From assembly GCA_017506865.1 (NCBI GenBank), contig JAFCMP010000323.1:434001-498000 (forward strand): a stretch of 64,000 nt of DNA, in the 5' to 3' direction. Under the pieces are notes generated by a model. It was not told where the DNA came from. It saw nothing but the letters and a program-made list of their open reading frames with translations, and ran no database searches. Position numbers and translations under genes: made by a program. Positions 1-64,000 of the stretch are shown one piece after another; position 1 is the stretch's first letter, and each line of letters begins with the position of its first letter. This DNA is from Tribonema minus. Its lineage: Eukaryota; Sar; Xanthophyceae; Tribonematales; Tribonemataceae.

Positions 1-557
1 GATTGGGTGGGGCATTGTTGCCGCGTACTGTGATTGCTGCACGCAGCTGGTTGGTGCGAGGGAGTAGTATGAATTCGTTATATCGCATTCGCTGTGAGAT
101 GCTGGGAGCGACATGCTGCTTTTCGCGTTGTACGTGAGTAGCTGGGCGACATCGGCGGCGCCGGCGACAGCGGCGGCAGTAGCGGCGGCAGCAGCAGCGG
201 CGGAGGCTGCGCGGCTCTGCGCACATACTGACGTGCGCCGGCGCATGCAGTAGGGTGGCGGCGCACTGCAGTCCTGTGCTGGTGATACTGGAACGTGAGG
301 TTTGAGTTGGTGTTAGAAGAGGCAGCGTGGCGCTCTCAGGGCTAGCGGTGGCATGCGCTGTCGTGATGGTGAGCGACTACTATCAGGGTGCAAGGAGTTC
401 TGATCCCTCATGCTGATTCCAACACTGATGCACCAGCACTCAGCTTGAGCATGCACGTGTGCACGCACTTGGCTGCAACGGCAGCGACACGGTACGCACC
501 CCACACCGTCTCTCCACTAACGCGCTTCAACTTCACCTTGAACTTCTCCCCCTGCAG

Positions 558-1726
558 CGGCGCGCGAGGCAGCGCTCCACGATCTCCTGCAGCACGCCCC
601 GCCCGCCGCCGCCGCCGCCCCCGCCGCTGCCGCCGCCTCCGCGCCCGGCAGCGACGCGCAGCTGGCAGCAGCAGTGCTCAGCGTGATGACGCCTAGCGCC
701 GTGGCCGCGCTGCGCGTCCTGGAGGCGCTGGACGACGCAGCGCTGAGCGCTGCTGCTGCTGCTGCTGCTGTAACTGCTGACGGCGGGGGGGCGCGGTGGC
801 TGTATCGAGCGCTGGTGGAGCTGGTCACGTGCGACAGCGCCGCCGTGCGCGCGCAGGTGATGAGTAGGGTTTGCCGACAATGTGTGCCTGTATAGTGTGT
901 GGATGTAATGTTATGCTTTGGAAGTATGTATACTTTGAAGTATACGTTGCAATGCTGTTAAAGTCGATGTAATCACGCGCCGTAGGAAGTGTATGCTCAG
1001 GGTTGTTGTGATCTGATGATATAGGTGTCTGGGGCTGATGTGAGGGGTAGGGGTTACTGGGGGGTTTGGGCTGAGAACTGAGATTGGTGAGAAGGGGGTG
1101 ACTGATTGCTCGCGATATGATGGCCATGCGTGCATGGATGTTGGATCGAGCACCCGTTTGTGCACACGAGGCGGGGTTCAAAGCACAAAGAATCGGGTTG
1201 TTGAAGTTGAGTAGAGTGATGCGTGACAGTGTTGCATGAACTTGTACGTCGTGGATTCGTGCGTTAAGCAGCAGCATCATAGTGGATAGCGGTGGCCTGG
1301 CAACAAGTTCGCGCAGAGATTTGTGACACAACGCGCTGCGCAGACTCGCTTGTTTGAAATGTCGGCTGCACACGCTTGCTAGGGTTTCCTCCCCTTCAGC
1401 GGCGCTCAACAAACTGCAGCGTCACACAACGCTCAGAGCACTTAGAGTTCAAGTCGAGGCAGCACAACGTGTGCACCGTGCCGCAAGATGGCAGTGCGCG
1501 GCATACAAAAATATGAGAAGCGAACATGAAGTGGATTAGGGGGGTTACTGAGTCAGTTGTAACATCTTTGAAGTTTGTTGTGGTGCACGTGATTGAGCAC
1601 TGCCGCCTGTTGCTGATCGCTGCTGCGCAGGTGCGGCGCATGCTCTCGGCGCGTGAGCCTTCCCGCAGCGATGATTCAGAGGCTGACAGCGCGCATGCAG
1701 CGCAAACAGCGCTGCCTGCCGCGTAA
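558..1726 (+). CDS. Last two exons of a 5'-truncated gene, helical-repeat-like C-terminus
   Basis: Two exons join cleanly: 558-856 (acceptor after CCCCCTGCAG, donor CAG|GTGATG) and 1631-1726 (acceptor GCTGCGCAG, ending in TAA). The intron is phase 0 and 774 bp. The first exon starts in phase 2, so more exons lie upstream, inside or beyond the first 557 bases; I could not place them. The product ends in an Ala-rich linker followed by an amphipathic stretch (WLYRALVELVTCDSAAVRAQ, then VRRML) and a short polar tail. Alternating helices of this kind resemble the C-terminal HEAT-like region of BIG/Sec7 ARF-GEF proteins, but that is a weak resemblance by eye. Coding status is fairly well supported; the family is a guess. 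Confidence 0.5.
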
Positions 1727-3540
1727 CAAGCTGGGATAGGCAAGCTGCCAAGCGTAGCTACTCTGTTCTGCAACCCAGTGTGGTCAGTACTGGAGCTGCT
1801 GCGGAGTACGAATGCGCACCGCCGCTGCTGCGCGCTGCCGCTGCTGCCGCGTACATGATGCTGAGCGTTGCTGCGCCGCTTATGCGCGCCCGCTGCCGAG
1901 CATCGCTGAATGGCGGCACGTGCCCACAGCCGGCGCGCGCCGTAGCGAGAGCATGCCGATGGCGGTTGACGACAGCTGGCAGCGCACAGCGCAGACACCT
2001 TGACGCCCCTGCACAATCGCATTATGCGTTTGGCTAGAGCTCAAGTGCTGCTCTGTCCTCAGTCAGGACTTTGCGGCGCTTGTGCGGCTGCGGCATCGGG
2101 CTGCTCAGCCTTCAGCATTGGACACCTCAGGGCCCCTGGAAGTTTGAAGCTTGAGGCACCCGCTCCACAGTCTACCCCACAGCTGATTGTCTCCATAGCT
2201 GATTATCTCCATAAGCCATGCTTGCAACCAGCCGTCGTGGCAGCGCACATACGTGAGCCTGCACCATGGCCTCACGACCAACGCGGCATCATCAGGGGCA
2301 AGCAAGCGGAGTGAGAGGCGGGCCAGTTGCGTTCTGTCGCGCCTGCGTGCTGGCGCAGCGCGCGGCCTGACTTGCGGCAGTGAGCACTTGCTTTGGGGTA
2401 TGCTATGCCCGCACGCACACAAGATGGTATGCTTCGCCACGCGGTGAGACGCGTGCGGTGCTGGTGATGCAATGTGAGTGCCGAAGCCATCGTGCTGGCC
2501 GGCAACCCGCCGTGACTTTAGCCTTGCAGCAAGGGGCACTGACTCTTGTTGTTTAGTAGGGTTAGGCAAATGATTAGCTGATGCATCACACTGCGCGTGC
2601 CACAGGCCCCGAACCTGTTCATCGTTGCTGGCGGGCGCTGTTAACACAGCCCCTGAAAATCAGACTCAGCCACTTTGAATCAGCCAGCTTGTAGTGATGC
2701 AGCAAAATTTAACATCGTTGTACTGTTTGTGATTTTGTGGGTGCCGCTAAGCACTGGCGCTGCAGTCATTGGCTACCTGTCGAGGTTCATCATATTAGCG
2801 TTGTTGGCCCTCAATAGAATCGAGTGCTGCATATTTTGGCTAGCGGCAAGCTTGCTGCCTTCACTTGTTGTGCTTGTGACAGGTTGCTGCTGCCCTTCGT
2901 TTCTGGACTGCTTGTTGCATTGTGTTGTTTGCCATTCGCTCAATGGTGCTGGTGTACACACACATCTGTATGCATGGGCAGCAATGCAATGATAATTGTG
3001 CCTGTGAAATAGGTTGACAACTGCGCTTAAAGCCAGGTAGTGGGCTGCTTTCGTGGAGTTGTCATTGCTGCATTGGTGCAGTGACATCAAGCTTGCCAAC
3101 GGATAAAGGCCACTGTGGGCTGCACGTTAAAGTATGCTTGTGTGCAAGATGTGCTGTTAAATTGTCAAAACCTGCCAGTTTCTTCGTATGCTCATTGCAC
3201 GGCAAGGCTTTTCGACTTTCACAGGTCTCACAGCTCCACAACTGTCACCAACCCTAATGCTTGGTACTATGGACCACTCCACTAGTACAAGTATATGTCA
3301 ACCAATGCTATTTGCAATTCTGATCTTGCTTGACACATCCTTTGTGCGCTCATATGTGCAACAAGGGCACACCAAAACTGACCTTGCCTCTTCGAGTGGC
3401 TGCTTTGCTCAGTTTTGTCTTCTGCCATACAAGCAGCACATGCATCAGTTGCATATAGCATCCAAACACTTACAGCAAGCTTCACACCACAGGGAGCGAA
3501 CAAGCACGTGCATGCCAGGCAGCACACTCGCAGGCGAGCA
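1727..3540. other. Intergenic, no gene supported
   Basis: Several overlapping open frames on both strands have no splice context or family resemblance. A short direct repeat (AGCTGATT.TCTCCATA) occurs twice at about 2180-2212. I see nothing else that can be named. Confidence 0.4.
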
Positions 3541-3960
3541 GATCTCATCAGAAATACAGAACATGCAACACAGACACTGAGTGTCGCGGACTTGGAAGAA
3601 AAGCTCAAAGCTCAATTCATTCAAACAGCCTTCAAAGCGCGGAAGATGTCTACTTGCAGATGCTACAACACACACAACGAAGTCCATTTGGTCCTCAAGC
3701 TAATGGTCAAACTAGTGGCCCTTGATGGCACAAGCAACAGATACTGCTCCAGGCTCCCGATCCCAAGGCGTGACGTGCAAGACTGCGTCAGGCGGAACAC
3801 TAGCGATGCTCGACGTTGCACTGGCCGCTCCAGGAAGTGTGTATATTAACACGTTGAGGCCCTTGTGACTTCCACACACGCAGGTCGCTCGTCGCGAAGC
3901 TTGGAGCTGCAAGCCACAGCAACAGACAAAGAGACGCAACTGTCAGCTTGTAGGTAGGAT
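3540..3960 (+). pseudogene. Weak coding-like remnant, unknown
   Basis: Short protein-like stretches occur in different plus-strand frames: LSVADLEEKLKAQ near 3580, SAEDVYLQMLQHTQRSPFG near 3640-3690, and CKTASGGTLAMLDVALAAPG near 3780-3835. They look like pieces of one disordered protein rather than random translation, but the frame changes between them without an obvious intron. This could be a decayed or processed copy of a gene, or chance. No family is recognised. Confidence 0.2.
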
Positions 3961-4224
3961 AGAGCGCAAGCAAGTGCGGTGCGTGCTACTCAAACTGAAC
4001 CAAGTTGCAACACAAAGTCAGTGCAGCTTGATCAGATGTGTCCTTCTATACTTGTATCCAGCGTACAAAACTCTTTGCCATGCAAGTAGCAGAAGAGTGC
4101 GGCTTGACCGTAGCATACCTTGTGCAGCCGTTGCTGCTGCGGAGTGCTTAAACAGAAGGTGTTGCGGCCGCTGTGACCAAGCCGAAGGACTTGGAGATGT
4201 TCACTTGACGCCGATTGAACCCTG

Positions 4225-4890
4225 ATGAGCCATGAATACCGGTCGCTCGACGTTGACGATGTGGTGCGTGCAATGCGCGGCAAGAGAGGGAGGAGTTCAA
4301 ACCAGCAACAGGCAATGCAGTGTCAGTGCAGAGCTTGTGAAGGCACTTCAATGGATTACGTCATCGCTGCTTGTTTGACGCATCGACAGAGCAGATGCAC
4401 ACCACCAACAAGTGTGATCAGCTGTAGATGCGCTAATCAGTGTTACTACAGGAACACACAACACACTACACAGGCAACCCCCCCCCCCTCCCCCCCAACC
4501 CCCACGACAAAGGTACCTCTGCGATTCGGACGACCTCTGGCGCCGCCGGGAGAAGCAAGCTTGCTGCGGTTCCGTTCAAGCCGGTTTAGCGATGCAATTG
4601 TCACGCGTACGGCAGAATCTTCACCCACTGCGCACCGCGTGCAGCGGGGCAATGAACACAAGCAGCTCACTACAACAGAGCAACTCGGCCATCGCAAACA
4701 CGTTAGCCACAGTGCAAATGAAGAAACGTTGCCTGCGCTCGCACCACCCACTGCGCGACGCCCAACGAATACCCATGGGTCAAAAACCGAACACACACCG
4801 ATGCTGCACCGCAGTATGCCGGCCTTCAACACAGCAAGGAACCCTGCCTGGAGCACCAGATTGCCGAGCCGAAGGAAGAAGCACCTGTGA
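4225..4890 (+). CDS. Hypothetical protein, 221 codons, low complexity
   Basis: An ATG-initiated frame begins with a plausible folded segment (YRSLDVDDVVRAMRGKRGR) and continues into Thr/Pro- and Ser-rich sequence that includes a C-run (about 4479-4496). The first 33 codons look more protein-like than the rest. They may be a first exon ending near 4310, where CAACAG|GCAATG could serve as a GC-type donor, with another acceptor near 4451 (CTACAG). No homologue is recognised. A similar-length frame on the opposite strand looks like its shadow. Confidence 0.25.
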   Translation: MSHEYRSLDVDDVVRAMRGKRGRSSNQQQAMQCQCRACEGTSMDYVIAACLTHRQSRCTPPTSVISCRCANQCYYRNTQHTTQATPPPSPPTPTTKVPLRFGRPLAPPGEASLLRFRSSRFSDAIVTRTAESSPTAHRVQRGNEHKQLTTTEQLGHRKHVSHSANEETLPALAPPTARRPTNTHGSKTEHTPMLHRSMPAFNTARNPAWSTRLPSRRKKHL

Positions 4891-5269
4891 ACAGGAGCCG
4901 CTACTCCAAACCTACACAGGCAGTATGGCGAACGCGTACCGTCGGTGAGCGGGCGTAGTGCGGTTGCACGGAGATCGCGGCGTCCTGCCGTCAACGCCAA
5001 TGGCAAGCCCCCAGCAGCGCCAAGGGCTGCATGGCCAAGGGCTGCATGGCTATGCAAAAGCCGAGTTGAGGTTTTGCTAACTTCATCTCTCTCGCGAACA
5101 AAATCTCAGAACACCTTTGTCAAGCGCTGCATCATGGCATCCGACAACATGATCGTGTTCGTGCCAGTAGTGGTGCCAGAGGAGCTGCAGTTGCTGCTGT
5201 TGCAGCGTCGCTGAGGCTGTTGGCTGAGGTTGCAGCACAGTGTTGCAGCAGCAGCTCGACTCCGAAGAT

Positions 5270-6265
5270 ATGGACCACCAGCCGCATGGCCGCCTTTCAG
5301 GCACTCATACCAGGCGTAATAACAAGCTACCCAGTATCGCCGTCGCCGAATGGCAGCTTATGCAGGTGCTGTTGCACAGCAGCATGGTGAGCATTCCGAC
5401 CCTCAAACGGCCCGCTGCACGGTTGCTGCTTTGGAGATCGACGGCATGCCTCAATGAATTGAAGCCAGCAACGTCGACGCCCAGGTGGCCCAGGAACGCC
5501 ATGACTATGCCAAGAAGGTGTGGGCGAAGTACACATGGGGTCGATAGGTCTGCAGTTGGCGCGCAATACTGCAGGATGCCACAGGGCTGCATCGGCTGTA
5601 CCCCACACCTACGTCCTCACAGCGGACGAAGACTGCTTGAGCTGCTGTTGATGAGTAGCTCACTTTTGCTGCCTACCAGGTGCTGATGGCCATGAACAAC
5701 CAGCCGGAGCTCTGCATACCTGAGCCAATCAACTCGCTGCAGAGCTCACCCAGCCTCGTATTGTGACATTGGCAGACCTATGGTGAGCTCTGCGGCGAGT
5801 TGATGCGTGCAGAGCTCCAGCTGGTTGTTCATGGCGCCATGAGCACCTGGTGGGCAGCCAAAGTGCGCTGCTCATCAACAGCAGCTTCAGCAGCCGTCTT
5901 GCGCTTGGAGGATGCAGGTGTGGGGTGCAGCCAATGCAGATGTGTGACATCGTCCAGCTCTACTACGCCATCTGCACAGCTTTTGACCCCATGTATTTCG
6001 CCCACACCTTCTTGGCGTGGTCCTGGCGATCCTGAGCCACCTGCGCGTCGACCTTGCTGGCTTTGATACACTGCGGGATGCCCCTAACTTTCCGAGCAGC
6101 AACCTGCAGCGTGACCTTCGGGCCCGTTTGTGGATCGGGCTGCTCACTATGCTTCTGTCCAACAGGAGGTGCTGCGGGCTGCTGGTGCGGCGACAGCGGC
6201 AATCGGTAGCTCAGTATAATGCCTGGTATGAGCGTCTGAAAGGCGGCCATGCGGCTGTCGGTCCA
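5270..6265. repeat. Large imperfect inverted duplication (arms about 460 bp)
   Basis: The left arm (about 5270-5735) reappears as its reverse complement at about 5796-6265, separated by a loop of roughly 60 bp. Aligned landmarks are ATGGCCGCCTTTCAG near 5286 against its complement near 6240-6255, and GCCAAGAAGGTGTGGGCGAA near 5508 against its complement near 6003. The arms have diverged by point changes and small indels. Both encode similar peptides (MAAFQ.LIPG; KVDAQVAQ; YAKKVWAKY), so the duplicated unit was probably coding once. It could be an inverted pair of an unknown transposable sequence or a duplicated gene fragment. Confidence 0.7.
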
Positions 6266-6276
6266 TACTGGTTCTG

Positions 6277-6277
<1 letters not shown>

Positions 6278-6304
<27 letters not shown>
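6278..6304 (+). repeat. CTG trinucleotide tract
   Basis: Nine uninterrupted CTG units are followed by GTG/CTG-rich degenerate sequence to about 6360. The tract creates a spurious poly-Leu frame. Confidence 0.9.
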
Positions 6305-6307
<3 letters not shown>

Positions 6308-6479
6308 GTGGTGGTGGTGCTGGTGCTTTTGGTAGTGCTGCTGGTGCTGCTGCTGCTGCGGTGGCTGAGGCTGTTGGACTGCTGGGGGTTGCTGCTGCTG
6401 CCGTCGTGCCGCTATGCGAGCTCCCTTCCCCCCCCGCGCACCGCGACCGCGGCCGTGCGCCTGCTATTGCGCTGCAGGG

Positions 6480-6660
6480 GCATCGTCGACAACAGCACCT
6501 ACATAAGGTGCCAACAACAGCACCTGCATAAGGTGCCGTTTGTCAACGGCGGCAATGGTTACTATACTATGTTCCCTGGTATGCGTGCCGGGCAGGCGGT
6601 GATGCGGCTGTCGGTCCATAGTGGCTCTTCGGGGTCCGTTGTTGTGCATGTATTTCCTAG
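6480..6660 (-). repeat. Third, partial copy of the inverted-duplication unit
   Basis: On the minus strand this stretch matches the start of the 5270-6265 unit (TATGGACCGACAGCCGCAT; peptide WTDSR.TA...IPG, then LMQVL) but only for about 150 bp, with a short internal repeat (CACCTTATG.AGGTGCTGTTG twice). It shows that the unit is repetitive rather than a single inverted copy. Confidence 0.5.
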
Positions 6661-7220
6661 GAGACGCTGCGGCGATGGCAACAAGAAGCGCATGGCGGCT
6701 CGTAACACGTTCACGGCATGCGGAGCCTTGTGTGCAGCCCGCTGTAACGATGCAAACGCCGCGCTGCACGACGGCGGCACGGGCGCCGAGCGCGGCGCGG
6801 CGTTGAGCGTGCCACTGCACCGCAGAATGCAGCACAGGCATGTAGTCAAAATCCAAAAATCCAACGGCGGCGGCAGCGCCTGCGCAGCGCGCGGAGGCAG
6901 CGACAACGGCACGCGCGGTGCGCGTGAGGCGCACAATGCACGGCGGCGCGGCCGAGGCCACGTGTGAAGCGCTGCAGCGGCGCCAGCTGCATGATGCACG
7001 CGGCGCATGCGCAGTGCTGTGATGGTGCCAGCGCGCTGCCGCCCAGCAGCACGCCCGAGGTGTGCGCAGAACATTGCAGGAGCGCTGTCTCAGCACCAGC
7101 GGTGGCAGCAACGTGTGATAAAGAAAAATGTTTTTAGATTTTTGAAGCATGTTGTTTTTGTACTGTGCACATTGTGCTTCCCATAGGCATTAAACTCATG
7201 TGTAAGCAGAGATAGAGACG

Positions 7221-7550
7221 TCAAGAGCAGAAATTTCTCGCTGAATTTGCCCCACAGCGTCCGCAGCTGACGTCACCCAGCGACTCCGCAGCAGCCGCAA
7301 CGACATCATGATCTCCCTTACCTGTCACGCCCAATCTCTTTCCTTTGTCACTGCGCGCTGCCGTTGGCGTCAGCAGCCTGGGCTCCATGGCCACACCGGC
7401 AGCAGCAGCTGCTGCTGCAGCAGTGCTCAGCACTGCTACGCCTAGCAACACACATGGCAGTGTCATAACTGCCAGAACTGCCGCCGCAGCGGGATCAAAC
7501 GGCATAGGGCCTGCGATATCATGTTTTTTTAGCCGTATTACGGGTTTCAT
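7221..7550 (-). CDS. Possible small membrane protein exon
   Basis: The minus-strand frame encodes one strongly hydrophobic Ala/Leu/Val segment (AAAVLAVMTLPCVLLGVAVL) followed by an Ala run and a basic tail (SDKGKRLG). A good donor (GTGACAG|GTAAGG) lies inside it near 7320 and an acceptor (GATATCGCAG) near 7522, so the real exon may be about 7321-7521. No partner exons were found. A one-pass membrane protein is the only functional reading I can offer. Confidence 0.25.
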   Translation of the reverse strand: MKPVIRLKKHDIAGPMPFDPAAAAVLAVMTLPCVLLGVAVLSTAAAAAAAAGVAMEPRLLTPTAARSDKGKRLGVTGKGDHDVVAAAAESLGDVSCGRCGANSARNFCS

Positions 7551-8164
7551 TATGTGCTGCTCGGCTGCCTATTATAGGTCAGATTAGGTGTTCTATGTAT
7601 GGTTTTTGTGCCGCCTGGAGCTGATTTAGTGCACCACATCAGCCAGGAGGACGCATACACATGCTGACATGTACTCTCGCGATCGCTCTGATGCTCACAT
7701 GATGTCCGAGCTATAGTTCACGCAACCCTGCCCTAACCCCAAGCCAATCCAAACCCCTAGCCCTACTTGCAACTGCTGTCGCAACTAGGGTTAGGGCTAG
7801 CCGTGCTGCCACGGTTGGGTAGCATTGAACAACCCTGCACCATGACCCTCAACAACTGTGAAAACATGTGCAGTAGACAGCTCTTGGTGCAGGCAATCCA
7901 GCGGTGGCTGACAGGCAGCAAGCAACGGACTGCAAGTAAAATGGCCCAAAAACATCATGTTTTCCCTGCAAATAAACTCGCCTAGAAAGAATGGCAACAT
8001 GAGGCTACAGTATGTAAAAACAGCAGTGAACGGCGGTGGAAAAATCACCAAAATCCGCGGAAAAAAGGAGAAATTTCTCCAACCGCCACCAACTTCAAGT
8101 TCGTTGGCGCTCGTAAGGGTGGGCTCACACACACAGGGCCCGTCATCACCGTACCAGCAACACG

Positions 8165-8905
8165 ATGGCAACTATGCTAGAAACACAGCATGCATCGGGT
8201 GCGATATCGACGTCCTCGGTAGGCACAGCAACGCTAGAAACACCGCATGCATCAGGTGCGCTATCGAGGTCCTCGGTAGGCAGCGCTCTGTACGCTAAGG
8301 CCGCGGCTGTTCTACACAAACAGGAGCACAGGCTGGCCATAAGCCCCAAGGAATTTGCCGTCATCTTCTCTCTTCTCGGGCTGCCCGTCAAGCGGCTGGT
8401 GAGGCTCGGACTGGTGTCAGGTCACGAGTTGACGCAGCAAATGGAGGCACACGCTTGGAAGAAACAGCGAAGCCGGTCGTTGCTACGAGGACATATTCAT
8501 CCAGACGACGCTGCCTCGCTGACGGCTCCTGCAGAGGCGGACACTTTAGACGCTCCCAGCACTGCAGCGAAGGACAAGGATTCACCTGGCCCAGTTCGTC
8601 AGCTGCTGTTACGATGCGGCATCGACCTGCCGTCCACGCAAGTCGCGCTCCTTCTGCGTGCCCTAGAGGCTTCCCCACGGCTCCTGGTCATGAGAGGCCT
8701 GCTTCCGCTGGAGGCACTTTACGCAGCACAACAGGAGTGCCGGCTGCCACCCATCCCACCGCTGCGGCGGCAACACTCGTTTCGCCGCCTCTCTGGTGAT
8801 GGCACCCACGTCGACCTGCGCAGCCTGTTGGAGAGGAGTGTAGCAACAAGGTTCACTGCTCACGAACTAGACAGGCTTGAGCTACCTCCCTTAGCCCCGC
8901 GATAA
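8165..8905 (+). CDS. Unrecognised protein, tandem paralogue A (246 aa)
   Basis: This is an intronless frame with an ATG at 8165. It is clearly homologous along its length to the gene at 10432-11169, and conservation of a whole frame between diverged copies argues that both are real genes. It contains two related segments of about 50 residues, at about 44-94 and 142-191. They share a pattern of L, then S/P-rich turn, A..L..L...P.RLV..GL(L)...L...Q.E, which looks like two helical units. A variable charged linker separates them. The C-terminus is Pro/Arg-rich (PPIPPLRRQ). No signal peptide or membrane segment is visible. The N-terminus carries a 57 bp tandem duplication absent from paralogue B. 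The helical repeat could mediate protein or nucleic-acid binding, but no known family is recognised. Confidence 0.75.
   Translation: MATMLETQHASGAISTSSVGTATLETPHASGALSRSSVGSALYAKAAAVLHKQEHRLAISPKEFAVIFSLLGLPVKRLVRLGLVSGHELTQQMEAHAWKKQRSRSLLRGHIHPDDAASLTAPAEADTLDAPSTAAKDKDSPGPVRQLLLRCGIDLPSTQVALLLRALEASPRLLVMRGLLPLEALYAAQQECRLPPIPPLRRQHSFRRLSGDGTHVDLRSLLERSVATRFTAHELDRLELPPLAPR
8176..8283 (+). repeat. 57 bp tandem duplication in paralogue A
   Basis: Two copies (8176-8232 and 8233-8283, the second incomplete) encode LET.HASGA.S.SSVG twice. They keep the frame, so the N-terminus has been lengthened by about 19 residues. Confidence 0.85.
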
Positions 8906-10431
8906 GCACACCTTCTCTGGCAGCATTCTGGCTACGCAGCTCGTCCACACGCGCCACGGCAATAGGCGGGTAAGGAGGCATATAGAAGTATGTATACACG
9001 ATGCTCTGTGCTACACACACGAGCTTGCCCCACGTGCCCCATCGGCAGAATAAGAGCAACACCGCAGTTCTGTAGATGCAGACTGAACGCGGTCTGTGCT
9101 GAACAGCATGTAGGGGGCAGCCAACGAGCGTTCTGCAATTCAGCTCAAGCAGAGTGCACCCCCTACATAGAGGCTACATGTAGTACATTATGGATGATCA
9201 GATGAGCATGATACGCCCAGTCAAGCTGCGGCGGTTGAGTTTTGACGCCGTCACGGTGACTCTTTTGCAGCACCCGCACAACAAATCTTCATGGCATAGA
9301 CTGGCAGTATTTGCAAATGAAACTTCAAGAAGTTTACGCATATGCACATACTACGCGTCTTATCTTCCGACATGTGCTTGCTGTTTGCCTTGCACTGGTA
9401 TGACGCACATGCCTGTGTGCTGGTATCAAATCGGCTGCAGTGCGTGCACGCATGCTCTGAATATACTATGTGCATGTGTTTTTTGTACGTCTTGAGTGAG
9501 CAGCCTAAGCATTATTGCAGGCAGAGACTAGTCAAGCTTGTTTGCATTCTGTGTTCTGATATCAACAGAGATGAGGTGAATGCGCTAGCAGTGCACAATG
9601 ACAAGTACAAGGCAATACAATAAAACGACAACTTATGAATGCGCTCAAATGACACTGGTGACCGCACATAAAGCGATGTCCACGTACCTGGCGGTTCAAG
9701 CCTCTACACATATGCAGGGATCGGCGACACATGCTTTAAACTTCGGCGACACATGCTTTAAACTTCAAGCTGAATCTGTGTATGCGGAGTGCCCACGACA
9801 AGCCTTGAGCTGGCTGCTTGACATGTACATTTATAAAAGAAGCATTATGCCAAGGTGTGGACTCACTGCTCCTTGCCCCAGCATGGCAAGCAACCACTGC
9901 AGGCCCGCAGTTTCCAAGCGCCTTTCCCAACTTGAAGCTCAGCTGCACACCGCGCTCCGCCACGCCCGCGCGCTCAGCTCTCGCCGACGGCGTCTGTGCA
10001 CGCACACCGCCAGCAGTGCGCCGCCGCCAGTGGCAGTGCCGCCTTGGTATTGCACATTGTCCTGCGCCGTCGCAACGCACTGCGCCGTCATTGTGTTGCC
10101 GCCGTCGCCGCCGTGCGCCGCGTGTGTGCCGCGCTGAAGCCGTACATACATATGCCGCCGCGGCGCTGCCGCCGTCGCCGTGCCGCACGTGCACTGCCGG
10201 CGCCAAGCCACTGCGCCGCGCACACTAGGTGATGTAGCAGCGCTACCGCATATATCACATGCTGATCAAACATGAATGACAGCCCTGTGTCATTTGCGTC
10301 GGCGGGTATGGAACGGTCTTCTTTGGTGGAAAATTGGAAAAATCTGAGTTTCCGCAAGAACTTTCTCTGGACCAAAAACTCACCTGAAAACAAACCTGAT
10401 CAAAGTTTCATATACCTGCAAGCTGGACCTG
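8906..10431. other. Spacer between the tandem paralogues
   Basis: No convincing gene. A TATAAA box at 9833-9838 precedes an ATG at 9847 that opens a 96-codon Ala/Pro/Cys-rich frame to 10137, but its composition looks like that of GC-rich noncoding DNA. The 200 bp before paralogue B resembles the sequence before paralogue A only loosely (A-rich, GGAAAAAT-type stretches). Confidence 0.4.
9722..9765 (+). repeat. 22 bp perfect tandem duplication
   Basis: CGGCGACACATGCTTTAAAC plus two further bases is repeated twice head to tail without mismatch, which implies a recent event. Confidence 0.9.
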
Positions 10432-11169
10432 ATGGCGGAAGCAAACAACACCGTTCACGCATCGCCTGTGGGCCTCAAGGTGCCCTCGGTGGGCAGCCCT
10501 CTGTACGCCAAGGCTACCGCTGTGTTGCACAAGATGGAGCAGAGGCTGGTCGTCAGCCCCAGGGAGTTTGGTGCCCTCTACGTGCTTCTCGGGCTGCCGG
10601 CAAAGCGCCTGGTGAAGCTGGGACTAGTTTCCCGTCACGATATGGTGCAGGAGATGCAGGCGCAAGCCCCTACGGAGGACCATTCCACGGACTCGGACCG
10701 GCGTCGAGCTGATCTACCAGACGAGGTGGTCGCCGCCCTGACAGCCTTGCGCGTCTCCGACCGTCGGCCAGCTGCAGCCGCAACTGCCCCAGCAATTCAG
10801 CCAGAAGCACCTGGCCCAATTCGCCGGCTGTTGCTTCTAAGGTCCGGCCTCGACGTGCCTTCCACCCAAATTGCGCTCGTTTTACGTGCGCTGGAGGCCT
10901 CCCCACAGCTCCTGGTCAAGAGAGGGCTGCTGCCTCAGCAGGCGTTGCATCAGGCGCGGCAGGAGTGCCGCCTCACACCCATACCGCCGCTGAGGCGGCA
11001 GCAGCGATTCCGCCGCCTGCCCGGCGACGGCGCTGCCACCGTCGATCTGCGCAGCCAGCTGGCGAGGGGTACAGCCAGAAGGTGGACCGCTGAGGATCTA
11101 GATGGCCCAGAGATGCCGCCCTTCAGCCCCCTGCTAGCGCGTAGCTTCCGCAGCTTTGCAGATTTGTAG
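10432..11169 (+). CDS. Unrecognised protein, tandem paralogue B (245 aa)
   Basis: Intronless, with an ATG at 10432. It is collinear with paralogue A. The first unit (LYAKA.AVLHK...R, then LLGLP.KRLV.LGLVS) and the second unit (G.D.PSTQ.AL.LRALEAS, then LLV.RGLLP) are the best conserved parts, and the Pro/Arg C-terminal block and VDLRS motif are shared. The linker between units is longer and unrelated in sequence, which suggests selection on the two units but not the linker. Paralogue B has an extra tail (LLARSFRSFADL). Orientation and spacing fit a simple tandem gene duplication. Function is unknown. Confidence 0.75.
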   Translation: MAEANNTVHASPVGLKVPSVGSPLYAKATAVLHKMEQRLVVSPREFGALYVLLGLPAKRLVKLGLVSRHDMVQEMQAQAPTEDHSTDSDRRRADLPDEVVAALTALRVSDRRPAAAATAPAIQPEAPGPIRRLLLLRSGLDVPSTQIALVLRALEASPQLLVKRGLLPQQALHQARQECRLTPIPPLRRQQRFRRLPGDGAATVDLRSQLARGTARRWTAEDLDGPEMPPFSPLLARSFRSFADL

Positions 11170-11803
11170 TCAGAGAAAGCGCGACCCGCATTTCGCAGTG
11201 AAAGCATATTGCAGAGCGCAACTGCCCCTTGGGGCATAGTCGGGGCGATGTGTATGTGTGCAGTCAATTTGAAATACCATTAAATTTTGCAGTGTTTGAT
11301 GTCAAGTTTTTTCGGCGGTAAGATCACAGCGCGCCTCGGCGCATAGGGAGGCAAGAACGGGAGGTGCAAGCCTGATTCTGCAGTTGGACGCTTCCAAAGC
11401 TGCCCCGCTCCCCGAATGTCATGTACGGGAACGCCGCAATATGCTTTGGGCCTTCTGCAGTTCAAGCGACTTGCGTGGCTCAGCAAACTCAAGTGTTGTG
11501 TTGACAATTGTCACAGGACGTGATGGCAGGGGCGATGGTGTAGCGCAAGGGTCGGGCAGTGTGCCGCCGTTGCCTACAGTATGGTGTGATCAAATGAGGG
11601 CGGGCAGCTACCAAGGTTTAGATGCACCGCTGATTTGCAAATACAATGAATGCGTTTCTGCCATACAATAAGCTTTTCAAGGTTTTAAACGCTGTTGCTT
11701 GTTGTGAGCTACTGTTTGTCTGCCTGCTACTAGTACGACAGTTGGGCTGCCCTGATGGTGTTCCATCATGCGTTCATACTGCATGCTGTCCTGGTCATAC
11801 AAG
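11170..11803. other. Intergenic up to the LTR element
   Basis: Frames here are short and have no protein-like content. No promoter or RNA gene is evident. Confidence 0.4.
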
Positions 11804-12207
11804 TGATACGAAAAAGCTAGGGGGCAGTATGTGAAGATGTGGGATGTGGGATGAGTGAGATGCTATGTTGAAGCTGACTTTTGGTGAGCAGTTGAGAAAC
11901 AGAGAGGGGTAGAGAGAGAGAGAGCACAGAGACAAGTTAGGGATCACCTGTGTTAATGTAGATGGTCCTCACACCTAGCTGCACAGTCCAATGCTTGGGT
12001 GGGGGGCTTCCCTCAGTCTTGCTCCAGCGAGTTCCAGGAAGAGAAGTGTGACACTCTCAACTCTGGCCACCTAGGGCTAGGGTTAGAACTACAAATGTGA
12101 AGTTGCATACAAACACCTAGAGACATCATATAGGAAGCCCTGGTACTTAGAACTCTCTGATGGCATGTCACCCTTTCAGCCAGGTGCACATACCCAAAGC
12201 CGTAACA
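11804..12207 (-). repeat. 3' LTR (left copy)
   Basis: 404 bp, with TG...CA ends (TGATACG at the left, CCGTAACA at the right). Differs from the right copy at roughly 8-10 positions. Includes a GA-rich stretch and a TAGGGTTAG-like segment. Confidence 0.93.
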
Positions 12208-12220
12208 ACTCCCCCTTCCT
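12208..12220 (-). promoter_or_regulatory. Polypurine tract of the LTR element
   Basis: On the minus strand GGAAGGGGGAG abuts the 3' LTR. This is the expected primer site for plus-strand synthesis and confirms the element's orientation. Confidence 0.8.
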
Positions 12221-12479
12221 AGACACAACTCCGTCCTCGGAGCTGTCCCAGGTTCTAACATGAGAGAGATGCACGAATCAGGTCAACGTTCCAGGCCCAC
12301 CCAACACACCGCTATGCTTCCTATGCAGAAGGCTATGCTGCACAGGACGGCTGTGTCGGACCTACTGCGGGACCCCGCCCAGTCCACGCAGCACTGTCAC
12401 TGAGCCTATAGCTGGCTCATGTGACGGCCGTTGAGCTGTTGGCAATGGCCTACATGACCCTAACCTAAGCGCTAGGTCA

Positions 12480-14965
12480 CTAACTGGAGTCATCAACAGC
12501 TATCGGCTCCGCCTCAGTCGCGGCTGCCGCCAGCTTGTTGTTGAGGATGTTCCATGCTGAGCGTCTGGCCAGCTTTGGCTGAGACTCGCCCTCGCCCGCT
12601 GTGTAATAGCCAGGCCTCAACACAACCGTGCGTGGCTGTGACTCTCCGTTGAACAAAACCTCAAAGGTGAACTTGCTGTGCCGCGGCATGTATTTGACCA
12701 GCTTGCCGCGCGACCAGCCAGTTGACTCCGAGTGATAGCGCACCACCTCGCCCTCGTAGTTGGCGCCAAAATCAGATGGTATGATGGGACTAGTGACTAG
12801 CGTCAACACCGGTTGGCTCGTCGTAATGCCACTGCGCTCTGCCCGGTGCTTGACTGCTTGAGCCAGCGCTACTGCCTGTTTGACATCGGTCTTGGTCATG
12901 TCCTCCCACACTCCATCGTCGTAGCGCGCCCGCCAATATGGCTTGAGGTAGCCGTCTATGCGCCCCCAGATGTATGTGAGCGGTGCGTCGCGCGGCTTGT
13001 GCTCTCGCACTACCTCTGTACCGCGTGGGAAGATTGCCAGCGCTGCATCGCGCTCCAACTGAGCAGATGGCTTAGCTTCCGGTCGCTGAGCGTATGCAAA
13101 CTGCTCACTCTCTGGGCGCAGCTCATACAGAGCATGAAAAGTGTCTAGCGTCCAAGGTGTCACAATCTCAAGCATTGCGTCCTCGCAGACCCATTCGCTC
13201 AGTTGACCGTCACGCCTGAGCCACCTGTAATCCCAGGTGCCATTCGGGTTGGCCCGCCTGTCGTGAATGGTATACACCTGCTCATCCACGTCAAGATCCG
13301 CCAACTGTTCGCCTGTGAGCCTTGCGTGCACTGTGCCCTTGGACGTCAAGTGATCTGGCCGCCGGTGAAAGGGCTTCATGTTGGAAACGTGGACTATGGT
13401 GTGTCTCACTCTCCTGCCCATCGTGCGCGCCGAGAATGAAAGCCCTGACTTGGTGGCCTGCATCAGCTGCCATGGCCCCGAGTACTTGGGATCTAGCTTG
13501 CGACCCCTGCCTGGCACCGGTTGCTGCTCGATCATGACCAAATCTCCCACCGAGTAGCTGACCGTGCGCCGCACATCGCGATTACGCTGCTCTATGCGCT
13601 CACGTCTGATGCCATACGCCTCGTCAATGACGCGCTGCGCCACCTCTATGTGAGTCAGGCGCTCCTGTATCTCGCTGAGCAGATCACCTCTGTGCTCCAC
13701 ATTGCCGAACGCCTCTAGTGGAATAGCTGCCTCCCGGCCATGCACACAATAGTATGGCGTCAAGCCCGTCTCTGTGCGCGGTGATGTTCTGAGCGCGTAT
13801 TGCACAGTCTCCAGGCCCTTGTGCCAGTTGATTTGTTGATCTGACACCCAGAGCTGTAGTGCTGCAAGAACACGCCGGTTCATGCGCTCTGCTACCCCAT
13901 TGGCTTGTGGGTGGTACGCAGATGTCTCCACCTTGTTGACCATGAAGAGCCGGCACAAGTCAGCAATGACTGCTGCCACAAACTCCTTGCCTTGGTCTGA
14001 AATCAGCTGCTCTGGCATCTGCCAATGTGCAGAAACAGCCTGTATAGTATGTCCGCCACTGTGGTTGCCTCCTTGTCCTTCGTGGCGTACAGCCATACAT
14101 ACCCGCTGCGCGCGTCTACTACAACGAGTATGTACACGTGGCCGGCCGACGACTTGACGGGTGCTTGAAGGAAGTCCACGTGTACGCGTTGGTAGACGTG
14201 TGTGGGCTCGATCACCAACTGCACATACCGACTTGAAGTTGAAGACTTGCGCTTCTGGCACGCTACGCAGCTGATGACGTACTGCCTGACATCAGCGCTC
14301 ATACCTGGCCAGTACAAACGCTCAGCAATCCTGATCAACGTTGCGCCCACACCGCCGTGCGCCGCGCTTGCGTCGTCATGGCCAAGTCTGAGCACCAATG
14401 GCCTGAGCACTGATGGTGTCACCCACTGTAGCAGCATCTTGCCACGCTTAGGCTTGCTAACTGCGCAATGTAGAAGCAGGCCGTCGTCCTCAGTGGTGTA
14501 CAACTCCCTGCACATCAAGTGCATAGCCAACTCCTTGTCACGGGGCAGCCCACTCTGATCCAATGCCCTCGTGACCGCCTGGCAGAAAGCATCGCGCCTC
14601 TGCATCTCCAAAAAGACTTCCCTGCTGAGCATCGCTGGCGTAGGTGGGGCATCACCGCCCGCCGCAGCCTCCACGACGCCCGCTGCGTCCGTGTCCGGCC
14701 TAGGAGCTGTCATCTTGCGCCTGCTATTACGCCTGTCGCCTGACGGCTCTTCCTCCTGACCATCAAGTGTCGTTGCACATGCCTCTGGATCTGACACGTG
14801 CACACCTGAGTCTGCTGCGCCAGCTGTCAAGTCAGTGCTCAATGAGCTCTTGCGCCTCCGTTTTGAACCTGTGCCGCCTGTCGCGTCAGCGCTCATCACA
14901 TGGGCAAGCGTACGCTTCCTGACCGCCGTCATCGCGGTGTCAGCGCTCACTGCATCAGTGCTCAC
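12480..14965 (-). pseudogene. Integrase region with chromodomain-like tail (fossil part)
   Basis: From upstream to downstream on the minus strand: an HHCC zinc-binding region (H and H near LGHDDASAAHGG, C and C in CVACQ); catalytic-core blocks containing VHVDF, SDQGKEF and NGVAERMNR that carry the D, D and E positions; a basic GPWQLM-type block; and a chromodomain-like stretch (WDYRW, WVCEDAML). This is the integrase organisation of Ty3/gypsy elements. Part of the same broken element. Confidence 0.9.
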
Positions 14966-15319
14966 TGCATTAGTGCGCCTGCGCTTTGCCTTGGCGGTGC
15001 GTAGCTGCGCTAGACCTCCGCTGACGTGCTGTGCCTCGTCGCGCGTCAGTGCGCCTCCATCTTGTGCCAGCTGTTACCTGAGCATCAGCATGCCAGGTAA
15101 ATGACTCTGGCGACGCAAACAACGTGACGTTGCCCTCGCAGTCTGGGGCCGGCACGTCATCTTCCTCTAAAAGCTCCTTGGCCGGCGCAATGCTCATGCT
15201 GAACAAGCGTCCGGCCACTCCTCCGCTCTCGCTCGCTGCTGCCATAACAGCCGCATCGTTGAAGCGGTATGGAAACCCGTGTGGCGCCGCTACAGCATAG
15301 CCGTGCAACGTAGGCACTC

Positions 15320-16750
15320 TCACACGCCTTGTTGAGCGCTGCTGCGCACAGTCTGACCTTGCTGAGCGCCGTTGCACGCGCTGTCCGCAGTCACATGCTG
15401 ATCATCAGCAAATTTGACCCCAGATGGCGGCGCGTTGAAGCATGGCACTGCATCTGACCAACCCTCATCAGCATGCCAGTACTCCTTTGGCGCGTCAAGC
15501 TCCGCTTGTGTTGGCAGCCGTGAAAGGCCGTCTGCATTGCCATTGTGCTTGCCAGATCTGTGCTGCACGGTGACGTCATACTCCATGACTCGCATCGCCC
15601 AACGCAGCAACTTGCCATTGTGGTCCTGTAGTGTAAGTAACCACCTGAGCGCTGCTGAATCTGTGACCACCGTGACTGGACACCCCCAGATGTATGGCCG
15701 GAAGTGGTTGAGCGACAACACCACCGCTAAGCACTCTAGCGCTGTTGCCCCCATGTTGGCGTCTTGCTCGCTGTTGAGCTTGCTGAAGTAGCCAACAACT
15801 ACCTCTCTGACCTCCTCCCCCTTTTCAAGGCGGCGACGTCCCGTCGTCGTGCAAGGTTGCGCTTGCGCTTCTAGCTCCGTCAGTGGCCTGAACTGCGTGA
15901 GTACACCCGCGCATGCTGTTTTGGAAGCATCCGTGTACAGCACAAACGGCAACGAGAAGTCTGGGTGCATGACCAGTGTGGCGCCGCACATAGCCTCCTT
16001 CAGCCGCTGGTACGCGCGTTGTCGCGTGGCATCCCACAGCAGGTGCGAGTTCTTGTCTTTGGTGAGCTCGACGATGGGCGCCGCCAGTTTACTGAAGTCT
16101 TTGATGTAGCGCCTGTAGTGATTGAAGCAGCCCATGACGGTCTGCACCAATCTCTTGTCTGGCTTGCCCCTGCTGTCTACTGGAGGTGCCATGCCTAGCA
16201 TTGCCTTCACCTTGTCAGGATCTGGTCTAGCTCCGCCTGCGCCAACAATGTGCCCGAGAAACTTGACCTCCTCGCGGAACAGCTGGCACTTGTGTCTGGC
16301 AACGCTCATGCCGGCGGCATCAATCCTCCCCAGCACATCGTCAAGCTGCTTGATGTGCGCCTCAAGGGAACTGGTGTAAATTAGCACATCGTCGATGTAC
16401 ACCATCGCGTGCACTCCAAGCGCCTCGCCTAGCACCTGGTGCACGAGCCGTGTGAACTGTGCCGGCAGGTTGACCAAGCCAAAAGGCGCCACCGTGTACT
16501 GGTACAACGCACCGTTGGGCAGTCGAAACGCGGTCTTGGGCTTGGCGTCCTCTGAGAGTGGGATCTGGTAGTACCCGGCCGCCAAGTCGAGCGTTGACAT
16601 GACTGATGCTCCGCGCAGCTTCTGCAGCATGTCGTCTATGTTGCCAATACCATGACTGTCGCGCTTGGTCACTGAGTTGAGTTTGCGAAAGTCAACGCAA
16701 AACCGAATCTTGTCGTTCTGCTGCACAAGCACTGGGTTGCAGGCCCAAGG
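15320..16750 (-). pseudogene. Reverse transcriptase and RNase H region (fossil part)
   Basis: Contains the RT blocks FCVDFRKLN, STLDLAAGYYQIPL, the catalytic YIDD, and FLGHIVG, followed by an RNase H domain with LYTDAS and VVTDSAALRW. The order and spacing are typical of Ty3/gypsy pol. Part of the same broken element. Confidence 0.93.
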
Positions 16751-16759
16751 GCTAGTTGA

Positions 16760-17802
16760 AACTTCAACATGGCCCGTTCTAGCATCGCCTTAACCCATTG
16801 CATGATGTACTCAGCCTCCTTCTGAGCCCAATGCCTGGCCTTGTCCGCCATTGGTGCCGCGTCGCCGGTATCTATGTCAATCTCCGTCAGGTGCGTCCGG
16901 CGTGGGTTCTTCGGGTCCTTCGCAAACACTGAGCGATGCGCACGCAGCACCCGAAGTACCTCGTCAACTAGCAACTCGCCGTCTAGCGCCTTTTCTCGCA
17001 GCATGGGATTGACCTCGCCGTCCACCATGAGCATCTCGCGCAACTCCTCGTCAGTGCACAGGTCATCCTGTTGCACCTGCGCGCCTTGCTCGCTTGGAGT
17101 CACTGGTGACGCTCCATTGGTGGTACTAGCCTCTGGTGACGTTCCACTGGTCGTGCCTGTGTCTGGTGACGCTCTGTTGTTCGTGTCTGTGTCTGGTGAC
17201 GCTCCATTGGCAGCGCATGCCGCTGGTGACGCTCCGTGGCTCACGCCTGTTTCTGGTGATGCTCCGGTAGATGCCGTCGCTGAGCGTTGTGGTTCAAAGT
17301 GCTTGGCGAGCCCCTTTTGCAACCCGTCCGCCATTACGGCGTCAGACTGCATGCGATATGCGGTGGCTACTGCTGCCAGTTGCGCGCGCGGGTCTGGCTC
17401 CGCTTCTGCTGCGCGCATCAGCCAATCTTGAAGTAGCCCAACACTGGCATCCTTCAAATCACCTATTTCTCCATCCTGCGCTGGACGTACGCTGCCGATG
17501 TGGGTATTGCGCCGTATCAAAAGTGGCATTATTGAAGTATTGACCACTTTGGCGTGCACTACATTTGCCGATGCTACGCGCACTGCCGCTAGCGCCACAC
17601 GCGCGCCGCGCTGTGTCAGATCCTCAATGACCTGAGTGGTGCCTGGCACAAACACACCGTCATACTCCGACACTCCCTCCAGTTTTGGGTGCAAGCTCAT
17701 CTCTAAAATCTGTTCTTCAAAGGGCGCTATGACAAAGTCCTCTGTGAGCCTTGCAGCCCTATGCTGAGGTGCTGAAACTGCTGCCTCTGTAGGGGTATTC
17801 AA
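16760..17802 (-). pseudogene. Linker between protease and RT with 30 bp tandem repeats (fossil part)
   Basis: The central part (about 17100-17275) consists of six 30 bp units encoding (T/S)(N/G)G(A/T)SP-type decapeptides, flanked by less repetitive sequence leading into the RT. Such repeat-rich linkers are a feature of this copy, not of the family in general. Confidence 0.75.
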
Positions 17803-17844
17803 TGACCCACGGCGCTTAATCTCACCAAGTGCCGCAGCTGCATC

Positions 17845-18729
17845 TCAAGCAGTCACCATAGGTGCAACTGGTCCACTGGCTCCAAGCGGCGCAAAAGTTG
17901 GCTTGCCAGTCTCATATGATATGACCGAGCCAAACTTCACAAAGAATCCAGTGCCTAGGATGCCATCCAGGCCTGGCAGCTCCACAATGAAGCACCTATG
18001 CTGGCACTGCTTACCCCCGAACTGTAACCATAGGGTCACCGCGCCAAGAATGGGGATGGACTTGCGCGTGTCAGCGAGCTCTATGACAGTGGGATCGAGC
18101 CTCTCCAGACGGCATCTAGCTCCAGCTGGCAAGCTTTCAGCTTGCTTGCAAGACAGCAGCGTGATGTCAGCGCCGGTGTCCACGAACATCTTCAAGCCGC
18201 GCTCCATGACAGCGCGCTCGCTGCTCTTGCGCTGGTCGCCGCACAGGCGCCACATGGTGTGCACAAAACCCCGGCTCTGCCAGCCATTAGAATCTGTGTC
18301 TCCAGCGTCGGCGCTCGCGCCGAACTTGAACACCTTGCTGGTGTCATGCGCGGCATCAGTGCGCACGCTCTGGTCATTTGCCATCTGGCATCGTGCAGGT
18401 GTCGTCTGGCACCCTTCTCTGGCCACCTGGCGTCTTGCAGGCGTTGTCTGACACCCTTCTCTGGCCACCTGGCGTCTTGCAGGTGTTGTCTGGCACCCCT
18501 CTCTGGCGTTCTGGCCACTGGTCTCTCTGATGTCTCTGGCGCCACCATTGCCCTCCCACCCTGGCTCCATTCTGTCGTCCTCATCGCTCATGCCGGCAGC
18601 TGCGCTGCGCATTGCAGCCGCGCAAACCGCCTGTACATCACTAGCATCTGGCCAACTGGCGTCAATGAGTCGTGCTTCCCCATCATCACTCTCCTTGATG
18701 CGGTGGCCGTACTCTTGCGGCGCCTCCAA
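17845..18729 (-). pseudogene. Aspartic protease region (fossil part)
   Basis: Carries the retropepsin motif FVDTGADITLLS and, about 70 residues later, ILGTGFF, both expected for a retroviral-type protease. It is preceded by three near-identical 42 bp repeats (about 18385-18510) encoding AREGCQTTPARRQV-type units. No nucleocapsid zinc knuckle is evident. Confidence 0.85.
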
Positions 18730-19528
18730 AATGGGTCAGAGACACGCCCGTTGTTGCGCCTGACTTCCGGGCCTGGCATGATGTAGTCTCTGCTCCTCTA
18801 GTTCGCGTGCGGCTCGTCTCCTGTGTCTGGCGAGTGGGGAATACTACAGTAGGGCTAGGCTTGAGGCGCTGGACCAGTATCAATCAGGCTTTGGGGTGCA
18901 TTCTCAGTTTGGTCGCAGCACACATTGCTTGCGCCATTTGTGTATTCATCTTGTTCGGGCCGCACACTCTCATTTCTGTGGATTTTCTGGCATCATGCAG
19001 GGCTGTCTTGCTCATGCGCCTCCTGCATTCTGGCGGGTGGGGTCAGTCGCGCTTGCCTGCGAGCGAGTATAACCGGCTCCTATCATGCGCCTGTCAAGGC
19101 TCACATGGACATAGGCCACAGTCACATCCTCCAGGGCGCGGTGATGCACAGCTCAACGACTCAACTCGTGCTGAGACTCGTGCTCTTGCAACTGGCTCTC
19201 TGGCTCCTGGCTCCGTGTCATCCCTCCCCCTTTTCTCATGGCTGTGCGCACCCTCCTGGGTGACCGCCGCACCAGCATTGCTTAGGTAGCCACTCCTACC
19301 ATAAGCTCTAGATACGTGAGGCCTCACTTTAGCGGATTTTTCTCTCTGGCACCGCTTTTCTCAGTAACGGTGTGGGATTTGTAGCTCAGCATACCCAGCA
19401 TTCCATGCCCAGTGCACTCGTTAGGCGGTACACGTATCATCGAAGCGACGGGTAGATGCCAGGTTGAAGTTCGCAAAAAACAAGCCAACGAGCACTCGCA
19501 ACGGCAGCGTTAGGGGTGACGAGGCTAG
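18730..19528 (-). other. Leader of the LTR element, no recognisable gag
   Basis: About 800 bp lies between the primer-binding site and the protease region. Its frames show no capsid or zinc-knuckle features. Either gag has been lost or it is too diverged to see. Confidence 0.5.
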
Positions 19529-19544
19529 GTATGATCGGTTGCCA
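19529..19544 (-). promoter_or_regulatory. Putative primer-binding site of the LTR element
   Basis: Two bases inside the 5' LTR the minus strand reads TGGCAACCGATCAT. It begins with the TGG that pairs with a tRNA CCA end. The matching tRNA acceptor would end ...CGGTTGCCA; I cannot say which tRNA that is. Confidence 0.6.
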
Positions 19545-19546
19545 TC

Positions 19547-19950
19547 TGATACGAAAAAGCTAGGGGGTAGTATGTGAAGATGTGTGATGTGGGATGAGTG
19601 AGATGCTAAGTTGAAGCTGACTTTTGGTGAGCAGTTGAGAAACAGAGAGAGGTAGAGAGAGAGAGAGCACAGAGACAAGTTAGGGATCACCTGTGTTAAT
19701 GTAGATGGTCCTCACACCTAGCTGCACAGTCCAATGCTTGGGTGGGGGGCTTCCCTCAGTCTTGCTCCAGCGAGTTCAGGAAGAGAAGTGTGACACTCTC
19801 AACTCTGGCCAGCTAGGGCCTAGGGTTAGAACTACAAATGTGAAGTTGCATACAAACACCTAGAGACATCATATAGGAAGCCCTGGTACCTAGAACTCTC
19901 TGATGGCATGTCACCCTTTCAGCCAGGTGCACATACACAAAGCCGTAACA
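19547..19950 (-). repeat. 5' LTR (right copy)
   Basis: 404 bp, the same TG...CA ends as the left copy. It would hold the element's promoter; no clear TATA box stands out. Confidence 0.93.
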
Positions 19951-20738
19951 AGGCTGATGCTCCAGGAGTAGTACTTGCAGCTTAAATGAATCAAAACGTG
20001 CTTTGCCTGCTGTTGGAGTATGGACACTCCCTGCTTTTTTCAGAATCATCTGGTACGGGAGGCTCCAGGCCCAGCCAGTTCATAATACGTGTCAGGCGTG
20101 TTCTCAGGAGGGGAATGTGCGTTCTTGATTGTTAGTTTCTAGCGCATGTTGGTTCAAGTTGCATGCTTGATTGTTAGTTTCTACCGTATGATGGTTGCAT
20201 GCTGCTTGGTATACCTGATAGCTTCCACTCCAGTTTGGCCAGCACATGTGCACACCGTGGGTGGCGTTGCCTTTCACACTCTTCTGCTACCTTCGCTAGT
20301 CTGCGCAACGCCGCATCTCTAATTACAATGTTGCACAATGCCAGCAAGCAACCAACATGCAGCCGCTAATTTTGAAATCGCACAAGCCAGCACAAGTGTC
20401 AATACGGGGTGGCATGGCGCTCCAGGCAGTCGCGGCAAGCACGTGCAATGCGCACACAGAACCACTATGACCTCGAGCAATGTCGAGCCGTACATTTTGA
20501 GACACCATGACGTCAACATTGAGGCTGTGCACCCAGATGTTATCATTGCCAAGCAATACACGACGTACAACACAATGACGTCAACATTGAGACTGTGCGC
20601 CCTGCCCTTGTCGACGCAACGCTTTGCGGCGCCTGTACGACACTACACTACAGCTTCTGAAATGCGCGTTGCATCAGAATTGCAGTACAGGCAACGAGCT
20701 GCGCTGCATTGGCAACTGTTACGCCTGCGCACGCAAGG
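19951..20738. other. Intergenic; paired TGACGTCA-bearing repeat
   Basis: No gene supported. ATGACGTCAACATTGAG followed by CTGTGC occurs twice, near 20508 and 20576, each with a palindromic TGACGTCA core (the CRE/bZIP consensus). A 20 bp segment (GCATGCTTGATTGTTAGTTT) is partly repeated near 20122-20185. Confidence 0.4.
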
Positions 20739-21673
20739 CTACGCAGTCGGCGCAGCACGAGCTGCGCACAGCCCGTCCCGCAGCTCCTGCGGAATGAGAG
20801 AGTCGTCATCGCAAATCGCGGCTGCAGCAACGCTCCGCGCAACGAGCGCGTGGTGGATCAGGCCGCTCGCGCCGAGCGCCGCTAGCGCCCACTGGCGCCA
20901 TTCCCCGGGAACGCGCCCCGCCAGCGGGATCCTGCCCCACTTGGAACGGTCCCTGATGACGCGCACGCCGGTCGTCACGTCCGCATTTGCGGCGGCGGAA
21001 TAAAAGTCGGTGACCTTGCGCATGAGCGCGGCGCGCTCGGCAATGGCGGCGGCGGCGTCGCGCGGCGGCGGCGGCGTGCGCGCCTGCGCGTACAGGACGT
21101 GCTCCTGCGTGGCGCCTGCGATGAGCACGCGCCGCGCGGGCACCGCGTACCGCCCGTTGAGCACTGCGCTGGCGCGCTGCCGCCGCCGCTGCTGCCGGCG
21201 CTGCTGCCGTCGCCGCTGCTTCCTTGTCTGGCGGCGGCGTCACCTGCGCTGCTGCTGCTGCTGCTGCTGCCATGCACGGCCGCGGCAGCGGCACCGCTAC
21301 CGCCGCCGCCGCTGCTGCTGCTGCTGCTGCTGCTGGCGTTGCTGCTGCTGCCGCCGCTGCTGCCGCCGCCGCCACCGCTGCCGCCGCAGTCGTCGGCGGC
21401 GAGCACGACGCTCTGCCCGCGCACCAACCGCAGCCCCGGTACGCCCGCCAGCGACGGGAACGCCTTTGCGTCAAAGCCAACCGCCAGCACGACCGCATCA
21501 AACCCCCCGTTTTCCCCCTCCACCAAGGCCCCCACAGCGGCTGGCATGAGCCGCTCGCGCACCCCCCCTCTGGTTACTATCGTGTACCCCCGCAGCTGCT
21601 GGTGCAGCCCCAGCGCCGTGCGGCCGCGAGCCTTCGCCGCTCTCAGAGCGGCGCTCGGCCGTGTAAACTTCAA
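20739..21673 (-). CDS. FAD-dependent oxidoreductase (DAO family), C-terminal half
   Basis: Two exons join in frame: 21244-21673 and 20739-21163, with an 80 bp phase-1 intron (GCGCAG|GTGACG to GCGCAG). The product shows the second half of a D-amino-acid-oxidase-type flavoprotein: FDAVVLAVGFDAKAF, then RLVRGQSVVLAAD, VLNGRYAVPARRVLIAGAT, IRDRSKWGRIPLAGRVPG, and LAALGASGLIHHALVARSVA, which is the C-terminal FAD-contacting block. It resembles the plant and bacterial FAD-dependent oxidoreductase group near MnmC. A Gly/Ser/Asn run (about 21250-21400) interrupts the fold before the intron. The N-terminal GxGxxG half is missing: the frame is open upstream of 21673, but only 700 bp separate it from the next gene and no such motif is there. 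It may be truncated, or its 5' exons are unrecognised. Confidence 0.65.
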
Positions 21674-22375
21674 CTTTGCCCTAGGGCGTGCCGTGACGCT
21701 CCCCTGATGAACTCGCCTGTCCGCCGGCCTCGGACGACGCTCAGTCGCGTGAACGCGTGCGCTGTTAACATGTGTGCACCGGGCAGTAGCACATTGGAGT
21801 ACTGTACTTTACTTCTTGAAGCGCGTGTATTTGCACACAATCTTTCCAGCATCATTACTCGCATCAGTTGTCCCGAAGGAAGCATTTCGACTTGAGCGGC
21901 CGGAACTGCGTTGTCGATGCTGCCGGAAGAACGTGTTGCATAGCTGACACCATGTGGCCGCTGACAGAGACATGAGTCGAGACATGAGTTGAGTCGCACA
22001 GGTCCGCTCTGCTCCTGCAGGCAACTCTCACAACAACTCATCCTAACCCTAGCTTCGGCACGTTGGGGCGCCGGCTCTCAGGATGCACGGTCAGCCCCCT
22101 TGAAAGAAGCAGATGGATTTGTTCATTTCTTTACACGTGAAAGACAGGTTGAGCTGCAGAAGTGCTGCCTCGATGGGCCCCTGTATGAAAACAAATCCAT
22201 AATCAATGAATCAAATTGCAAAGCTCTCTCGCGGGCGCATCGGCTTACCTACCACTACCTCTAACCCTAACCTCAAACCCTGACCCTAACCAGCGCCTAT
22301 GCCATCGTCTATACCTCCGCCGCCCCCACCTGCCCTACATAAGCACCCTACGATCACTACCACCGAACCCCAATC
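21674..22375. other. Intergenic with degenerate CCCTAA-type sequence
   Basis: CTAACCCTAAC-like strings occur near 22040 and 22260-22295. I found no exon with an FAD-binding motif that would complete the oxidoreductase. Confidence 0.4.
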
Positions 22376-23019
22376 CTAGCCCTGGTCCCGAGCTCTGCCG
22401 CCGGCGGCGGCGGCGGCAGCGACGGTCGCAGCGCTCCCCATGAGCGTCAGCAGCGCCGCAACCGCCTCATACATGATGTCCTCGTCCCCCGCGCTCGCGA
22501 GCATGGCGTCGGTCAGCGCCCCCGCCGCGTCGCACGCGCGCAGCGCCGCGCGGTTCGCGGCGCTGCCCTCCGCGAGCGCGGAGATCGCGCGCGCGTCGAA
22601 GCGCACGAGGCCCGCGTGCGCGCCGCCACAAGCGCCGTGCACGCCCCCGCCGCGCCGAGCTGCGCGCCGTTGCGCTCCGCCAGCTGCGCGATCGCCAGCG
22701 CGGCGTACTGCTGGTGCTCCGCGCAGCCGTGCAGCCGCTCGCCGAGCGCCGCCACGACCTCTTCGCACTCGCCGAGCTCCCCGAACTGCGCACTGCGTGC
22801 GCTGCTGCCGCCATCGCCGCTGCCGCCGCCGCTGCCGCCGCCGTCGCCGCCGCCGCCGTTGCCGCCGCCGCCGCCACCGCCGCCGCCGTCGCTGTCACCG
22901 CCGCCGCCGTCGCTGCCACCGCCGCCGCCGCCGCCGCCGCCGCCGTCGCCGCCACTGCCGTCGCCGTCGCCGCCGCTGCCGCCACCGCCGTCGCCGCCGC
23001 TGCCGCCGCCACTGCCGCC

Positions 23020-23051
<32 letters not shown>

Positions 23052-23886
23052 GGCCGCCATCGCTGCTGCCGCCGCCGCCGCCGCCGCTGCTGCCGCCGCT
23101 GCCGCCGCTGTCGCCATCATCGCCGCCGACGAGGATGCACACTGCGCCGAGGGCGTGGACCTGGACGGCGGCATCGTCGGGGAAGGCGCGCATGGCGCGC
23201 ACGATCGCGGCGCACGCGCCCGCCGCCGCCAGCGCGCCCCTGTTCGTCTCTTCGACCGCCAGCCTCATCACCGCCTCCAGCCCGGCCTCCTGCATGATGT
23301 CGCTGTCGTGCCAGGTGTCCAGTGCGTGCAGGGCGGCTTCGCAGGCGCCAGCGGCAGCCATGCACGCTGCCGTGTTCGTGACAGTTAGCGCTCTCAGGGC
23401 GCGCACCCCCGCGTGTTGGATGGCGTCGTGCTGCGGGTGCTGTAGCAGGATGGAGACGACGGCTTCGCAGGCGCCGGCAGCGGCCAGGGCTGCGGTATTC
23501 TCGGTGCTGGAGGAGAGGGCAGCGACGGCGCAGCACACCCAGACCAGCGCCAGTCGATCGTCTGCCATCAGGGGCAGAGCTGCCATCACCGCCTCGCAGG
23601 CTCCGTGCTCTGCCAAAACTGCTTGACTGGGTGGATGCTGCGCTAGCAAGGCGATAGCCCCAGCGCCGTACTTCTGCGTGTCAGCCTGGTCTGGGTACTT
23701 TTTCATTACTGTCATCACTGTCTGGCCAGCTCCAGCAGCGAACAGCCTCTGCTGGCAGAGGCGCGCCTCAGAGCCTGCAGGAGGACAGTCGAGCAGTAGC
23801 CGCTGCAGCGCCTGGAAGCCCCATCGTGCGGCTTTGGCATCTATGACATCGGATGCCAGGCATTCGACAACAGCTGCACAGCTCAT
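22376..23886 (-). CDS. Armadillo-repeat protein with Gly/Ser/Asp insertion
   Basis: The ATG at 23886 is preceded in frame by a stop, which fixes the start. The protein is a run of ARM/HEAT-type repeats of about 42 residues. Signature pieces recur: AAGACEAVV.....HP......AGVRALRALT, AAGACEAALHAL...........GLEAVMRLA, AAGACAAIVRAM...............LGAV. This is the pattern of protist ARM-repeat proteins that act as scaffolds. A low-complexity Gly/Ser/Asp block of roughly 110 residues (about 22800-23130) splits the array. Repeats then resume (YAALAIAQLAERNGAQLGAAGAC). Near 22620 the reading frame must shift by one to continue into AHAGLVRFDARAISALAEGS and MYEAVAALLTLMGS, ending at TAG 22376. That is one frameshift or a sequence error in a GC-rich spot. 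Confidence 0.75.
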
Positions 23887-23989
23887 TACTTTGCTCTGTG
23901 CCTCTTTTTACTGGCTTTCGTGACCTCAGGAGAGGAAGCGAGATGTACTGGTTTCACGGGCGGCGCGCTACGCCTCCGCTCGAAGAAGC
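23886..23989 (-). other. Possible terminal exon overlapping the ARM start codon
   Basis: After an acceptor (CCCTCGCAG near 23990) the minus strand encodes FFERRRSAPPVKPV...SKKRHRAK and stops at a TAA whose last base is the A of the ARM gene's ATG (TAATG). It could be the last exon of an upstream gene, a leader exon of the ARM gene, or chance. Confidence 0.25.
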
Positions 23990-24189
23990 CTGCGAGGGAA
24001 AAAGGCGCGTCACATGTTGATGTGTTGATTTGATATGTGTGTGTGTGTTGATGTAGATTTGGGGGAGGCGCGTTGGCGGCTAGGGCTTGGGCCAGAGCCG
24101 AGGGGACTGGCAAAATTCCTCTGGGATAGGCGCCATTGCGGTCGCCGGGGTGCCTCGGCACGAAGCAGAAAAGAGCCTTGTGTAAGGAG

Positions 24190-24515
24190 TCGCAGTCAGC
24201 GCCCACGTCGTACAGTAGAGCAGGAGGCGGCTCGCAAGCAGGCTAAGCGAGGTAAGTGGCAACAGCATTCCTTCCTAGACCCTTACCGGCGGAATCACCT
24301 GTGCCGACTGTCAAGCTGAGACATGGGATTCTTCAGGCAGTGGACGTGCAGGGTGCAGCTCAGACAGAAAGCTGTGGCCGCCGCCTCTTGAGAGTTGGCA
24401 CAGGTGCTTCCGCTGGTAAAGGTCTAGACGATCGCTGTCGCCACCGACCTCGTTTAGCCTGCTTCCAGGCGGCCTTCTGCTCTCCTGTCCAACGTGGGCG
24501 ACCCATGACGGTGAC
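24190..24515. repeat. Inverted repeat with arms of about 120 bp
   Basis: The plus-strand segment 24200-24325 (GCAAGCAGGCTAAGCGAGG near 24233) matches the reverse complement of 24370-24510 at roughly 75% by eye. Both arms encode EQ.AA.KQAKRG.W.Q on their own strands. The loop is about 45 bp. It is the same kind of structure as at 5.3-6.3 kb but unrelated in sequence. Confidence 0.65.
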
Positions 24516-24573
24516 TGCTAGGCCGGCGAGCCTCGGAGGCACTGCACTGCACTGCCACAGCCGCTGCTTTACT

Positions 24574-24653
24574 CATCGCCCAGTGAATCTGCCCAGGGGA
24601 AGCTCTCCGAGCCCATCGCCCAGTGAGTCTGCCCAGGGGAAGCTCTCCGAGCC
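24574..24653 (+). repeat. 40 bp tandem duplication
   Basis: CATCGCCCAGTGA.TCTGCC followed by 20 further bases is repeated twice with a single difference. Confidence 0.9.
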
Positions 24654-26096
24654 CATCCACATGCCACATGTCCCGCCCCTGTCAGCAAATGGCCATTCGG
24701 CCCACTTCACCGCGTAAGACACCAGGCTTAAAGTGTGCTGCATCGTACTGAGGCACCCGGCAGCCGCAGACGGCAGCGACCCCGAAGGAAATACTTGAAA
24801 ATGTCCATGGTGCAGTCCCTCGGCTCTCACCCAAGCCACATGGCTTCAGCCATTAGCGCCCATCGGCTTGTGTTGCCAGATCTAGCATCGAACATGATTA
24901 CTCTGCGGAACCTTTTGGCAGTGTGTCCAGAGGACCTTGTGCAATGTACAAGGCTACATCCCTCACACACACTCCCCCCACGATCACAGCAGCGCAAAAT
25001 GAAATGCAGTGGATATAAAGAGAAGGAGGAGCAGCACAGTGACTAGCAACATAGTAGTGATCAACATAAGGTGCACCATTACTGACACTATTGCGCAGGA
25101 CTGTACAGCAGCGTGCCCGCACTTCCGCAACCTGCTGGCGGCGGGGTCTCCGCACTCGCTTGAAGATCGTGCAGGCAGCCAACGCTACTTCAACTTCCGC
25201 TGTGATTGCTTGCAACAGTACGCCCCCCTGCGCTGACTGCCGAGCCTGGCATGGCTGTATGAACCGCCGCCTTACGCATTGGTCGCCGCGCCAGCTTGAT
25301 GCGTATATCGTATGGCACAGAAACTGGGTTGCAGTTGGCGTCTTTGCACACAGCATCAAGACCTGCAACCCTAGGAGAGGGCCCGGAACCCTAAGCAGGC
25401 AGACAGTTCCGTAAAATCAGGTGCTCTGGTTGGTCACGTCCGCCCCTATGGTGCGGTTGCGCAGGTTGTACTGCTTCCTGTTAGGCGCGAGCACGAGCGA
25501 GCAGCGTTGCGGAGGATGGCGTCAGACGATTTTACTGTGGCACGACTGCCATGGACACATCGCATTGATGGAATTGTGCATGCCGACGCGTTTCTTGCCA
25601 GCCAGTTGTTGCAAAGAGCCAGACAACGGCGCTTTGAACTGTTCAAGTGATGTTGTGTAATGACAAGGCGCGCCATTCCAGTTGGCGACGGAACAGCCAA
25701 CCTTGTAACTTGGCGTTCAGAACGGCGTTCCACAACAAATCATCGGCAAGGATCAACCTCTGCCACAAATGAGCCTGGCGGTGTGCGAAGTTTGTGTCCC
25801 AAGCAGTATGCAGTCCTGCATTGCATACAGCGTCATCGCTGCTTCAAACTTCTGTGCGCTGAACCGCAGAGCGCTCATGCGCGCCACATTTCGTGCGCGC
25901 TACGGAGCCTGCAAAGCAATGCGACATGAGCCTGGAACCAGCACTTGATGCAAGTCATCCGCCCGATGCAATAAATTGACTCTTTAATTTGCCTTCAACT
26001 CACCAGCGCAATCAAAACAGTTCACCCTTCGATTTGTTCGCCTCATCAGCCCCCAAAAAATACAGCTGGTACTTCAATGTACTGCCGCCGTCACAC
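24654..26096. other. Intergenic, 3' of the kinesin gene
   Basis: No exon with both splice context and protein-like content. A few frames of 75-95 codons overlap on both strands. AATAAA occurs at 25969-25974 on the plus strand only. Confidence 0.4.
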
Positions 26097-29000
26097 TCAC
26101 TTCAACTTGTTGGCCTCGTGCAGCGCATCCTCGTCCGATGCCGCCGCGGCGGCGGCAGCGGGGGGCTTGGAAGCGGGCCCGTGCAGCAGTTTCTTCAGCC
26201 TGCAGACCTCATCGCTCAGCTCCTTGTTGACGCGCTGAAGGTCCTTGATCTGTGGAAGCAGGAAAACAGGTCGCATGTGGCAGTTTCGAATGATGTTTAA
26301 AGAACCCGCAGATGGTCTGTGGAAGCAGAAGAACATGTCGAAAGTGGCAGTTTTCAAACGACGTGTCTAGGGATCCATAGATGGTTCCTGTGTTTGGCCA
26401 TTTCACTGGGCACTTGCTAATACACATGGCCCATGGGCTATCATTGTCGCAAAATAACGACAGATGTGTTGAGTGAGAGTCAGGGTCTGTTGTCCATCTC
26501 GAATGCCTGCCTCAAAAGGACAGGCCTCAAAAGTATGCATTCAGAAGCCGAGGCTGGCACACAACAAGCATCAATCGCGTTACACTTGCTGTGATCCGAG
26601 GACCGTAGCGCAATCTAGTGTTGTGCGTGTTTGCATCTCGAGGGCTTGGCAGCAAGAATCAGGGACACGGCACTGACCCTGTGCACGAAAACTGATGCCA
26701 ATCTGGCACAATGGCAAGTTCTGAAAACTGGGTCCAGCACTGCACCCTGCGCACAGAAGCTGATGCCAAGCTGGCACGTTGGCAAAAGCTGACAACTGTG
26801 CAGGTGCACATCTCACCTCCTTCTTCAGCTGCTCATGCATCTGGATCTTCTGGCGCAGGTTGTTGTGCCCCGCCAGCTGCGCGTTCGCCTCGCGCTGCTT
26901 CTCAAACTGCAGCGCAAGCGCATGAGAGTGGCGGCCAAACAGCAAGATCAGCTACACACCAATCCGCTTCAGCAACAAGAGTTCATCAAACATTGTCAGG
27001 GCACTCATATGTGGGCCAAAAACGGAAGCTCGACGCACCCTGTTGAAGTTTGCAGCGGCCTTCTGCTCTGCCTCCACAGCGGCCTCCTCCGCAGCGCTGC
27101 ACTATACGCCAACCCGCGGCAGCAATATACATACAGTATAGACCCAATGTTGTCAGGGCAACCAAAATTAGCCCAAGAAACGGACGCTCGACATACATTG
27201 TTGAAGTTGGCGGCGGCCTTCTGCTCCTCAGCGTCGGCCTCCTCCGCAGCTCATCTTGTTATGTTTACATATTTTGAAGTATACTTCTTTGGTACAGCAG
27301 ACGGTGCCAGTGCGCTCTGCAACTCTGTCGCTGCATAACGGATCACCACAACTTTTGCATCGCCAAAAATACCTTGTTGAAGTTGGCGGCAGCCTTCTGC
27401 TCTGCCTCGGCGGCGGCCTCCTCCGCGGCGGCGCGCGCCGCCTGCTCCAGCTCCACCGCCTGCGTCAGCCGCAGCACGTCAGCGGCGAGCGCCTCCGAGC
27501 GCGACAGCGCCGCGCCCAGGCGCCCTTCTAGCGCACCACGCTCGCCCGGGCTGAGCCTGCCTTCGCGCAGCCGCGATATCTCGCCCTGAGGGGTGGGTGG
27601 GTGGGGGGGGGGGCTGCTGTTATTCGTGTACCGTCTTGTCGATAATTAAGGTCACTGGACGGCTTTTTTGTTAGTTTTTAGCGCCAGCATAAAAACATAG
27701 GACACCCATAGGACACCCTTTTAATTGCTTCACCAAAGATGTCCACCGTTTATTTTATTGCTTCAGCAATAAGATGTTCACCCCTCTTTGTATGCCACAC
27801 AGTACCGATTACTATGTTCACGACGAAGTTCACTCTGTCAAAGCAAAGCTGAACTTGTCGTGCTGAGCTGGGCCATGCGGTGCTGCTGTACGTTGCTGCG
27901 GGACTGGCTTGAAACACATTAGGCGCTGTTTGACAGCTTCGACCTCTGCTCCATGGAGGCCTAGCAGCACTTTTGGCACACAGGATGGATCGATCTACAC
28001 GCAGATCCTGACAAAACTGGCGAGGGACGAAACGTTTCTGCGGCGTCCGTTGGTTGGGCGAACGCGAGCGCGAATCCATTATGAAGAAGAACGAAGTGCA
28101 TAGCAGGCGATCTGTGTAGCCTTCTTAAAATGCGTCCACCCCTTTTAATTAGCTCCGCAAAAAGCACGTCCACCCCCCCTTTTTACGCGGAAACAAAAAA
28201 GCCGTCCAGTGACCTTAATTATCGACAAGACGGTAAGTGCAGTTCAACGAAATCTGCGAAGCTGAAGTTTGGATTGAAGTTGAACGCGACCCTCCCAGGC
28301 GCCCCTCTGGCGCGCCGCGATCGCCCGGGCTGAGCCTGCCTTCGCGCAGCCGCGATATCTCGCCCTGACGGGTGGGGGGAGGAGGGGGCTGTTATGCGAG
28401 TACATGTATGTGGTTTGTCGAAAAAGCAAAATCATCAAAGTTGAAGTTTGGATGGAAGTTGAGTGTGACAGTGCCGGTCTCCAGGCTCCCCTCTAGCGCG
28501 CCGCGCTCGCCCGGGCTGAGCCTTCCTTCACACAGCCACAAAAACTTGACGCTGTGGCCTGTGTTTTTCAAAGTGTTGTCATGGTCAGCAATTTATCAGT
28601 TGAAGTCAATACCTGATGAGTTGCGACATTGCGCCTCCATCGCGCCTTTTCCCCCTCTTGCCAGCTCACACTCACGTGTACTTCAACTTTGCTTCCCTTA
28701 TGAGCTGTTGAAGTAGAACGCACCTGGAGAGTTGAGATCTGCGCCTCCAGCGTGGTGCGCATCTCCTCTGCCTCCACCGCAGCGCTGCTCGACTCTTGCG
28801 CCAGCGCCACAGACTCTTCGCGCATGGTGCCGACCTGCATGAAGAAGTCAACAAGAAAGGTCAAGTTTATCTGGGTCAACGTATGCTATGGAGGACTTGC
28901 AACAGAGCGGAATAGCCACGTGATGGAGTAGATTGCGTTGCGCGAAGCCGTCTTGCACGTATGATTGTATTGATGCGCAGCCATGCATGAACTTTTCATC

Positions 29001-32000
29001 AGCGAGACCGCAAGCTGTGCCCCAACATGGAGAACAATGGCCACGACTGCCGCCCAGCATGTTGCCACCATGCCGACTGAACTGCAGTTGCCTAACCCCC
29101 CCCCCCCCCCCCCCCCTTGTCATTTAGTGTTGCACGGCATTGCGGCAGCAAGCAGCAGGCGTGCACCACTGGGCCTCAGCTCATTCAGTCCCCTTTCTTT
29201 CTGCTGCGGGTTGACATGCACCTGCGCATTGGTGAAGAGGTTATGTGCCAGGCTTGAGGTACTCAATACATACCTGCTCAATGACTGTGCTCAAGGGCAG
29301 GTTTGCAAGCACATGCTATTGCTTCCAGCCTTCCCTCACTAATTACTCTTCTATGTCATTTTATGGATTAGCTAGCATGTACTTCGAAGTATACGTTTGT
29401 GATCATTTAGACAGCTCGAAGTGACTCAAAGAGTAGAAAAACGAACATCAACTTTACCAACACGTCTACAAACTGAAGAATGATCACATGGGTACGTTGG
29501 CATGTCGCCTTAGGCAAGGTACTCAATACATACCTGTTCGATGGCCTGCGCCAGCTGCCCTTGCAAGTCTGTCAGGGCCTCCGTTAGGCAGCTGCAGACG
29601 GGCCACACGGGCAAAGCAGACAGGCACAGCAGCAAAGCGCAGTTCTTGAACGTCAAGTTGAAGTCGTTCACATTGCACTGAAGCGCGCAGTTGATCAACT
29701 TCTATCTATAGATGAGGGCTGCTGCATGCAGTGCAGTTCGCAACACCGCGCCGCTGTGCATGAATGCTGGCTCCACCGTATCTTGAACATCATTCGCCAC
29801 ATAGACCGGCACGTGTATAGTATGGAGTGCGGCGCAAAACGCAGTTCTTCAACTTCAACATCGCTGTCCACTACGGAAAATAGAATACTTCGCATTATAC
29901 AGAACCATTTGAAGATCAACCAACAACACGCATGCCCGTGAATGCGCCAAAAACCAATCAACTGCTGCACCATCAACACTTCTCCCACCCTGCCAAACAG
30001 GGCCAGAGAACTTCAACTGCAAAATACTCAACATCAACTCATGCACCTGCCCTCCCGTATGCGGTCCTCCAACTTCAACTGCAGGGTCTCCACCTCCTCG
30101 CTCTTGGCCTGCAGCTCGCGCGTACGCAGTTGAAGTTCCGCGTCCATCGCCGCCGCCGCCGCCGCGTGCCGCGCCGCCGCTTCGCGCCGCAGCTCCGCCT
30201 CGTGCGCCGCCGCTGTTGCGGAGGTTTGCGCTTCCGCCGTCTGCTTGGCCAGGCTGCGCATGGTTGTGTTCGTACATGCGAAGACGTACAAAACAGTATC
30301 AGTACTGCTCGTCACTTGTTTTTTTTCTAGGCGTGCACAACAGCGAGGTGCATCTTGGATGTGCTGCGCCGCCTGCCCGCTTTGCTTTATGCGAGGCTGT
30401 ACATGCAGGCACAACCGCTGACCCAGACCCTAGATGTGTGCTGTTATCATGAACCCTAACCCTAGCCCTAGATATGGGCTTACCTGACAGTGAGTTCGCC
30501 CACGGTGGCGAGCGCCTGAGCTGCCTGAGCATTGCTGGAGGCCTTTTCCTGCAACGCAGGAAACACGAATAGCGGCGGGCTGTTTAGTAAGCTGTTTAGT
30601 TTATGTGTGGCCCAGATGCAAGCGAGTGTATGTGCAGCTCAAATGCAAGCGCCTCTGCAATCAAATATGCTGCTGAGTCGCATGCTTTTAAAACCTGTGG
30701 TTGTTGCACTGTGCTCTTTCCTGTCACTACGGATGCAAACAGCAGCGGCAGCACCATTTTGACACCCGTGGCAGTGTACAGCGACATGGGATCATCCGGC
30801 AGTTTATCGCTACGTACAGAAATGCTATAATGCGTACTTTTTGAGGAGTGCAAGGTTGAGCATCCTCAGATATGTCGCTGAATCACGCAAGGACCAAGAG
30901 TAGCGGCAAGCTATTTTGTGTATGCACGGCTCAAATGCAAGCGCTCCTGTAACCACGTATGCTGCTGAGTAGCATGCTTCCAAGACCTGTGGCTGGTGCA
31001 CTGTGGTCATGTTAGCCACATGCTGCTGTGCCCCTCCCACCACTTTCTGTGTTACACCAAGCAGCGGACACGTGATGCTGTTGGCGCTTTCAACGCACTG
31101 CTTTACCAATGTCAGCAAGTCTCTTACTTCAGCCAATTTCCTCGCCCTCCAGGGGGTAAGGTTCTCCAGTTTATCTTCCTCAACTTCAAATTCAAGTTTC
31201 TTCACACCTGTTTGAGGGACTCCAGCGTCGCTTCAAGCGCCACCAGTGCTGCAGTCTTGGCCTCCAGCTGCAAGCCCAGCGTACATTGCTAGGGTTAGGG
31301 TTGCATATTGCGACAGCACATTCAGTCTAGTCGGTTGTGCCTCAGTCATGTACATATTCAAGAAGGTCAAAGCAGGACAGAACACATTTGTGTCTGCCTT
31401 CATAGTCAGGGTTTCGGTTATGAGGTTGGGTGATACCAACCCATACCCAAGCAGTCAAAAGCAGTGTCAGGCTGTTCGCTGCACTGAAGGAAGCGAAGAA
31501 AAAAAAACTGCATCTGGGACAAAGGCGTGGTGTGTTTTGTCTTAGCACTACACCGGCCCTGATGGCACAGTACATTGCACAGTACACAGTTCACATGGTA
31601 CAAAGCATGCGCAGATCTGCGGCGACGCCCATGCAGATCGCACAGCTTCAAAATACATGTACAGCACACACAGTGTACAGTACACGCTCACGATACACGA
31701 GTCCACCTGCGCAGCAGCGCACTGCAGGCTCACATCGATGCATGCCGGCCTCCCCCTGCACACTTTGCAGTATGCAGTACATACACAGTACACTTACAGT
31801 ACAGTACCCGCATTGGCACCTGCGCAGCAAACACACTGCGCAGTACACAGTACACGCACACAACACACAGTACACACAGTGTACAGCACAGAGTACACAA
31901 CAGTACTCACCTGCGCAGCAGCGCTCTGCAGGTCAGCGGTGACGCCCGCGAGCCTCCCCTGCAGATCGCGCTCGACCCTCTCGCGCTCCGCGAGAGCGAT

Positions 32001-35000
32001 GCGCAGGTCCTCCGCAGATGTGCGCAGCGCTCCGCTGGCCTGCTCCAGCTGCAACACGGCAAGGCGCTGTGCTTCAGTGCAGTGATGAATACTGATGATG
32101 CTTTACAGTACTGCCCCTCCCCCCAGTCTCAGTGACCATGGTCGAGTAAATCTGCTCGCAACATCCAGGTTTGTTGCTTGAAGAAGTACATTCTGCTGGC
32201 AATATTAAATTTGTCACTTGAAGTGCGCAGCGCTCCGCTGGCCTGCTCCAGCTGCAGCGCGGCAAAGCTCTGCGCTTCAGTGCAGTGATGTTACTTGAAT
32301 TATTCTATTCTGCTGGCAACTTGTAGATAAGTTTTTCACTTAATGTACTTCTTTATGTGAACGAATGAAAAGATCGTAGAGCTCTGGGTGACAAGGAGCG
32401 GTCAGCCGCGAGTGCCTTCCACACTTACCGTGCTTCTTTATATCATTTCTAGATATGTGCAGCGCTCCACTGGCCTGCTCCAGCTGCAGCGCGGCACAGC
32501 GCTGTGCTTCAGTGCAGTGATGAACAGCGAAATTTGTTGCTTGACGCAGATTCATTTTGGCAACCACAGAAGTTTGTACCTTCAAGTGTAGCATTTCTAG
32601 ATGTGCGCAGCGCTTCGCTGACGTGTTCCAGCTGCAGCGCGGCACAGCGCTGTGCTTCAGTGCCGTGATGAGCAACGCAGTTTGCTGCTTGACGCAGATT
32701 CATCATGGCACCAATAGAAGTTTGTTGCTTCAAGTGTATCATTTCAAGATGTGCGCAGCGCCCCGCTGGCCCTCTCTGCGCTTCAGTGCTGTGATGAACA
32801 ACTGATGATGCTTGCAGCGCGGCCCCTCCCCCCTGTCTAAGTGGCCGTGGTCGAGTGGTGCTGCTTGCGACATGCAAGTTTTTTTCGTTGTTGCTTGAAG
32901 CATAGCATTGTGCCAGCAACGTCGAGGTTTGTCACTTGAAATATACCATTGCACCTCTGTGATATACTATTACTCGCATAGTAAGTACCTGGAACTCTCG
33001 GTGCGCCAGCTACTCCTGCGCGGGCGCGAGCTCCTCTGCGTGAATCTCCCCGGCATGTCCACGATCACACATTCAAATTGCAAACTTCCCAAAAAAATCT
33101 TTCACGTTCTCATTGATAAATAAAAAATTGGGTCGCTCTCTCAAGTACCTGGAACTCGCGATGCGCCAGCTGTTCCTGCGCGGACGCGAGATCCTCCACG
33201 GCGGCAGCAGCGCTCAACAGGACCACAATATGTTATTGACGCACCTCCCAGCAAGGGTCTGTGGTACTTCACGCTCACAGCACCACTTTACGATACCACT
33301 GAAACTCCCCAGCACTTCCAATTATATAATTAATACATTCACACAATTGAGTATGTACCTGAAATTCGCGGTGCGCCAGCTGCTCCTGCGCGGATGCGAG
33401 CTCCTCCGCTGCTGCGGCAGCGCTCGTCGCAGCCTCCTCGCGCGTGCTGTCGCGCTGCAGCATGAGCTCAGAGTTGAGCGCGGTGAGCTCCGCATTGAAG
33501 GCCGCAGCCTCGGACACCTGCGTGCGCGCGATATGAATACAGCACTTTGTGAAATAGGAGGCAAAAGTTGACTGAAACAGTGGGATTAAAGGCTAACGTC
33601 TCCTTCAAAGTCGGTAGGTTGGTGAAAAACGCCACCAACTAAGAAGGCCGCCGCCTCGGACACTTGCGTGCGCGCAACACGAACAATACAAATGCAGCGG
33701 AGCGTTGAGATCGTCCCGTGCAAGGGTTTGAGGCTAGCTCAATTTGGGTTGAGGGGTTAGCTTACTCTAACGAGCGGTATTGGCTCGGCGTTGAAGGGCG
33801 CTGCCTTGAAAACCTGCGCGTGCACGCAACACGAAAACAGCAGAGACGTTGAGAAATAAGAGGCACAAATTGACTGAAAGCGTGGCATTAGAGGGCCACT
33901 GTTCCTTGAAGTCTGTAGATTGGTCAAAGACACCACCCCAGTTGAAGCTTGTTGCCAGCTCGAACGCCTTTACGCCAGGCGCGGACACAACTGAGCGCTG
34001 ACATCGTCCAGATCTAGGGTGAGAGGTTTGGCTAAATCAAAATAGGATTGAACAAATGGTACAGTCATTGGAAAGAGCTTTCCAACTGTGAACACCCACG
34101 CCTCAAATGCTGAGAAGCTTGCACACATAAGTTGTTTGGCTCCTGTGGATATGGCCAATGGCCGCAGCAGCGGCAACCACGGATACTGCCACACCTTGGA
34201 ACTTAGAGCTCTACGGTGTTTTTTCTTTATGTGGTTTACTTTGACCGTGAAAACAATGAAGGTATAATTGTTGAAGTTGCCATTGAAGTTGACGACTTGC
34301 CTGCTTGAGCGCTGCCTCAAGCTGTTCGCCGAGCTCCAGGCACTGCTCCTCTGCCGCGGAGACGGCGTCGCGCATGACGGCCACCTGCACAGCAGCGCTC
34401 AGCATCGAAGATTCGTGTTGTTAATTCACAGAACGTACAGCCGTTACACGCTCACTGCTGTTACTTGTGTTGGCAGTTATAGCAGTTAGTTAAGTGATGG
34501 TAGCAAAATGGCCACATGCTCAGCAGCGCTCAGCATCAAGGGGTGAATGAACACTTGAGTACCATTAACTTGGATTGAATGAAAGTGCTGTCAAAGCAAC
34601 AGTGCAATACCCAAGACTATGCTGAAGCAACAACACTATGCTTAAAAGCAACAATGCAATACCAAAGAGACTTGCAAATGTTGAGACATGTCCAATGTAC
34701 TACAAGTGCTCGTGCTCGCATGACGAAGGTTTAAGTTGTTAGCTCACAAAAGGTGCAAGCCGATATATGTTCATTGCCGTCACTTGTGTTGGCAGTTACA
34801 GCAGTGACTAGTGCTGCAGCAGAATGGCCACCTGCGCAGCAGCGCTCTCACTTGAGCACATGCAAGGTGCTGTTGAAGCAACAACGCCATATGAAAGCCT
34901 ACGTTGATACATCTGCACTCTGATACAACCACCCATGCTCGCATTACACCACGCCCTTGCAGCGGTCATCACCAGATATTCACGTTGTGCACAGCAGACG

Positions 35001-36252
35001 CAGACGTTACATGCGCATTGCCGTTCCATTCTGGCACTTGCGGCGGGGCGGCCCCCTGCACACCTGTGCACCATACCAAAGGTAAAACAAACACTGGAGC
35101 ACATCCAGGGCGCTGTCAAAGTAACAACGTGATGTCAACGACCCATGTCGAGACGCGTTGATCGCGCCATAGGCACCGCCGCTCATGCTTGCATTATCCA
35201 CATGATACTTGATGTACATGTTTATTTTAGACAATGTAACAACTGGTTTATATACATGTCAGCCAAACCGTTGCACGTTTCCGCTCACCTCCGCTGACAC
35301 GTGCGCGTGCTGCGCCTGCGCCGCTGCTGCTGCGCGCACGCTCTCCTCGCGCGCGGTGGCGAGGTCACGACTCAGTGCGTCGGCAGCGCTCCGCGACTGC
35401 TCCACCGCGCTCTCCAGGCTCTCAACCTGCATCGAAGACGAAACGTTGCTGCAGGGTCAGATGAAACGCTCTAGGCTCTGTACATGCAACAATGCGGTAA
35501 TGATGGGCACAGGATGTATGCATGGGTTTCATGAGGCATCACTGCTCAGTGGCAGCGCTCCGCGACTGCTGCATCGCGCTTTGCAGGCTCCCGGCCTGCG
35601 ATAAATGTGCAACGACGGCGCAGCATCACAGTTCATTGATAGGCCACGAACCAGCACGATTGCGGAAATGTCTGCGCTGAGGGTGTTCCAGTGCGCTTTC
35701 ATTAATAAGCCTTTTAGGAAGCAGAGTCACGGCTCAGCGCATCGGCAGCGCTCCGCAGTGTTACACCGCACCTTCCAGGGCCTCGACCTGCAATACAGGC
35801 GAACCGATGACGCAGGTAGTCTTAACCCTAACCCTAACCCTTGGCATTGTCCAAGCAACTGGGTGTGCGGCCTCCGCAGCTGTGCCACCAGCCTGCTGCG
35901 ACGGCGCATTTCCTGCAAGCTATACCCACATGCCCTGCAGCACTGATACCCAACATACCTTGTCTTGGAGTGCGGCGGCAAACGCTGCTGCCTCCGCAGC
36001 GCTATCCGCTGCCTGCTGCAACCTCCAATTTGATGCAAGCTATACCTACACGTCCTGCTGCACTTATGCCCAACATACCTTGTCTTGGAGCGCGGCGGCG
36101 AGCGCCGCTGCCTCCGCTGCGCTGTCGCCCGCCTGCTGCGACCGCTCCCTCTCGTGCGCAAGCTGCTGCTGCAGGTCGTCCGCGGCAGCTGCTGCAGCGG
36201 CATCGGCGCTCTGCAGCTGCGCCAGCAGCGCCGCTTGCGCTGCGTGGTGCGC
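26097..36252 (-). CDS. KIF15: Kinesin second stalk half and tail, exons 27-39
   Basis: Exons: 36079-36252, 35289-35426, 34301-34384, 33359-33517, 31911-32048, 31208-31267, 30484-30548, 30047-30253, 29534-29591, 28724-28834, 27373-27585, 26817-26906, 26097-26249. Coiled coil continues to exon 37. Exon 38 holds the kinesin-12 tail motif ([19 protein letters not shown]), which in the family mediates dimer or cargo contacts. The last exon adds a short coil ([20 protein letters not shown]), an Ala linker and an acidic end. The intron after exon 29 has a GC donor. The stop codon sits in a TTGAAGTGAGTG context that also looks like a donor, so read-in to a further exon cannot be excluded. Confidence 0.88.
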
Positions 36253-39200
36253 CTGCGCAAAGCGAGAACATGCAGATTGTTATTATTCATGGGCTCTTGT
36301 CTTCTTGAAGGACAAGTGTAATGTCCTGTGCTGCAAAGTGAACCACTGTATTAAGCACCACATTGCTGCTTGGTGCGCCAGCGCGAAGCGAGGACACGCA
36401 CTTCGTCATGAGCTCCTGTTTGCTGACTTCTGAAGTCATGTGCTGCAAAGTGAACCACTGCATTGAGTCATATTGCTGTGTCATGACGCGAGAATACACA
36501 TTGCAGTGTGAGCTACTGCAAGTGCAAGTCCTCTGCTGCACTGGAGCAGAGCTGACTGTGGCATGATCATTTCACTGCTGGCAGCAGCATTCAGCGAGTG
36601 CTGCTGCAGCGCTCTGCAGCAGCACTCTCCGTCTGCGGCTGACGAGCACACCTGCGCGGTTATTCAGCCTGTTCGCAGCCCATCCACCCTGACCTGAGCG
36701 GTCATGTCCAGTAAGAATGGAAACGAATCAAAAGATCGTAGAGCTGTAGGTGACAAGGGATGGTTAGCCGCAAGTGCCTTCCACCAGTAACCGTGGTCGC
36801 CGCTGCTGCAGCAATTGGCCACGAGTCAAACAGTACCACCGTATCCACCAGTCAAAAAGACTTCTGTGTGCAAGCTTTTAGCGTTCGAGGCATGGGTGTT
36901 CAGTAATTGAGAAGGTCTCACGTGTTCGGTAGGCCAGCTCCAGCCGGCAGCCCCCCCACACAGAGGTTCAGCAGCTAGTGACAGCGCTCTTGAATGCGCA
37001 TAGTGTAGAATGTTCAGCAGTAATGGACGCATACACTTATGCATGCCGCAGGGTCAGCGATAGGGTAAGGGTCAGCACAGCGGTCGTCGTCGATCCCGAT
37101 CTGGTTGCAGCGCTGCTGCTGTGAGCAGGGTTAGGGTTAGGGTTAGGGTTACGGTTAGGGGTAGGCAGTGCGCGCGTCTGCGATGCTTCGGTAGCCAGCG
37201 CACGTGTGCGGCGCTGCACCCAGCTGCAGCCCGAGCACGCCTCTCTGCTCGTGCAAAATAAAAAACAAAAGCCCATCGTACTAACAATGCATTCCCCTTG
37301 CCTGAGAGACCATCAACTGACTCAGCGACACCGCTGTTGTGTTTGCATGTCCAGCAAAGCTCACCGCATTAGCGCTATCATGTCCTACATGTCACACGGT
37401 GTAAACATTGACCCAACTCAATTATCACCTACCACACCCCTCACCAGCGCCATGTCCTGGCGCTCCTCGCGCAGCGATGTACAACCAATACATACCCCTT
37501 GTCTGAGATGCCTACCCCCACCGCTCACCTGCGCCGCGTCCTGGTGCTCCTCGCGCAGCCGCGCCAGCTGCGCCTCGGACCCATCGCGGGCCGCCGCCGC
37601 CGCCGCCAGCTCCGTCCCCGCCGCAGCGGCAGCGTCCGCATGCCACGCCGCCGCCGCCGCCGCCTCCACCTCCAACTTCACAATCGTGCTCTCGCGCTCC
37701 GCGAGCGACGCGTTGGCGGAGCTGATCGCCGCCACGATGTACGTCTGCTCCTCGGCAGTGCGCGCCGCCGCCGCCTCCAGCGCCGCGATGGCGCGCTCGC
37801 GCTCTTCCGCGGCAGCAGCGGCAGCGGCGCGCGCCGCCTCCGCCGCTGTGCGCCCCGTGTCCGCACGCGCCGCCGCCGCCTCCAACTCCACGATTGCACT
37901 CTCGCGCGCGGCGAGGGCGGCGGCGGCGGCGTCGAGCGCTGCTGCCGTGTCGGCGTGCTGCGCCGCTGCCTCCGCTGCCTCGGCACTCAGGCGCGTGACG
38001 GCGGCGTCGCGCTCGGCGGCGACGGCGGCGGCGCTTTCGAGCTCAGCGAGCATCGCGGCGTGCTGCGCAGCTGCTGCTGCTGCCGCTGCCTCCGCCGCTG
38101 CTGCAGCGGCGGCGTGGTCGGCGGCAGCCGCCGCGAGCGCCTCCTGCGCTTGAGCGACCTGCAGCACAAACAAAATGTGATTGCGGTATGCAGTGGACGG
38201 GGTGTTAGTATTTGAAGTTTTGAAGTTAAACTTCAAGTTACACAGCACGTGCACTTAAAAGGTGTGCTGCGACAAGCATCGGCATCATGGTACACTCAGG
38301 CAATGAGATGATCGAGTATCGCCGTGGCTCGCAAGCATAGCAAATGGTGCAGGGCGTGCACCAGCGATATGGCGACCTAACCCTAACCCTCGCCATGACG
38401 CTAGCCGTGACCATGCCCTTACTTACTGAGCCATGCCGCTGGGGTTAAGGAGGCTGAGAGGCCGCCAATGCCTTGCGTCTGCCGCACAAACATATCGCCA
38501 CGACGTGGCTCATGAAACGGGGGGGGAAACCCTCACACACTTCCAGCCCCTAACCTTAACCCTACCCCAAACCCTAGCCCTGACCCTCACACTGAGGGCT
38601 GACCACCACGCACACCGTGTTCGCCAGAGAGGCAACATGCAACGCTGCCAACAAGAACAATCGCTTAGGGTTAGGGTTAGGGTTCAATGGTCGCACTCCC
38701 GCAACTGACAGCACTGCAGCTGAGCAACTGTGTCAGCAAAATGCGCGCGCTTCATGGGTAGGTATGCTTGCCTGCGCCTGACTGGCGTCGAGCGCTGACG
38801 CCAGCGCGCCCTGCTGCTGAGCCGCTGCCTCCGCAGCGGCGGCGAGCTCCTGCGCCAGCGACGCCGCCCGCTGCGCAGCTGCCGCCGCCGCCGCCTGAGC
38901 CGTGTGGAGGTCGCCTTCCAGCTCCTCCACGCGGCTGCGTGCGAAAAACGCAGGGCAGATCGTGAACATTCATTACTTGCATGTGCTGGCTGAAATTGTC
39001 TAGACGCAGGTTTGCAGTCGGGAACGCGAGGGTGGACATTACGCAGGACGTTTTGTGTGGCGCTAGCGCTAGCCGCCGCCGCGTGAGCCGCGTGACGGTC
39101 GCCTTCCAGCTCCTCCATGCAACTGCGGCAGACAAAGCAGGCCTTGTCATGAGTTTCGCACCAGGAACTTAAACGAAACGGCAAACAGCAAAAACAATGA

Positions 39201-42200
39201 TATAATTGATTCTTGTTCCAAATGTTACTGCAGTGTTGCAGAGAAAGGGCGGGGCGGTAAGTAGGGCATGCGCATGCCGCATGCGCTGCTGTCGTACATG
39301 CATACATACATAGCACAGCATACGTACCCATTGCTGAAGGCGACCTGCTCCGCCAGGGTGTCGCAGTCGTCCTGAAGTGAGGACACCCTGCTCAATACAT
39401 ACATACATACATGTATGCATAGCATACATACATAGAATACGTACCCATTGCTGAAAGCGACCTGCTCCACCCTGGCACATACATAGAATACGTACCCATT
39501 GCTGAAAGCGACCTGCTCCGCCAGGGTGTCGCAGTCGTCCTGCAGCGAGGACACCCTGCTCAATACATACTTACATACGTGTATGCATAGCATACATACA
39601 TACATACATAGAATACGTACCCATTGCTGAAAGCGACCTGCTTCGCCAGGGTGTCGCAGTCGTCCTGCAGCGAGGACGCACTGCTCAATACATACATACA
39701 TACATGTATGCATAGCATACATACATACATGCACAGCACAGCATACGTACCCATTGCTGAAGGCGACCTGCTCCGCCAGGGTGTCGCAGTCATCCTGCAG
39801 CGAGGACACCCTGCTCTCCAGCTCCTGCGCACGCGCCGTACAAGCCATAGGCAAGGCGTGTATGAGTAAATCAAGCTGCCTTCGTGCTTGAAAAAGAAGT
39901 AGCTGTGGTACTGAGTGCCGATGCTTAGTTTGGCAGCTGGTGGCACACGATACATTGAAATACGAGGTATACAGTAGCGACGGCAGCTTGTTGATGCTCG
40001 GCCGCCAAGTGACACTCCGTGCACAGCAGCAGAAGACGAGACAAACGCTGCGCAGGATTTACCGGCAAAGGTGTTGCCATGTACGCTCATGAGCCTAACC
40101 CTAACCCTAACCCTAACCCTAGACCCTGTGTGCATACTCCGCCTCCTTTTTCAAGAAGTTGTTTCTGTCTTTGCACTCACGAAGCCTAACTTTGAAAAGC
40201 TTCCGCAGCAGTCGCTGCAGCAGCCGAGGCGGCACGGGCAAGCCAAACTTCAACTCTTTGCTGAAGCTTTATGACCAGATGTAACTGCAAGAGTGACTCA
40301 CCTGAGCTGTCGCATGCGCAGCGGCGAGAGCTGCGCTGAGCCGCTGCTGCTCCTCCGCCGCGGATGCGAGCGCTGCCGCATGCGCTGAGCCCTGTTGCTG
40401 CAGCGCGCTCTGCGCTTCATCCAGCTCCTGCATTGAGAGCAGCAGCGAATGATGGTGAACATGGGATGGCAGCCTCACCTACTCATGGTCACATACACGT
40501 CTAAGCAAACGATACCATGAGCACCAGTGTCAGTGTTACCTAACCCTAACCCTAACCCTAACCCTAAACCCAACCCTAACCCTAACTCAGCAGAGGGCGT
40601 CAGCGCTACTTAGTCTTGCCTACCTACTCACGCGGCTGAGCAAACAACATACGGTCATGAACGCCAGTCTCAGTGTTCAGGAAATCATGCTTCTATTTAC
40701 ACCAAAAGATAGAGTATCGCAGCGCTCAATACGAGAAGGATATGAAATCTGCAATGACGAAGCTAGTCTCGCCCGCTCATCTGATGATGTGCACGTCCTG
40801 GCAATTTCTGTCAATTTCTGTCCAAAGTTCCACATCTGCCAGCCTCCGCAACCGAGCATGATGTACGTGGTCAAGCAAATAAATCAGGTACAAGTTCTCC
40901 GGCAAAAAGGCCGTAGGGGGCAGGCCAACTAGTTGCTGGAGGCACACAGGTACGACTTCAAAGCCGGAGGGGTTGGGGGGGGGGGGGGGGAGGGTGGCGG
41001 GAGGGGCGCAGCCAGTTGCTGCAGGTACGCCTGCGCGGCCCTCGGGTGCGCACAGCTGCATGAAGCGCAGCATGCCTTAGGGTTAGGGTCAGGTTAGGGT
41101 TAGGGTTAGGCTAACCCTAACCCTAACCCACGTGTTGCCAGGACTTCATGTATGCAGTGCAGTGCAGGAGGTGACCACCCTTGTGAAAGGTTTCCAATTG
41201 TACGCCTGCAGAACAGCGTCTGCTGATTGGTCATCAGCGCATCAGGGATTGTGGTACGGTACAGTACGCGCTTGGACTACAGTACGCGCTTGAATCATCA
41301 TGCAGGAGCACGGTGACTCACCTTGTCGAGTGCAAGTTTCTCGGCCAGCTTCTCTTCCAGCTCGCGCTCGTAAGCCTCCTCCTGCTGCTTCATCTGGGCC
41401 TCCAGCGCCGCTGCCTCCGCGGCGGCACGGTCCTGTAATGCAGAAAAGCATGAATTTATTTCATCATCGGAGGCGTGTTGTTGTTTTACTTGCTGGATTG
41501 TGATTGAACTTGTCATTGTTTACTTGCTCAACAGTGGTTTATCCTATTAGGCGGCATGGTCCTGTATCGGAGCGCAAAATGCTGTTCATTTTAGCTGTGG
41601 GCGTGTCATTGCTCTTATGAATATGCTGCAGTTTCATCGAATGCTGCTGAGCACGGCTGATGCAGAGCTGCCATTTGGAAGGGCACCGTCACAACCGTAT
41701 GAGACACATGCTTCAAATGAATAGATGCTTCGTAGTAAGGCAGCTTGTGCAGACACACACCTGATGCTGTTGCAATCAAGGTGCCCCGCATTTGCAGCTG
41801 CGTTCGAAACGCTGTGCTGGCAGCACACATCATAGCGACGTACTATTTCCATACGTCAAGGCCCGACTCTAGATTCAGCATGATGGGCATGTAATATGGC
41901 TGCAGGCGTGGGCTGACCTTCTCTGCTTGCAGCGCGGCCTGCCCTGCGGCAACGCTCTCCTGTGCACGTATTGTATGCAATTTAACATACTTCGAAGTAC
42001 GCCCAATCGCAACGCTATCATCAACATGATGGATGCTTTACAACATATGAATTATGAACACGATGGATGCCTTGTGATACGTCAATCATGATGCACGCGT
42101 GGGCTGACCTCTGCCTGCAGCGTGGCCTGCCCTGCGGCAACGCTCCAAACGTTACTTAAAGTACAAAGAAGCACACACACAACCATGACACGTTGTAGAA

Positions 42201-45200
42201 GTATAAGGTTTCAGATGCGCCCGATCACTTTAAATATGGATGCCTTGTAATACTTCTTGAAGTATGAGAAGGATGATGCAGGCGTGGGCTGACCTTCTCT
42301 GCTTGCAGCGCGGCCTGCCCTGCGGCAACACTCTCCTGTGCGCGCTCCAGATCATCCTCCATCTCATCCGCCTCCGCCGCAGCCTGCAGCACACGAGCAT
42401 TCAATGAGTGAGCACTGAATTATCAGCGTCACCCGCATAGCATCCTTGACACGACATTTGTTTGGTAGGGGACCCACAACTTCAACTGTATTGAATACGA
42501 CGCTCCAGATCATCCTCTATGTCATGAGCCTCCGCCGCAGCCTGTAGCACATCGGTACGCAATGAGTGAGCGATAAGTGAGCGCACAACTTCAACTGTAC
42601 TCTCAACCACAACTTCAACTGCACTGCAGTGCAGGTGCACAAGTGAACATCCTTCATCTGTATCGTCAGCCTCTGCAGCGCACCAGCACTGAATGAACAC
42701 ACCTTCATGGAGATGGTGCATGGGGGTATGATGCGCACACTTCAACTTCCACAATGTTGAAGTTTTGCCTTGAGGCGCGGGAATGTGGCAACTGTGTTTG
42801 TCACGCACACAGCACCAGCGCATGTCTCTGGATGGGCAGCAGCCATCCAACATTCTGCGCAGTCAGTACGTGTTATACGATGTGCTGTGGGGCACTGAAC
42901 TTCAACACTACACACAACTTCAACTTCAATACTTGCCTCGCACGCACGCCGCTCTGCGCAGTCAGTTGCTACACGATTGTGCTTGGTGGAGCATTGAACT
43001 TCAACATGTAAATTCGACTTCAACACTCACCTCGCGAGCATGCCGCAGCAACTTCGTTGATCGCTTTGCGTACTCAGTTACAGGTGACCTAGTACGGGGT
43101 GTACGTGTTAAGCTACAAACCTCAACACTACACAACTTCAACTTCAACACTCGCCTCGCGAGCTCGGCGCAGCAGCACGCCGTTGTCCTTGACGGCTGTC
43201 GCCAGCTGCACGCGCAGCGCGGACAGCTCGCTGCCCTCCCTGTCGAGCGCTGCTGCCGCCTCGCGCTCAGCGCTCAGCGCCTCAATCTGAGGCAAAAAGT
43301 AGAAAAACAGGCAAAAAAAGGAAGGGGCGAAAGCAGTACCACCGTCAGCGCCAGTGCCAGTAACTTTGACTGCACTGTACCCTCAACCAACTCTACCCCT
43401 AATCCTCAATGTAATCTTGGTGCTTGCACGACCCATGTGCACTGCCCTTCGCCCAACAGAAGAGGCAGCCAATTCGTAGTTGGCTTTCCTGTTGAGCACT
43501 GCTGCTGCACTGAGCACTGAGCACCTCAATCTGGGGCCAAGCTTACAAGTGAACACAAATGGAACATCCTGCTGCCAGTTGATTGGCCTTCAACGCAGCG
43601 AGCATGCATGCAGAATGGCAGCACTGCTTACAGTTAGGCTCTGAGTTAGCTCATTTCATCTGGCACTCACAATGAGCACAGGCCAACCGCACCCTGCAGG
43701 CCTGGAGTGACACAGCCAGCATGAACACCGACCAGTAGAAATAAATGCATCTACCAGAATAGTATAGGACAGCGTACACCAGACCTGCACCTGTGTTTCA
43801 TTTGCGCCTTGAAATCATGCTACTGTCGCGCGCGTGTACTGTCCACTTGCACCGTGGGTTCAGCGTGCCCCCTGTGTTCCTTGCATTGAGCTGATTTTAG
43901 GCTGAGGTTGAGCTTTACAGCTGAACTGCAATGTGTGACTTGCCTTTGCCTGCAGCGCCGCCAGCTGCGCATCGCGCTCCGCCTCTGCCGCCTGCAGTAA
44001 CGACGAAGCAGTTGTACAGAATGACTGGGCACAATTAGTGCTGCAACCGAGGCACGCCACCATCGGCATGAGCACAAGAATGGCAGAAGCTTTTTAGGTG
44101 AAACGAGAACAGGAGGAGTTTTGGCCAATATGACAAGCATGCGTGTCATACAGGGATAGCGACAACCGCAGCAGTGGTGCATGCCTCGTCCCAAAATGCC
44201 AGCTTGCACCACTGCAACTGAAACACATTCTAGTTAATGCCCCTTCACCTCTGAAATTCCTCCCAACTACAACTTGGCAAGGCTGTCAATATCTGCTGTG
44301 CCCCAGTAAAAAATCGAACAAGATGCAAACTTCAACTGTGTGTATCCCCAGTTGAACTTCAATTTGCAAGACATCACAATTGAAGTTTCTCTCACCTTGG
44401 CCCCGCGCCTCTCGTCGTCGAGGTGCTTGGCGATATATATTGCTGACTCTGCCCAGAAGCTCCACACGTGACCCCAGCATACAGTTGAACGGAATATAAA
44501 CTTTCTTCACAACCCGAGTTGAACTTCAATCTACAGGATATCAATATGAACACAACATAGAAGTATACATCTTACCTTGGCCCTGCGCCTCTCGTCGTCG
44601 AGGCGCTCGGCGAGATTGCCGAGACTGCCCAGAAGCTCCGTGCACGACACCTCTGCTGTGCCCCAACATCAACTATTACATAGTAAAAACAAAGCATTTT
44701 TCCCTTTTGCTGAGATGAGAATCAAACTGCAACAAACCATGAAAACATTTATCTTGCCTTGACCCTGCGCCTCTCGTCGTCCAGGTGCTTGGCGAGGTTG
44801 CCCACTCTGCCCAGCAGCTCCGTGCGCGATGCCTCGGCAGTGCTCAGCCGTGCGTGCGCCTCGCGAACAGAGAGCTCAGCCTCCTCCTGCGCCTTGTGAC
44901 TCTCCTGCAGTCGGCACCAGTGGATGGCACACAAAGCACGGGTCATTTGCTGAGTCAAGAGCTTAATCCTGTTGTTGATAAGACTGTGGTATTTGTGCTG
45001 TTTAAAAAACAAAGCTCAGCATTCTCCTGCGCCTTGTGACTCTCCCGCAGTCACCGACACCGTTCATTGTGGAATGGCACGCAGTGAGAGGAATTGCTGA
45101 GGGCGCAGGACCCAGTACTGAATGATTGTAAAGGTTTTGCTGCTTTTAAGGAGAGCTCAGCCTCCTCCTGCGCCTTGTGACTCTCCTGCAGTCAGCACCG

Positions 45201-48200
45201 GTCGAGAGATGGCAGTAATGTCAGAGGCACAGTGTAGAGGCACAGTGCGGAATTTCAACTGCTTTGAACTACATAGGCTTTGAACTTTGCACTTTTGATG
45301 AAATCTTGCTTAGGGCATTTTAAGAGAAGCCAACAAAATTGACTTTTCTAATAATTGAATCTGAGGTCAGCTTTCTCCTTGTCGTGTGGCTCTCTCTCAT
45401 AGCAGCTGGCAAATGGCAGACAGGCAAAAATCAGTGTTGAAGGCCGGCCCAATCATATCACATGACAGCAGTTTTTTGCATTTATGCTCGCAAACAGTAT
45501 CGTCCTCCATGCGGCCTACATACCTGAACATAAATAGAGGTTTAGGACTACATTCATTAAAACAATACGTGCGTGCATGCATGTGCACACTCAACTTCAA
45601 GTACATGAAGTGAAGGTACACGCATGCACACACCAAACTGACCTGCAGCTTCTTGAGCAGGGCGTCTTCGACAATCTGCTTGTCGGCCAGCTCGCGACTG
45701 ACGGCGCGGCCTTCCGCGTCCCTGTTGAGCAATGCAACATTATTGAGCAATACAACAGTTCATTATCAATAAATTAATGCGCTTGGAAAACATGTGAAAG
45801 TTGATGCTGCATCGGAGAGCTCGCAGTGCAGAGATGCAACAGGCATTCAACGCGTGCGAGTGGAAAATTATAAAGCTTCCGTAGGCATCAAGTGCTGTCG
45901 GCGCGGCCTTCCGCGTCCCTGTTAAGCAATGCAAGAGCTCATTGTAAATAAGCAAGGTCCGGAAAACATGTGGAAGTAGATGCCCCAGTAAAAAGCTCCC
46001 TGTTGAGCAATGCAACAGCTCATTTTAAATAAGTGAGTTCTGGAAACCGTGTGGAGGTCGATGTCGTATCAGAAAAGCTTACAGTACAGGTATGCATCAG
46101 GCAGTCAGCGCGTGCGTGTGGATGTTGAATTTTGGCTCTGGAGTCATCATGTGTCGCCTTCAAGAAGGGTGCTTGTAAAGCAGTGCAGCAGGTGAACCTC
46201 AACACGTGCGGCAGTTCATGTCGTAGTAGTAAGCGGCCATGTACTGCCCAACACCATGAGTACCGGCAGAGTGTACCGTGGATGACTCAATACAAGCACG
46301 CAACGATGCGCTATCTTGTGTTGATCACGCAACAAGGGCACAAGTGAACCACAGGGCTGGTTAGGGTTAGTCTCCTTAACCCTAGTCTCCCTAACCCTAA
46401 CCCTTGCTCAAGCATTTGCGGTCAGCACTGCAGAGCAAGAAGCCTTCCGCCCCCCCCATGAGTTGACCAGGCGACCTAGCCTGCCATCCAAATGCAATTG
46501 AGTATGCGTGCACATGTCTCTGGCAATATACGATACATGCAGGTTTCCTGAAACATCCATTTTCATTAAAAAGAACGCGTAGGCCCTCCAGAACATGTGA
46601 CTATGATTTTTGGGACGTGCAGCTCCCTCTGCCCTACTCAGATGTTCAAATGGACATCGATGAATATCCATACATGAACAAGTGTCCTGGAAAAGAAATT
46701 ATCACGTCCTCAACAAGACTGCGGCAAGTCATTGTACCTGGCGGCAACGTCAATTGCCTCCTCCATCCTCAACTCAAAGGCGTCCGCCTCTGCGCGCAGG
46801 TGTGCCACCTCCTCTGCGAGCGAGGCCACTTGTCCATCCAGCAGGCTGCGCAAAGGGAGGCAGCGCTCAGGTGAGTACACATACAGTACACTGAAGTGCA
46901 TGTGCAGTGCACGGGCAGTACAGTCCATGCCAGTGAGGCCACTTTGTCTAACCAGCAGGCTGCGCTAGAGCAGCCATGCTCAGTTCAGGCAAGTACACAT
47001 ACAGCAAAAACGTGCAGTTCGCGCAAGTACCTCAACGGTATTGGTGACCCAACTGTCGCTGCTGGCCGACTCAGCATAAAGCTCACTCATACTTATAAAA
47101 GTATTAAATTTCATGAGTGCACTTACACGGCAGCAAGCAATGGTGCACAGGCAGTACACTGCCGGTTCGGGTAAGTACATATAGTACACTGAAGTACACG
47201 TGCAGTTCACAGAAGTAGCCCTGCAGTACAGTGCATGCCAGCGAGCCCGCCTGTCTGTCCAGCAGGCTGCACAGGAGCAGCAACGCTCAGTTCAGGTAAG
47301 TACACATACGATACGCATGCGCAATTCATGCAAGTGCGCACTGCTGCTCTGGCGACCCGCGTGCTGGCAGTTTCAGCATGAAGCAAATTGCACATACAGT
47401 AGCACACCTCAAAACTCTGTATGGTCAAGTATTAAAGACGCCAGTGGCTCGTCAGCAGTCGCAGCATCAATCACAAGCACAGTCATGGCAGGCTACAGAA
47501 CGCAGTCAGTACACTTTTGAGCACAGTGCGCACCTTGTGAACTTGGTATGGTCCTCCATCGACCACACGAGTGGTCTGCCGGTTGTTGTTGCGCCGTCAG
47601 TTGTTGTGCCAGTGAGCTCGAGCAGTTTTGCCTCTGCGTGCTTGTACGCCAGCTTCCACCGCGCAGCCTGCATTCGTGCACCGCGAAATTGTCCATTGAA
47701 ATCACTTCATGCAAAAACAAACACTCTGCAAAACAGACGGAGGGGCAGTTCTGTTTGATGAAAAAAAAGGAGGGTGCCTGCACGCATGCGACGCATTGCT
47801 GGCGCGATTGAGCGCTGCGACACAGTGAATCCATGAAGATAACAATGACATCCGCTGTGGCAACGCTGCATGAATATCATCGCTTCAGCACATTGTTTTT
47901 CTTTCCATGTCAGCGTCAAACACAAGTGGCTGCCCGTATGTGTGTAATGAGAACAAAGGTCGGGCGGGGAAACCAGGCAAGGGCACATTGGCACAGATTG
48001 GCGCGGAACTGCTGATGTTTTGAATTGCCCAGGTTCAACGCCACAACGCTTCACCCTTTCTGTGAGGCATGGTTCGTCTCTGCAATACATGCTCTGAGTT
48101 AGGGTCAGGACATGTGTTGGATTAAGGGTGTCAAGTTGCAGTTGAGGGTACCTCCTGGGACTGCTTGTCGCCCCCTGCCTCGAGCTCCTTCTGCAGGAAT

Positions 48201-51200
48201 GCAATCTCCTCTGCCATAGCAGCCCTGCCGGCCCAAAGGATGCAAGAAATAAAAGAGGCAAACTTCATGTACAGCATATGTGTAGTCAGTCCAAGTGGTC
48301 TTTGTTTCAAATGCCGAAACCCGCTCTACAGCAGTCGGATCAAATGTTTGAGTTTCAATCGTTGAGGCCGCAATGTATACAGCTGATGTTGGATTGCAAC
48401 GCGTGCCACCTGTGTCCGTGATTGGCAAATGTCACCAGCTGTCAAGAGCAGGCAGGCCATCCTAGTGGAGCACCATGCAAATCTGCTGCGGTTGCACAAG
48501 GTACATACATACCTAGTGAAGCAAGGCATTGACTCAGCATATAGACTTGTTATATATGGCGGCTCACTTGCATGGCCAGTCGTGTCCATATCGAAGTTGT
48601 GAGACTGACTTCAACAGCAAGTATGCTTACATGCCATGCAAGTGCAAGTGGACCTGCAGCTCCGTATCGGAGTCGCCCCTTGCACAGTCGATGCGCAACT
48701 TGAAGTTGGAGTCCTGATGAACTTCAACTTCAACATACGGGACTCACCGCTCAGCATCGGAGTCTTTCTTGCGCTGCGCAGCCAGCGCGCTGTCCCTGAA
48801 CTTGAGGATCATCTCCTTCTGCATCGCAGCCCTGAAGAGTATGGGTTGAAGTTGAAGTGTTGTGGGTGAGGCTACGGTCAGTGAGCGGCATGAGGGATCG
48901 ACACAGAGACTGAGAGCGCCTCTGCACTTTGACGCAGAACCGCAAATGTGAACTGACGAAGCAGAGGTCAGCACATGTTGAGGTTGGTTCCTCGGTGACG
49001 TGCCACCTGGCTGGCGCGAACCCGCCAACAGGAACTCCACGTGTGCTGCCCATCGCATGGAAAACAGGTTTAGGGTTAGGGCTAGGGTCAAATTTGGGTT
49101 GGGATGCAGCAGCCCTGCCGACGAGCGCCAGGCACCCATTGGCAGCATGGTGATATACATGCATACATGTAGGCCGTGAACCTCAACAATGCGCACCGCG
49201 CGTGGACTTCAACCTCCAGGTCTAACCCTGAGCCGAGAGCAACTGACTTGTCAGCCTCCTCTGCCCTGCCCCAGTCCCAATCCTACAATCTCACTTCTCG
49301 GCTTGTCGACAAGGGCTGGGAGCGACTCGCGTGTTGGCTGCGGCGCGCGTGGCCTCCGCCTGAGCGCTGCCATCAGCGCCTTCAGTGACATGCCGCACGC
49401 CAACTTCACACCGCGCAAAGCACACATGAACCCTGACCCCCAAATGCAAACCTAAGAACGTAAACCCTAGAAACCTAGCCCCGAAAAAGACTAACTTCTC
49501 GGCCTTGTCAACGAGCGCCAGCAGTGACTCGGCGCGTGCGTTGGCGGCGTCGCACGCAGCCTCCGCTGCAGCGGTGCATCTGAGCGCTGCTGTCAGCGCC
49601 TCCAGCGGCACGTCACACGCCAAGTTCACACCACACACTACACGAAGAACCTGACACTCACTTCTCGGCCTTGTCAACCAGCGCCAATAGTGACTCGGCA
49701 CGCGCGTTGGCGGCGTCGCGCGCAGCCTCCGCTGCAGCGTTGCATCTGAGCGCTGCTGTCAGCGCCTCCAGCGACATACCACACACCTCAAAGCACACAT
49801 GAACACTGACCCAGATGTAGACAAACATAGCCCCAAAGACTCACTTCTCGGCCTTGTCGACGAGCGCCAAGAGTGACTCGGCACGCGCGTTGGCGGCATC
49901 GCGCGCAACCTCCGCGGCGGCGCTGCACCTGAGCGCTGCTGTCAGCGCCTCCAGCGACACGACGCCGTCGCCGAGGCTCAGCAGCTTGGCGGCGGCGGCG
50001 GCGTTCGCAGAGCCAAAGGATAGGCGCGCGGCCTTGAATTCCGCTGGGGTCATGGACGCACGCCCTGCAGTATACACAGGGATATTCATCAGCAATTACA
50101 TGACCTTCACGTCAACATTCATTGCAAAAAAAGGCAGTTGTTGGAAAATTGTTTAAAATCCTGATGTTTCAATCAATGGCAAGGGCGGTGGCTCCCGTTT
50201 GAAACACAGCACACCACAAATTCGCCTTTTGGCGCTTCTGCTGAGCCGAAGGACAGGCGCGCGGCTTTGAGTTCCGCTGGGGTCATGGATGCACGTCCTG
50301 CAGTTGGCACGAAGATCCATTCAGGTGTGAGCTGTGGCTCGTGAATGGCATGAATGAACTGATAATTCACATGGGAGCTTGGCGGTGGCGGCGGTGCGGA
50401 GCTTCAGGATAGACGCTAACCCTAACCCTAACCCTAACCCTAAGCCTTGAACTCCGCGGGGCTCATGGACGCACGCCCTCTAGCATACACGGAATAATTC
50501 ATCAGCAATTATATGACCTTTACATGTAAGTTTTTTTAAAAAGACAGTAAATTACAAGATCTGTGTGCTTTCAAGAATCATAGAAGTACAATTTATATAC
50601 TATTGTATGGGTCCCGCGCAACCGCCGGTGACGCACCTGGCCTGACGGCTTGGGGGTCAGCAGACATGCTTTGCAAACATCGTCAATGTTGCTGCTGACG
50701 CGCACAAAAGGTGGTGATCATTCTGCTGCCAAGATTGCATGCAAATGCCAGTGACACACCTGGCCTAACTGCTTGGGGTCCTGCGGCGGCCAGCGCCAGC
50801 TGCTGCCTGAGCGATGCCACCTCCGCCTTGAGCGCCTCAAAGCTGCCGCTGGTGTCCTGCAGCACGTGGCAGTAGCAGTGACATGACAGCACGGATACAG
50901 TTACACGACCTGAAACCTCCTGCAGAATGTGCCGGTACCATCAACACAACACAAATACAGTTACAAGATTTGAAACTGCCAGCTGTGCCTACCTGCCGGC
51001 ATCAGCATCAACACAAACACAGTTACAAGACTTGAAGTGTCCTGCCGAATGGCTCATGACTGTTGTGACGGTAGACGCTGCAAAGAGCGCTGTGTGCTGC
51101 CACTGGATAATGCAACACAGGAGAAGGTCAGCACGGAAGCTCAGCAGTTGCACTGAGCAGTGTGACGAACGACTGCTGCGAGTGGACGAGCTAACAGCTG

Positions 51201-54200
51201 CGACCACGGGGTGCACGGGATACGCTAGGCAACGACTCCTCTGGAGCAATATACATGCCATTCAGGCCCTTGTGTGGTACGTCTTCTGGCAGAGCTGCAG
51301 GGCCTTACATCCTACAATTTACGGGGGGCCATTCTCACTACACACGCTTGAGGTGCCAGAAATAAGGTCAGTGGTTTACGCGCCTCTGCTGGATTACAGC
51401 GCACGCTTGACGTGCATCAATCAGCGATTGTGACAGCGCAAGCTTGACATGCTTACATCAGTAACAATGACAGCGCGCTGCCGCAAGTGCACCAATAATA
51501 TGGGCCGCGACCACGTACGCACCTCATTCTTGATGGCCATGTTCTTGATCATCTTGGCGCGCTGCGCGAACTTCAACGTCGACAGCGTCTCCGCAAAGTT
51601 GATGCTGGCGGGGCTCACCGCCGCCTGCGCAGCACAAAAGGCGAGGCGGGTGTCGCTGTCAGAATTCGCTTTCCATTACAGCAGTCCAGTATCGCAGTAC
51701 TGTGCTCCATGTTCGTGAGCTAGGGTATCGTTCGACGTGTGCATGTGAGCACGCACCATGGCTGTAAGCCGCAAGCACAGGCGTCGCCGTCAGATTCCGC
51801 TTTCGTTACAGCAGTCCAGTTCTGCAGCACAGTGCGGCACGTTCGTGTGCTAGAGGATCAACTGAGCTGCTGCACTTATGCGGACGAGAACTGCAACAAT
51901 TGCATGATCGCGCACCATTGCTTCATTTTTCACGCTGATGAACTGAGTTGCTGTCGTGTATCAAGCGCAAAACCGTTCATGCAAGCTGCCGCCGTTCGCT
52001 TTGTGCGCAGGAAACCAGCGCGCTTGGTGTCAGCGAAATAGAGGCATTACAGTCCCGGAAACTTGATCTTGTCCCCAACCCTACATAATCCTTCGCGGCT
52101 GCCTTCGACAACAGCAATTGAGAAGCAAATGAATATTGCAAGTTTTCTTAGCTGACAGCAGATACTTGACATGCGTAGCAGCTCACCACTAGCAGCGTCT
52201 TGCTGTTGCCGCCCAGGAAATCTAAAGAGTCTATGATGTTCTGCAATAGAAACAATACCACTGAAAAAAAGCAATGAAAAGCACAGGAAGTACTTCAAGT
52301 TCAGCAACTCACCACAAGCAGCGTCTTGCTGTTGCCTCCCAACGAGTCCCTGAGCAGGAAGGTGAGCCTGCTGTTGCGATAGGCAACGTGCCTCTCTCGC
52401 CCGGCACTCTTCTCCACAAGCGCGCTGATGACCTGTCGGCAATCAGGCAGTGAGTGAAGTTCAGATCATGTCGTTGAAGTGTTCATGCGGTAGGCGACGT
52501 GCCTCTCGCGCCCGGCGCTCTTTTCCACAAGCGCGCTGATGACCTGTCAGCAATGATGCAATAACCGCCAGCGGAGTTCAGATCAGTGTTGATGCTGTTG
52601 CGATAGGCGACGTGCCTCTCGCGCCCCGCGCTTTTCTCAACAAGCGCGCTGATGACCTACAAACGATGTTTGCGAGAGTCGCAAACGCAGTTCAAGTTAC
52701 GTTATGTCATATTGAAGGAATTCATGCGGTAGGCGACGTGCCTCTTCATCCTTCTACACATTGAAAATTCTTCTCCCGACACTAGGTCGCCTGGTCACAT
52801 GAGACCTCACAACGCCTCGGGGGTAAAGCTCTGTCCATATGCGGACATCATTGACAAGAGCGCTCATTCGCAGCAGTTCAGCAGCGAAGCTCATGATTAG
52901 TAATCATCGCATCAACGCATGTGAATCATGAATTCATGAAAGCCAGTGTGAAATTACCTGGCCTAGCGTACTGAGCGACCCGTTGATGCTGCTGGCCTCC
53001 TTCAGGCGGTCTCCCCTGCCACAGCAAAAGACAATCACAGTCACAGTTATGAATTCACAAACATGAAATCACACCATGCAGTCGCCCCTGCCACAGAAGA
53101 AGACGGTCACAGACATGATTGCACGTTCACAAACATGAAATCACACCAGGCGGTCACCCCTGCCGCAGCAGAAGAAGATCACATACACAAAATGCACGTT
53201 CAAAAGCATAAAATCACACCAGGCGGTCACCCAAGCCACAGCAAAATACCATCACGGACATGAACATGCGTGCACAAAGATGAATTCAAACCAGGCGGTC
53301 ACCCATACCACAACAGCAGACGATCACAGTCACATACATGAATTCATGTTTAGGAACATGTAATCACACCAAGTCCCCCCTGCTACAGCAATGAATTACA
53401 ACATACATGAATAAACATTCACGAACATGAGATCACACCAGGTGGTCACCTCTGCAATAGCCAAGTTGCCAAACATGAATGGAATGTGCACTACATAATC
53501 CTGTTGGAAGGCGAGAAAGCTGCCAGCATCGTGCACTTCACAGTACACCTGTGCGCGCAACGTGAAGTCCTGCCAGCATGTACACACACAAACGTGATCA
53601 TGTACTTTCTATGTTGAGAACTCTCGCTGAGGGCGTACAATAGCCCAGATGATTGATGTCAAGCTTGCTACCAAAACCTACATGTCCCTCAGCACGAAAC
53701 GTGTCCATCTGCAAGAACGATAACTTCTGAACGACATCGCCCAATGCGCTTGTTTTAAAGTGCGTGAGAGTCATTTGATGAATGCTGCAGGGTATGCATA
53801 ATCACTTCAAGATTACACACCCTATTGTGTGCTCGTAGATGTGCTCGTGTACTTCTTTGAACTACACTCGTACTTTGGTAGTGCATAAATGGGGGTACGT
53901 ATAAATTTGGTTCAAGATACATACCCTGTTTGTGTGCTCTTCTGGCGCTCGCTGCCCGCCAGGTCGACCAAGTTGAACCTGCAGACCACCGCAAAACAGG
54001 CCGCAGACACGGCATGGAGCGTCAGTTGAAGTACTCGACAATTTCACGTGACCTGACGCATGCGGTATGTATATATTTCATTGTCACAATATGTAGATCC
54101 TGCGGATCACCGCTGAGCAGGCGTCAGGCACAGAGTGGAGTGTCACTTACTTGGCAGTTCAATGTGGCCTGCCGCATACGGTGCATAACTCAATGGTAGT

Positions 54201-57200
54201 GGGCATTTGATCAGTATCGTGCATTACACTTGCTGCTTGTATCCTGGCAGCTCTGCACCATACACAGCAAAACTTTTGGGCAGTACGCGTCAGCTACTCG
54301 GCAGTTGAATGTGGCCTGACGCACGCGGTGCACACCTCAATGGTCTTGAGCATTTGAACAGTACTGTGCAGTACACTTGCTCGTATCCTGGCAACTCTGC
54401 ACTGTACACTGCAAAACCAAGCACAGTATACAGCTACACGGGGTACATGGCAGCCGTTATTGCGCACCAAAAGGCAGCAAATCATTGCAACAGTATACTT
54501 CGAAAAAGTACTTTGAAGTTACTTCGAAGTGTATGATGCTTTGAGTTACGAAGACATATGCTGCTCTGCACCTGGCAACTCTGCGCCGTGACCCTTCACC
54601 AGGATCACTCAATGTTGTGTAAAGCATTCCATACTGTGCCGCCTGGATGCGCCAGGTACCTGACTTCATGATGTGTGACTATAACTAAATTGAAGTAGAA
54701 TGAAATAACGTGTGCTCTTGCAGCTGGCGAATCTCCAGCGCCTCCTCTCGCGCCTCGATGACCATCACGAACATGACACGTCAATCACTCCCTTAGGGTT
54801 AGGGTTAAGGTTAGGGTTAGGGTCATGGCGCGTCAACGAGAATTCTCACGATTCTGCAGCGCATGAGGGTGTCCTCCGGGCCTGACAATGTGTGCAGCAC
54901 TCTCTTTTCCTTTTGTGGAATTTGTTGCGGCGAGTACATGAGGCAGAGCGCGTGATGTTAGAACACATGCTTCCAGTCGCATTTGCCGCACCTGGCGCCT
55001 CTGCAGCGCAGAGTTTAGGACCGACCATTTTTGCATAGCAGTCTCTGTCTTAAGATATCAATTGCGAGACCTTTCATAAATGAATAAGTGGGCACACGTG
55101 ACTGTTGAAAGAATATACAGAAACATCCATCACGGCAGGTACATTTTTATAAGAATAGAGGAATATGTATGAGAATATAAAAGAAGCACATGTGACTTGT
55201 AAAGAACATTTCTGATTGAATTTACAGTTCTGTACCTGGCGACTCTGCAGCGCGTGAGCCCTTCCTCCAGCGCCTACCATTTTGTATAAAACCTTCTGTT
55301 GTAGAACATTCGTTACGGCAGGTACAATCGTGTGAAGAAAGTGGCACACATGACTTCTCTAAGGAAGGGTTTTTGATAACATCTGCTGTATTCCTGTACG
55401 CATGTACCTGGCGACTCTGCAGCGCGTGAGCCCCTCCTCCAGCGCCTCCTCCCTTGCCTCAATTACCAGCGTGAACACGGCATGGGATCTGCTGCTCTCC
55501 CTGTTCATGGCCGTCTCCCCCACGTGCCTGAAAGCGCAACAGTGACAGTTGAAGTTGCAATGTCAATCAGGATTCCCTCCCACGTGCCATATGGCATGCT
55601 TCGCCTGCTCGATGCCGTCTCTCCCACAAGTTCAAAGCGCAAAAGTGCAGTTGACAACGTCTACAAATATGAAGTTGCAGTCAAAGCAGGCTTCTCTGCC
55701 AAATGCCATTCGACATGCGCTGCCTGCTTCGGCGCCGTCTCTTCCATGTGCCCAAAAGCGCAACAGTAACACTCATATTGCACGTCTGAGGCCACAGTTG
55801 AAGTTAAAGTGGCAGTTCACGCTCCTCCTCCCAAAGTGTAATCTGGCATGGTCTCTTTAAGCACATTTGTCCCCCCCGTCACTGAAACACCGGAAGCTGC
55901 AGTTCGCTAACAGGGGGCAGAATGACACTTGAAGTTGCAACTGCAGCCATCAGCCATCAGGCCGTGCTGCAGGTCGCCTGCCCCCATGCTCTACAACAGT
56001 GCCGCAGCTCAGTGCCATCAGCACAGTACTCAACGGTGTGCTGCAGCGCTCTCGGGGCTCCAGTGCAAGAGCGCTGCATGAAGCACTGTCCTGAGCACTG
56101 CCCCCACAGCGCACGCATACATACATACCTTCAAAGTCTCATGTCAGATGTATACATACCCTTATGTCGCGCCGCTCAGCTCTCGTCAAATTTGACCGGA
56201 CAGGTTCACTCACACACTATCGAGTGTAGTAGACAACACTGTGTGGGCCACAGTGGCCCAGCCCAGCCCAGCCATTTGCATTGTTGGTTGTGAAACCTCC
56301 TGCATCTATGACCTGAGCAGTGGCGCGCTGATGCTGAGCAAATGCCGACTTTACGAACGTGAAGTCCCCTCCCCCCCCTCCCCCCAAGTGTCCAAAACCC
56401 GATCAACACCACCCTGCTGAATTTACAGGCAAAGCAAATCATCGCCTGACATGAGCGTCCGCTGACCTGCGCCTTTAGCCCCTGAACACACTGAGTGAAC
56501 GGTATGCTGCCAGCGGCATCCGCCCCTGTAACCTGCTCCTCAATGGCTCCCAAAGCATGACATTGCACATACCTACAGGTAACTATGTAGGTTTCTCAGT
56601 TCGCACCCAGTGTCGAATTCCGGGTCGCTTGTACCCTGATGCTATAGGAAATGGCGTCACGCCTCACGTAGCTGACTTGTTTCTAAAGCTCCCGAAAAAC
56701 CATGCTGCCAGCGGCATCCGCCCCCGTAACCTACTCGTTGAAGCGCAAAATTATATACATCTCCTCTCACCCTAGTGTGTCACACTGGATCAACAATACT
56801 TTGCTACGATAGGAAAGAGCATCACGTAACTGCCCACCTTACCTGTTTTTGTAGCCCCAGAAAAGTATGCTGCCAGCGGCGTCCGCCCGCATAACCTGCT
56901 CCTCCAAAGCGTGACGTCATACGTACATACACAGACTACGTAGTGCCTGACACTGTATTGACAACACCCTGCTGCTGCTACAGTCAATGCTGATCGTCGC
57001 GTCAAACGAGCGCCTGCTGACCTGTTCCTGTAGCCCCAGAACAGTATGCTGCCGGCAGCGTCAGCCCCCGTAACCTGCTTATCCATGAGTCCTGAAGCAT
57101 AAAGTCATTCATCTTCTTACACCCTAATGTGTCATACTGAAGTGATACTGAAACCGCAACCGCTAGTGGCATCTGCCTAGTACTAGCTGCACGGCATCAC

Positions 57201-60200
57201 CAAGGCCCTGCTACGATAGGAAAGGGCATCACTCAACACTGACCTGTTCCTGTAGCCCCTGAATAGTATGCTGCCAGCAGCATCCGCCCCCGTAACCTGC
57301 TCCTCCGTCAGTCCCTCCACGTATACCCCCTTCCGCGTGTCCTCCCTCACATTGAGTCCATTGGGGCCGCTCGAACTGCTCGCAGAGTCTGCAGGGGCAA
57401 CCAATCACGGCAATCATATATGACATACATATGCGCCATGGCACTGAATTCAATAGTGCATGATGACATCATGACGGCACTGTCTGACTCATTAAAGAAC
57501 TGAGGAATATTTTTTGTAAGAATGGATTTGGTGACTTGTCATTCTAGCTCAATCTCAAATGATGTACATTGTGCGCAAGTGTATGCCCTTCAGCAGGATG
57601 CATGATGACACACCGCTGCAAGAGCTGGCCGACTACATCCAAGCACACTGCACCCCAGTGTGGACCGAAACATGCGTATGATAATAGCAAATCATCCTTC
57701 GCCCAGAGCAGCGGTACGTTTGCCAGGTGGATCGATTGACATGCAGTGCTGATGGAGTGTAGCTCTACATACCCTGCTTGCATACACAGCCTACTTGCAT
57801 GTGCCTACATACCCTACTTGCATGTACCTACATACCTACATTGCATGGCAGCCCTGCATGTGCCTACATACCTACATCGCATGGCAGGACACAATGGCCG
57901 CTGCACGAGCTCACGGCCGATCCGGCAACCCAGACTGACTTCTGCGTCAATGGCATCGCCGTAGTGTAACGTGTAGGTGCATGAGTATCCCAGGTTGGCA
58001 TGAACACGCATGCAAATACTTACTTGCAACACCCTCGTCAATGTCCACATATATGTGTATACCTATTTATATATATTTAAGTATACACATATATGCCTGT
58101 ATGTCAGAAGAACGTTCACTTCAGGTCATGAAATGCACATGTACGCACGCATGCCAAGACCCCCCCCCCCCCCCCCAGTCCCCCGTACATGAGACTTGAA
58201 GTACACACGCGCTCACCCAGCAGGTCGAAGACACGCTCCTTGAAAATCTCGTGGAACGAGCACTGGCACGAGCACTGGCACGAGCACTGGCACTGCTACT
58301 CCTGTTTGCGCATACAGAAGTGTACACAACAGCATTCATGACTACCCCCCTCCTTTACCTACCAAAGTAATATTGAATAAAAAGTTCATGTAGTGGTTGT
58401 CATCGAGACACTTTCAGACTGTCACACGACATGTAGATTCCGTACAGCAAGCTTAGATACCATTCATCTGGCCGTTTTCGCGCCCGGAGCGGGAATTGAT
58501 AAAAAGGACACGTATGATTACTGAAGTAGTATTAAATAAAAAGTTCATGTATGCTCACCCAGCAGATCAAAGACGCGCTCGTTGAAGATCTCGTAGAACG
58601 AGCAGCGGCACGCGTACGTCACGCGCCCGCCCGCCGCCTGCGCCGCGATGCTGTCAAACAGGAACTCCAGGACGCGAGGGACCAGTCCCCGCTGACTGAG
58701 ACTGCGCGGATCCTGGGGATCGAGAGCGTTCTCCATCGCAGCGCTCGGACCGAAGGTGGTGAACGTTTTGCCGGAGCCGGTCTGGCCGTAGCAGAAGATG
58801 GTGCCATTGTAGCCCTCGAGGCACGCCTAAGGGGGCGACAGTCAAGTGTATGATGGTATGAGGGCAGATTCTTGAAGTTGATACTATTCAAGTTGTTAGT
58901 AATGATGTAGCGAATTTTGAAAGGCACTTGCACTGAAGATGGCAAATGCCTTATCAGAGCTTGTAAGGACGTTGCAGAAGTTGGTGCCGTTGTATCCTTC
59001 CAGGCACGGCAAAGTTAAAGAAGTGGGTGTGCACTTCGAGCACTTCAAGTATGATGGTACGAGGGAGCATGCTCCTGAGGTGGTGCATGCGCCAAACATG
59101 ATGAGCGTTGTCTGCAAAAAATCAATCTCGGCGTATCAGAAGGGGGAGCCCATGATGAGCTACGGCGCTGTGCAGTAAACGACAGCCAAGGGCGCACGTC
59201 AAGTACTTGAAGTATAACTAATACCTCAACGTACATATCAGGGCACATTCCCAAACCCGTAAACAAGGCCCAGCAGAGCTACATGGCAGCTCGTGCACTC
59301 AATGTGGTGGCTGATTTTGTGGAACCCGTCTGACCAACTCCAAATGTGCACTTGGTGCTGCGATAGCTTGCAGTACTCGAACTTCAACGGTGTCATGCGC
59401 GCGTCGCAGCTGGCGTGCGCACCTGATGACCGTTACATCACAGCAATCGCTGTGTGGCCATGCCATGGCAAGCGTGGCCGGCTGGTTCTTGTGCTCATTC
59501 AGGCAGGATCCTGTCACATGACAGTCACATGAAGTAAAAAATGCATGTCGCCCAGCATGGTCCCAGTACTCCTGACACCAGCATCATGGGCAAGAGCGGC
59601 TGCGGCAACATGACGGCTACGTTCAGTTACAGCAGTTACATACAGTTACACGCACCTGAGTAATGGGCTTCCCAACCTGCTCAAACACCTCCTCCTGCGT
59701 GGACTCCTCGCCCGCCGCATAGTCAAAGGTGAACAGCCTGCGTGGCAGTGCACAGCATGGGCAGCAACGCTCAGGTGCCAGCAGCTGAGGACTTATGTGA
59801 TACACGCAACAGGCAAGGGGAGTGTGAGCAGCAGTGCACAACAATTACCCGATCAGCAACGATAGTCAAAGGTGAACACCTGCGCGGCAGTGCACAGCGC
59901 AAATAGCAGTTACCCGATCAGCAACAATAGTCAAAGGTGAACAGCCTGCGCGGCAGTGCACAGCGCAAATAGCAGCTATCAGGTGCCAGCAACTGAACAA
60001 GTGATATGCGCTCAAACAGGGAAGTTGAACAGCCTGTGCAGCAGTGCACAGCATTTACTAGAGTAGTAACAATAATACGTGAACAGCCTGCGCGGCAGTG
60101 CGCAGCATGCGCAGCAATGCTCAGAAGCCAGCAACTGAGCATGTGATGTGTTGTCAAACAGGCCAGGTGAACAGCCTGTGCAGCAGTGCACAGCAATTAC

Positions 60201-61564
60201 CCGATCAGCAACAATTAGTCATAGGTAAACAGCCTGCGCGGCTAGTGCACAGCATACGCAGCAACGCTCAGGTGCCAGCAGTGAAATTAACACTGCAATC
60301 ACGTCACGTGGAAAAGACTACAGAGGTGGCGGACGATGCCGAGCGCCCTGGATGGCGCACCCGCACCACACTCTTTCACATTACCAGCATGAACCCCTGA
60401 GTGACACATGGAGTCGTGGTGCATGCCACACCGTGCTTGCGTGACAACCTCCATGAAATTCGCCTTACAATGTGTAAAAAAGTACAAAGAGGCATGCTGC
60501 TCCTGAGCGCACATGAGCAAGTCCGACAGATGAGACTGTTGCAGTGGCGGAGCGCTCACTGTAGTTCTTGAAGTTTAGCCACGGGTGTGGAATTAGCAGG
60601 TATGTGACGGGTGTGTGTGGCCAGGACAAAAGCACCATTCACCATGAACGGGAGCAGATCAACTGCAACCTCACAAACTTTGCCACTGGTGCACTGACTG
60701 AATCTTTTACATTCATGAACACGTAAAACAATTCACGTTTTTCACCAAACAGCCCTTCGTTCTACAACATCCGGGTGTTGTGCATGCGTTGCAGCAAAAA
60801 AGAGCGCATCACGGAGTTGAAGTAGGAGTAGGCGTAGACTTAAAGTTTACACCCATAGACTCACCTATTTGTGGGCTTAGATGCCAGCACAATGGTCTTT
60901 CCATCTTCCGCGATGGTCACGCACTGCGCCGGCAGACACGAGTGTATCGGTGTGTGAAGTCTTCGCATAATGCTGACACAGGCAATGCATGAATGTGAGC
61001 AGCAGTGTGACCAGCTGCAGAGGTTGTACGTCATAATGGTTGCGCCCATATTGTGAACATGTCGTATGACAAAACCCAGGAGCATTTGCTGCATGCTTCA
61101 TGTAGATTTTTCTAAGGCCCCGAAACAGCAGCAGCTTGCAGCAGCGAACTGACAGCGCATCGTGAGTGGCATCCACGTCTACGGCGCAGCTGGCAGGGTG
61201 TCACACAAGCTGACATCACACCAGAATACCATGGTACCGATGCGATGACTAGGCAAGTCTACACGATGATGTGTGCGTCAAAAGCGCTCGAGGTGCCGCT
61301 GCCACTTTGAAATTTAATTGGCGGGTAACGCACGATCGCTGAAAGGCTAGCTTGCTGAACCATCGAGCAAGGTCGCAGGATGAGTAGCGAGTTGCGTGTG
61401 TTCACAAGCGTCGCCATGATCACAACACTTGCTCTCACCTTCTGAGCAGCCGCTCCAAAGTTTTCCCTAGCGGTGACCGGCCTAACACGCGCCACAACAA
61501 TGATTCTATCAGGCGCTGGCTGCTGCTGCTCCCCAGAGACGCTGTCCCCAGAAGAAGATCCCAT
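26097..61564 (-). CDS. KIF15: Kinesin-12 (KIF15-like) motor protein, 39 exons, 1,699 aa
   Basis: A plus-end-directed microtubule motor of the family that includes animal KIF15 and plant PAKRP/POK kinesins, which act on spindle and phragmoplast microtubules. An N-terminal motor (residues 1-378) is followed by a very long, Ala/Glu/Gln-rich coiled coil and the conserved kinesin-12 tail block [11 protein letters not shown] (1630-1640). Key motor motifs: P-loop GQTGSGKT (103-110), SSRSH (238-242), DLAGSE (272-277), [10 protein letters not shown] at the motor end. The 39 exons total 5,100 bp with every junction phase compatible and no internal stop, which is strong evidence for the model. The start is the first ATG (61564); the stop is TGA at 26097. 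Introns make up 86% of the gene and contain many copies of exon edges. Extra exons are possible (see 44576-44650 and 41918-41959). Length is somewhat above animal KIF15 (about 1,390 aa). Exon boundaries are listed in the three block entries. Confidence 0.92.
26244..26355 (-). repeat. Copy of the exon 39 acceptor region
   Basis: CTGTGGAAGCAG.AAAACA, the acceptor of exon 39, recurs about 70 bp upstream (gene sense) near 26318, followed by the same GTGGCAGTTT. A second tandem pair of about 72 bp (GCACAGAAGCTGATGCCA type) lies at 26660-26800 next to exon 38. Confidence 0.6.
27035..27255 (-). repeat. Two copies of the exon 37 3' edge
   Basis: TTGTTGAAGTTGGCGGCGGC and the following CTTCTGCTC recur at about 27186 and 27041, about 150-180 bp apart, downstream of the real exon end at 27373. 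The copies keep the [10 protein letters not shown] coding sense but have drifted. Confidence 0.85.
27631..28233. mobile_element. 603 bp MITE with perfect 39 bp terminal inverted repeats
   Basis: Bases 27631-27669 (starting CCGTCTTGTCGATAATTAAG) are exactly the reverse complement of 28195-28233. TA flanks both ends (27629-27630 and 28234-28235), the target duplication of Tc1/mariner-type elements. Inside each end are further related stretches (GTCCACC...CCTTTTAATT type). It sits in the intron between kinesin exons 36 and 37. Frames inside (up to 110 codons, minus strand) do not resemble a transposase I can name, so it is probably non-autonomous. The perfect repeats imply recent insertion, and the element separates the duplicated exon 37 edge copies from the real exon. 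Confidence 0.88.
28285..28545 (-). repeat. Two copies of the exon 37 5' edge
   Basis: CGCCCGGGCTGAGCCT.CCTT followed by CGCGCAGCCGCGATATCTCGCCCTGA-like sequence recurs at about 28318-28368 and 28505-28540. Each copy is preceded by the same AGTTTGGAT.GAAGTTGA stretch. The true exon end is at 27585, on the other side of the MITE. Confidence 0.85.
31590..31850 (-). repeat. Degenerate copies of the exon 31 3' edge in a CACAGTACA-rich intron
   Basis: CACCTGCGCAGCAGCGC, the donor side of exon 31, recurs near 31703 and 31818, and GCAGATC plus GCGGCGACGCCC near 31613. The surrounding intron is rich in ACACAGTACAC. Confidence 0.65.
32222..32802 (-). repeat. Four copies of the exon 31 5' edge
   Basis: GTGCGCAGCGCTCCGCTGGC followed by CTGCTCCAGCTGCAGCGCGGCA recurs at about 32225, 32457, 32602 and 32748, beyond the true acceptor at 32048. 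The intervening sequence (GCTTCAGTGCAGTGATGAAC, TTTGTTGCTTGA) is also shared, so whole exon-intron units were duplicated. Confidence 0.88.
32980..33215 (-). repeat. Two copies of the exon 30 3' edge
   Basis: TACCTGGAACTC.CG.TGCG followed by CCAGCT..TCCTGCGCGG recurs at about 32987 and 33146, about 160-210 bp apart and in line with the real edge at 33359. Donor dinucleotides are kept. Confidence 0.85.
33638..33990 (-). repeat. Copies of the exon 30 5' edge
   Basis: GCCGCCGCCTCGGACACTTG near 33645 and GCGCTGCCTTGAAAACCTGC near 33797 repeat the acceptor region of exon 30 (true end 33517), together with the following GCGTG..CGCAACACGAA. A weaker copy lies near 33960-33990. Confidence 0.75.
34500..34850 (-). 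repeat. Copies of the exon 29 5' edge
   Basis: AATGGCCACATGCTCAGCAG near 34507 and AATGGCCACCTGCGCAGCAG near 34825 repeat the acceptor of exon 29 (true end 34384). TTACTTGTGTTGGCAGTTA is shared between units, giving a period of about 320 bp. Confidence 0.8.
35545..35800 (-). repeat. Two copies of the exon 28 5' edge
   Basis: GGCAGCGCTCCGCGACTGCT near 35553 and the segment TCGGCAGCGCTCCGCAGTGT near 35742 repeat the acceptor region of exon 28 (true end 35426). Confidence 0.8.
35855..36055 (-). repeat. Two copies of the exon 27 3' edge
   Basis: TACCTTGTCTTGGAGTGCGG followed by CGGCAAACGCTGCTGCCTCC near 35958 repeats the end of exon 27 (true edge 36079); a more decayed copy lies near 35870-35940. 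Both share GCAAGCTATACC.ACA after the exon-like part. Confidence 0.85.
36236..36550 (-). repeat. Tandem copies of the exon 27 5' edge
   Basis: The unit TGGTGCGCC.GCGC.AAGCGA plus GTGCTGCAAAGTGAACCACT recurs three times at about 120 bp spacing, beyond the true acceptor at 36252. Confidence 0.8.
37529..50856 (-). CDS. KIF15: Kinesin neck and first stalk half, exons 11-26
   Basis: Exons: 50760-50856, 49845-50064, 48748-48831, 48152-48224, 47534-47667, 46738-46845, 45643-45721, 44758-44904, 43944-43991, 43155-43286, 42294-42383, 41322-41432, 40302-40427, 39751-39824, 38772-38934, 37529-38158. The first encodes the neck coil ([19 protein letters not shown]). The rest are heptad-rich coiled coil with few prolines. 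Exon 26 (630 bp, 210 codons) is by far the longest and is mostly Ala, Glu, Gln and Arg, as if a short coiled-coil unit had been amplified. Introns after exons 18, 19, 20 and 25 begin with GC instead of GT in an otherwise strong consensus. Confidence 0.88.
39324..39850 (-). repeat. Array of exon 24 3'-edge copies with a CATA tract
   Basis: GTACCCATTGCTGAA.GCGAC followed by CTGCTCCGCCAGGGTGTCGCAGTC-type sequence occurs at about 39326, 39440, 39493, 39616 and 39749. The last (39751-39824) is the real exon 24 because only it has an acceptor. The units are separated by CATACATACATA-rich DNA. Copies retain [20 protein letters not shown] in frame and the donor GT, and are very alike, so this array is young. 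Confidence 0.92.
40094..40123 (+). repeat. Internal telomere-like tract (CCCTAA)n
   Basis: About five CCTAAC units inside a kinesin intron. Other intronic tracts with several units lie at 30452-30470, 35822-35842, 37127-37166, 38377-38394, 38665-38685, 46360-46405, 50415-50443 and 54792-54824, in both orientations. Confidence 0.9.
40539..40588 (+). repeat. Internal telomere-like tract, eight units
   Basis: The longest (CCCTAA)n run in the window, with one AAACCCAACC variant, in the intron between exons 22 and 23. Confidence 0.92.
41077..41129. repeat. Head-to-head telomere-like repeats
   Basis: TTAGGG units run up to about 41110 and then switch to CCCTAA units (TTAGGGTTAGGCTAACCCTA), giving a back-to-back junction like the product of end joining of two telomere-type tracts. 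Confidence 0.88.
41918..41959 (-). other. Candidate duplicated exon (14 codons), copy of exon 21 3' half
   Basis: The minus strand has an acceptor (GTGCACAG), an open phase-0 frame encoding [14 protein letters not shown], identical in peptide to the end of exon 21, and the donor AAG|GTCAGC. It is phase-compatible with exons 21 and 22, so it could be spliced in as an extra heptad pair. It could equally be a non-functional duplicate. Confidence 0.5.
42100..42550 (-). repeat. Further copies of exon 21 edges
   Basis: GGGCTGACCTCTGCCTGCAG near 42103 repeats the 3' edge, and CGACGCTCCAGATCATCCTC near 42499 repeats the 5' part including its acceptor-side GCCGCAGCCTG. The real exon is 42294-42383. 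Confidence 0.8.
42925..43530 (-). repeat. Copies of both exon 20 edges
   Basis: CACTCACCTCGCGAGCATGC near 43027 and CTTGCCTCGCACGCACGCCG near 42932 repeat the donor side. GAGCACTGAGCACCTCAATC near 43513 repeats the acceptor side. True exon: 43155-43286. Each copy is bracketed by AACTTCAACACT. Confidence 0.75.
44393..44470 (-). repeat. Decayed copy of the exon 18 3' half
   Basis: Matches exon 18 (ERRG.K and LLGRV) with a good GT donor but carries a small TATA-type insertion that shifts the frame, so it is unlikely to encode protein. Confidence 0.8.
44576..44650 (-). other. Candidate duplicated exon (25 codons), copy of exon 18 3' half
   Basis: Acceptor CAGCAGAG, an open phase-0 frame containing [20 protein letters not shown], and donor AAG|GTAAGA. 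It is phase-compatible with exons 18 and 19, and its donor is canonical GT whereas exon 18's own donor is GC. Inclusion would repeat a coiled-coil segment. The absence of frame damage makes it the best candidate for a working duplicated exon. Confidence 0.5.
45005..45410 (-). repeat. Three copies of the exon 18 5' edge
   Basis: CTCCTGCGCCTTGTGACTCT followed by C.CGCAGTCA recurs at about 45023, 45163 and, more decayed, 45375. The copy near 45147-45190 is almost identical to the true edge at 44904. Confidence 0.88.
45890..46030 (-). repeat. Copies of the exon 17 5' edge
   Basis: GGCGCGGCCTTCCGCGTCCC near 45900 and CTCCCTGTTGAGCAATGCAA near 45997 repeat the acceptor region of exon 17 (true end 45721). 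Confidence 0.75.
46925..47310 (-). repeat. Copies of the exon 16 5' edge
   Basis: CCAGCAGGCTGCGCTAGAGC near 46952 and TGTCCAGCAGGCTGCACAGG near 47254 repeat the acceptor of exon 16 (true end 46845), along with AAGTACACATAC. Confidence 0.75.
49285..49800 (-). repeat. Three copies of the exon 12 3' half
   Basis: ACTTCTCGGCCTTGTCAACG plus about 100 bp recurs at about 49490 and 49660, with a poorer copy at 49285, next to the real segment at 49845-49965. Unit length is about 170-190 bp. Two copies still encode ALVDKAEK preceded by ANARAESLL. Confidence 0.88.
50215..50500 (-). repeat. Two copies of the exon 12 5' edge
   Basis: TTCCGCTGGGGTCATGGATG near 50270 and CTCCGCGGGGCTCATGGACG near 50450 repeat the acceptor end of exon 12 (true end 50064); the first still reads [18 protein letters not shown]. 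Confidence 0.88.
51523..61564 (-). CDS. KIF15: Kinesin motor-domain exons 1-10
   Basis: Exons: 61439-61564, 60865-60923, 59656-59737, 58559-58826, 57244-57388, 55408-55527, 53925-53978, 52958-53015, 52313-52432, 51523-51624. In order they encode the first strand ([10 protein letters not shown]), the [19 protein letters not shown] segment, the P-loop exon with [33 protein letters not shown], the [13 protein letters not shown] segment, [77 protein letters not shown], and [20 protein letters not shown]. The closest family match I know is KIF15 (shared [13 protein letters not shown] and [12 protein letters not shown]). All catalytic motifs are intact, so an active ATPase is expected. Confidence 0.92.
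52170..52215 (-). repeat. Copy of the exon 9 3' edge
   Basis: GCAGCTCACCACTAGCAGCG and the following TCTTGCTGTTGCCGCCCAGG repeat the donor end of exon 9 (true edge 52313), still encoding [10 protein letters not shown]. Confidence 0.85.
52480..52750 (-). repeat. Three copies of the exon 9 5' edge
   Basis: GGCGACGTGCCTCTCGCGCC plus CACAAGCGCGCTGATGACCT recurs at about 52493 and 52606, and a shorter copy at about 52730. Spacing is about 115-125 bp. True end: 52432. Confidence 0.88.
53004..53460 (-). repeat. 72 bp minisatellite carrying the exon 8 acceptor, seven units
   Basis: Units start at 53004, 53075, 53148, 53221, 53293, 53371 and 53440. Each begins with AGGCGGTCACCCCTGCC-like sequence and ends with CATGAAATCACACC-like sequence. 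The first unit overlaps the real 5' end of exon 8 (53015), so the exon's acceptor is part of the repeat. Confidence 0.93.
54560..55290 (-). repeat. Four or five copies of the exon 6 3' edge
   Basis: TACCTGGCGACTCTGCAGCG followed by CGTGAGCCC.TCCTCCAGCGCC recurs at about 55232, and in more decayed form near 54985, 54845, 54720 and 54568. The true edge is 55408. Decay increases with distance from the exon. Confidence 0.85.
55540..55770 (-). repeat. Two copies of the exon 6 5' edge
   Basis: CTCGATGCCGTCTCTCCCAC near 55607 and TTCGGCGCCGTCTCTTCCAT near 55728 repeat the acceptor side of exon 6 (true end 55527), with the following AAAGCGCAA.AGT. Confidence 0.8.
56460..57095 (-). repeat. Four copies of the exon 5 3' half
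   Basis: GACCTG..CCTGTAGCCCC, then TATGCTGCCAGCGGCATCCG and CCCCCGTAACCTGCTCCTCC-like sequence, recurs at about 57018, 56845, 56690 and 56464. The true edge is 57244. Spacing is about 155-225 bp. Two copies keep the donor GT and the sense [14 protein letters not shown]. Confidence 0.92.
58195..58295 (-). repeat. Copy of the exon 4 3' edge
   Basis: GCTCACCCAGCAGGTCGAAG plus the following 45 bp matches the donor end of exon 4 (true edge 58559). It still reads [16 protein letters not shown] and is followed by three 12 bp CACGAGCACTGG units (58257-58292). Confidence 0.88.
58960..59015 (-). repeat. Copy of the exon 4 5' edge
   Basis: GTTGGTGCCGTTGTATCCTT and CCAGGCACGG repeat the start of exon 4 (true end 58826), still reading [11 protein letters not shown], but without a good acceptor. 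Confidence 0.85.
59865..60285 (-). repeat. Six copies of the exon 3 acceptor region
   Basis: GTGAACAGCCTGCGCGGCAG and TGCACAGC-like sequence recurs at about 59871, 59936, 60026, 60079, 60167 and 60224, beyond the true acceptor at 59737. Interspersed CAGGTGCCAGCA.CTGA and TTACCCGATCAGCAACAATA are shared too, so the repeat unit includes intron. Confidence 0.9.
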
Positions 61565-62224
61565 TTCGGCTCCGACCCCCGCCGCTCGCCAGCCCCTAGC
61601 CACTGCTTCGCTGCCCGCCACTCGACAGCTTGACAATCACTCTCTAATTCAAACCGTCATTTTCTGGAAGTTGGTGGGGGTTCGAACTTCCGGGGGGTAA
61701 ACACACATTGTTTCTGCACCACCAAGTCATACACAACTTGTATGCTCGCATTGAGCTTGTGCTCGCCTTCTCTGCTGGGAGCATACACAAAGACTCACTA
61801 GATACTGTCATGATGACATCTACGGGCGGGGCTCTACCTACATGCACCAGGAGTCAAGTCTGAGAACAGCCAACCGCGTGTCGGAATGTATGACAATGGA
61901 ACTGCCCAGTATATCATGCAAGCAACCCGGCGTTGAATGAAACTTGTGGGTCTTCGCTGGAGGGGAGGCGGGGGAAGCCCAGATGCTCAATGGCATGCAA
62001 GACATAGATATGACCTCATTGTGCACATTAGTTAATGTTTCATTGAGGGCCAGGTAGGCAGTGCCCAGCACCGCCCTTGGCGGGTCAAGTGCCACGGCGA
62101 CCATGCAGGCGCATTTGCAAAGCAGAGACGATCATGGCACGCGCCGACACGTGGTGCAGAAAACATGATAGTATTCGAGACCTAGTACAGCGCCACACGC
62201 ACGCAACAACGATTCCTACAGTCG
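61565..62224. other. Kinesin promoter region / 3' flank of the ACP gene
   Basis: No gene supported. No TATA box upstream of the kinesin ATG. A GC-rich 5' leader (61565-61620) is followed by a short palindromic stretch (GGTTCGAACTTCC near 61679). Confidence 0.4.
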
Positions 62225-62240
62225 CCCCCCCCCCCCCCCC
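62225..62240 (-). repeat. G16 run directly after the ACP stop codon
   Basis: Sixteen Cs on the plus strand abut the TCA that is the complement of the ACP gene's TGA. In the mRNA the stop would be followed at once by G16. Similar C-runs (plus strand) lie at about 29096-29116 and 58162-58177. Confidence 0.9.
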
Positions 62241-63700
62241 TCACTTGGCCTGCGGATGCGTTGCTACCAGCTCAATAATGTCCTTGGGCGCTGCCAGTTT
62301 GAGCGCTGCTGACTCGGGGACTTGAATGCAAAACGCAGTTTCCACCTGCACGGCGATGTCCAATAGGTCCAGCTCATCAAGCCTGCAGGCAGCAAGCAAC
62401 CCGTTGTGTTTGTGAGAGCAGTCCCACAAGCGCGTCTGGGTTTATACATAAGCCATCAACCTGGATAAAAGAGTGTCGCGTCAAATGTGATCCGTCATGC
62501 TTGTCTGGCAACTGCCAGCGTACGCGTCTGTTGCTGTGACATTGTGGCGTGCAACCGCGATGTGCTTGGAGTGCCCCTGTATAATCTCCTCCCAGGAAGC
62601 AGCGGCAATCCCTGTCCCCTCACATCATTACTACATATTGGTACGCATTGCATGTTGCTTGCAAACCACGCCCGCAGTTTGCGAGTGCTTCAAGCTGGTG
62701 TGCTCCTTGTGTCGCGTGAGCTGCGTTGTTATACTTGAAGTCCAAGCATAGGCCGTTACCGCAAATGGCTGTGACATTATCAACACATTTCATTCCTGCG
62801 CAATTCCTGTGCAGTGCCAAAGTTCACGGCTTGCATGTGCATAATCATTTGTTTGCCTTGCATGTTCCTCGTCGACAGCAATGGCATCTCACTTGTTTTC
62901 GAGTTGGTGCACTTAAAGTTCATCAGCTTACCTGAGCGGAACCATTTGTGTGTGTGTCGCATTGTCACAAGATGCTAGTTCACCTCACCTGCAGTTCAAA
63001 TACTTGACATGAGCAACTTCAAGTTGGTACATCAAATCAAAATCATCAGCCCACCTGAGCGACGTAAACGTGCTATCGAGTGTCAGCGTTCCCTCCAGCA
63101 TGTGCCCGCGCAGCTGCTTCATCCCCGTCAGCAGCGTCATGACCCTGGTGGTGACCTCATCCTTGGGGATGAAGCACTGGGCGACAGGGGGTATGCATGT
63201 ATAGAACAGCTGCTCAGCATGAAGTTGTCGCAGCTACTGTAGCATGTATGTATGTAGTGGTTGGCTTTCGATCATGAAGTACCTAGAGAGCGCCTCAAGC
63301 ATGACTGTGCCACTTCAGTGGCTCACAGAAAGCATGGATAACTGAACATCAGCCAGAGAACATCGATTTTTTGATTCGTTTTTCATCAATATACTGATCA
63401 GCAAGGGCCTGGGGGTGTCGATGCAGCCATAGTCGCCACCAAAGGTGGCGTGTCAACAAGTTCACTTTTAATACTTTCTGAGTGGTGCTGCAGACTCGAT
63501 GAGCTGTTGATCTGCTCGAGCTGAATTTGATTTCAAAGTTCGCTGTTTGCTGGCCACGACAGAAAGTAGTGTGCCGCACTAAATAGTGGCTGACTGCAAG
63601 TATCAAAACTCACCTCTTGTGGGACAGTAGACATGGCCCGTCGCGCGGGCGCACTGCGCACTGCGCGCATTGCAGCGCATCTGGCAACGGAGCTCAGCAT
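62241..63700 (-). CDS. Mitochondrial acyl-carrier-protein-like protein, PPant serine replaced (116 aa)
   Basis: Exons 63614-63700, 63055-63176 and 62241-62382 join in compatible phases (0, then 2) to 351 bp. Residues 1-29 form an Arg/Ala/Ser-rich, acid-free leader ending RRAMSTVPQE, a typical mitochondrial targeting peptide. The rest is an ACP fold: helix 1 DEVTTRVMTLLTGMKQL, loop TLDSTFTSLR, helix 2 LDELDLLDIAVQVETAF, and C-terminal APKDIIELVATHP. In the family, mitochondrial ACP (NDUFAB1) carries fatty acids for lipoate synthesis and is a structural subunit of complex I and LYR-protein complexes. The attachment motif D-S-L-D reads D-E-L-D here, so phosphopantetheine cannot be attached in the usual way. 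The acidic helix-2 face that binds LYR proteins looks kept. It may be a structural-only ACP. The fold assignment is good; the role is inferred. Confidence 0.8.
62915..62950 (-). repeat. Copy of the ACP exon 2 donor region
   Basis: GTTCATCAGCTTACCTGAGC followed by GGAACC resembles AATCATCAGCCCACCTGAGC and GACGTA at the real donor (63054). The exon-edge duplication pattern may therefore extend beyond the kinesin gene. Confidence 0.45.
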
Positions 63701-64000
63701 ATCGTCCTGCGATGTGTTTGGGTCCGCCTTCCCCTTCAAATGCTGCACAGAGCCGGATCAGGTTACAGATAGTGAGACACAGGACTCTGGCTGAAAAGCG
63801 CGCCTGATGTACGCAACGCAAGCCTGCTACGCACCTGGACTGTGCTAAGGCGGCAGTGCTAAGGCGGCTTGTAGGCCTTCAAGAACGGCCATGTTAGCGA
63901 ACTTCATCACTTGAACATGAACACTTTTCATCGGGAAGTTCGAGGCTCATCCGCGTATACGTGTGTCATGAGGAGACCTGCGGCGTTCGTCGTGTGTGTG
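63701..64000. other. 5' flank of the ACP gene
   Basis: An acceptor-like TCTGTGCAG near 63744 suggests the start codon's exon could extend to a noncoding leader. No other feature seen. Confidence 0.4.

Follow-up and report, generated by a model that had tools for sequence, protein, structure and literature searches.

Tandem exon duplication leaves direct, local copies of an exon in the adjacent introns, and in this it resembles the copies that we describe here in a kinesin gene of Tribonema minus. Unlike the products of that process, however, copies of the kinesin type carry one splice site only, and not one of 70 extends over 95% of the exon from which it came. For the potato RdRp gene, PMC4974935 recounts how a new intron was made when a tandem genomic duplication spanned an intron-exon boundary. 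There, as here, the tandem duplicate crosses one boundary and inherits splicing signals, but a single event gave rise to a new intron, whereas the locus described below has dozens of copies within existing introns. The Rogers model, as told in the same source, has an exon segment containing AGGT duplicated in tandem to yield an intron at a new position, and so differs from our case, in which the copies lie inside introns that already exist. A Drosophila study (PMC2891723) likewise attributes novel introns to tandem duplication of exonic sequence; the duplicated coding segment ends in an intron, as it does here, but at a novel intron position instead of within an existing one. Repair-mediated proximal duplications of vertebrates, for which PMC2671141 lists four partial exon/intron donors for 824 proximal events, are also local copies of about 150 bp that are able to carry splice sites or partial exons. 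Unlike the present work, that study excluded tandem cases and describes a copy in opposite orientation, and its partial-exon cases are rare. In a study of Ectocarpus transposons, introns are described as long and tandem repeats as spread relatively evenly, and the portion of its text seen here makes no mention of exon-edge copies (PMC12477816). Among the matches listed from the open literature, a scope that most subscription papers fall outside, none describes introns growing by serial arrays of exon-edge copies. Single boundary-crossing tandem duplications are known; their density and their arrangement in serial arrays are new.

The window, by which we mean the whole 64,000-nucleotide stretch of T. 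minus DNA that was analysed, comes from a genome assembly of 158 Mb in 554 contigs. Its segment 26097–61564 carries, on the minus strand, a gene of the KIF15/kinesin-12 type with 39 predicted exons encoding 1714 amino acids, and the reading frame of this 39-exon model has no internal stops. The best protein matches are KIF15-type kinesins of Hapterophycus canaliculatus (65% identity), Discosporangium mesarthrocarpum (60%) and Phaeothamnion confervicola (66%), and on these matches the genome falls within the stramenopiles, in or close to the brown algae. In tblastn, three homologues bear out the exons of the motor domain, and the exons of the coiled-coil part are predicted from codon use and a splice-signal model. 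Some exons proposed by the gene finder were, in our judgement, edge copies, and we deleted these manually from the models of the kinesin gene and of five of six other genes examined alongside it. The introns are 230–1716 bp long, with a median of 718 bp. In the splice-site training set (96 donors from the kinesin and the six other genes, including some predicted exons later judged to be copies), about 11% of the donor sites are GC and the acceptor consensus is YGCAG|G. Elsewhere in the window, positions 12400–18800 (minus strand) hold a retroelement that encodes reverse transcriptase and RNase H domains and contains 30- and 42-bp repeats; 8271–8898 and 10484–11130 share 69% identity over about 650 bp and overlap ORFs that have no Pfam match, as a local gene duplicate; and an ORF at 22513–23907 has weak armadillo-repeat matches and a long low-complexity stretch rich in Gly and Ser. 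In the wider assembly, the contigs C90/C179 and C144/C223/C278 have protein kinase and HSP70 matches of equal or near-equal scores and lengths, as if these genome stretches were present twice.

A self-comparison of the whole window yielded 101 forward pairs and nine inverted pairs, and in 92 of the forward pairs the two starts were less than 1 kb apart. We defined local repeats as those lying no more than 1.2 kb apart and fixed the search space for the comparison of coverage. Local direct repeats occupied 32% of 26097–61564, whereas the four stretches into which the rest of the window was divided had 2.8, 4.2, 1.0 and 0%, and inverted repeats took up 0.5% of the kinesin gene and up to 3.4% elsewhere in the window. 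When the gene was read on its own strand, 92 local pairs were direct and five inverted (97 and two, respectively, in a second run over 26097–61564), bearing out the same orientation that had been ascribed to the copies. Total local-repeat coverage was nearly equal in kinesin exons and introns (0.302 and 0.308), because the exons are short and some contain internal repeats (37761–38140).

To locate the repeats with respect to splice junctions, we used probes of 40 bases, taking a score above 26 as a match and a score of at least 36 as a strong copy. The preliminary description had reported that introns of this gene contain copies of neighbouring exon edges, and had proposed a comparison of exon edges with exon centres and with shuffled introns. 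Within the intron on their own side, 14 of 38 donor edges and 14 of 38 acceptor edges found a match (28/76 in all), whereas the intron on the far side gave 0/54; exon centres matched in 3 of 38 tests. Probes just inside the intron matched in 9/37 cases at bases 7 to 46 and in 12/37 at −66 to −26 (21/74 near the junction altogether), and intron interior probes in 75/296. The reverse-complement control gave 1/76 for edges, 0/54 for the far side, 0/38 for centres, 1/74 near junctions and 8/296 for interiors. When each probe was instead matched to one randomly drawn intron of another gene, kinesin edges scored 0/76 and interiors 1/296, and an earlier control with other introns of the same kinesin gene had given 1/76 for edges. 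In view of the two edge controls, 1/76 and 0/76, chance matches were set aside. Introner elements, which would place similar sequence in many genes, were likewise rejected on a small sample of introns: 0/158 edge probes matched when each was compared with a single intron picked at random from a different gene. The comparison and the self-comparison thus confirm the exon-edge copies within the kinesin introns.

Strong copies were found for 18 of the 39 exons (3, 4, 5, 6, 9, 12, 16, 17, 18, 21, 24, 25, 26, 27, 28, 30, 31 and 37), 16 of which are among the 19 exons named at the outset if the two numberings, both of 39 exons, are equal. The probes recovered no copy of two others named there, exons 20 and 29, and exon 8 falls below the probe threshold, with about 13 exon bases per copy. 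The statement that more than half of the exons are affected is accordingly borderline, with 19 at the weaker threshold and 20 when exon 8 is counted; that copies occur at nearly every junction proved too strong, given 28/76 edges in the kinesin, 20/82 in six other genes and 7/90 in shorter loci.

We then characterized the copies individually. After copies less than 45 bp from the junction had been dropped, the full table held 95 copies; the strong ones, with near-duplicate rows merged, came to 70 and belonged to 41 edges. The spacing from one copy to the next (70 steps) had 5, 25, 50, 75 and 95% quantiles of 89, 120, 159, 188 and 233 bp, in good agreement with the period of 70–230 bp first noted. 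In the 70 strong copies, the overlap with the exon was 19–117 bp (median 51 bp), and the failure of any of them to reach 95% of the exon length rejects whole-exon (tandem exon) duplication. On the intron side, identity fell from 0.72 to 0.55 by 80 bp and to 0.36 at 90–100 bp, with a baseline of 0.09–0.17; on the exon side, it fell from 0.90 to 0.45 across 100 bp of exon. Homology thus lies on both sides of the junction, as in a boundary-crossing tandem duplication, and copies that end at the splice site are rejected because intron homology runs on for 80–100 bp. The extent of homology is as expected of a duplicated unit about as long as the spacing, and the copies lie head to tail in the same orientation, a few of them non-adjacent.

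The copies were said to include the splice site and to leave fossil exon ends within the introns, and this is what we observed: GT is kept in 39 of 46 donor copies and AG in 34 of 49 acceptor copies of the 95-copy table. With the site model trained on the set described above, scores above that of the weakest tenth of real sites were reached by 23/34 donor and 20/36 acceptor copies, compared with 3.3% of random intronic GT and 13.6% of random intronic AG at the same cut-off. Many copies therefore keep strong decoy splice sites. Kinesin introns with copies were longer than those without (median 816 versus 613 bp; n = 23 and 15; p = 0.002), in keeping with the proposal that the duplications lengthen introns.

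The main arrays are collected in Table 1. The copies of exon 9 differ from the exon at synonymous sites only, and the same holds for two copies of exon 24, in which 66 of the 74 exon bases are aligned. If any copy is in use, the likeliest place for it is the exon 24 array. Three copies in this array (39308–39824) are in frame with open extensions and could be translated if a distal donor were used.

Table 1. Exon-edge copies in the kinesin gene, with positions in the window; distances are from the corresponding exon edge.
Feature	Position	Strand	Distance and remarks
Exon 4 acceptor-edge copy, decayed	58970–59009	−	183 bp; also detected by tblastn
Exon 5 donor-edge copies	56462–57314	−	222 and 401 bp; weaker at 567 and 764 bp
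Exon 6 donor-edge copy	55236–55275	−	172 bp; 1 difference in 40 aligned bases
Exon 8 acceptor-side tandem array	52958–53450 (exon 52958–53015)	−	units of about 72 bp, each with AG and about 13 exon bases
Exon 9 acceptor-edge copies, two upstream	52313–52658 (exon 52313–52432; copies about 52504–52543 and 52617–52656)	−	111 and 224 bp
Exon 9 donor-edge copy in downstream intron	52187–52226	−	126 bp
Exon 12 acceptor-edge copies, two	50258–50523	−	233 and 413 bp; outer copy split by telomeric repeat
Telomeric repeat within intronic copy of exon 12 start	50420–50443 (copy region 50370–50530)		exon homology continues on both sides; about 3 bases lost
Exon 12 donor-edge copies	49290–50064 (exon 49845–50064)	−	183 and 349 bp; weaker at 550 bp
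Exon 18 copies	44396–45205 (exon 44758–44904)	−	acceptor 140 and 281 bp; donor 182 and 362 bp; used donor uncertain
Exon 21 copies	41901–42571 (exon 42294–42383)	−	donor 188 and 376 bp; acceptor 158 bp
Exon 24 donor-edge copies	39308–39824 (exon 39751–39824)	−	130, 255, 306 and 423 bp
Exon 31 acceptor-edge copies, four	31911–32779 (exon 31911–32048)	−	203, 435, 583 and 731 bp
Exon 37 acceptor-edge copies	28286–28550	−	779 and 965 bp; not adjacent to exon

As a measure of how the copies have evolved, we compared them with their exons and with one another. On average a copy is 12% divergent from its exon. Over the 70 copies, K was 0.127 between exon and copy and 0.239 between the intron flanks, a ratio of 1.9; a roughly twofold ratio is expected when one side is constrained. 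Even for the seven least-divergent exon pairs (1.4%), the intron flanks were 17% divergent. Decay rising with distance from the exon, as originally described, found weak support. At the 26 edges with several copies the nearest was the better match in 15 and the farthest in 8, and donor copies showed a borderline correlation with distance (rho −0.29, p 0.05), acceptor copies none (rho −0.03). Changes could be polarized at edges with two or more copies, and they fit the view that older copies lie farther out. Among the 81 changes private to the nearer copy, 31 were synonymous, 50 nonsynonymous and none a stop, for a neutral expectation of 0.29–0.32, 0.65–0.68 and 0.03, respectively; changes private to the exon were 38 synonymous and 9 nonsynonymous, and those private to the farther copy 44 synonymous, 47 nonsynonymous and one stop. 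The synonymous excess in the farther copies would be explained by exon changes fixed between two duplications, which fits serial outward growth.

Some pooled values hint at coding selection on the copies. Pooled differences in the kinesin were 131 synonymous, 104 nonsynonymous and one stop, with a neutral copy expectation of roughly 89 to 104, and the pooled ratio of third to first and second codon positions was 2.6 (1.93–3.54, with two genes out of phase). Near-private changes also lean to the third position (19, 23 and 39 by codon position), for which weak constraint or a mutation bias may be responsible. Despite these hints, coding selection was set aside, as the polarized synonymous and nonsynonymous changes are near neutral. 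Gaps were not multiples of three in 22 of 24 cases, and 26/70 distances were divisible by three, showing no preference. An in-frame open extension to the copy's own site was present in 8/70 copies (3.2 expected): three in exon 24, three in the kinesin gene L073 and one each in exons 16 and 26. The copies thus evolve close to neutrally, often with frameshifts.

For comparison within the same genome, we examined six other genes, four encoding HSP70 and two encoding kinesins, which were picked by their number of exon matches and not by their repeats. Matches were found for 20/82 edges, 0/72 far-side tests, 2/77 centres, 48/328 interiors and 15/82 near-junction probes, with 3/82 edges and 2/328 interiors in the reverse-complement control. 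The genes differed widely in edge matches, from 0/11 in L072 to 6/8 in L073. In the sequence beyond these six longer genes, one locus had 6.5% of 2.2 kb covered and the remaining five had no coverage. We also searched 52 shorter loci, chosen to surround further exons of kinesin, kinase and HSP70 type, having left out L007, L027 and 14 loci that overlap the six genes. Any local direct pair was present in 16 of them and an inverted pair in one (52 versus 1 pairs). Copies were found for 7/90 edges (1/90 in the reverse-complement control), of which two, L043 and L045, have near-identical match tables and are possibly one case. Coverage in these loci was 5.7% in predicted introns, 2.9% outside predicted genes and 1.8% in exons. 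The kinesin gene is thus the dense end of an uneven phenomenon.

The kinesin introns contain a further kind of repeat. Interstitial (TTAGGG)n of at least two units forms 14 tracts at ten sites between 35826 and 54823, all within kinesin introns, and none was found in the 28.5 kb that make up the rest of the window. Exact matches to (TTAGGG)3 number 5238 forward and 6236 reverse in the genome, or 11,474 with overlaps and contig ends counted; the reversed control motif has no exact three-unit match there. One tract interrupts a copy, lying in the intron, of the beginning of exon 12 (Table 1). The real exon 12 shows the state before insertion, so that the telomeric repeat would have entered this copy once the duplication had taken place, the simplest occasion being a break. 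The tracts suggest, without proving, that breaks are common in these introns and that the duplications are products of break repair. The six other genes, two of which are as duplication-rich as the kinesin, have one tract in 31.9 kb of intron, and the 52 shorter loci three in 198.5 kb, which counts against a general link between tracts and duplication. We set aside the notion that the tracts are parts of a dispersed element, as a comparison of the 150-bp flanks of ten tracts showed three short similarities, of which two joined the two sides of a single tract.

Taken together, these results make it likely that intron growth in this genome comes from local tandem duplication, again and again, of segments of about 90–230 bp, intron-wide and across boundaries, followed by near-neutral decay. 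Duplication of such segments would recur throughout introns and across intron-exon boundaries. An event that crosses one boundary would be nearly harmless, as the copy on the exon side would keep the original splice site and the other would become intron; the boundary-crossing anatomy is seen directly in the copies, and we infer from it which splice site is used. Duplications confined to an exon, and those that take in an entire exon together with its two splice sites, would alter the protein and, to judge from their rarity, would mostly be removed. Later duplications would start from the exon again, leaving newer copies nearer and older ones farther out. The copies would then decay near-neutrally, with exon-copy pairs diverging about half as fast as intron-intron pairs, and exon edges would stand out because the conserved exon keeps exon-copy pairs visible for longer. 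Initiation may probably be ascribed to the repair of staggered breaks or paired nicks or to replication slippage, with array growth thereafter, a step that we put forward tentatively. Several observations count against this explanation: the shortfall of edge copies in junction-blind simulations (below), the equal repeat coverage of kinesin exons and introns, the 17% divergence of intron flanks in the least-divergent exon pairs, the third-position lean and pooled synonymous surplus, the in-frame open extensions, the far lower coverage in other genes, and a few copies that lie apart from their exon, such as the exon 37 copy at 779 bp.

Such displaced copies would be accommodated if the copies were captures of nearby DNA by synthesis-dependent strand annealing during repair (Pace et al. 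2009) and not tandem duplications, and the scale is the same, as PMC2671141 gives an average of 162 bp and a median of 147 bp for proximal captures. Capture should, we infer, yield both orientations, however, and the strong one-sidedness of the local pairs argues against it, as does copy homology that extends for about the length of the spacing, as in head-to-tail arrays. Most copies are tandem and few are non-adjacent, and we regard capture as improbable, though it is the strongest of the three alternatives in this paragraph. Somewhat less probable still is the idea that copies are kept because they function, as spare or alternative splice sites or as splicing enhancers that aid exon definition. 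The good sites retained by many copies, the purely synonymous differences in those of exon 9 and two of exon 24, and the excess of in-frame open extensions would all agree with a function; against it stand the near-private changes, close to neutral in synonymous and nonsynonymous terms, the broken frames and the indifference of the distances to multiples of three. That the matches arose by chance or from misassembly is hardly credible. The reverse-complement control is not quite empty (10/538 kinesin probes, eight of them interior), but the edge controls are, at most, one in 76, and the 12% mean divergence of the copies and the same pattern in other genes speak against an assembly artefact.

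A bias of duplication towards exon-intron junctions, such that junction-spanning copies arise 1.5–3 times as often as interior ones or more, is a less remote alternative, which we nevertheless consider rather unlikely; nucleosome position, polymerase pausing or R-loops, for example, could bring it about by favouring breaks or template switches. Edges matched more often than interiors, at ratios of 1.5 in the kinesin (28/76 versus 75/296) and 1.7 in the six genes (20/82 versus 48/328), and the narrow spacing, with quartiles of 120–188 bp, was also counted in favour. Local-repeat coverage, on the other hand, was 0.32 at the junction on either side, only slightly above the plateau of 0.21–0.28 at 15–300 bp into the intron; it was about 0.1 at 60–90 bp into the exon and rose again in deeper bins, which come from long exons only, to 0.25 in the deepest (n = 239). 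The initial view of a process spanning junctions is not supported in that form, as interiors are duplicated about as densely, and near-junction intron probes (21/74) barely exceed interior ones. We simulated junction-blind duplication, keeping the exon constraint and using the same detection as for the data. At a constant rate the edge-to-interior ratio was 0.56–0.60. Runs with an old burst gave ratios above 1 but edge matches of 0.10–0.16, compared with 0.37 observed. The best of 260 junction-blind draws, with duplication mostly before 0.06 substitutions per site ago, gave 0.32 for edges and 0.35 for interiors (observed, 0.37 and 0.25) and underpredicted strong edge copies (0.11 versus 0.24). 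Junction-blind duplication thus accounts for much of the pattern, with some surplus at edges left over. In 260 draws with a 1.5–8-fold junction boost, the best five (boost 1.6–4.2) had fit distances of 9.7–15.9, compared with 16.0 for the junction-blind best, but this gain is small and depends on the assumed history. Intron-wide local tandem duplication with a 1.5–3-fold excess at junctions is, on these simulations, possible. We doubt the more far-reaching proposal that intron length is set mainly by continuing tandem duplication concentrated at junctions, moving outward in steps of about 160 bp, so that every affected intron would contain fossil exon ends in dated succession as well as a stock of ready-made splice sites; it seems to us weaker than the junction bias itself.

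Recurrent local tandem duplication of intron segments bears on what makes introns long in compact genomes. As every copy's ancestral sequence survives in the exon, the events may be put in order, and neutral decay measured, within a single genome. The arrays also pose a question of splicing, namely how the right site would be chosen among several near-identical donors or acceptors 100–400 bp away.
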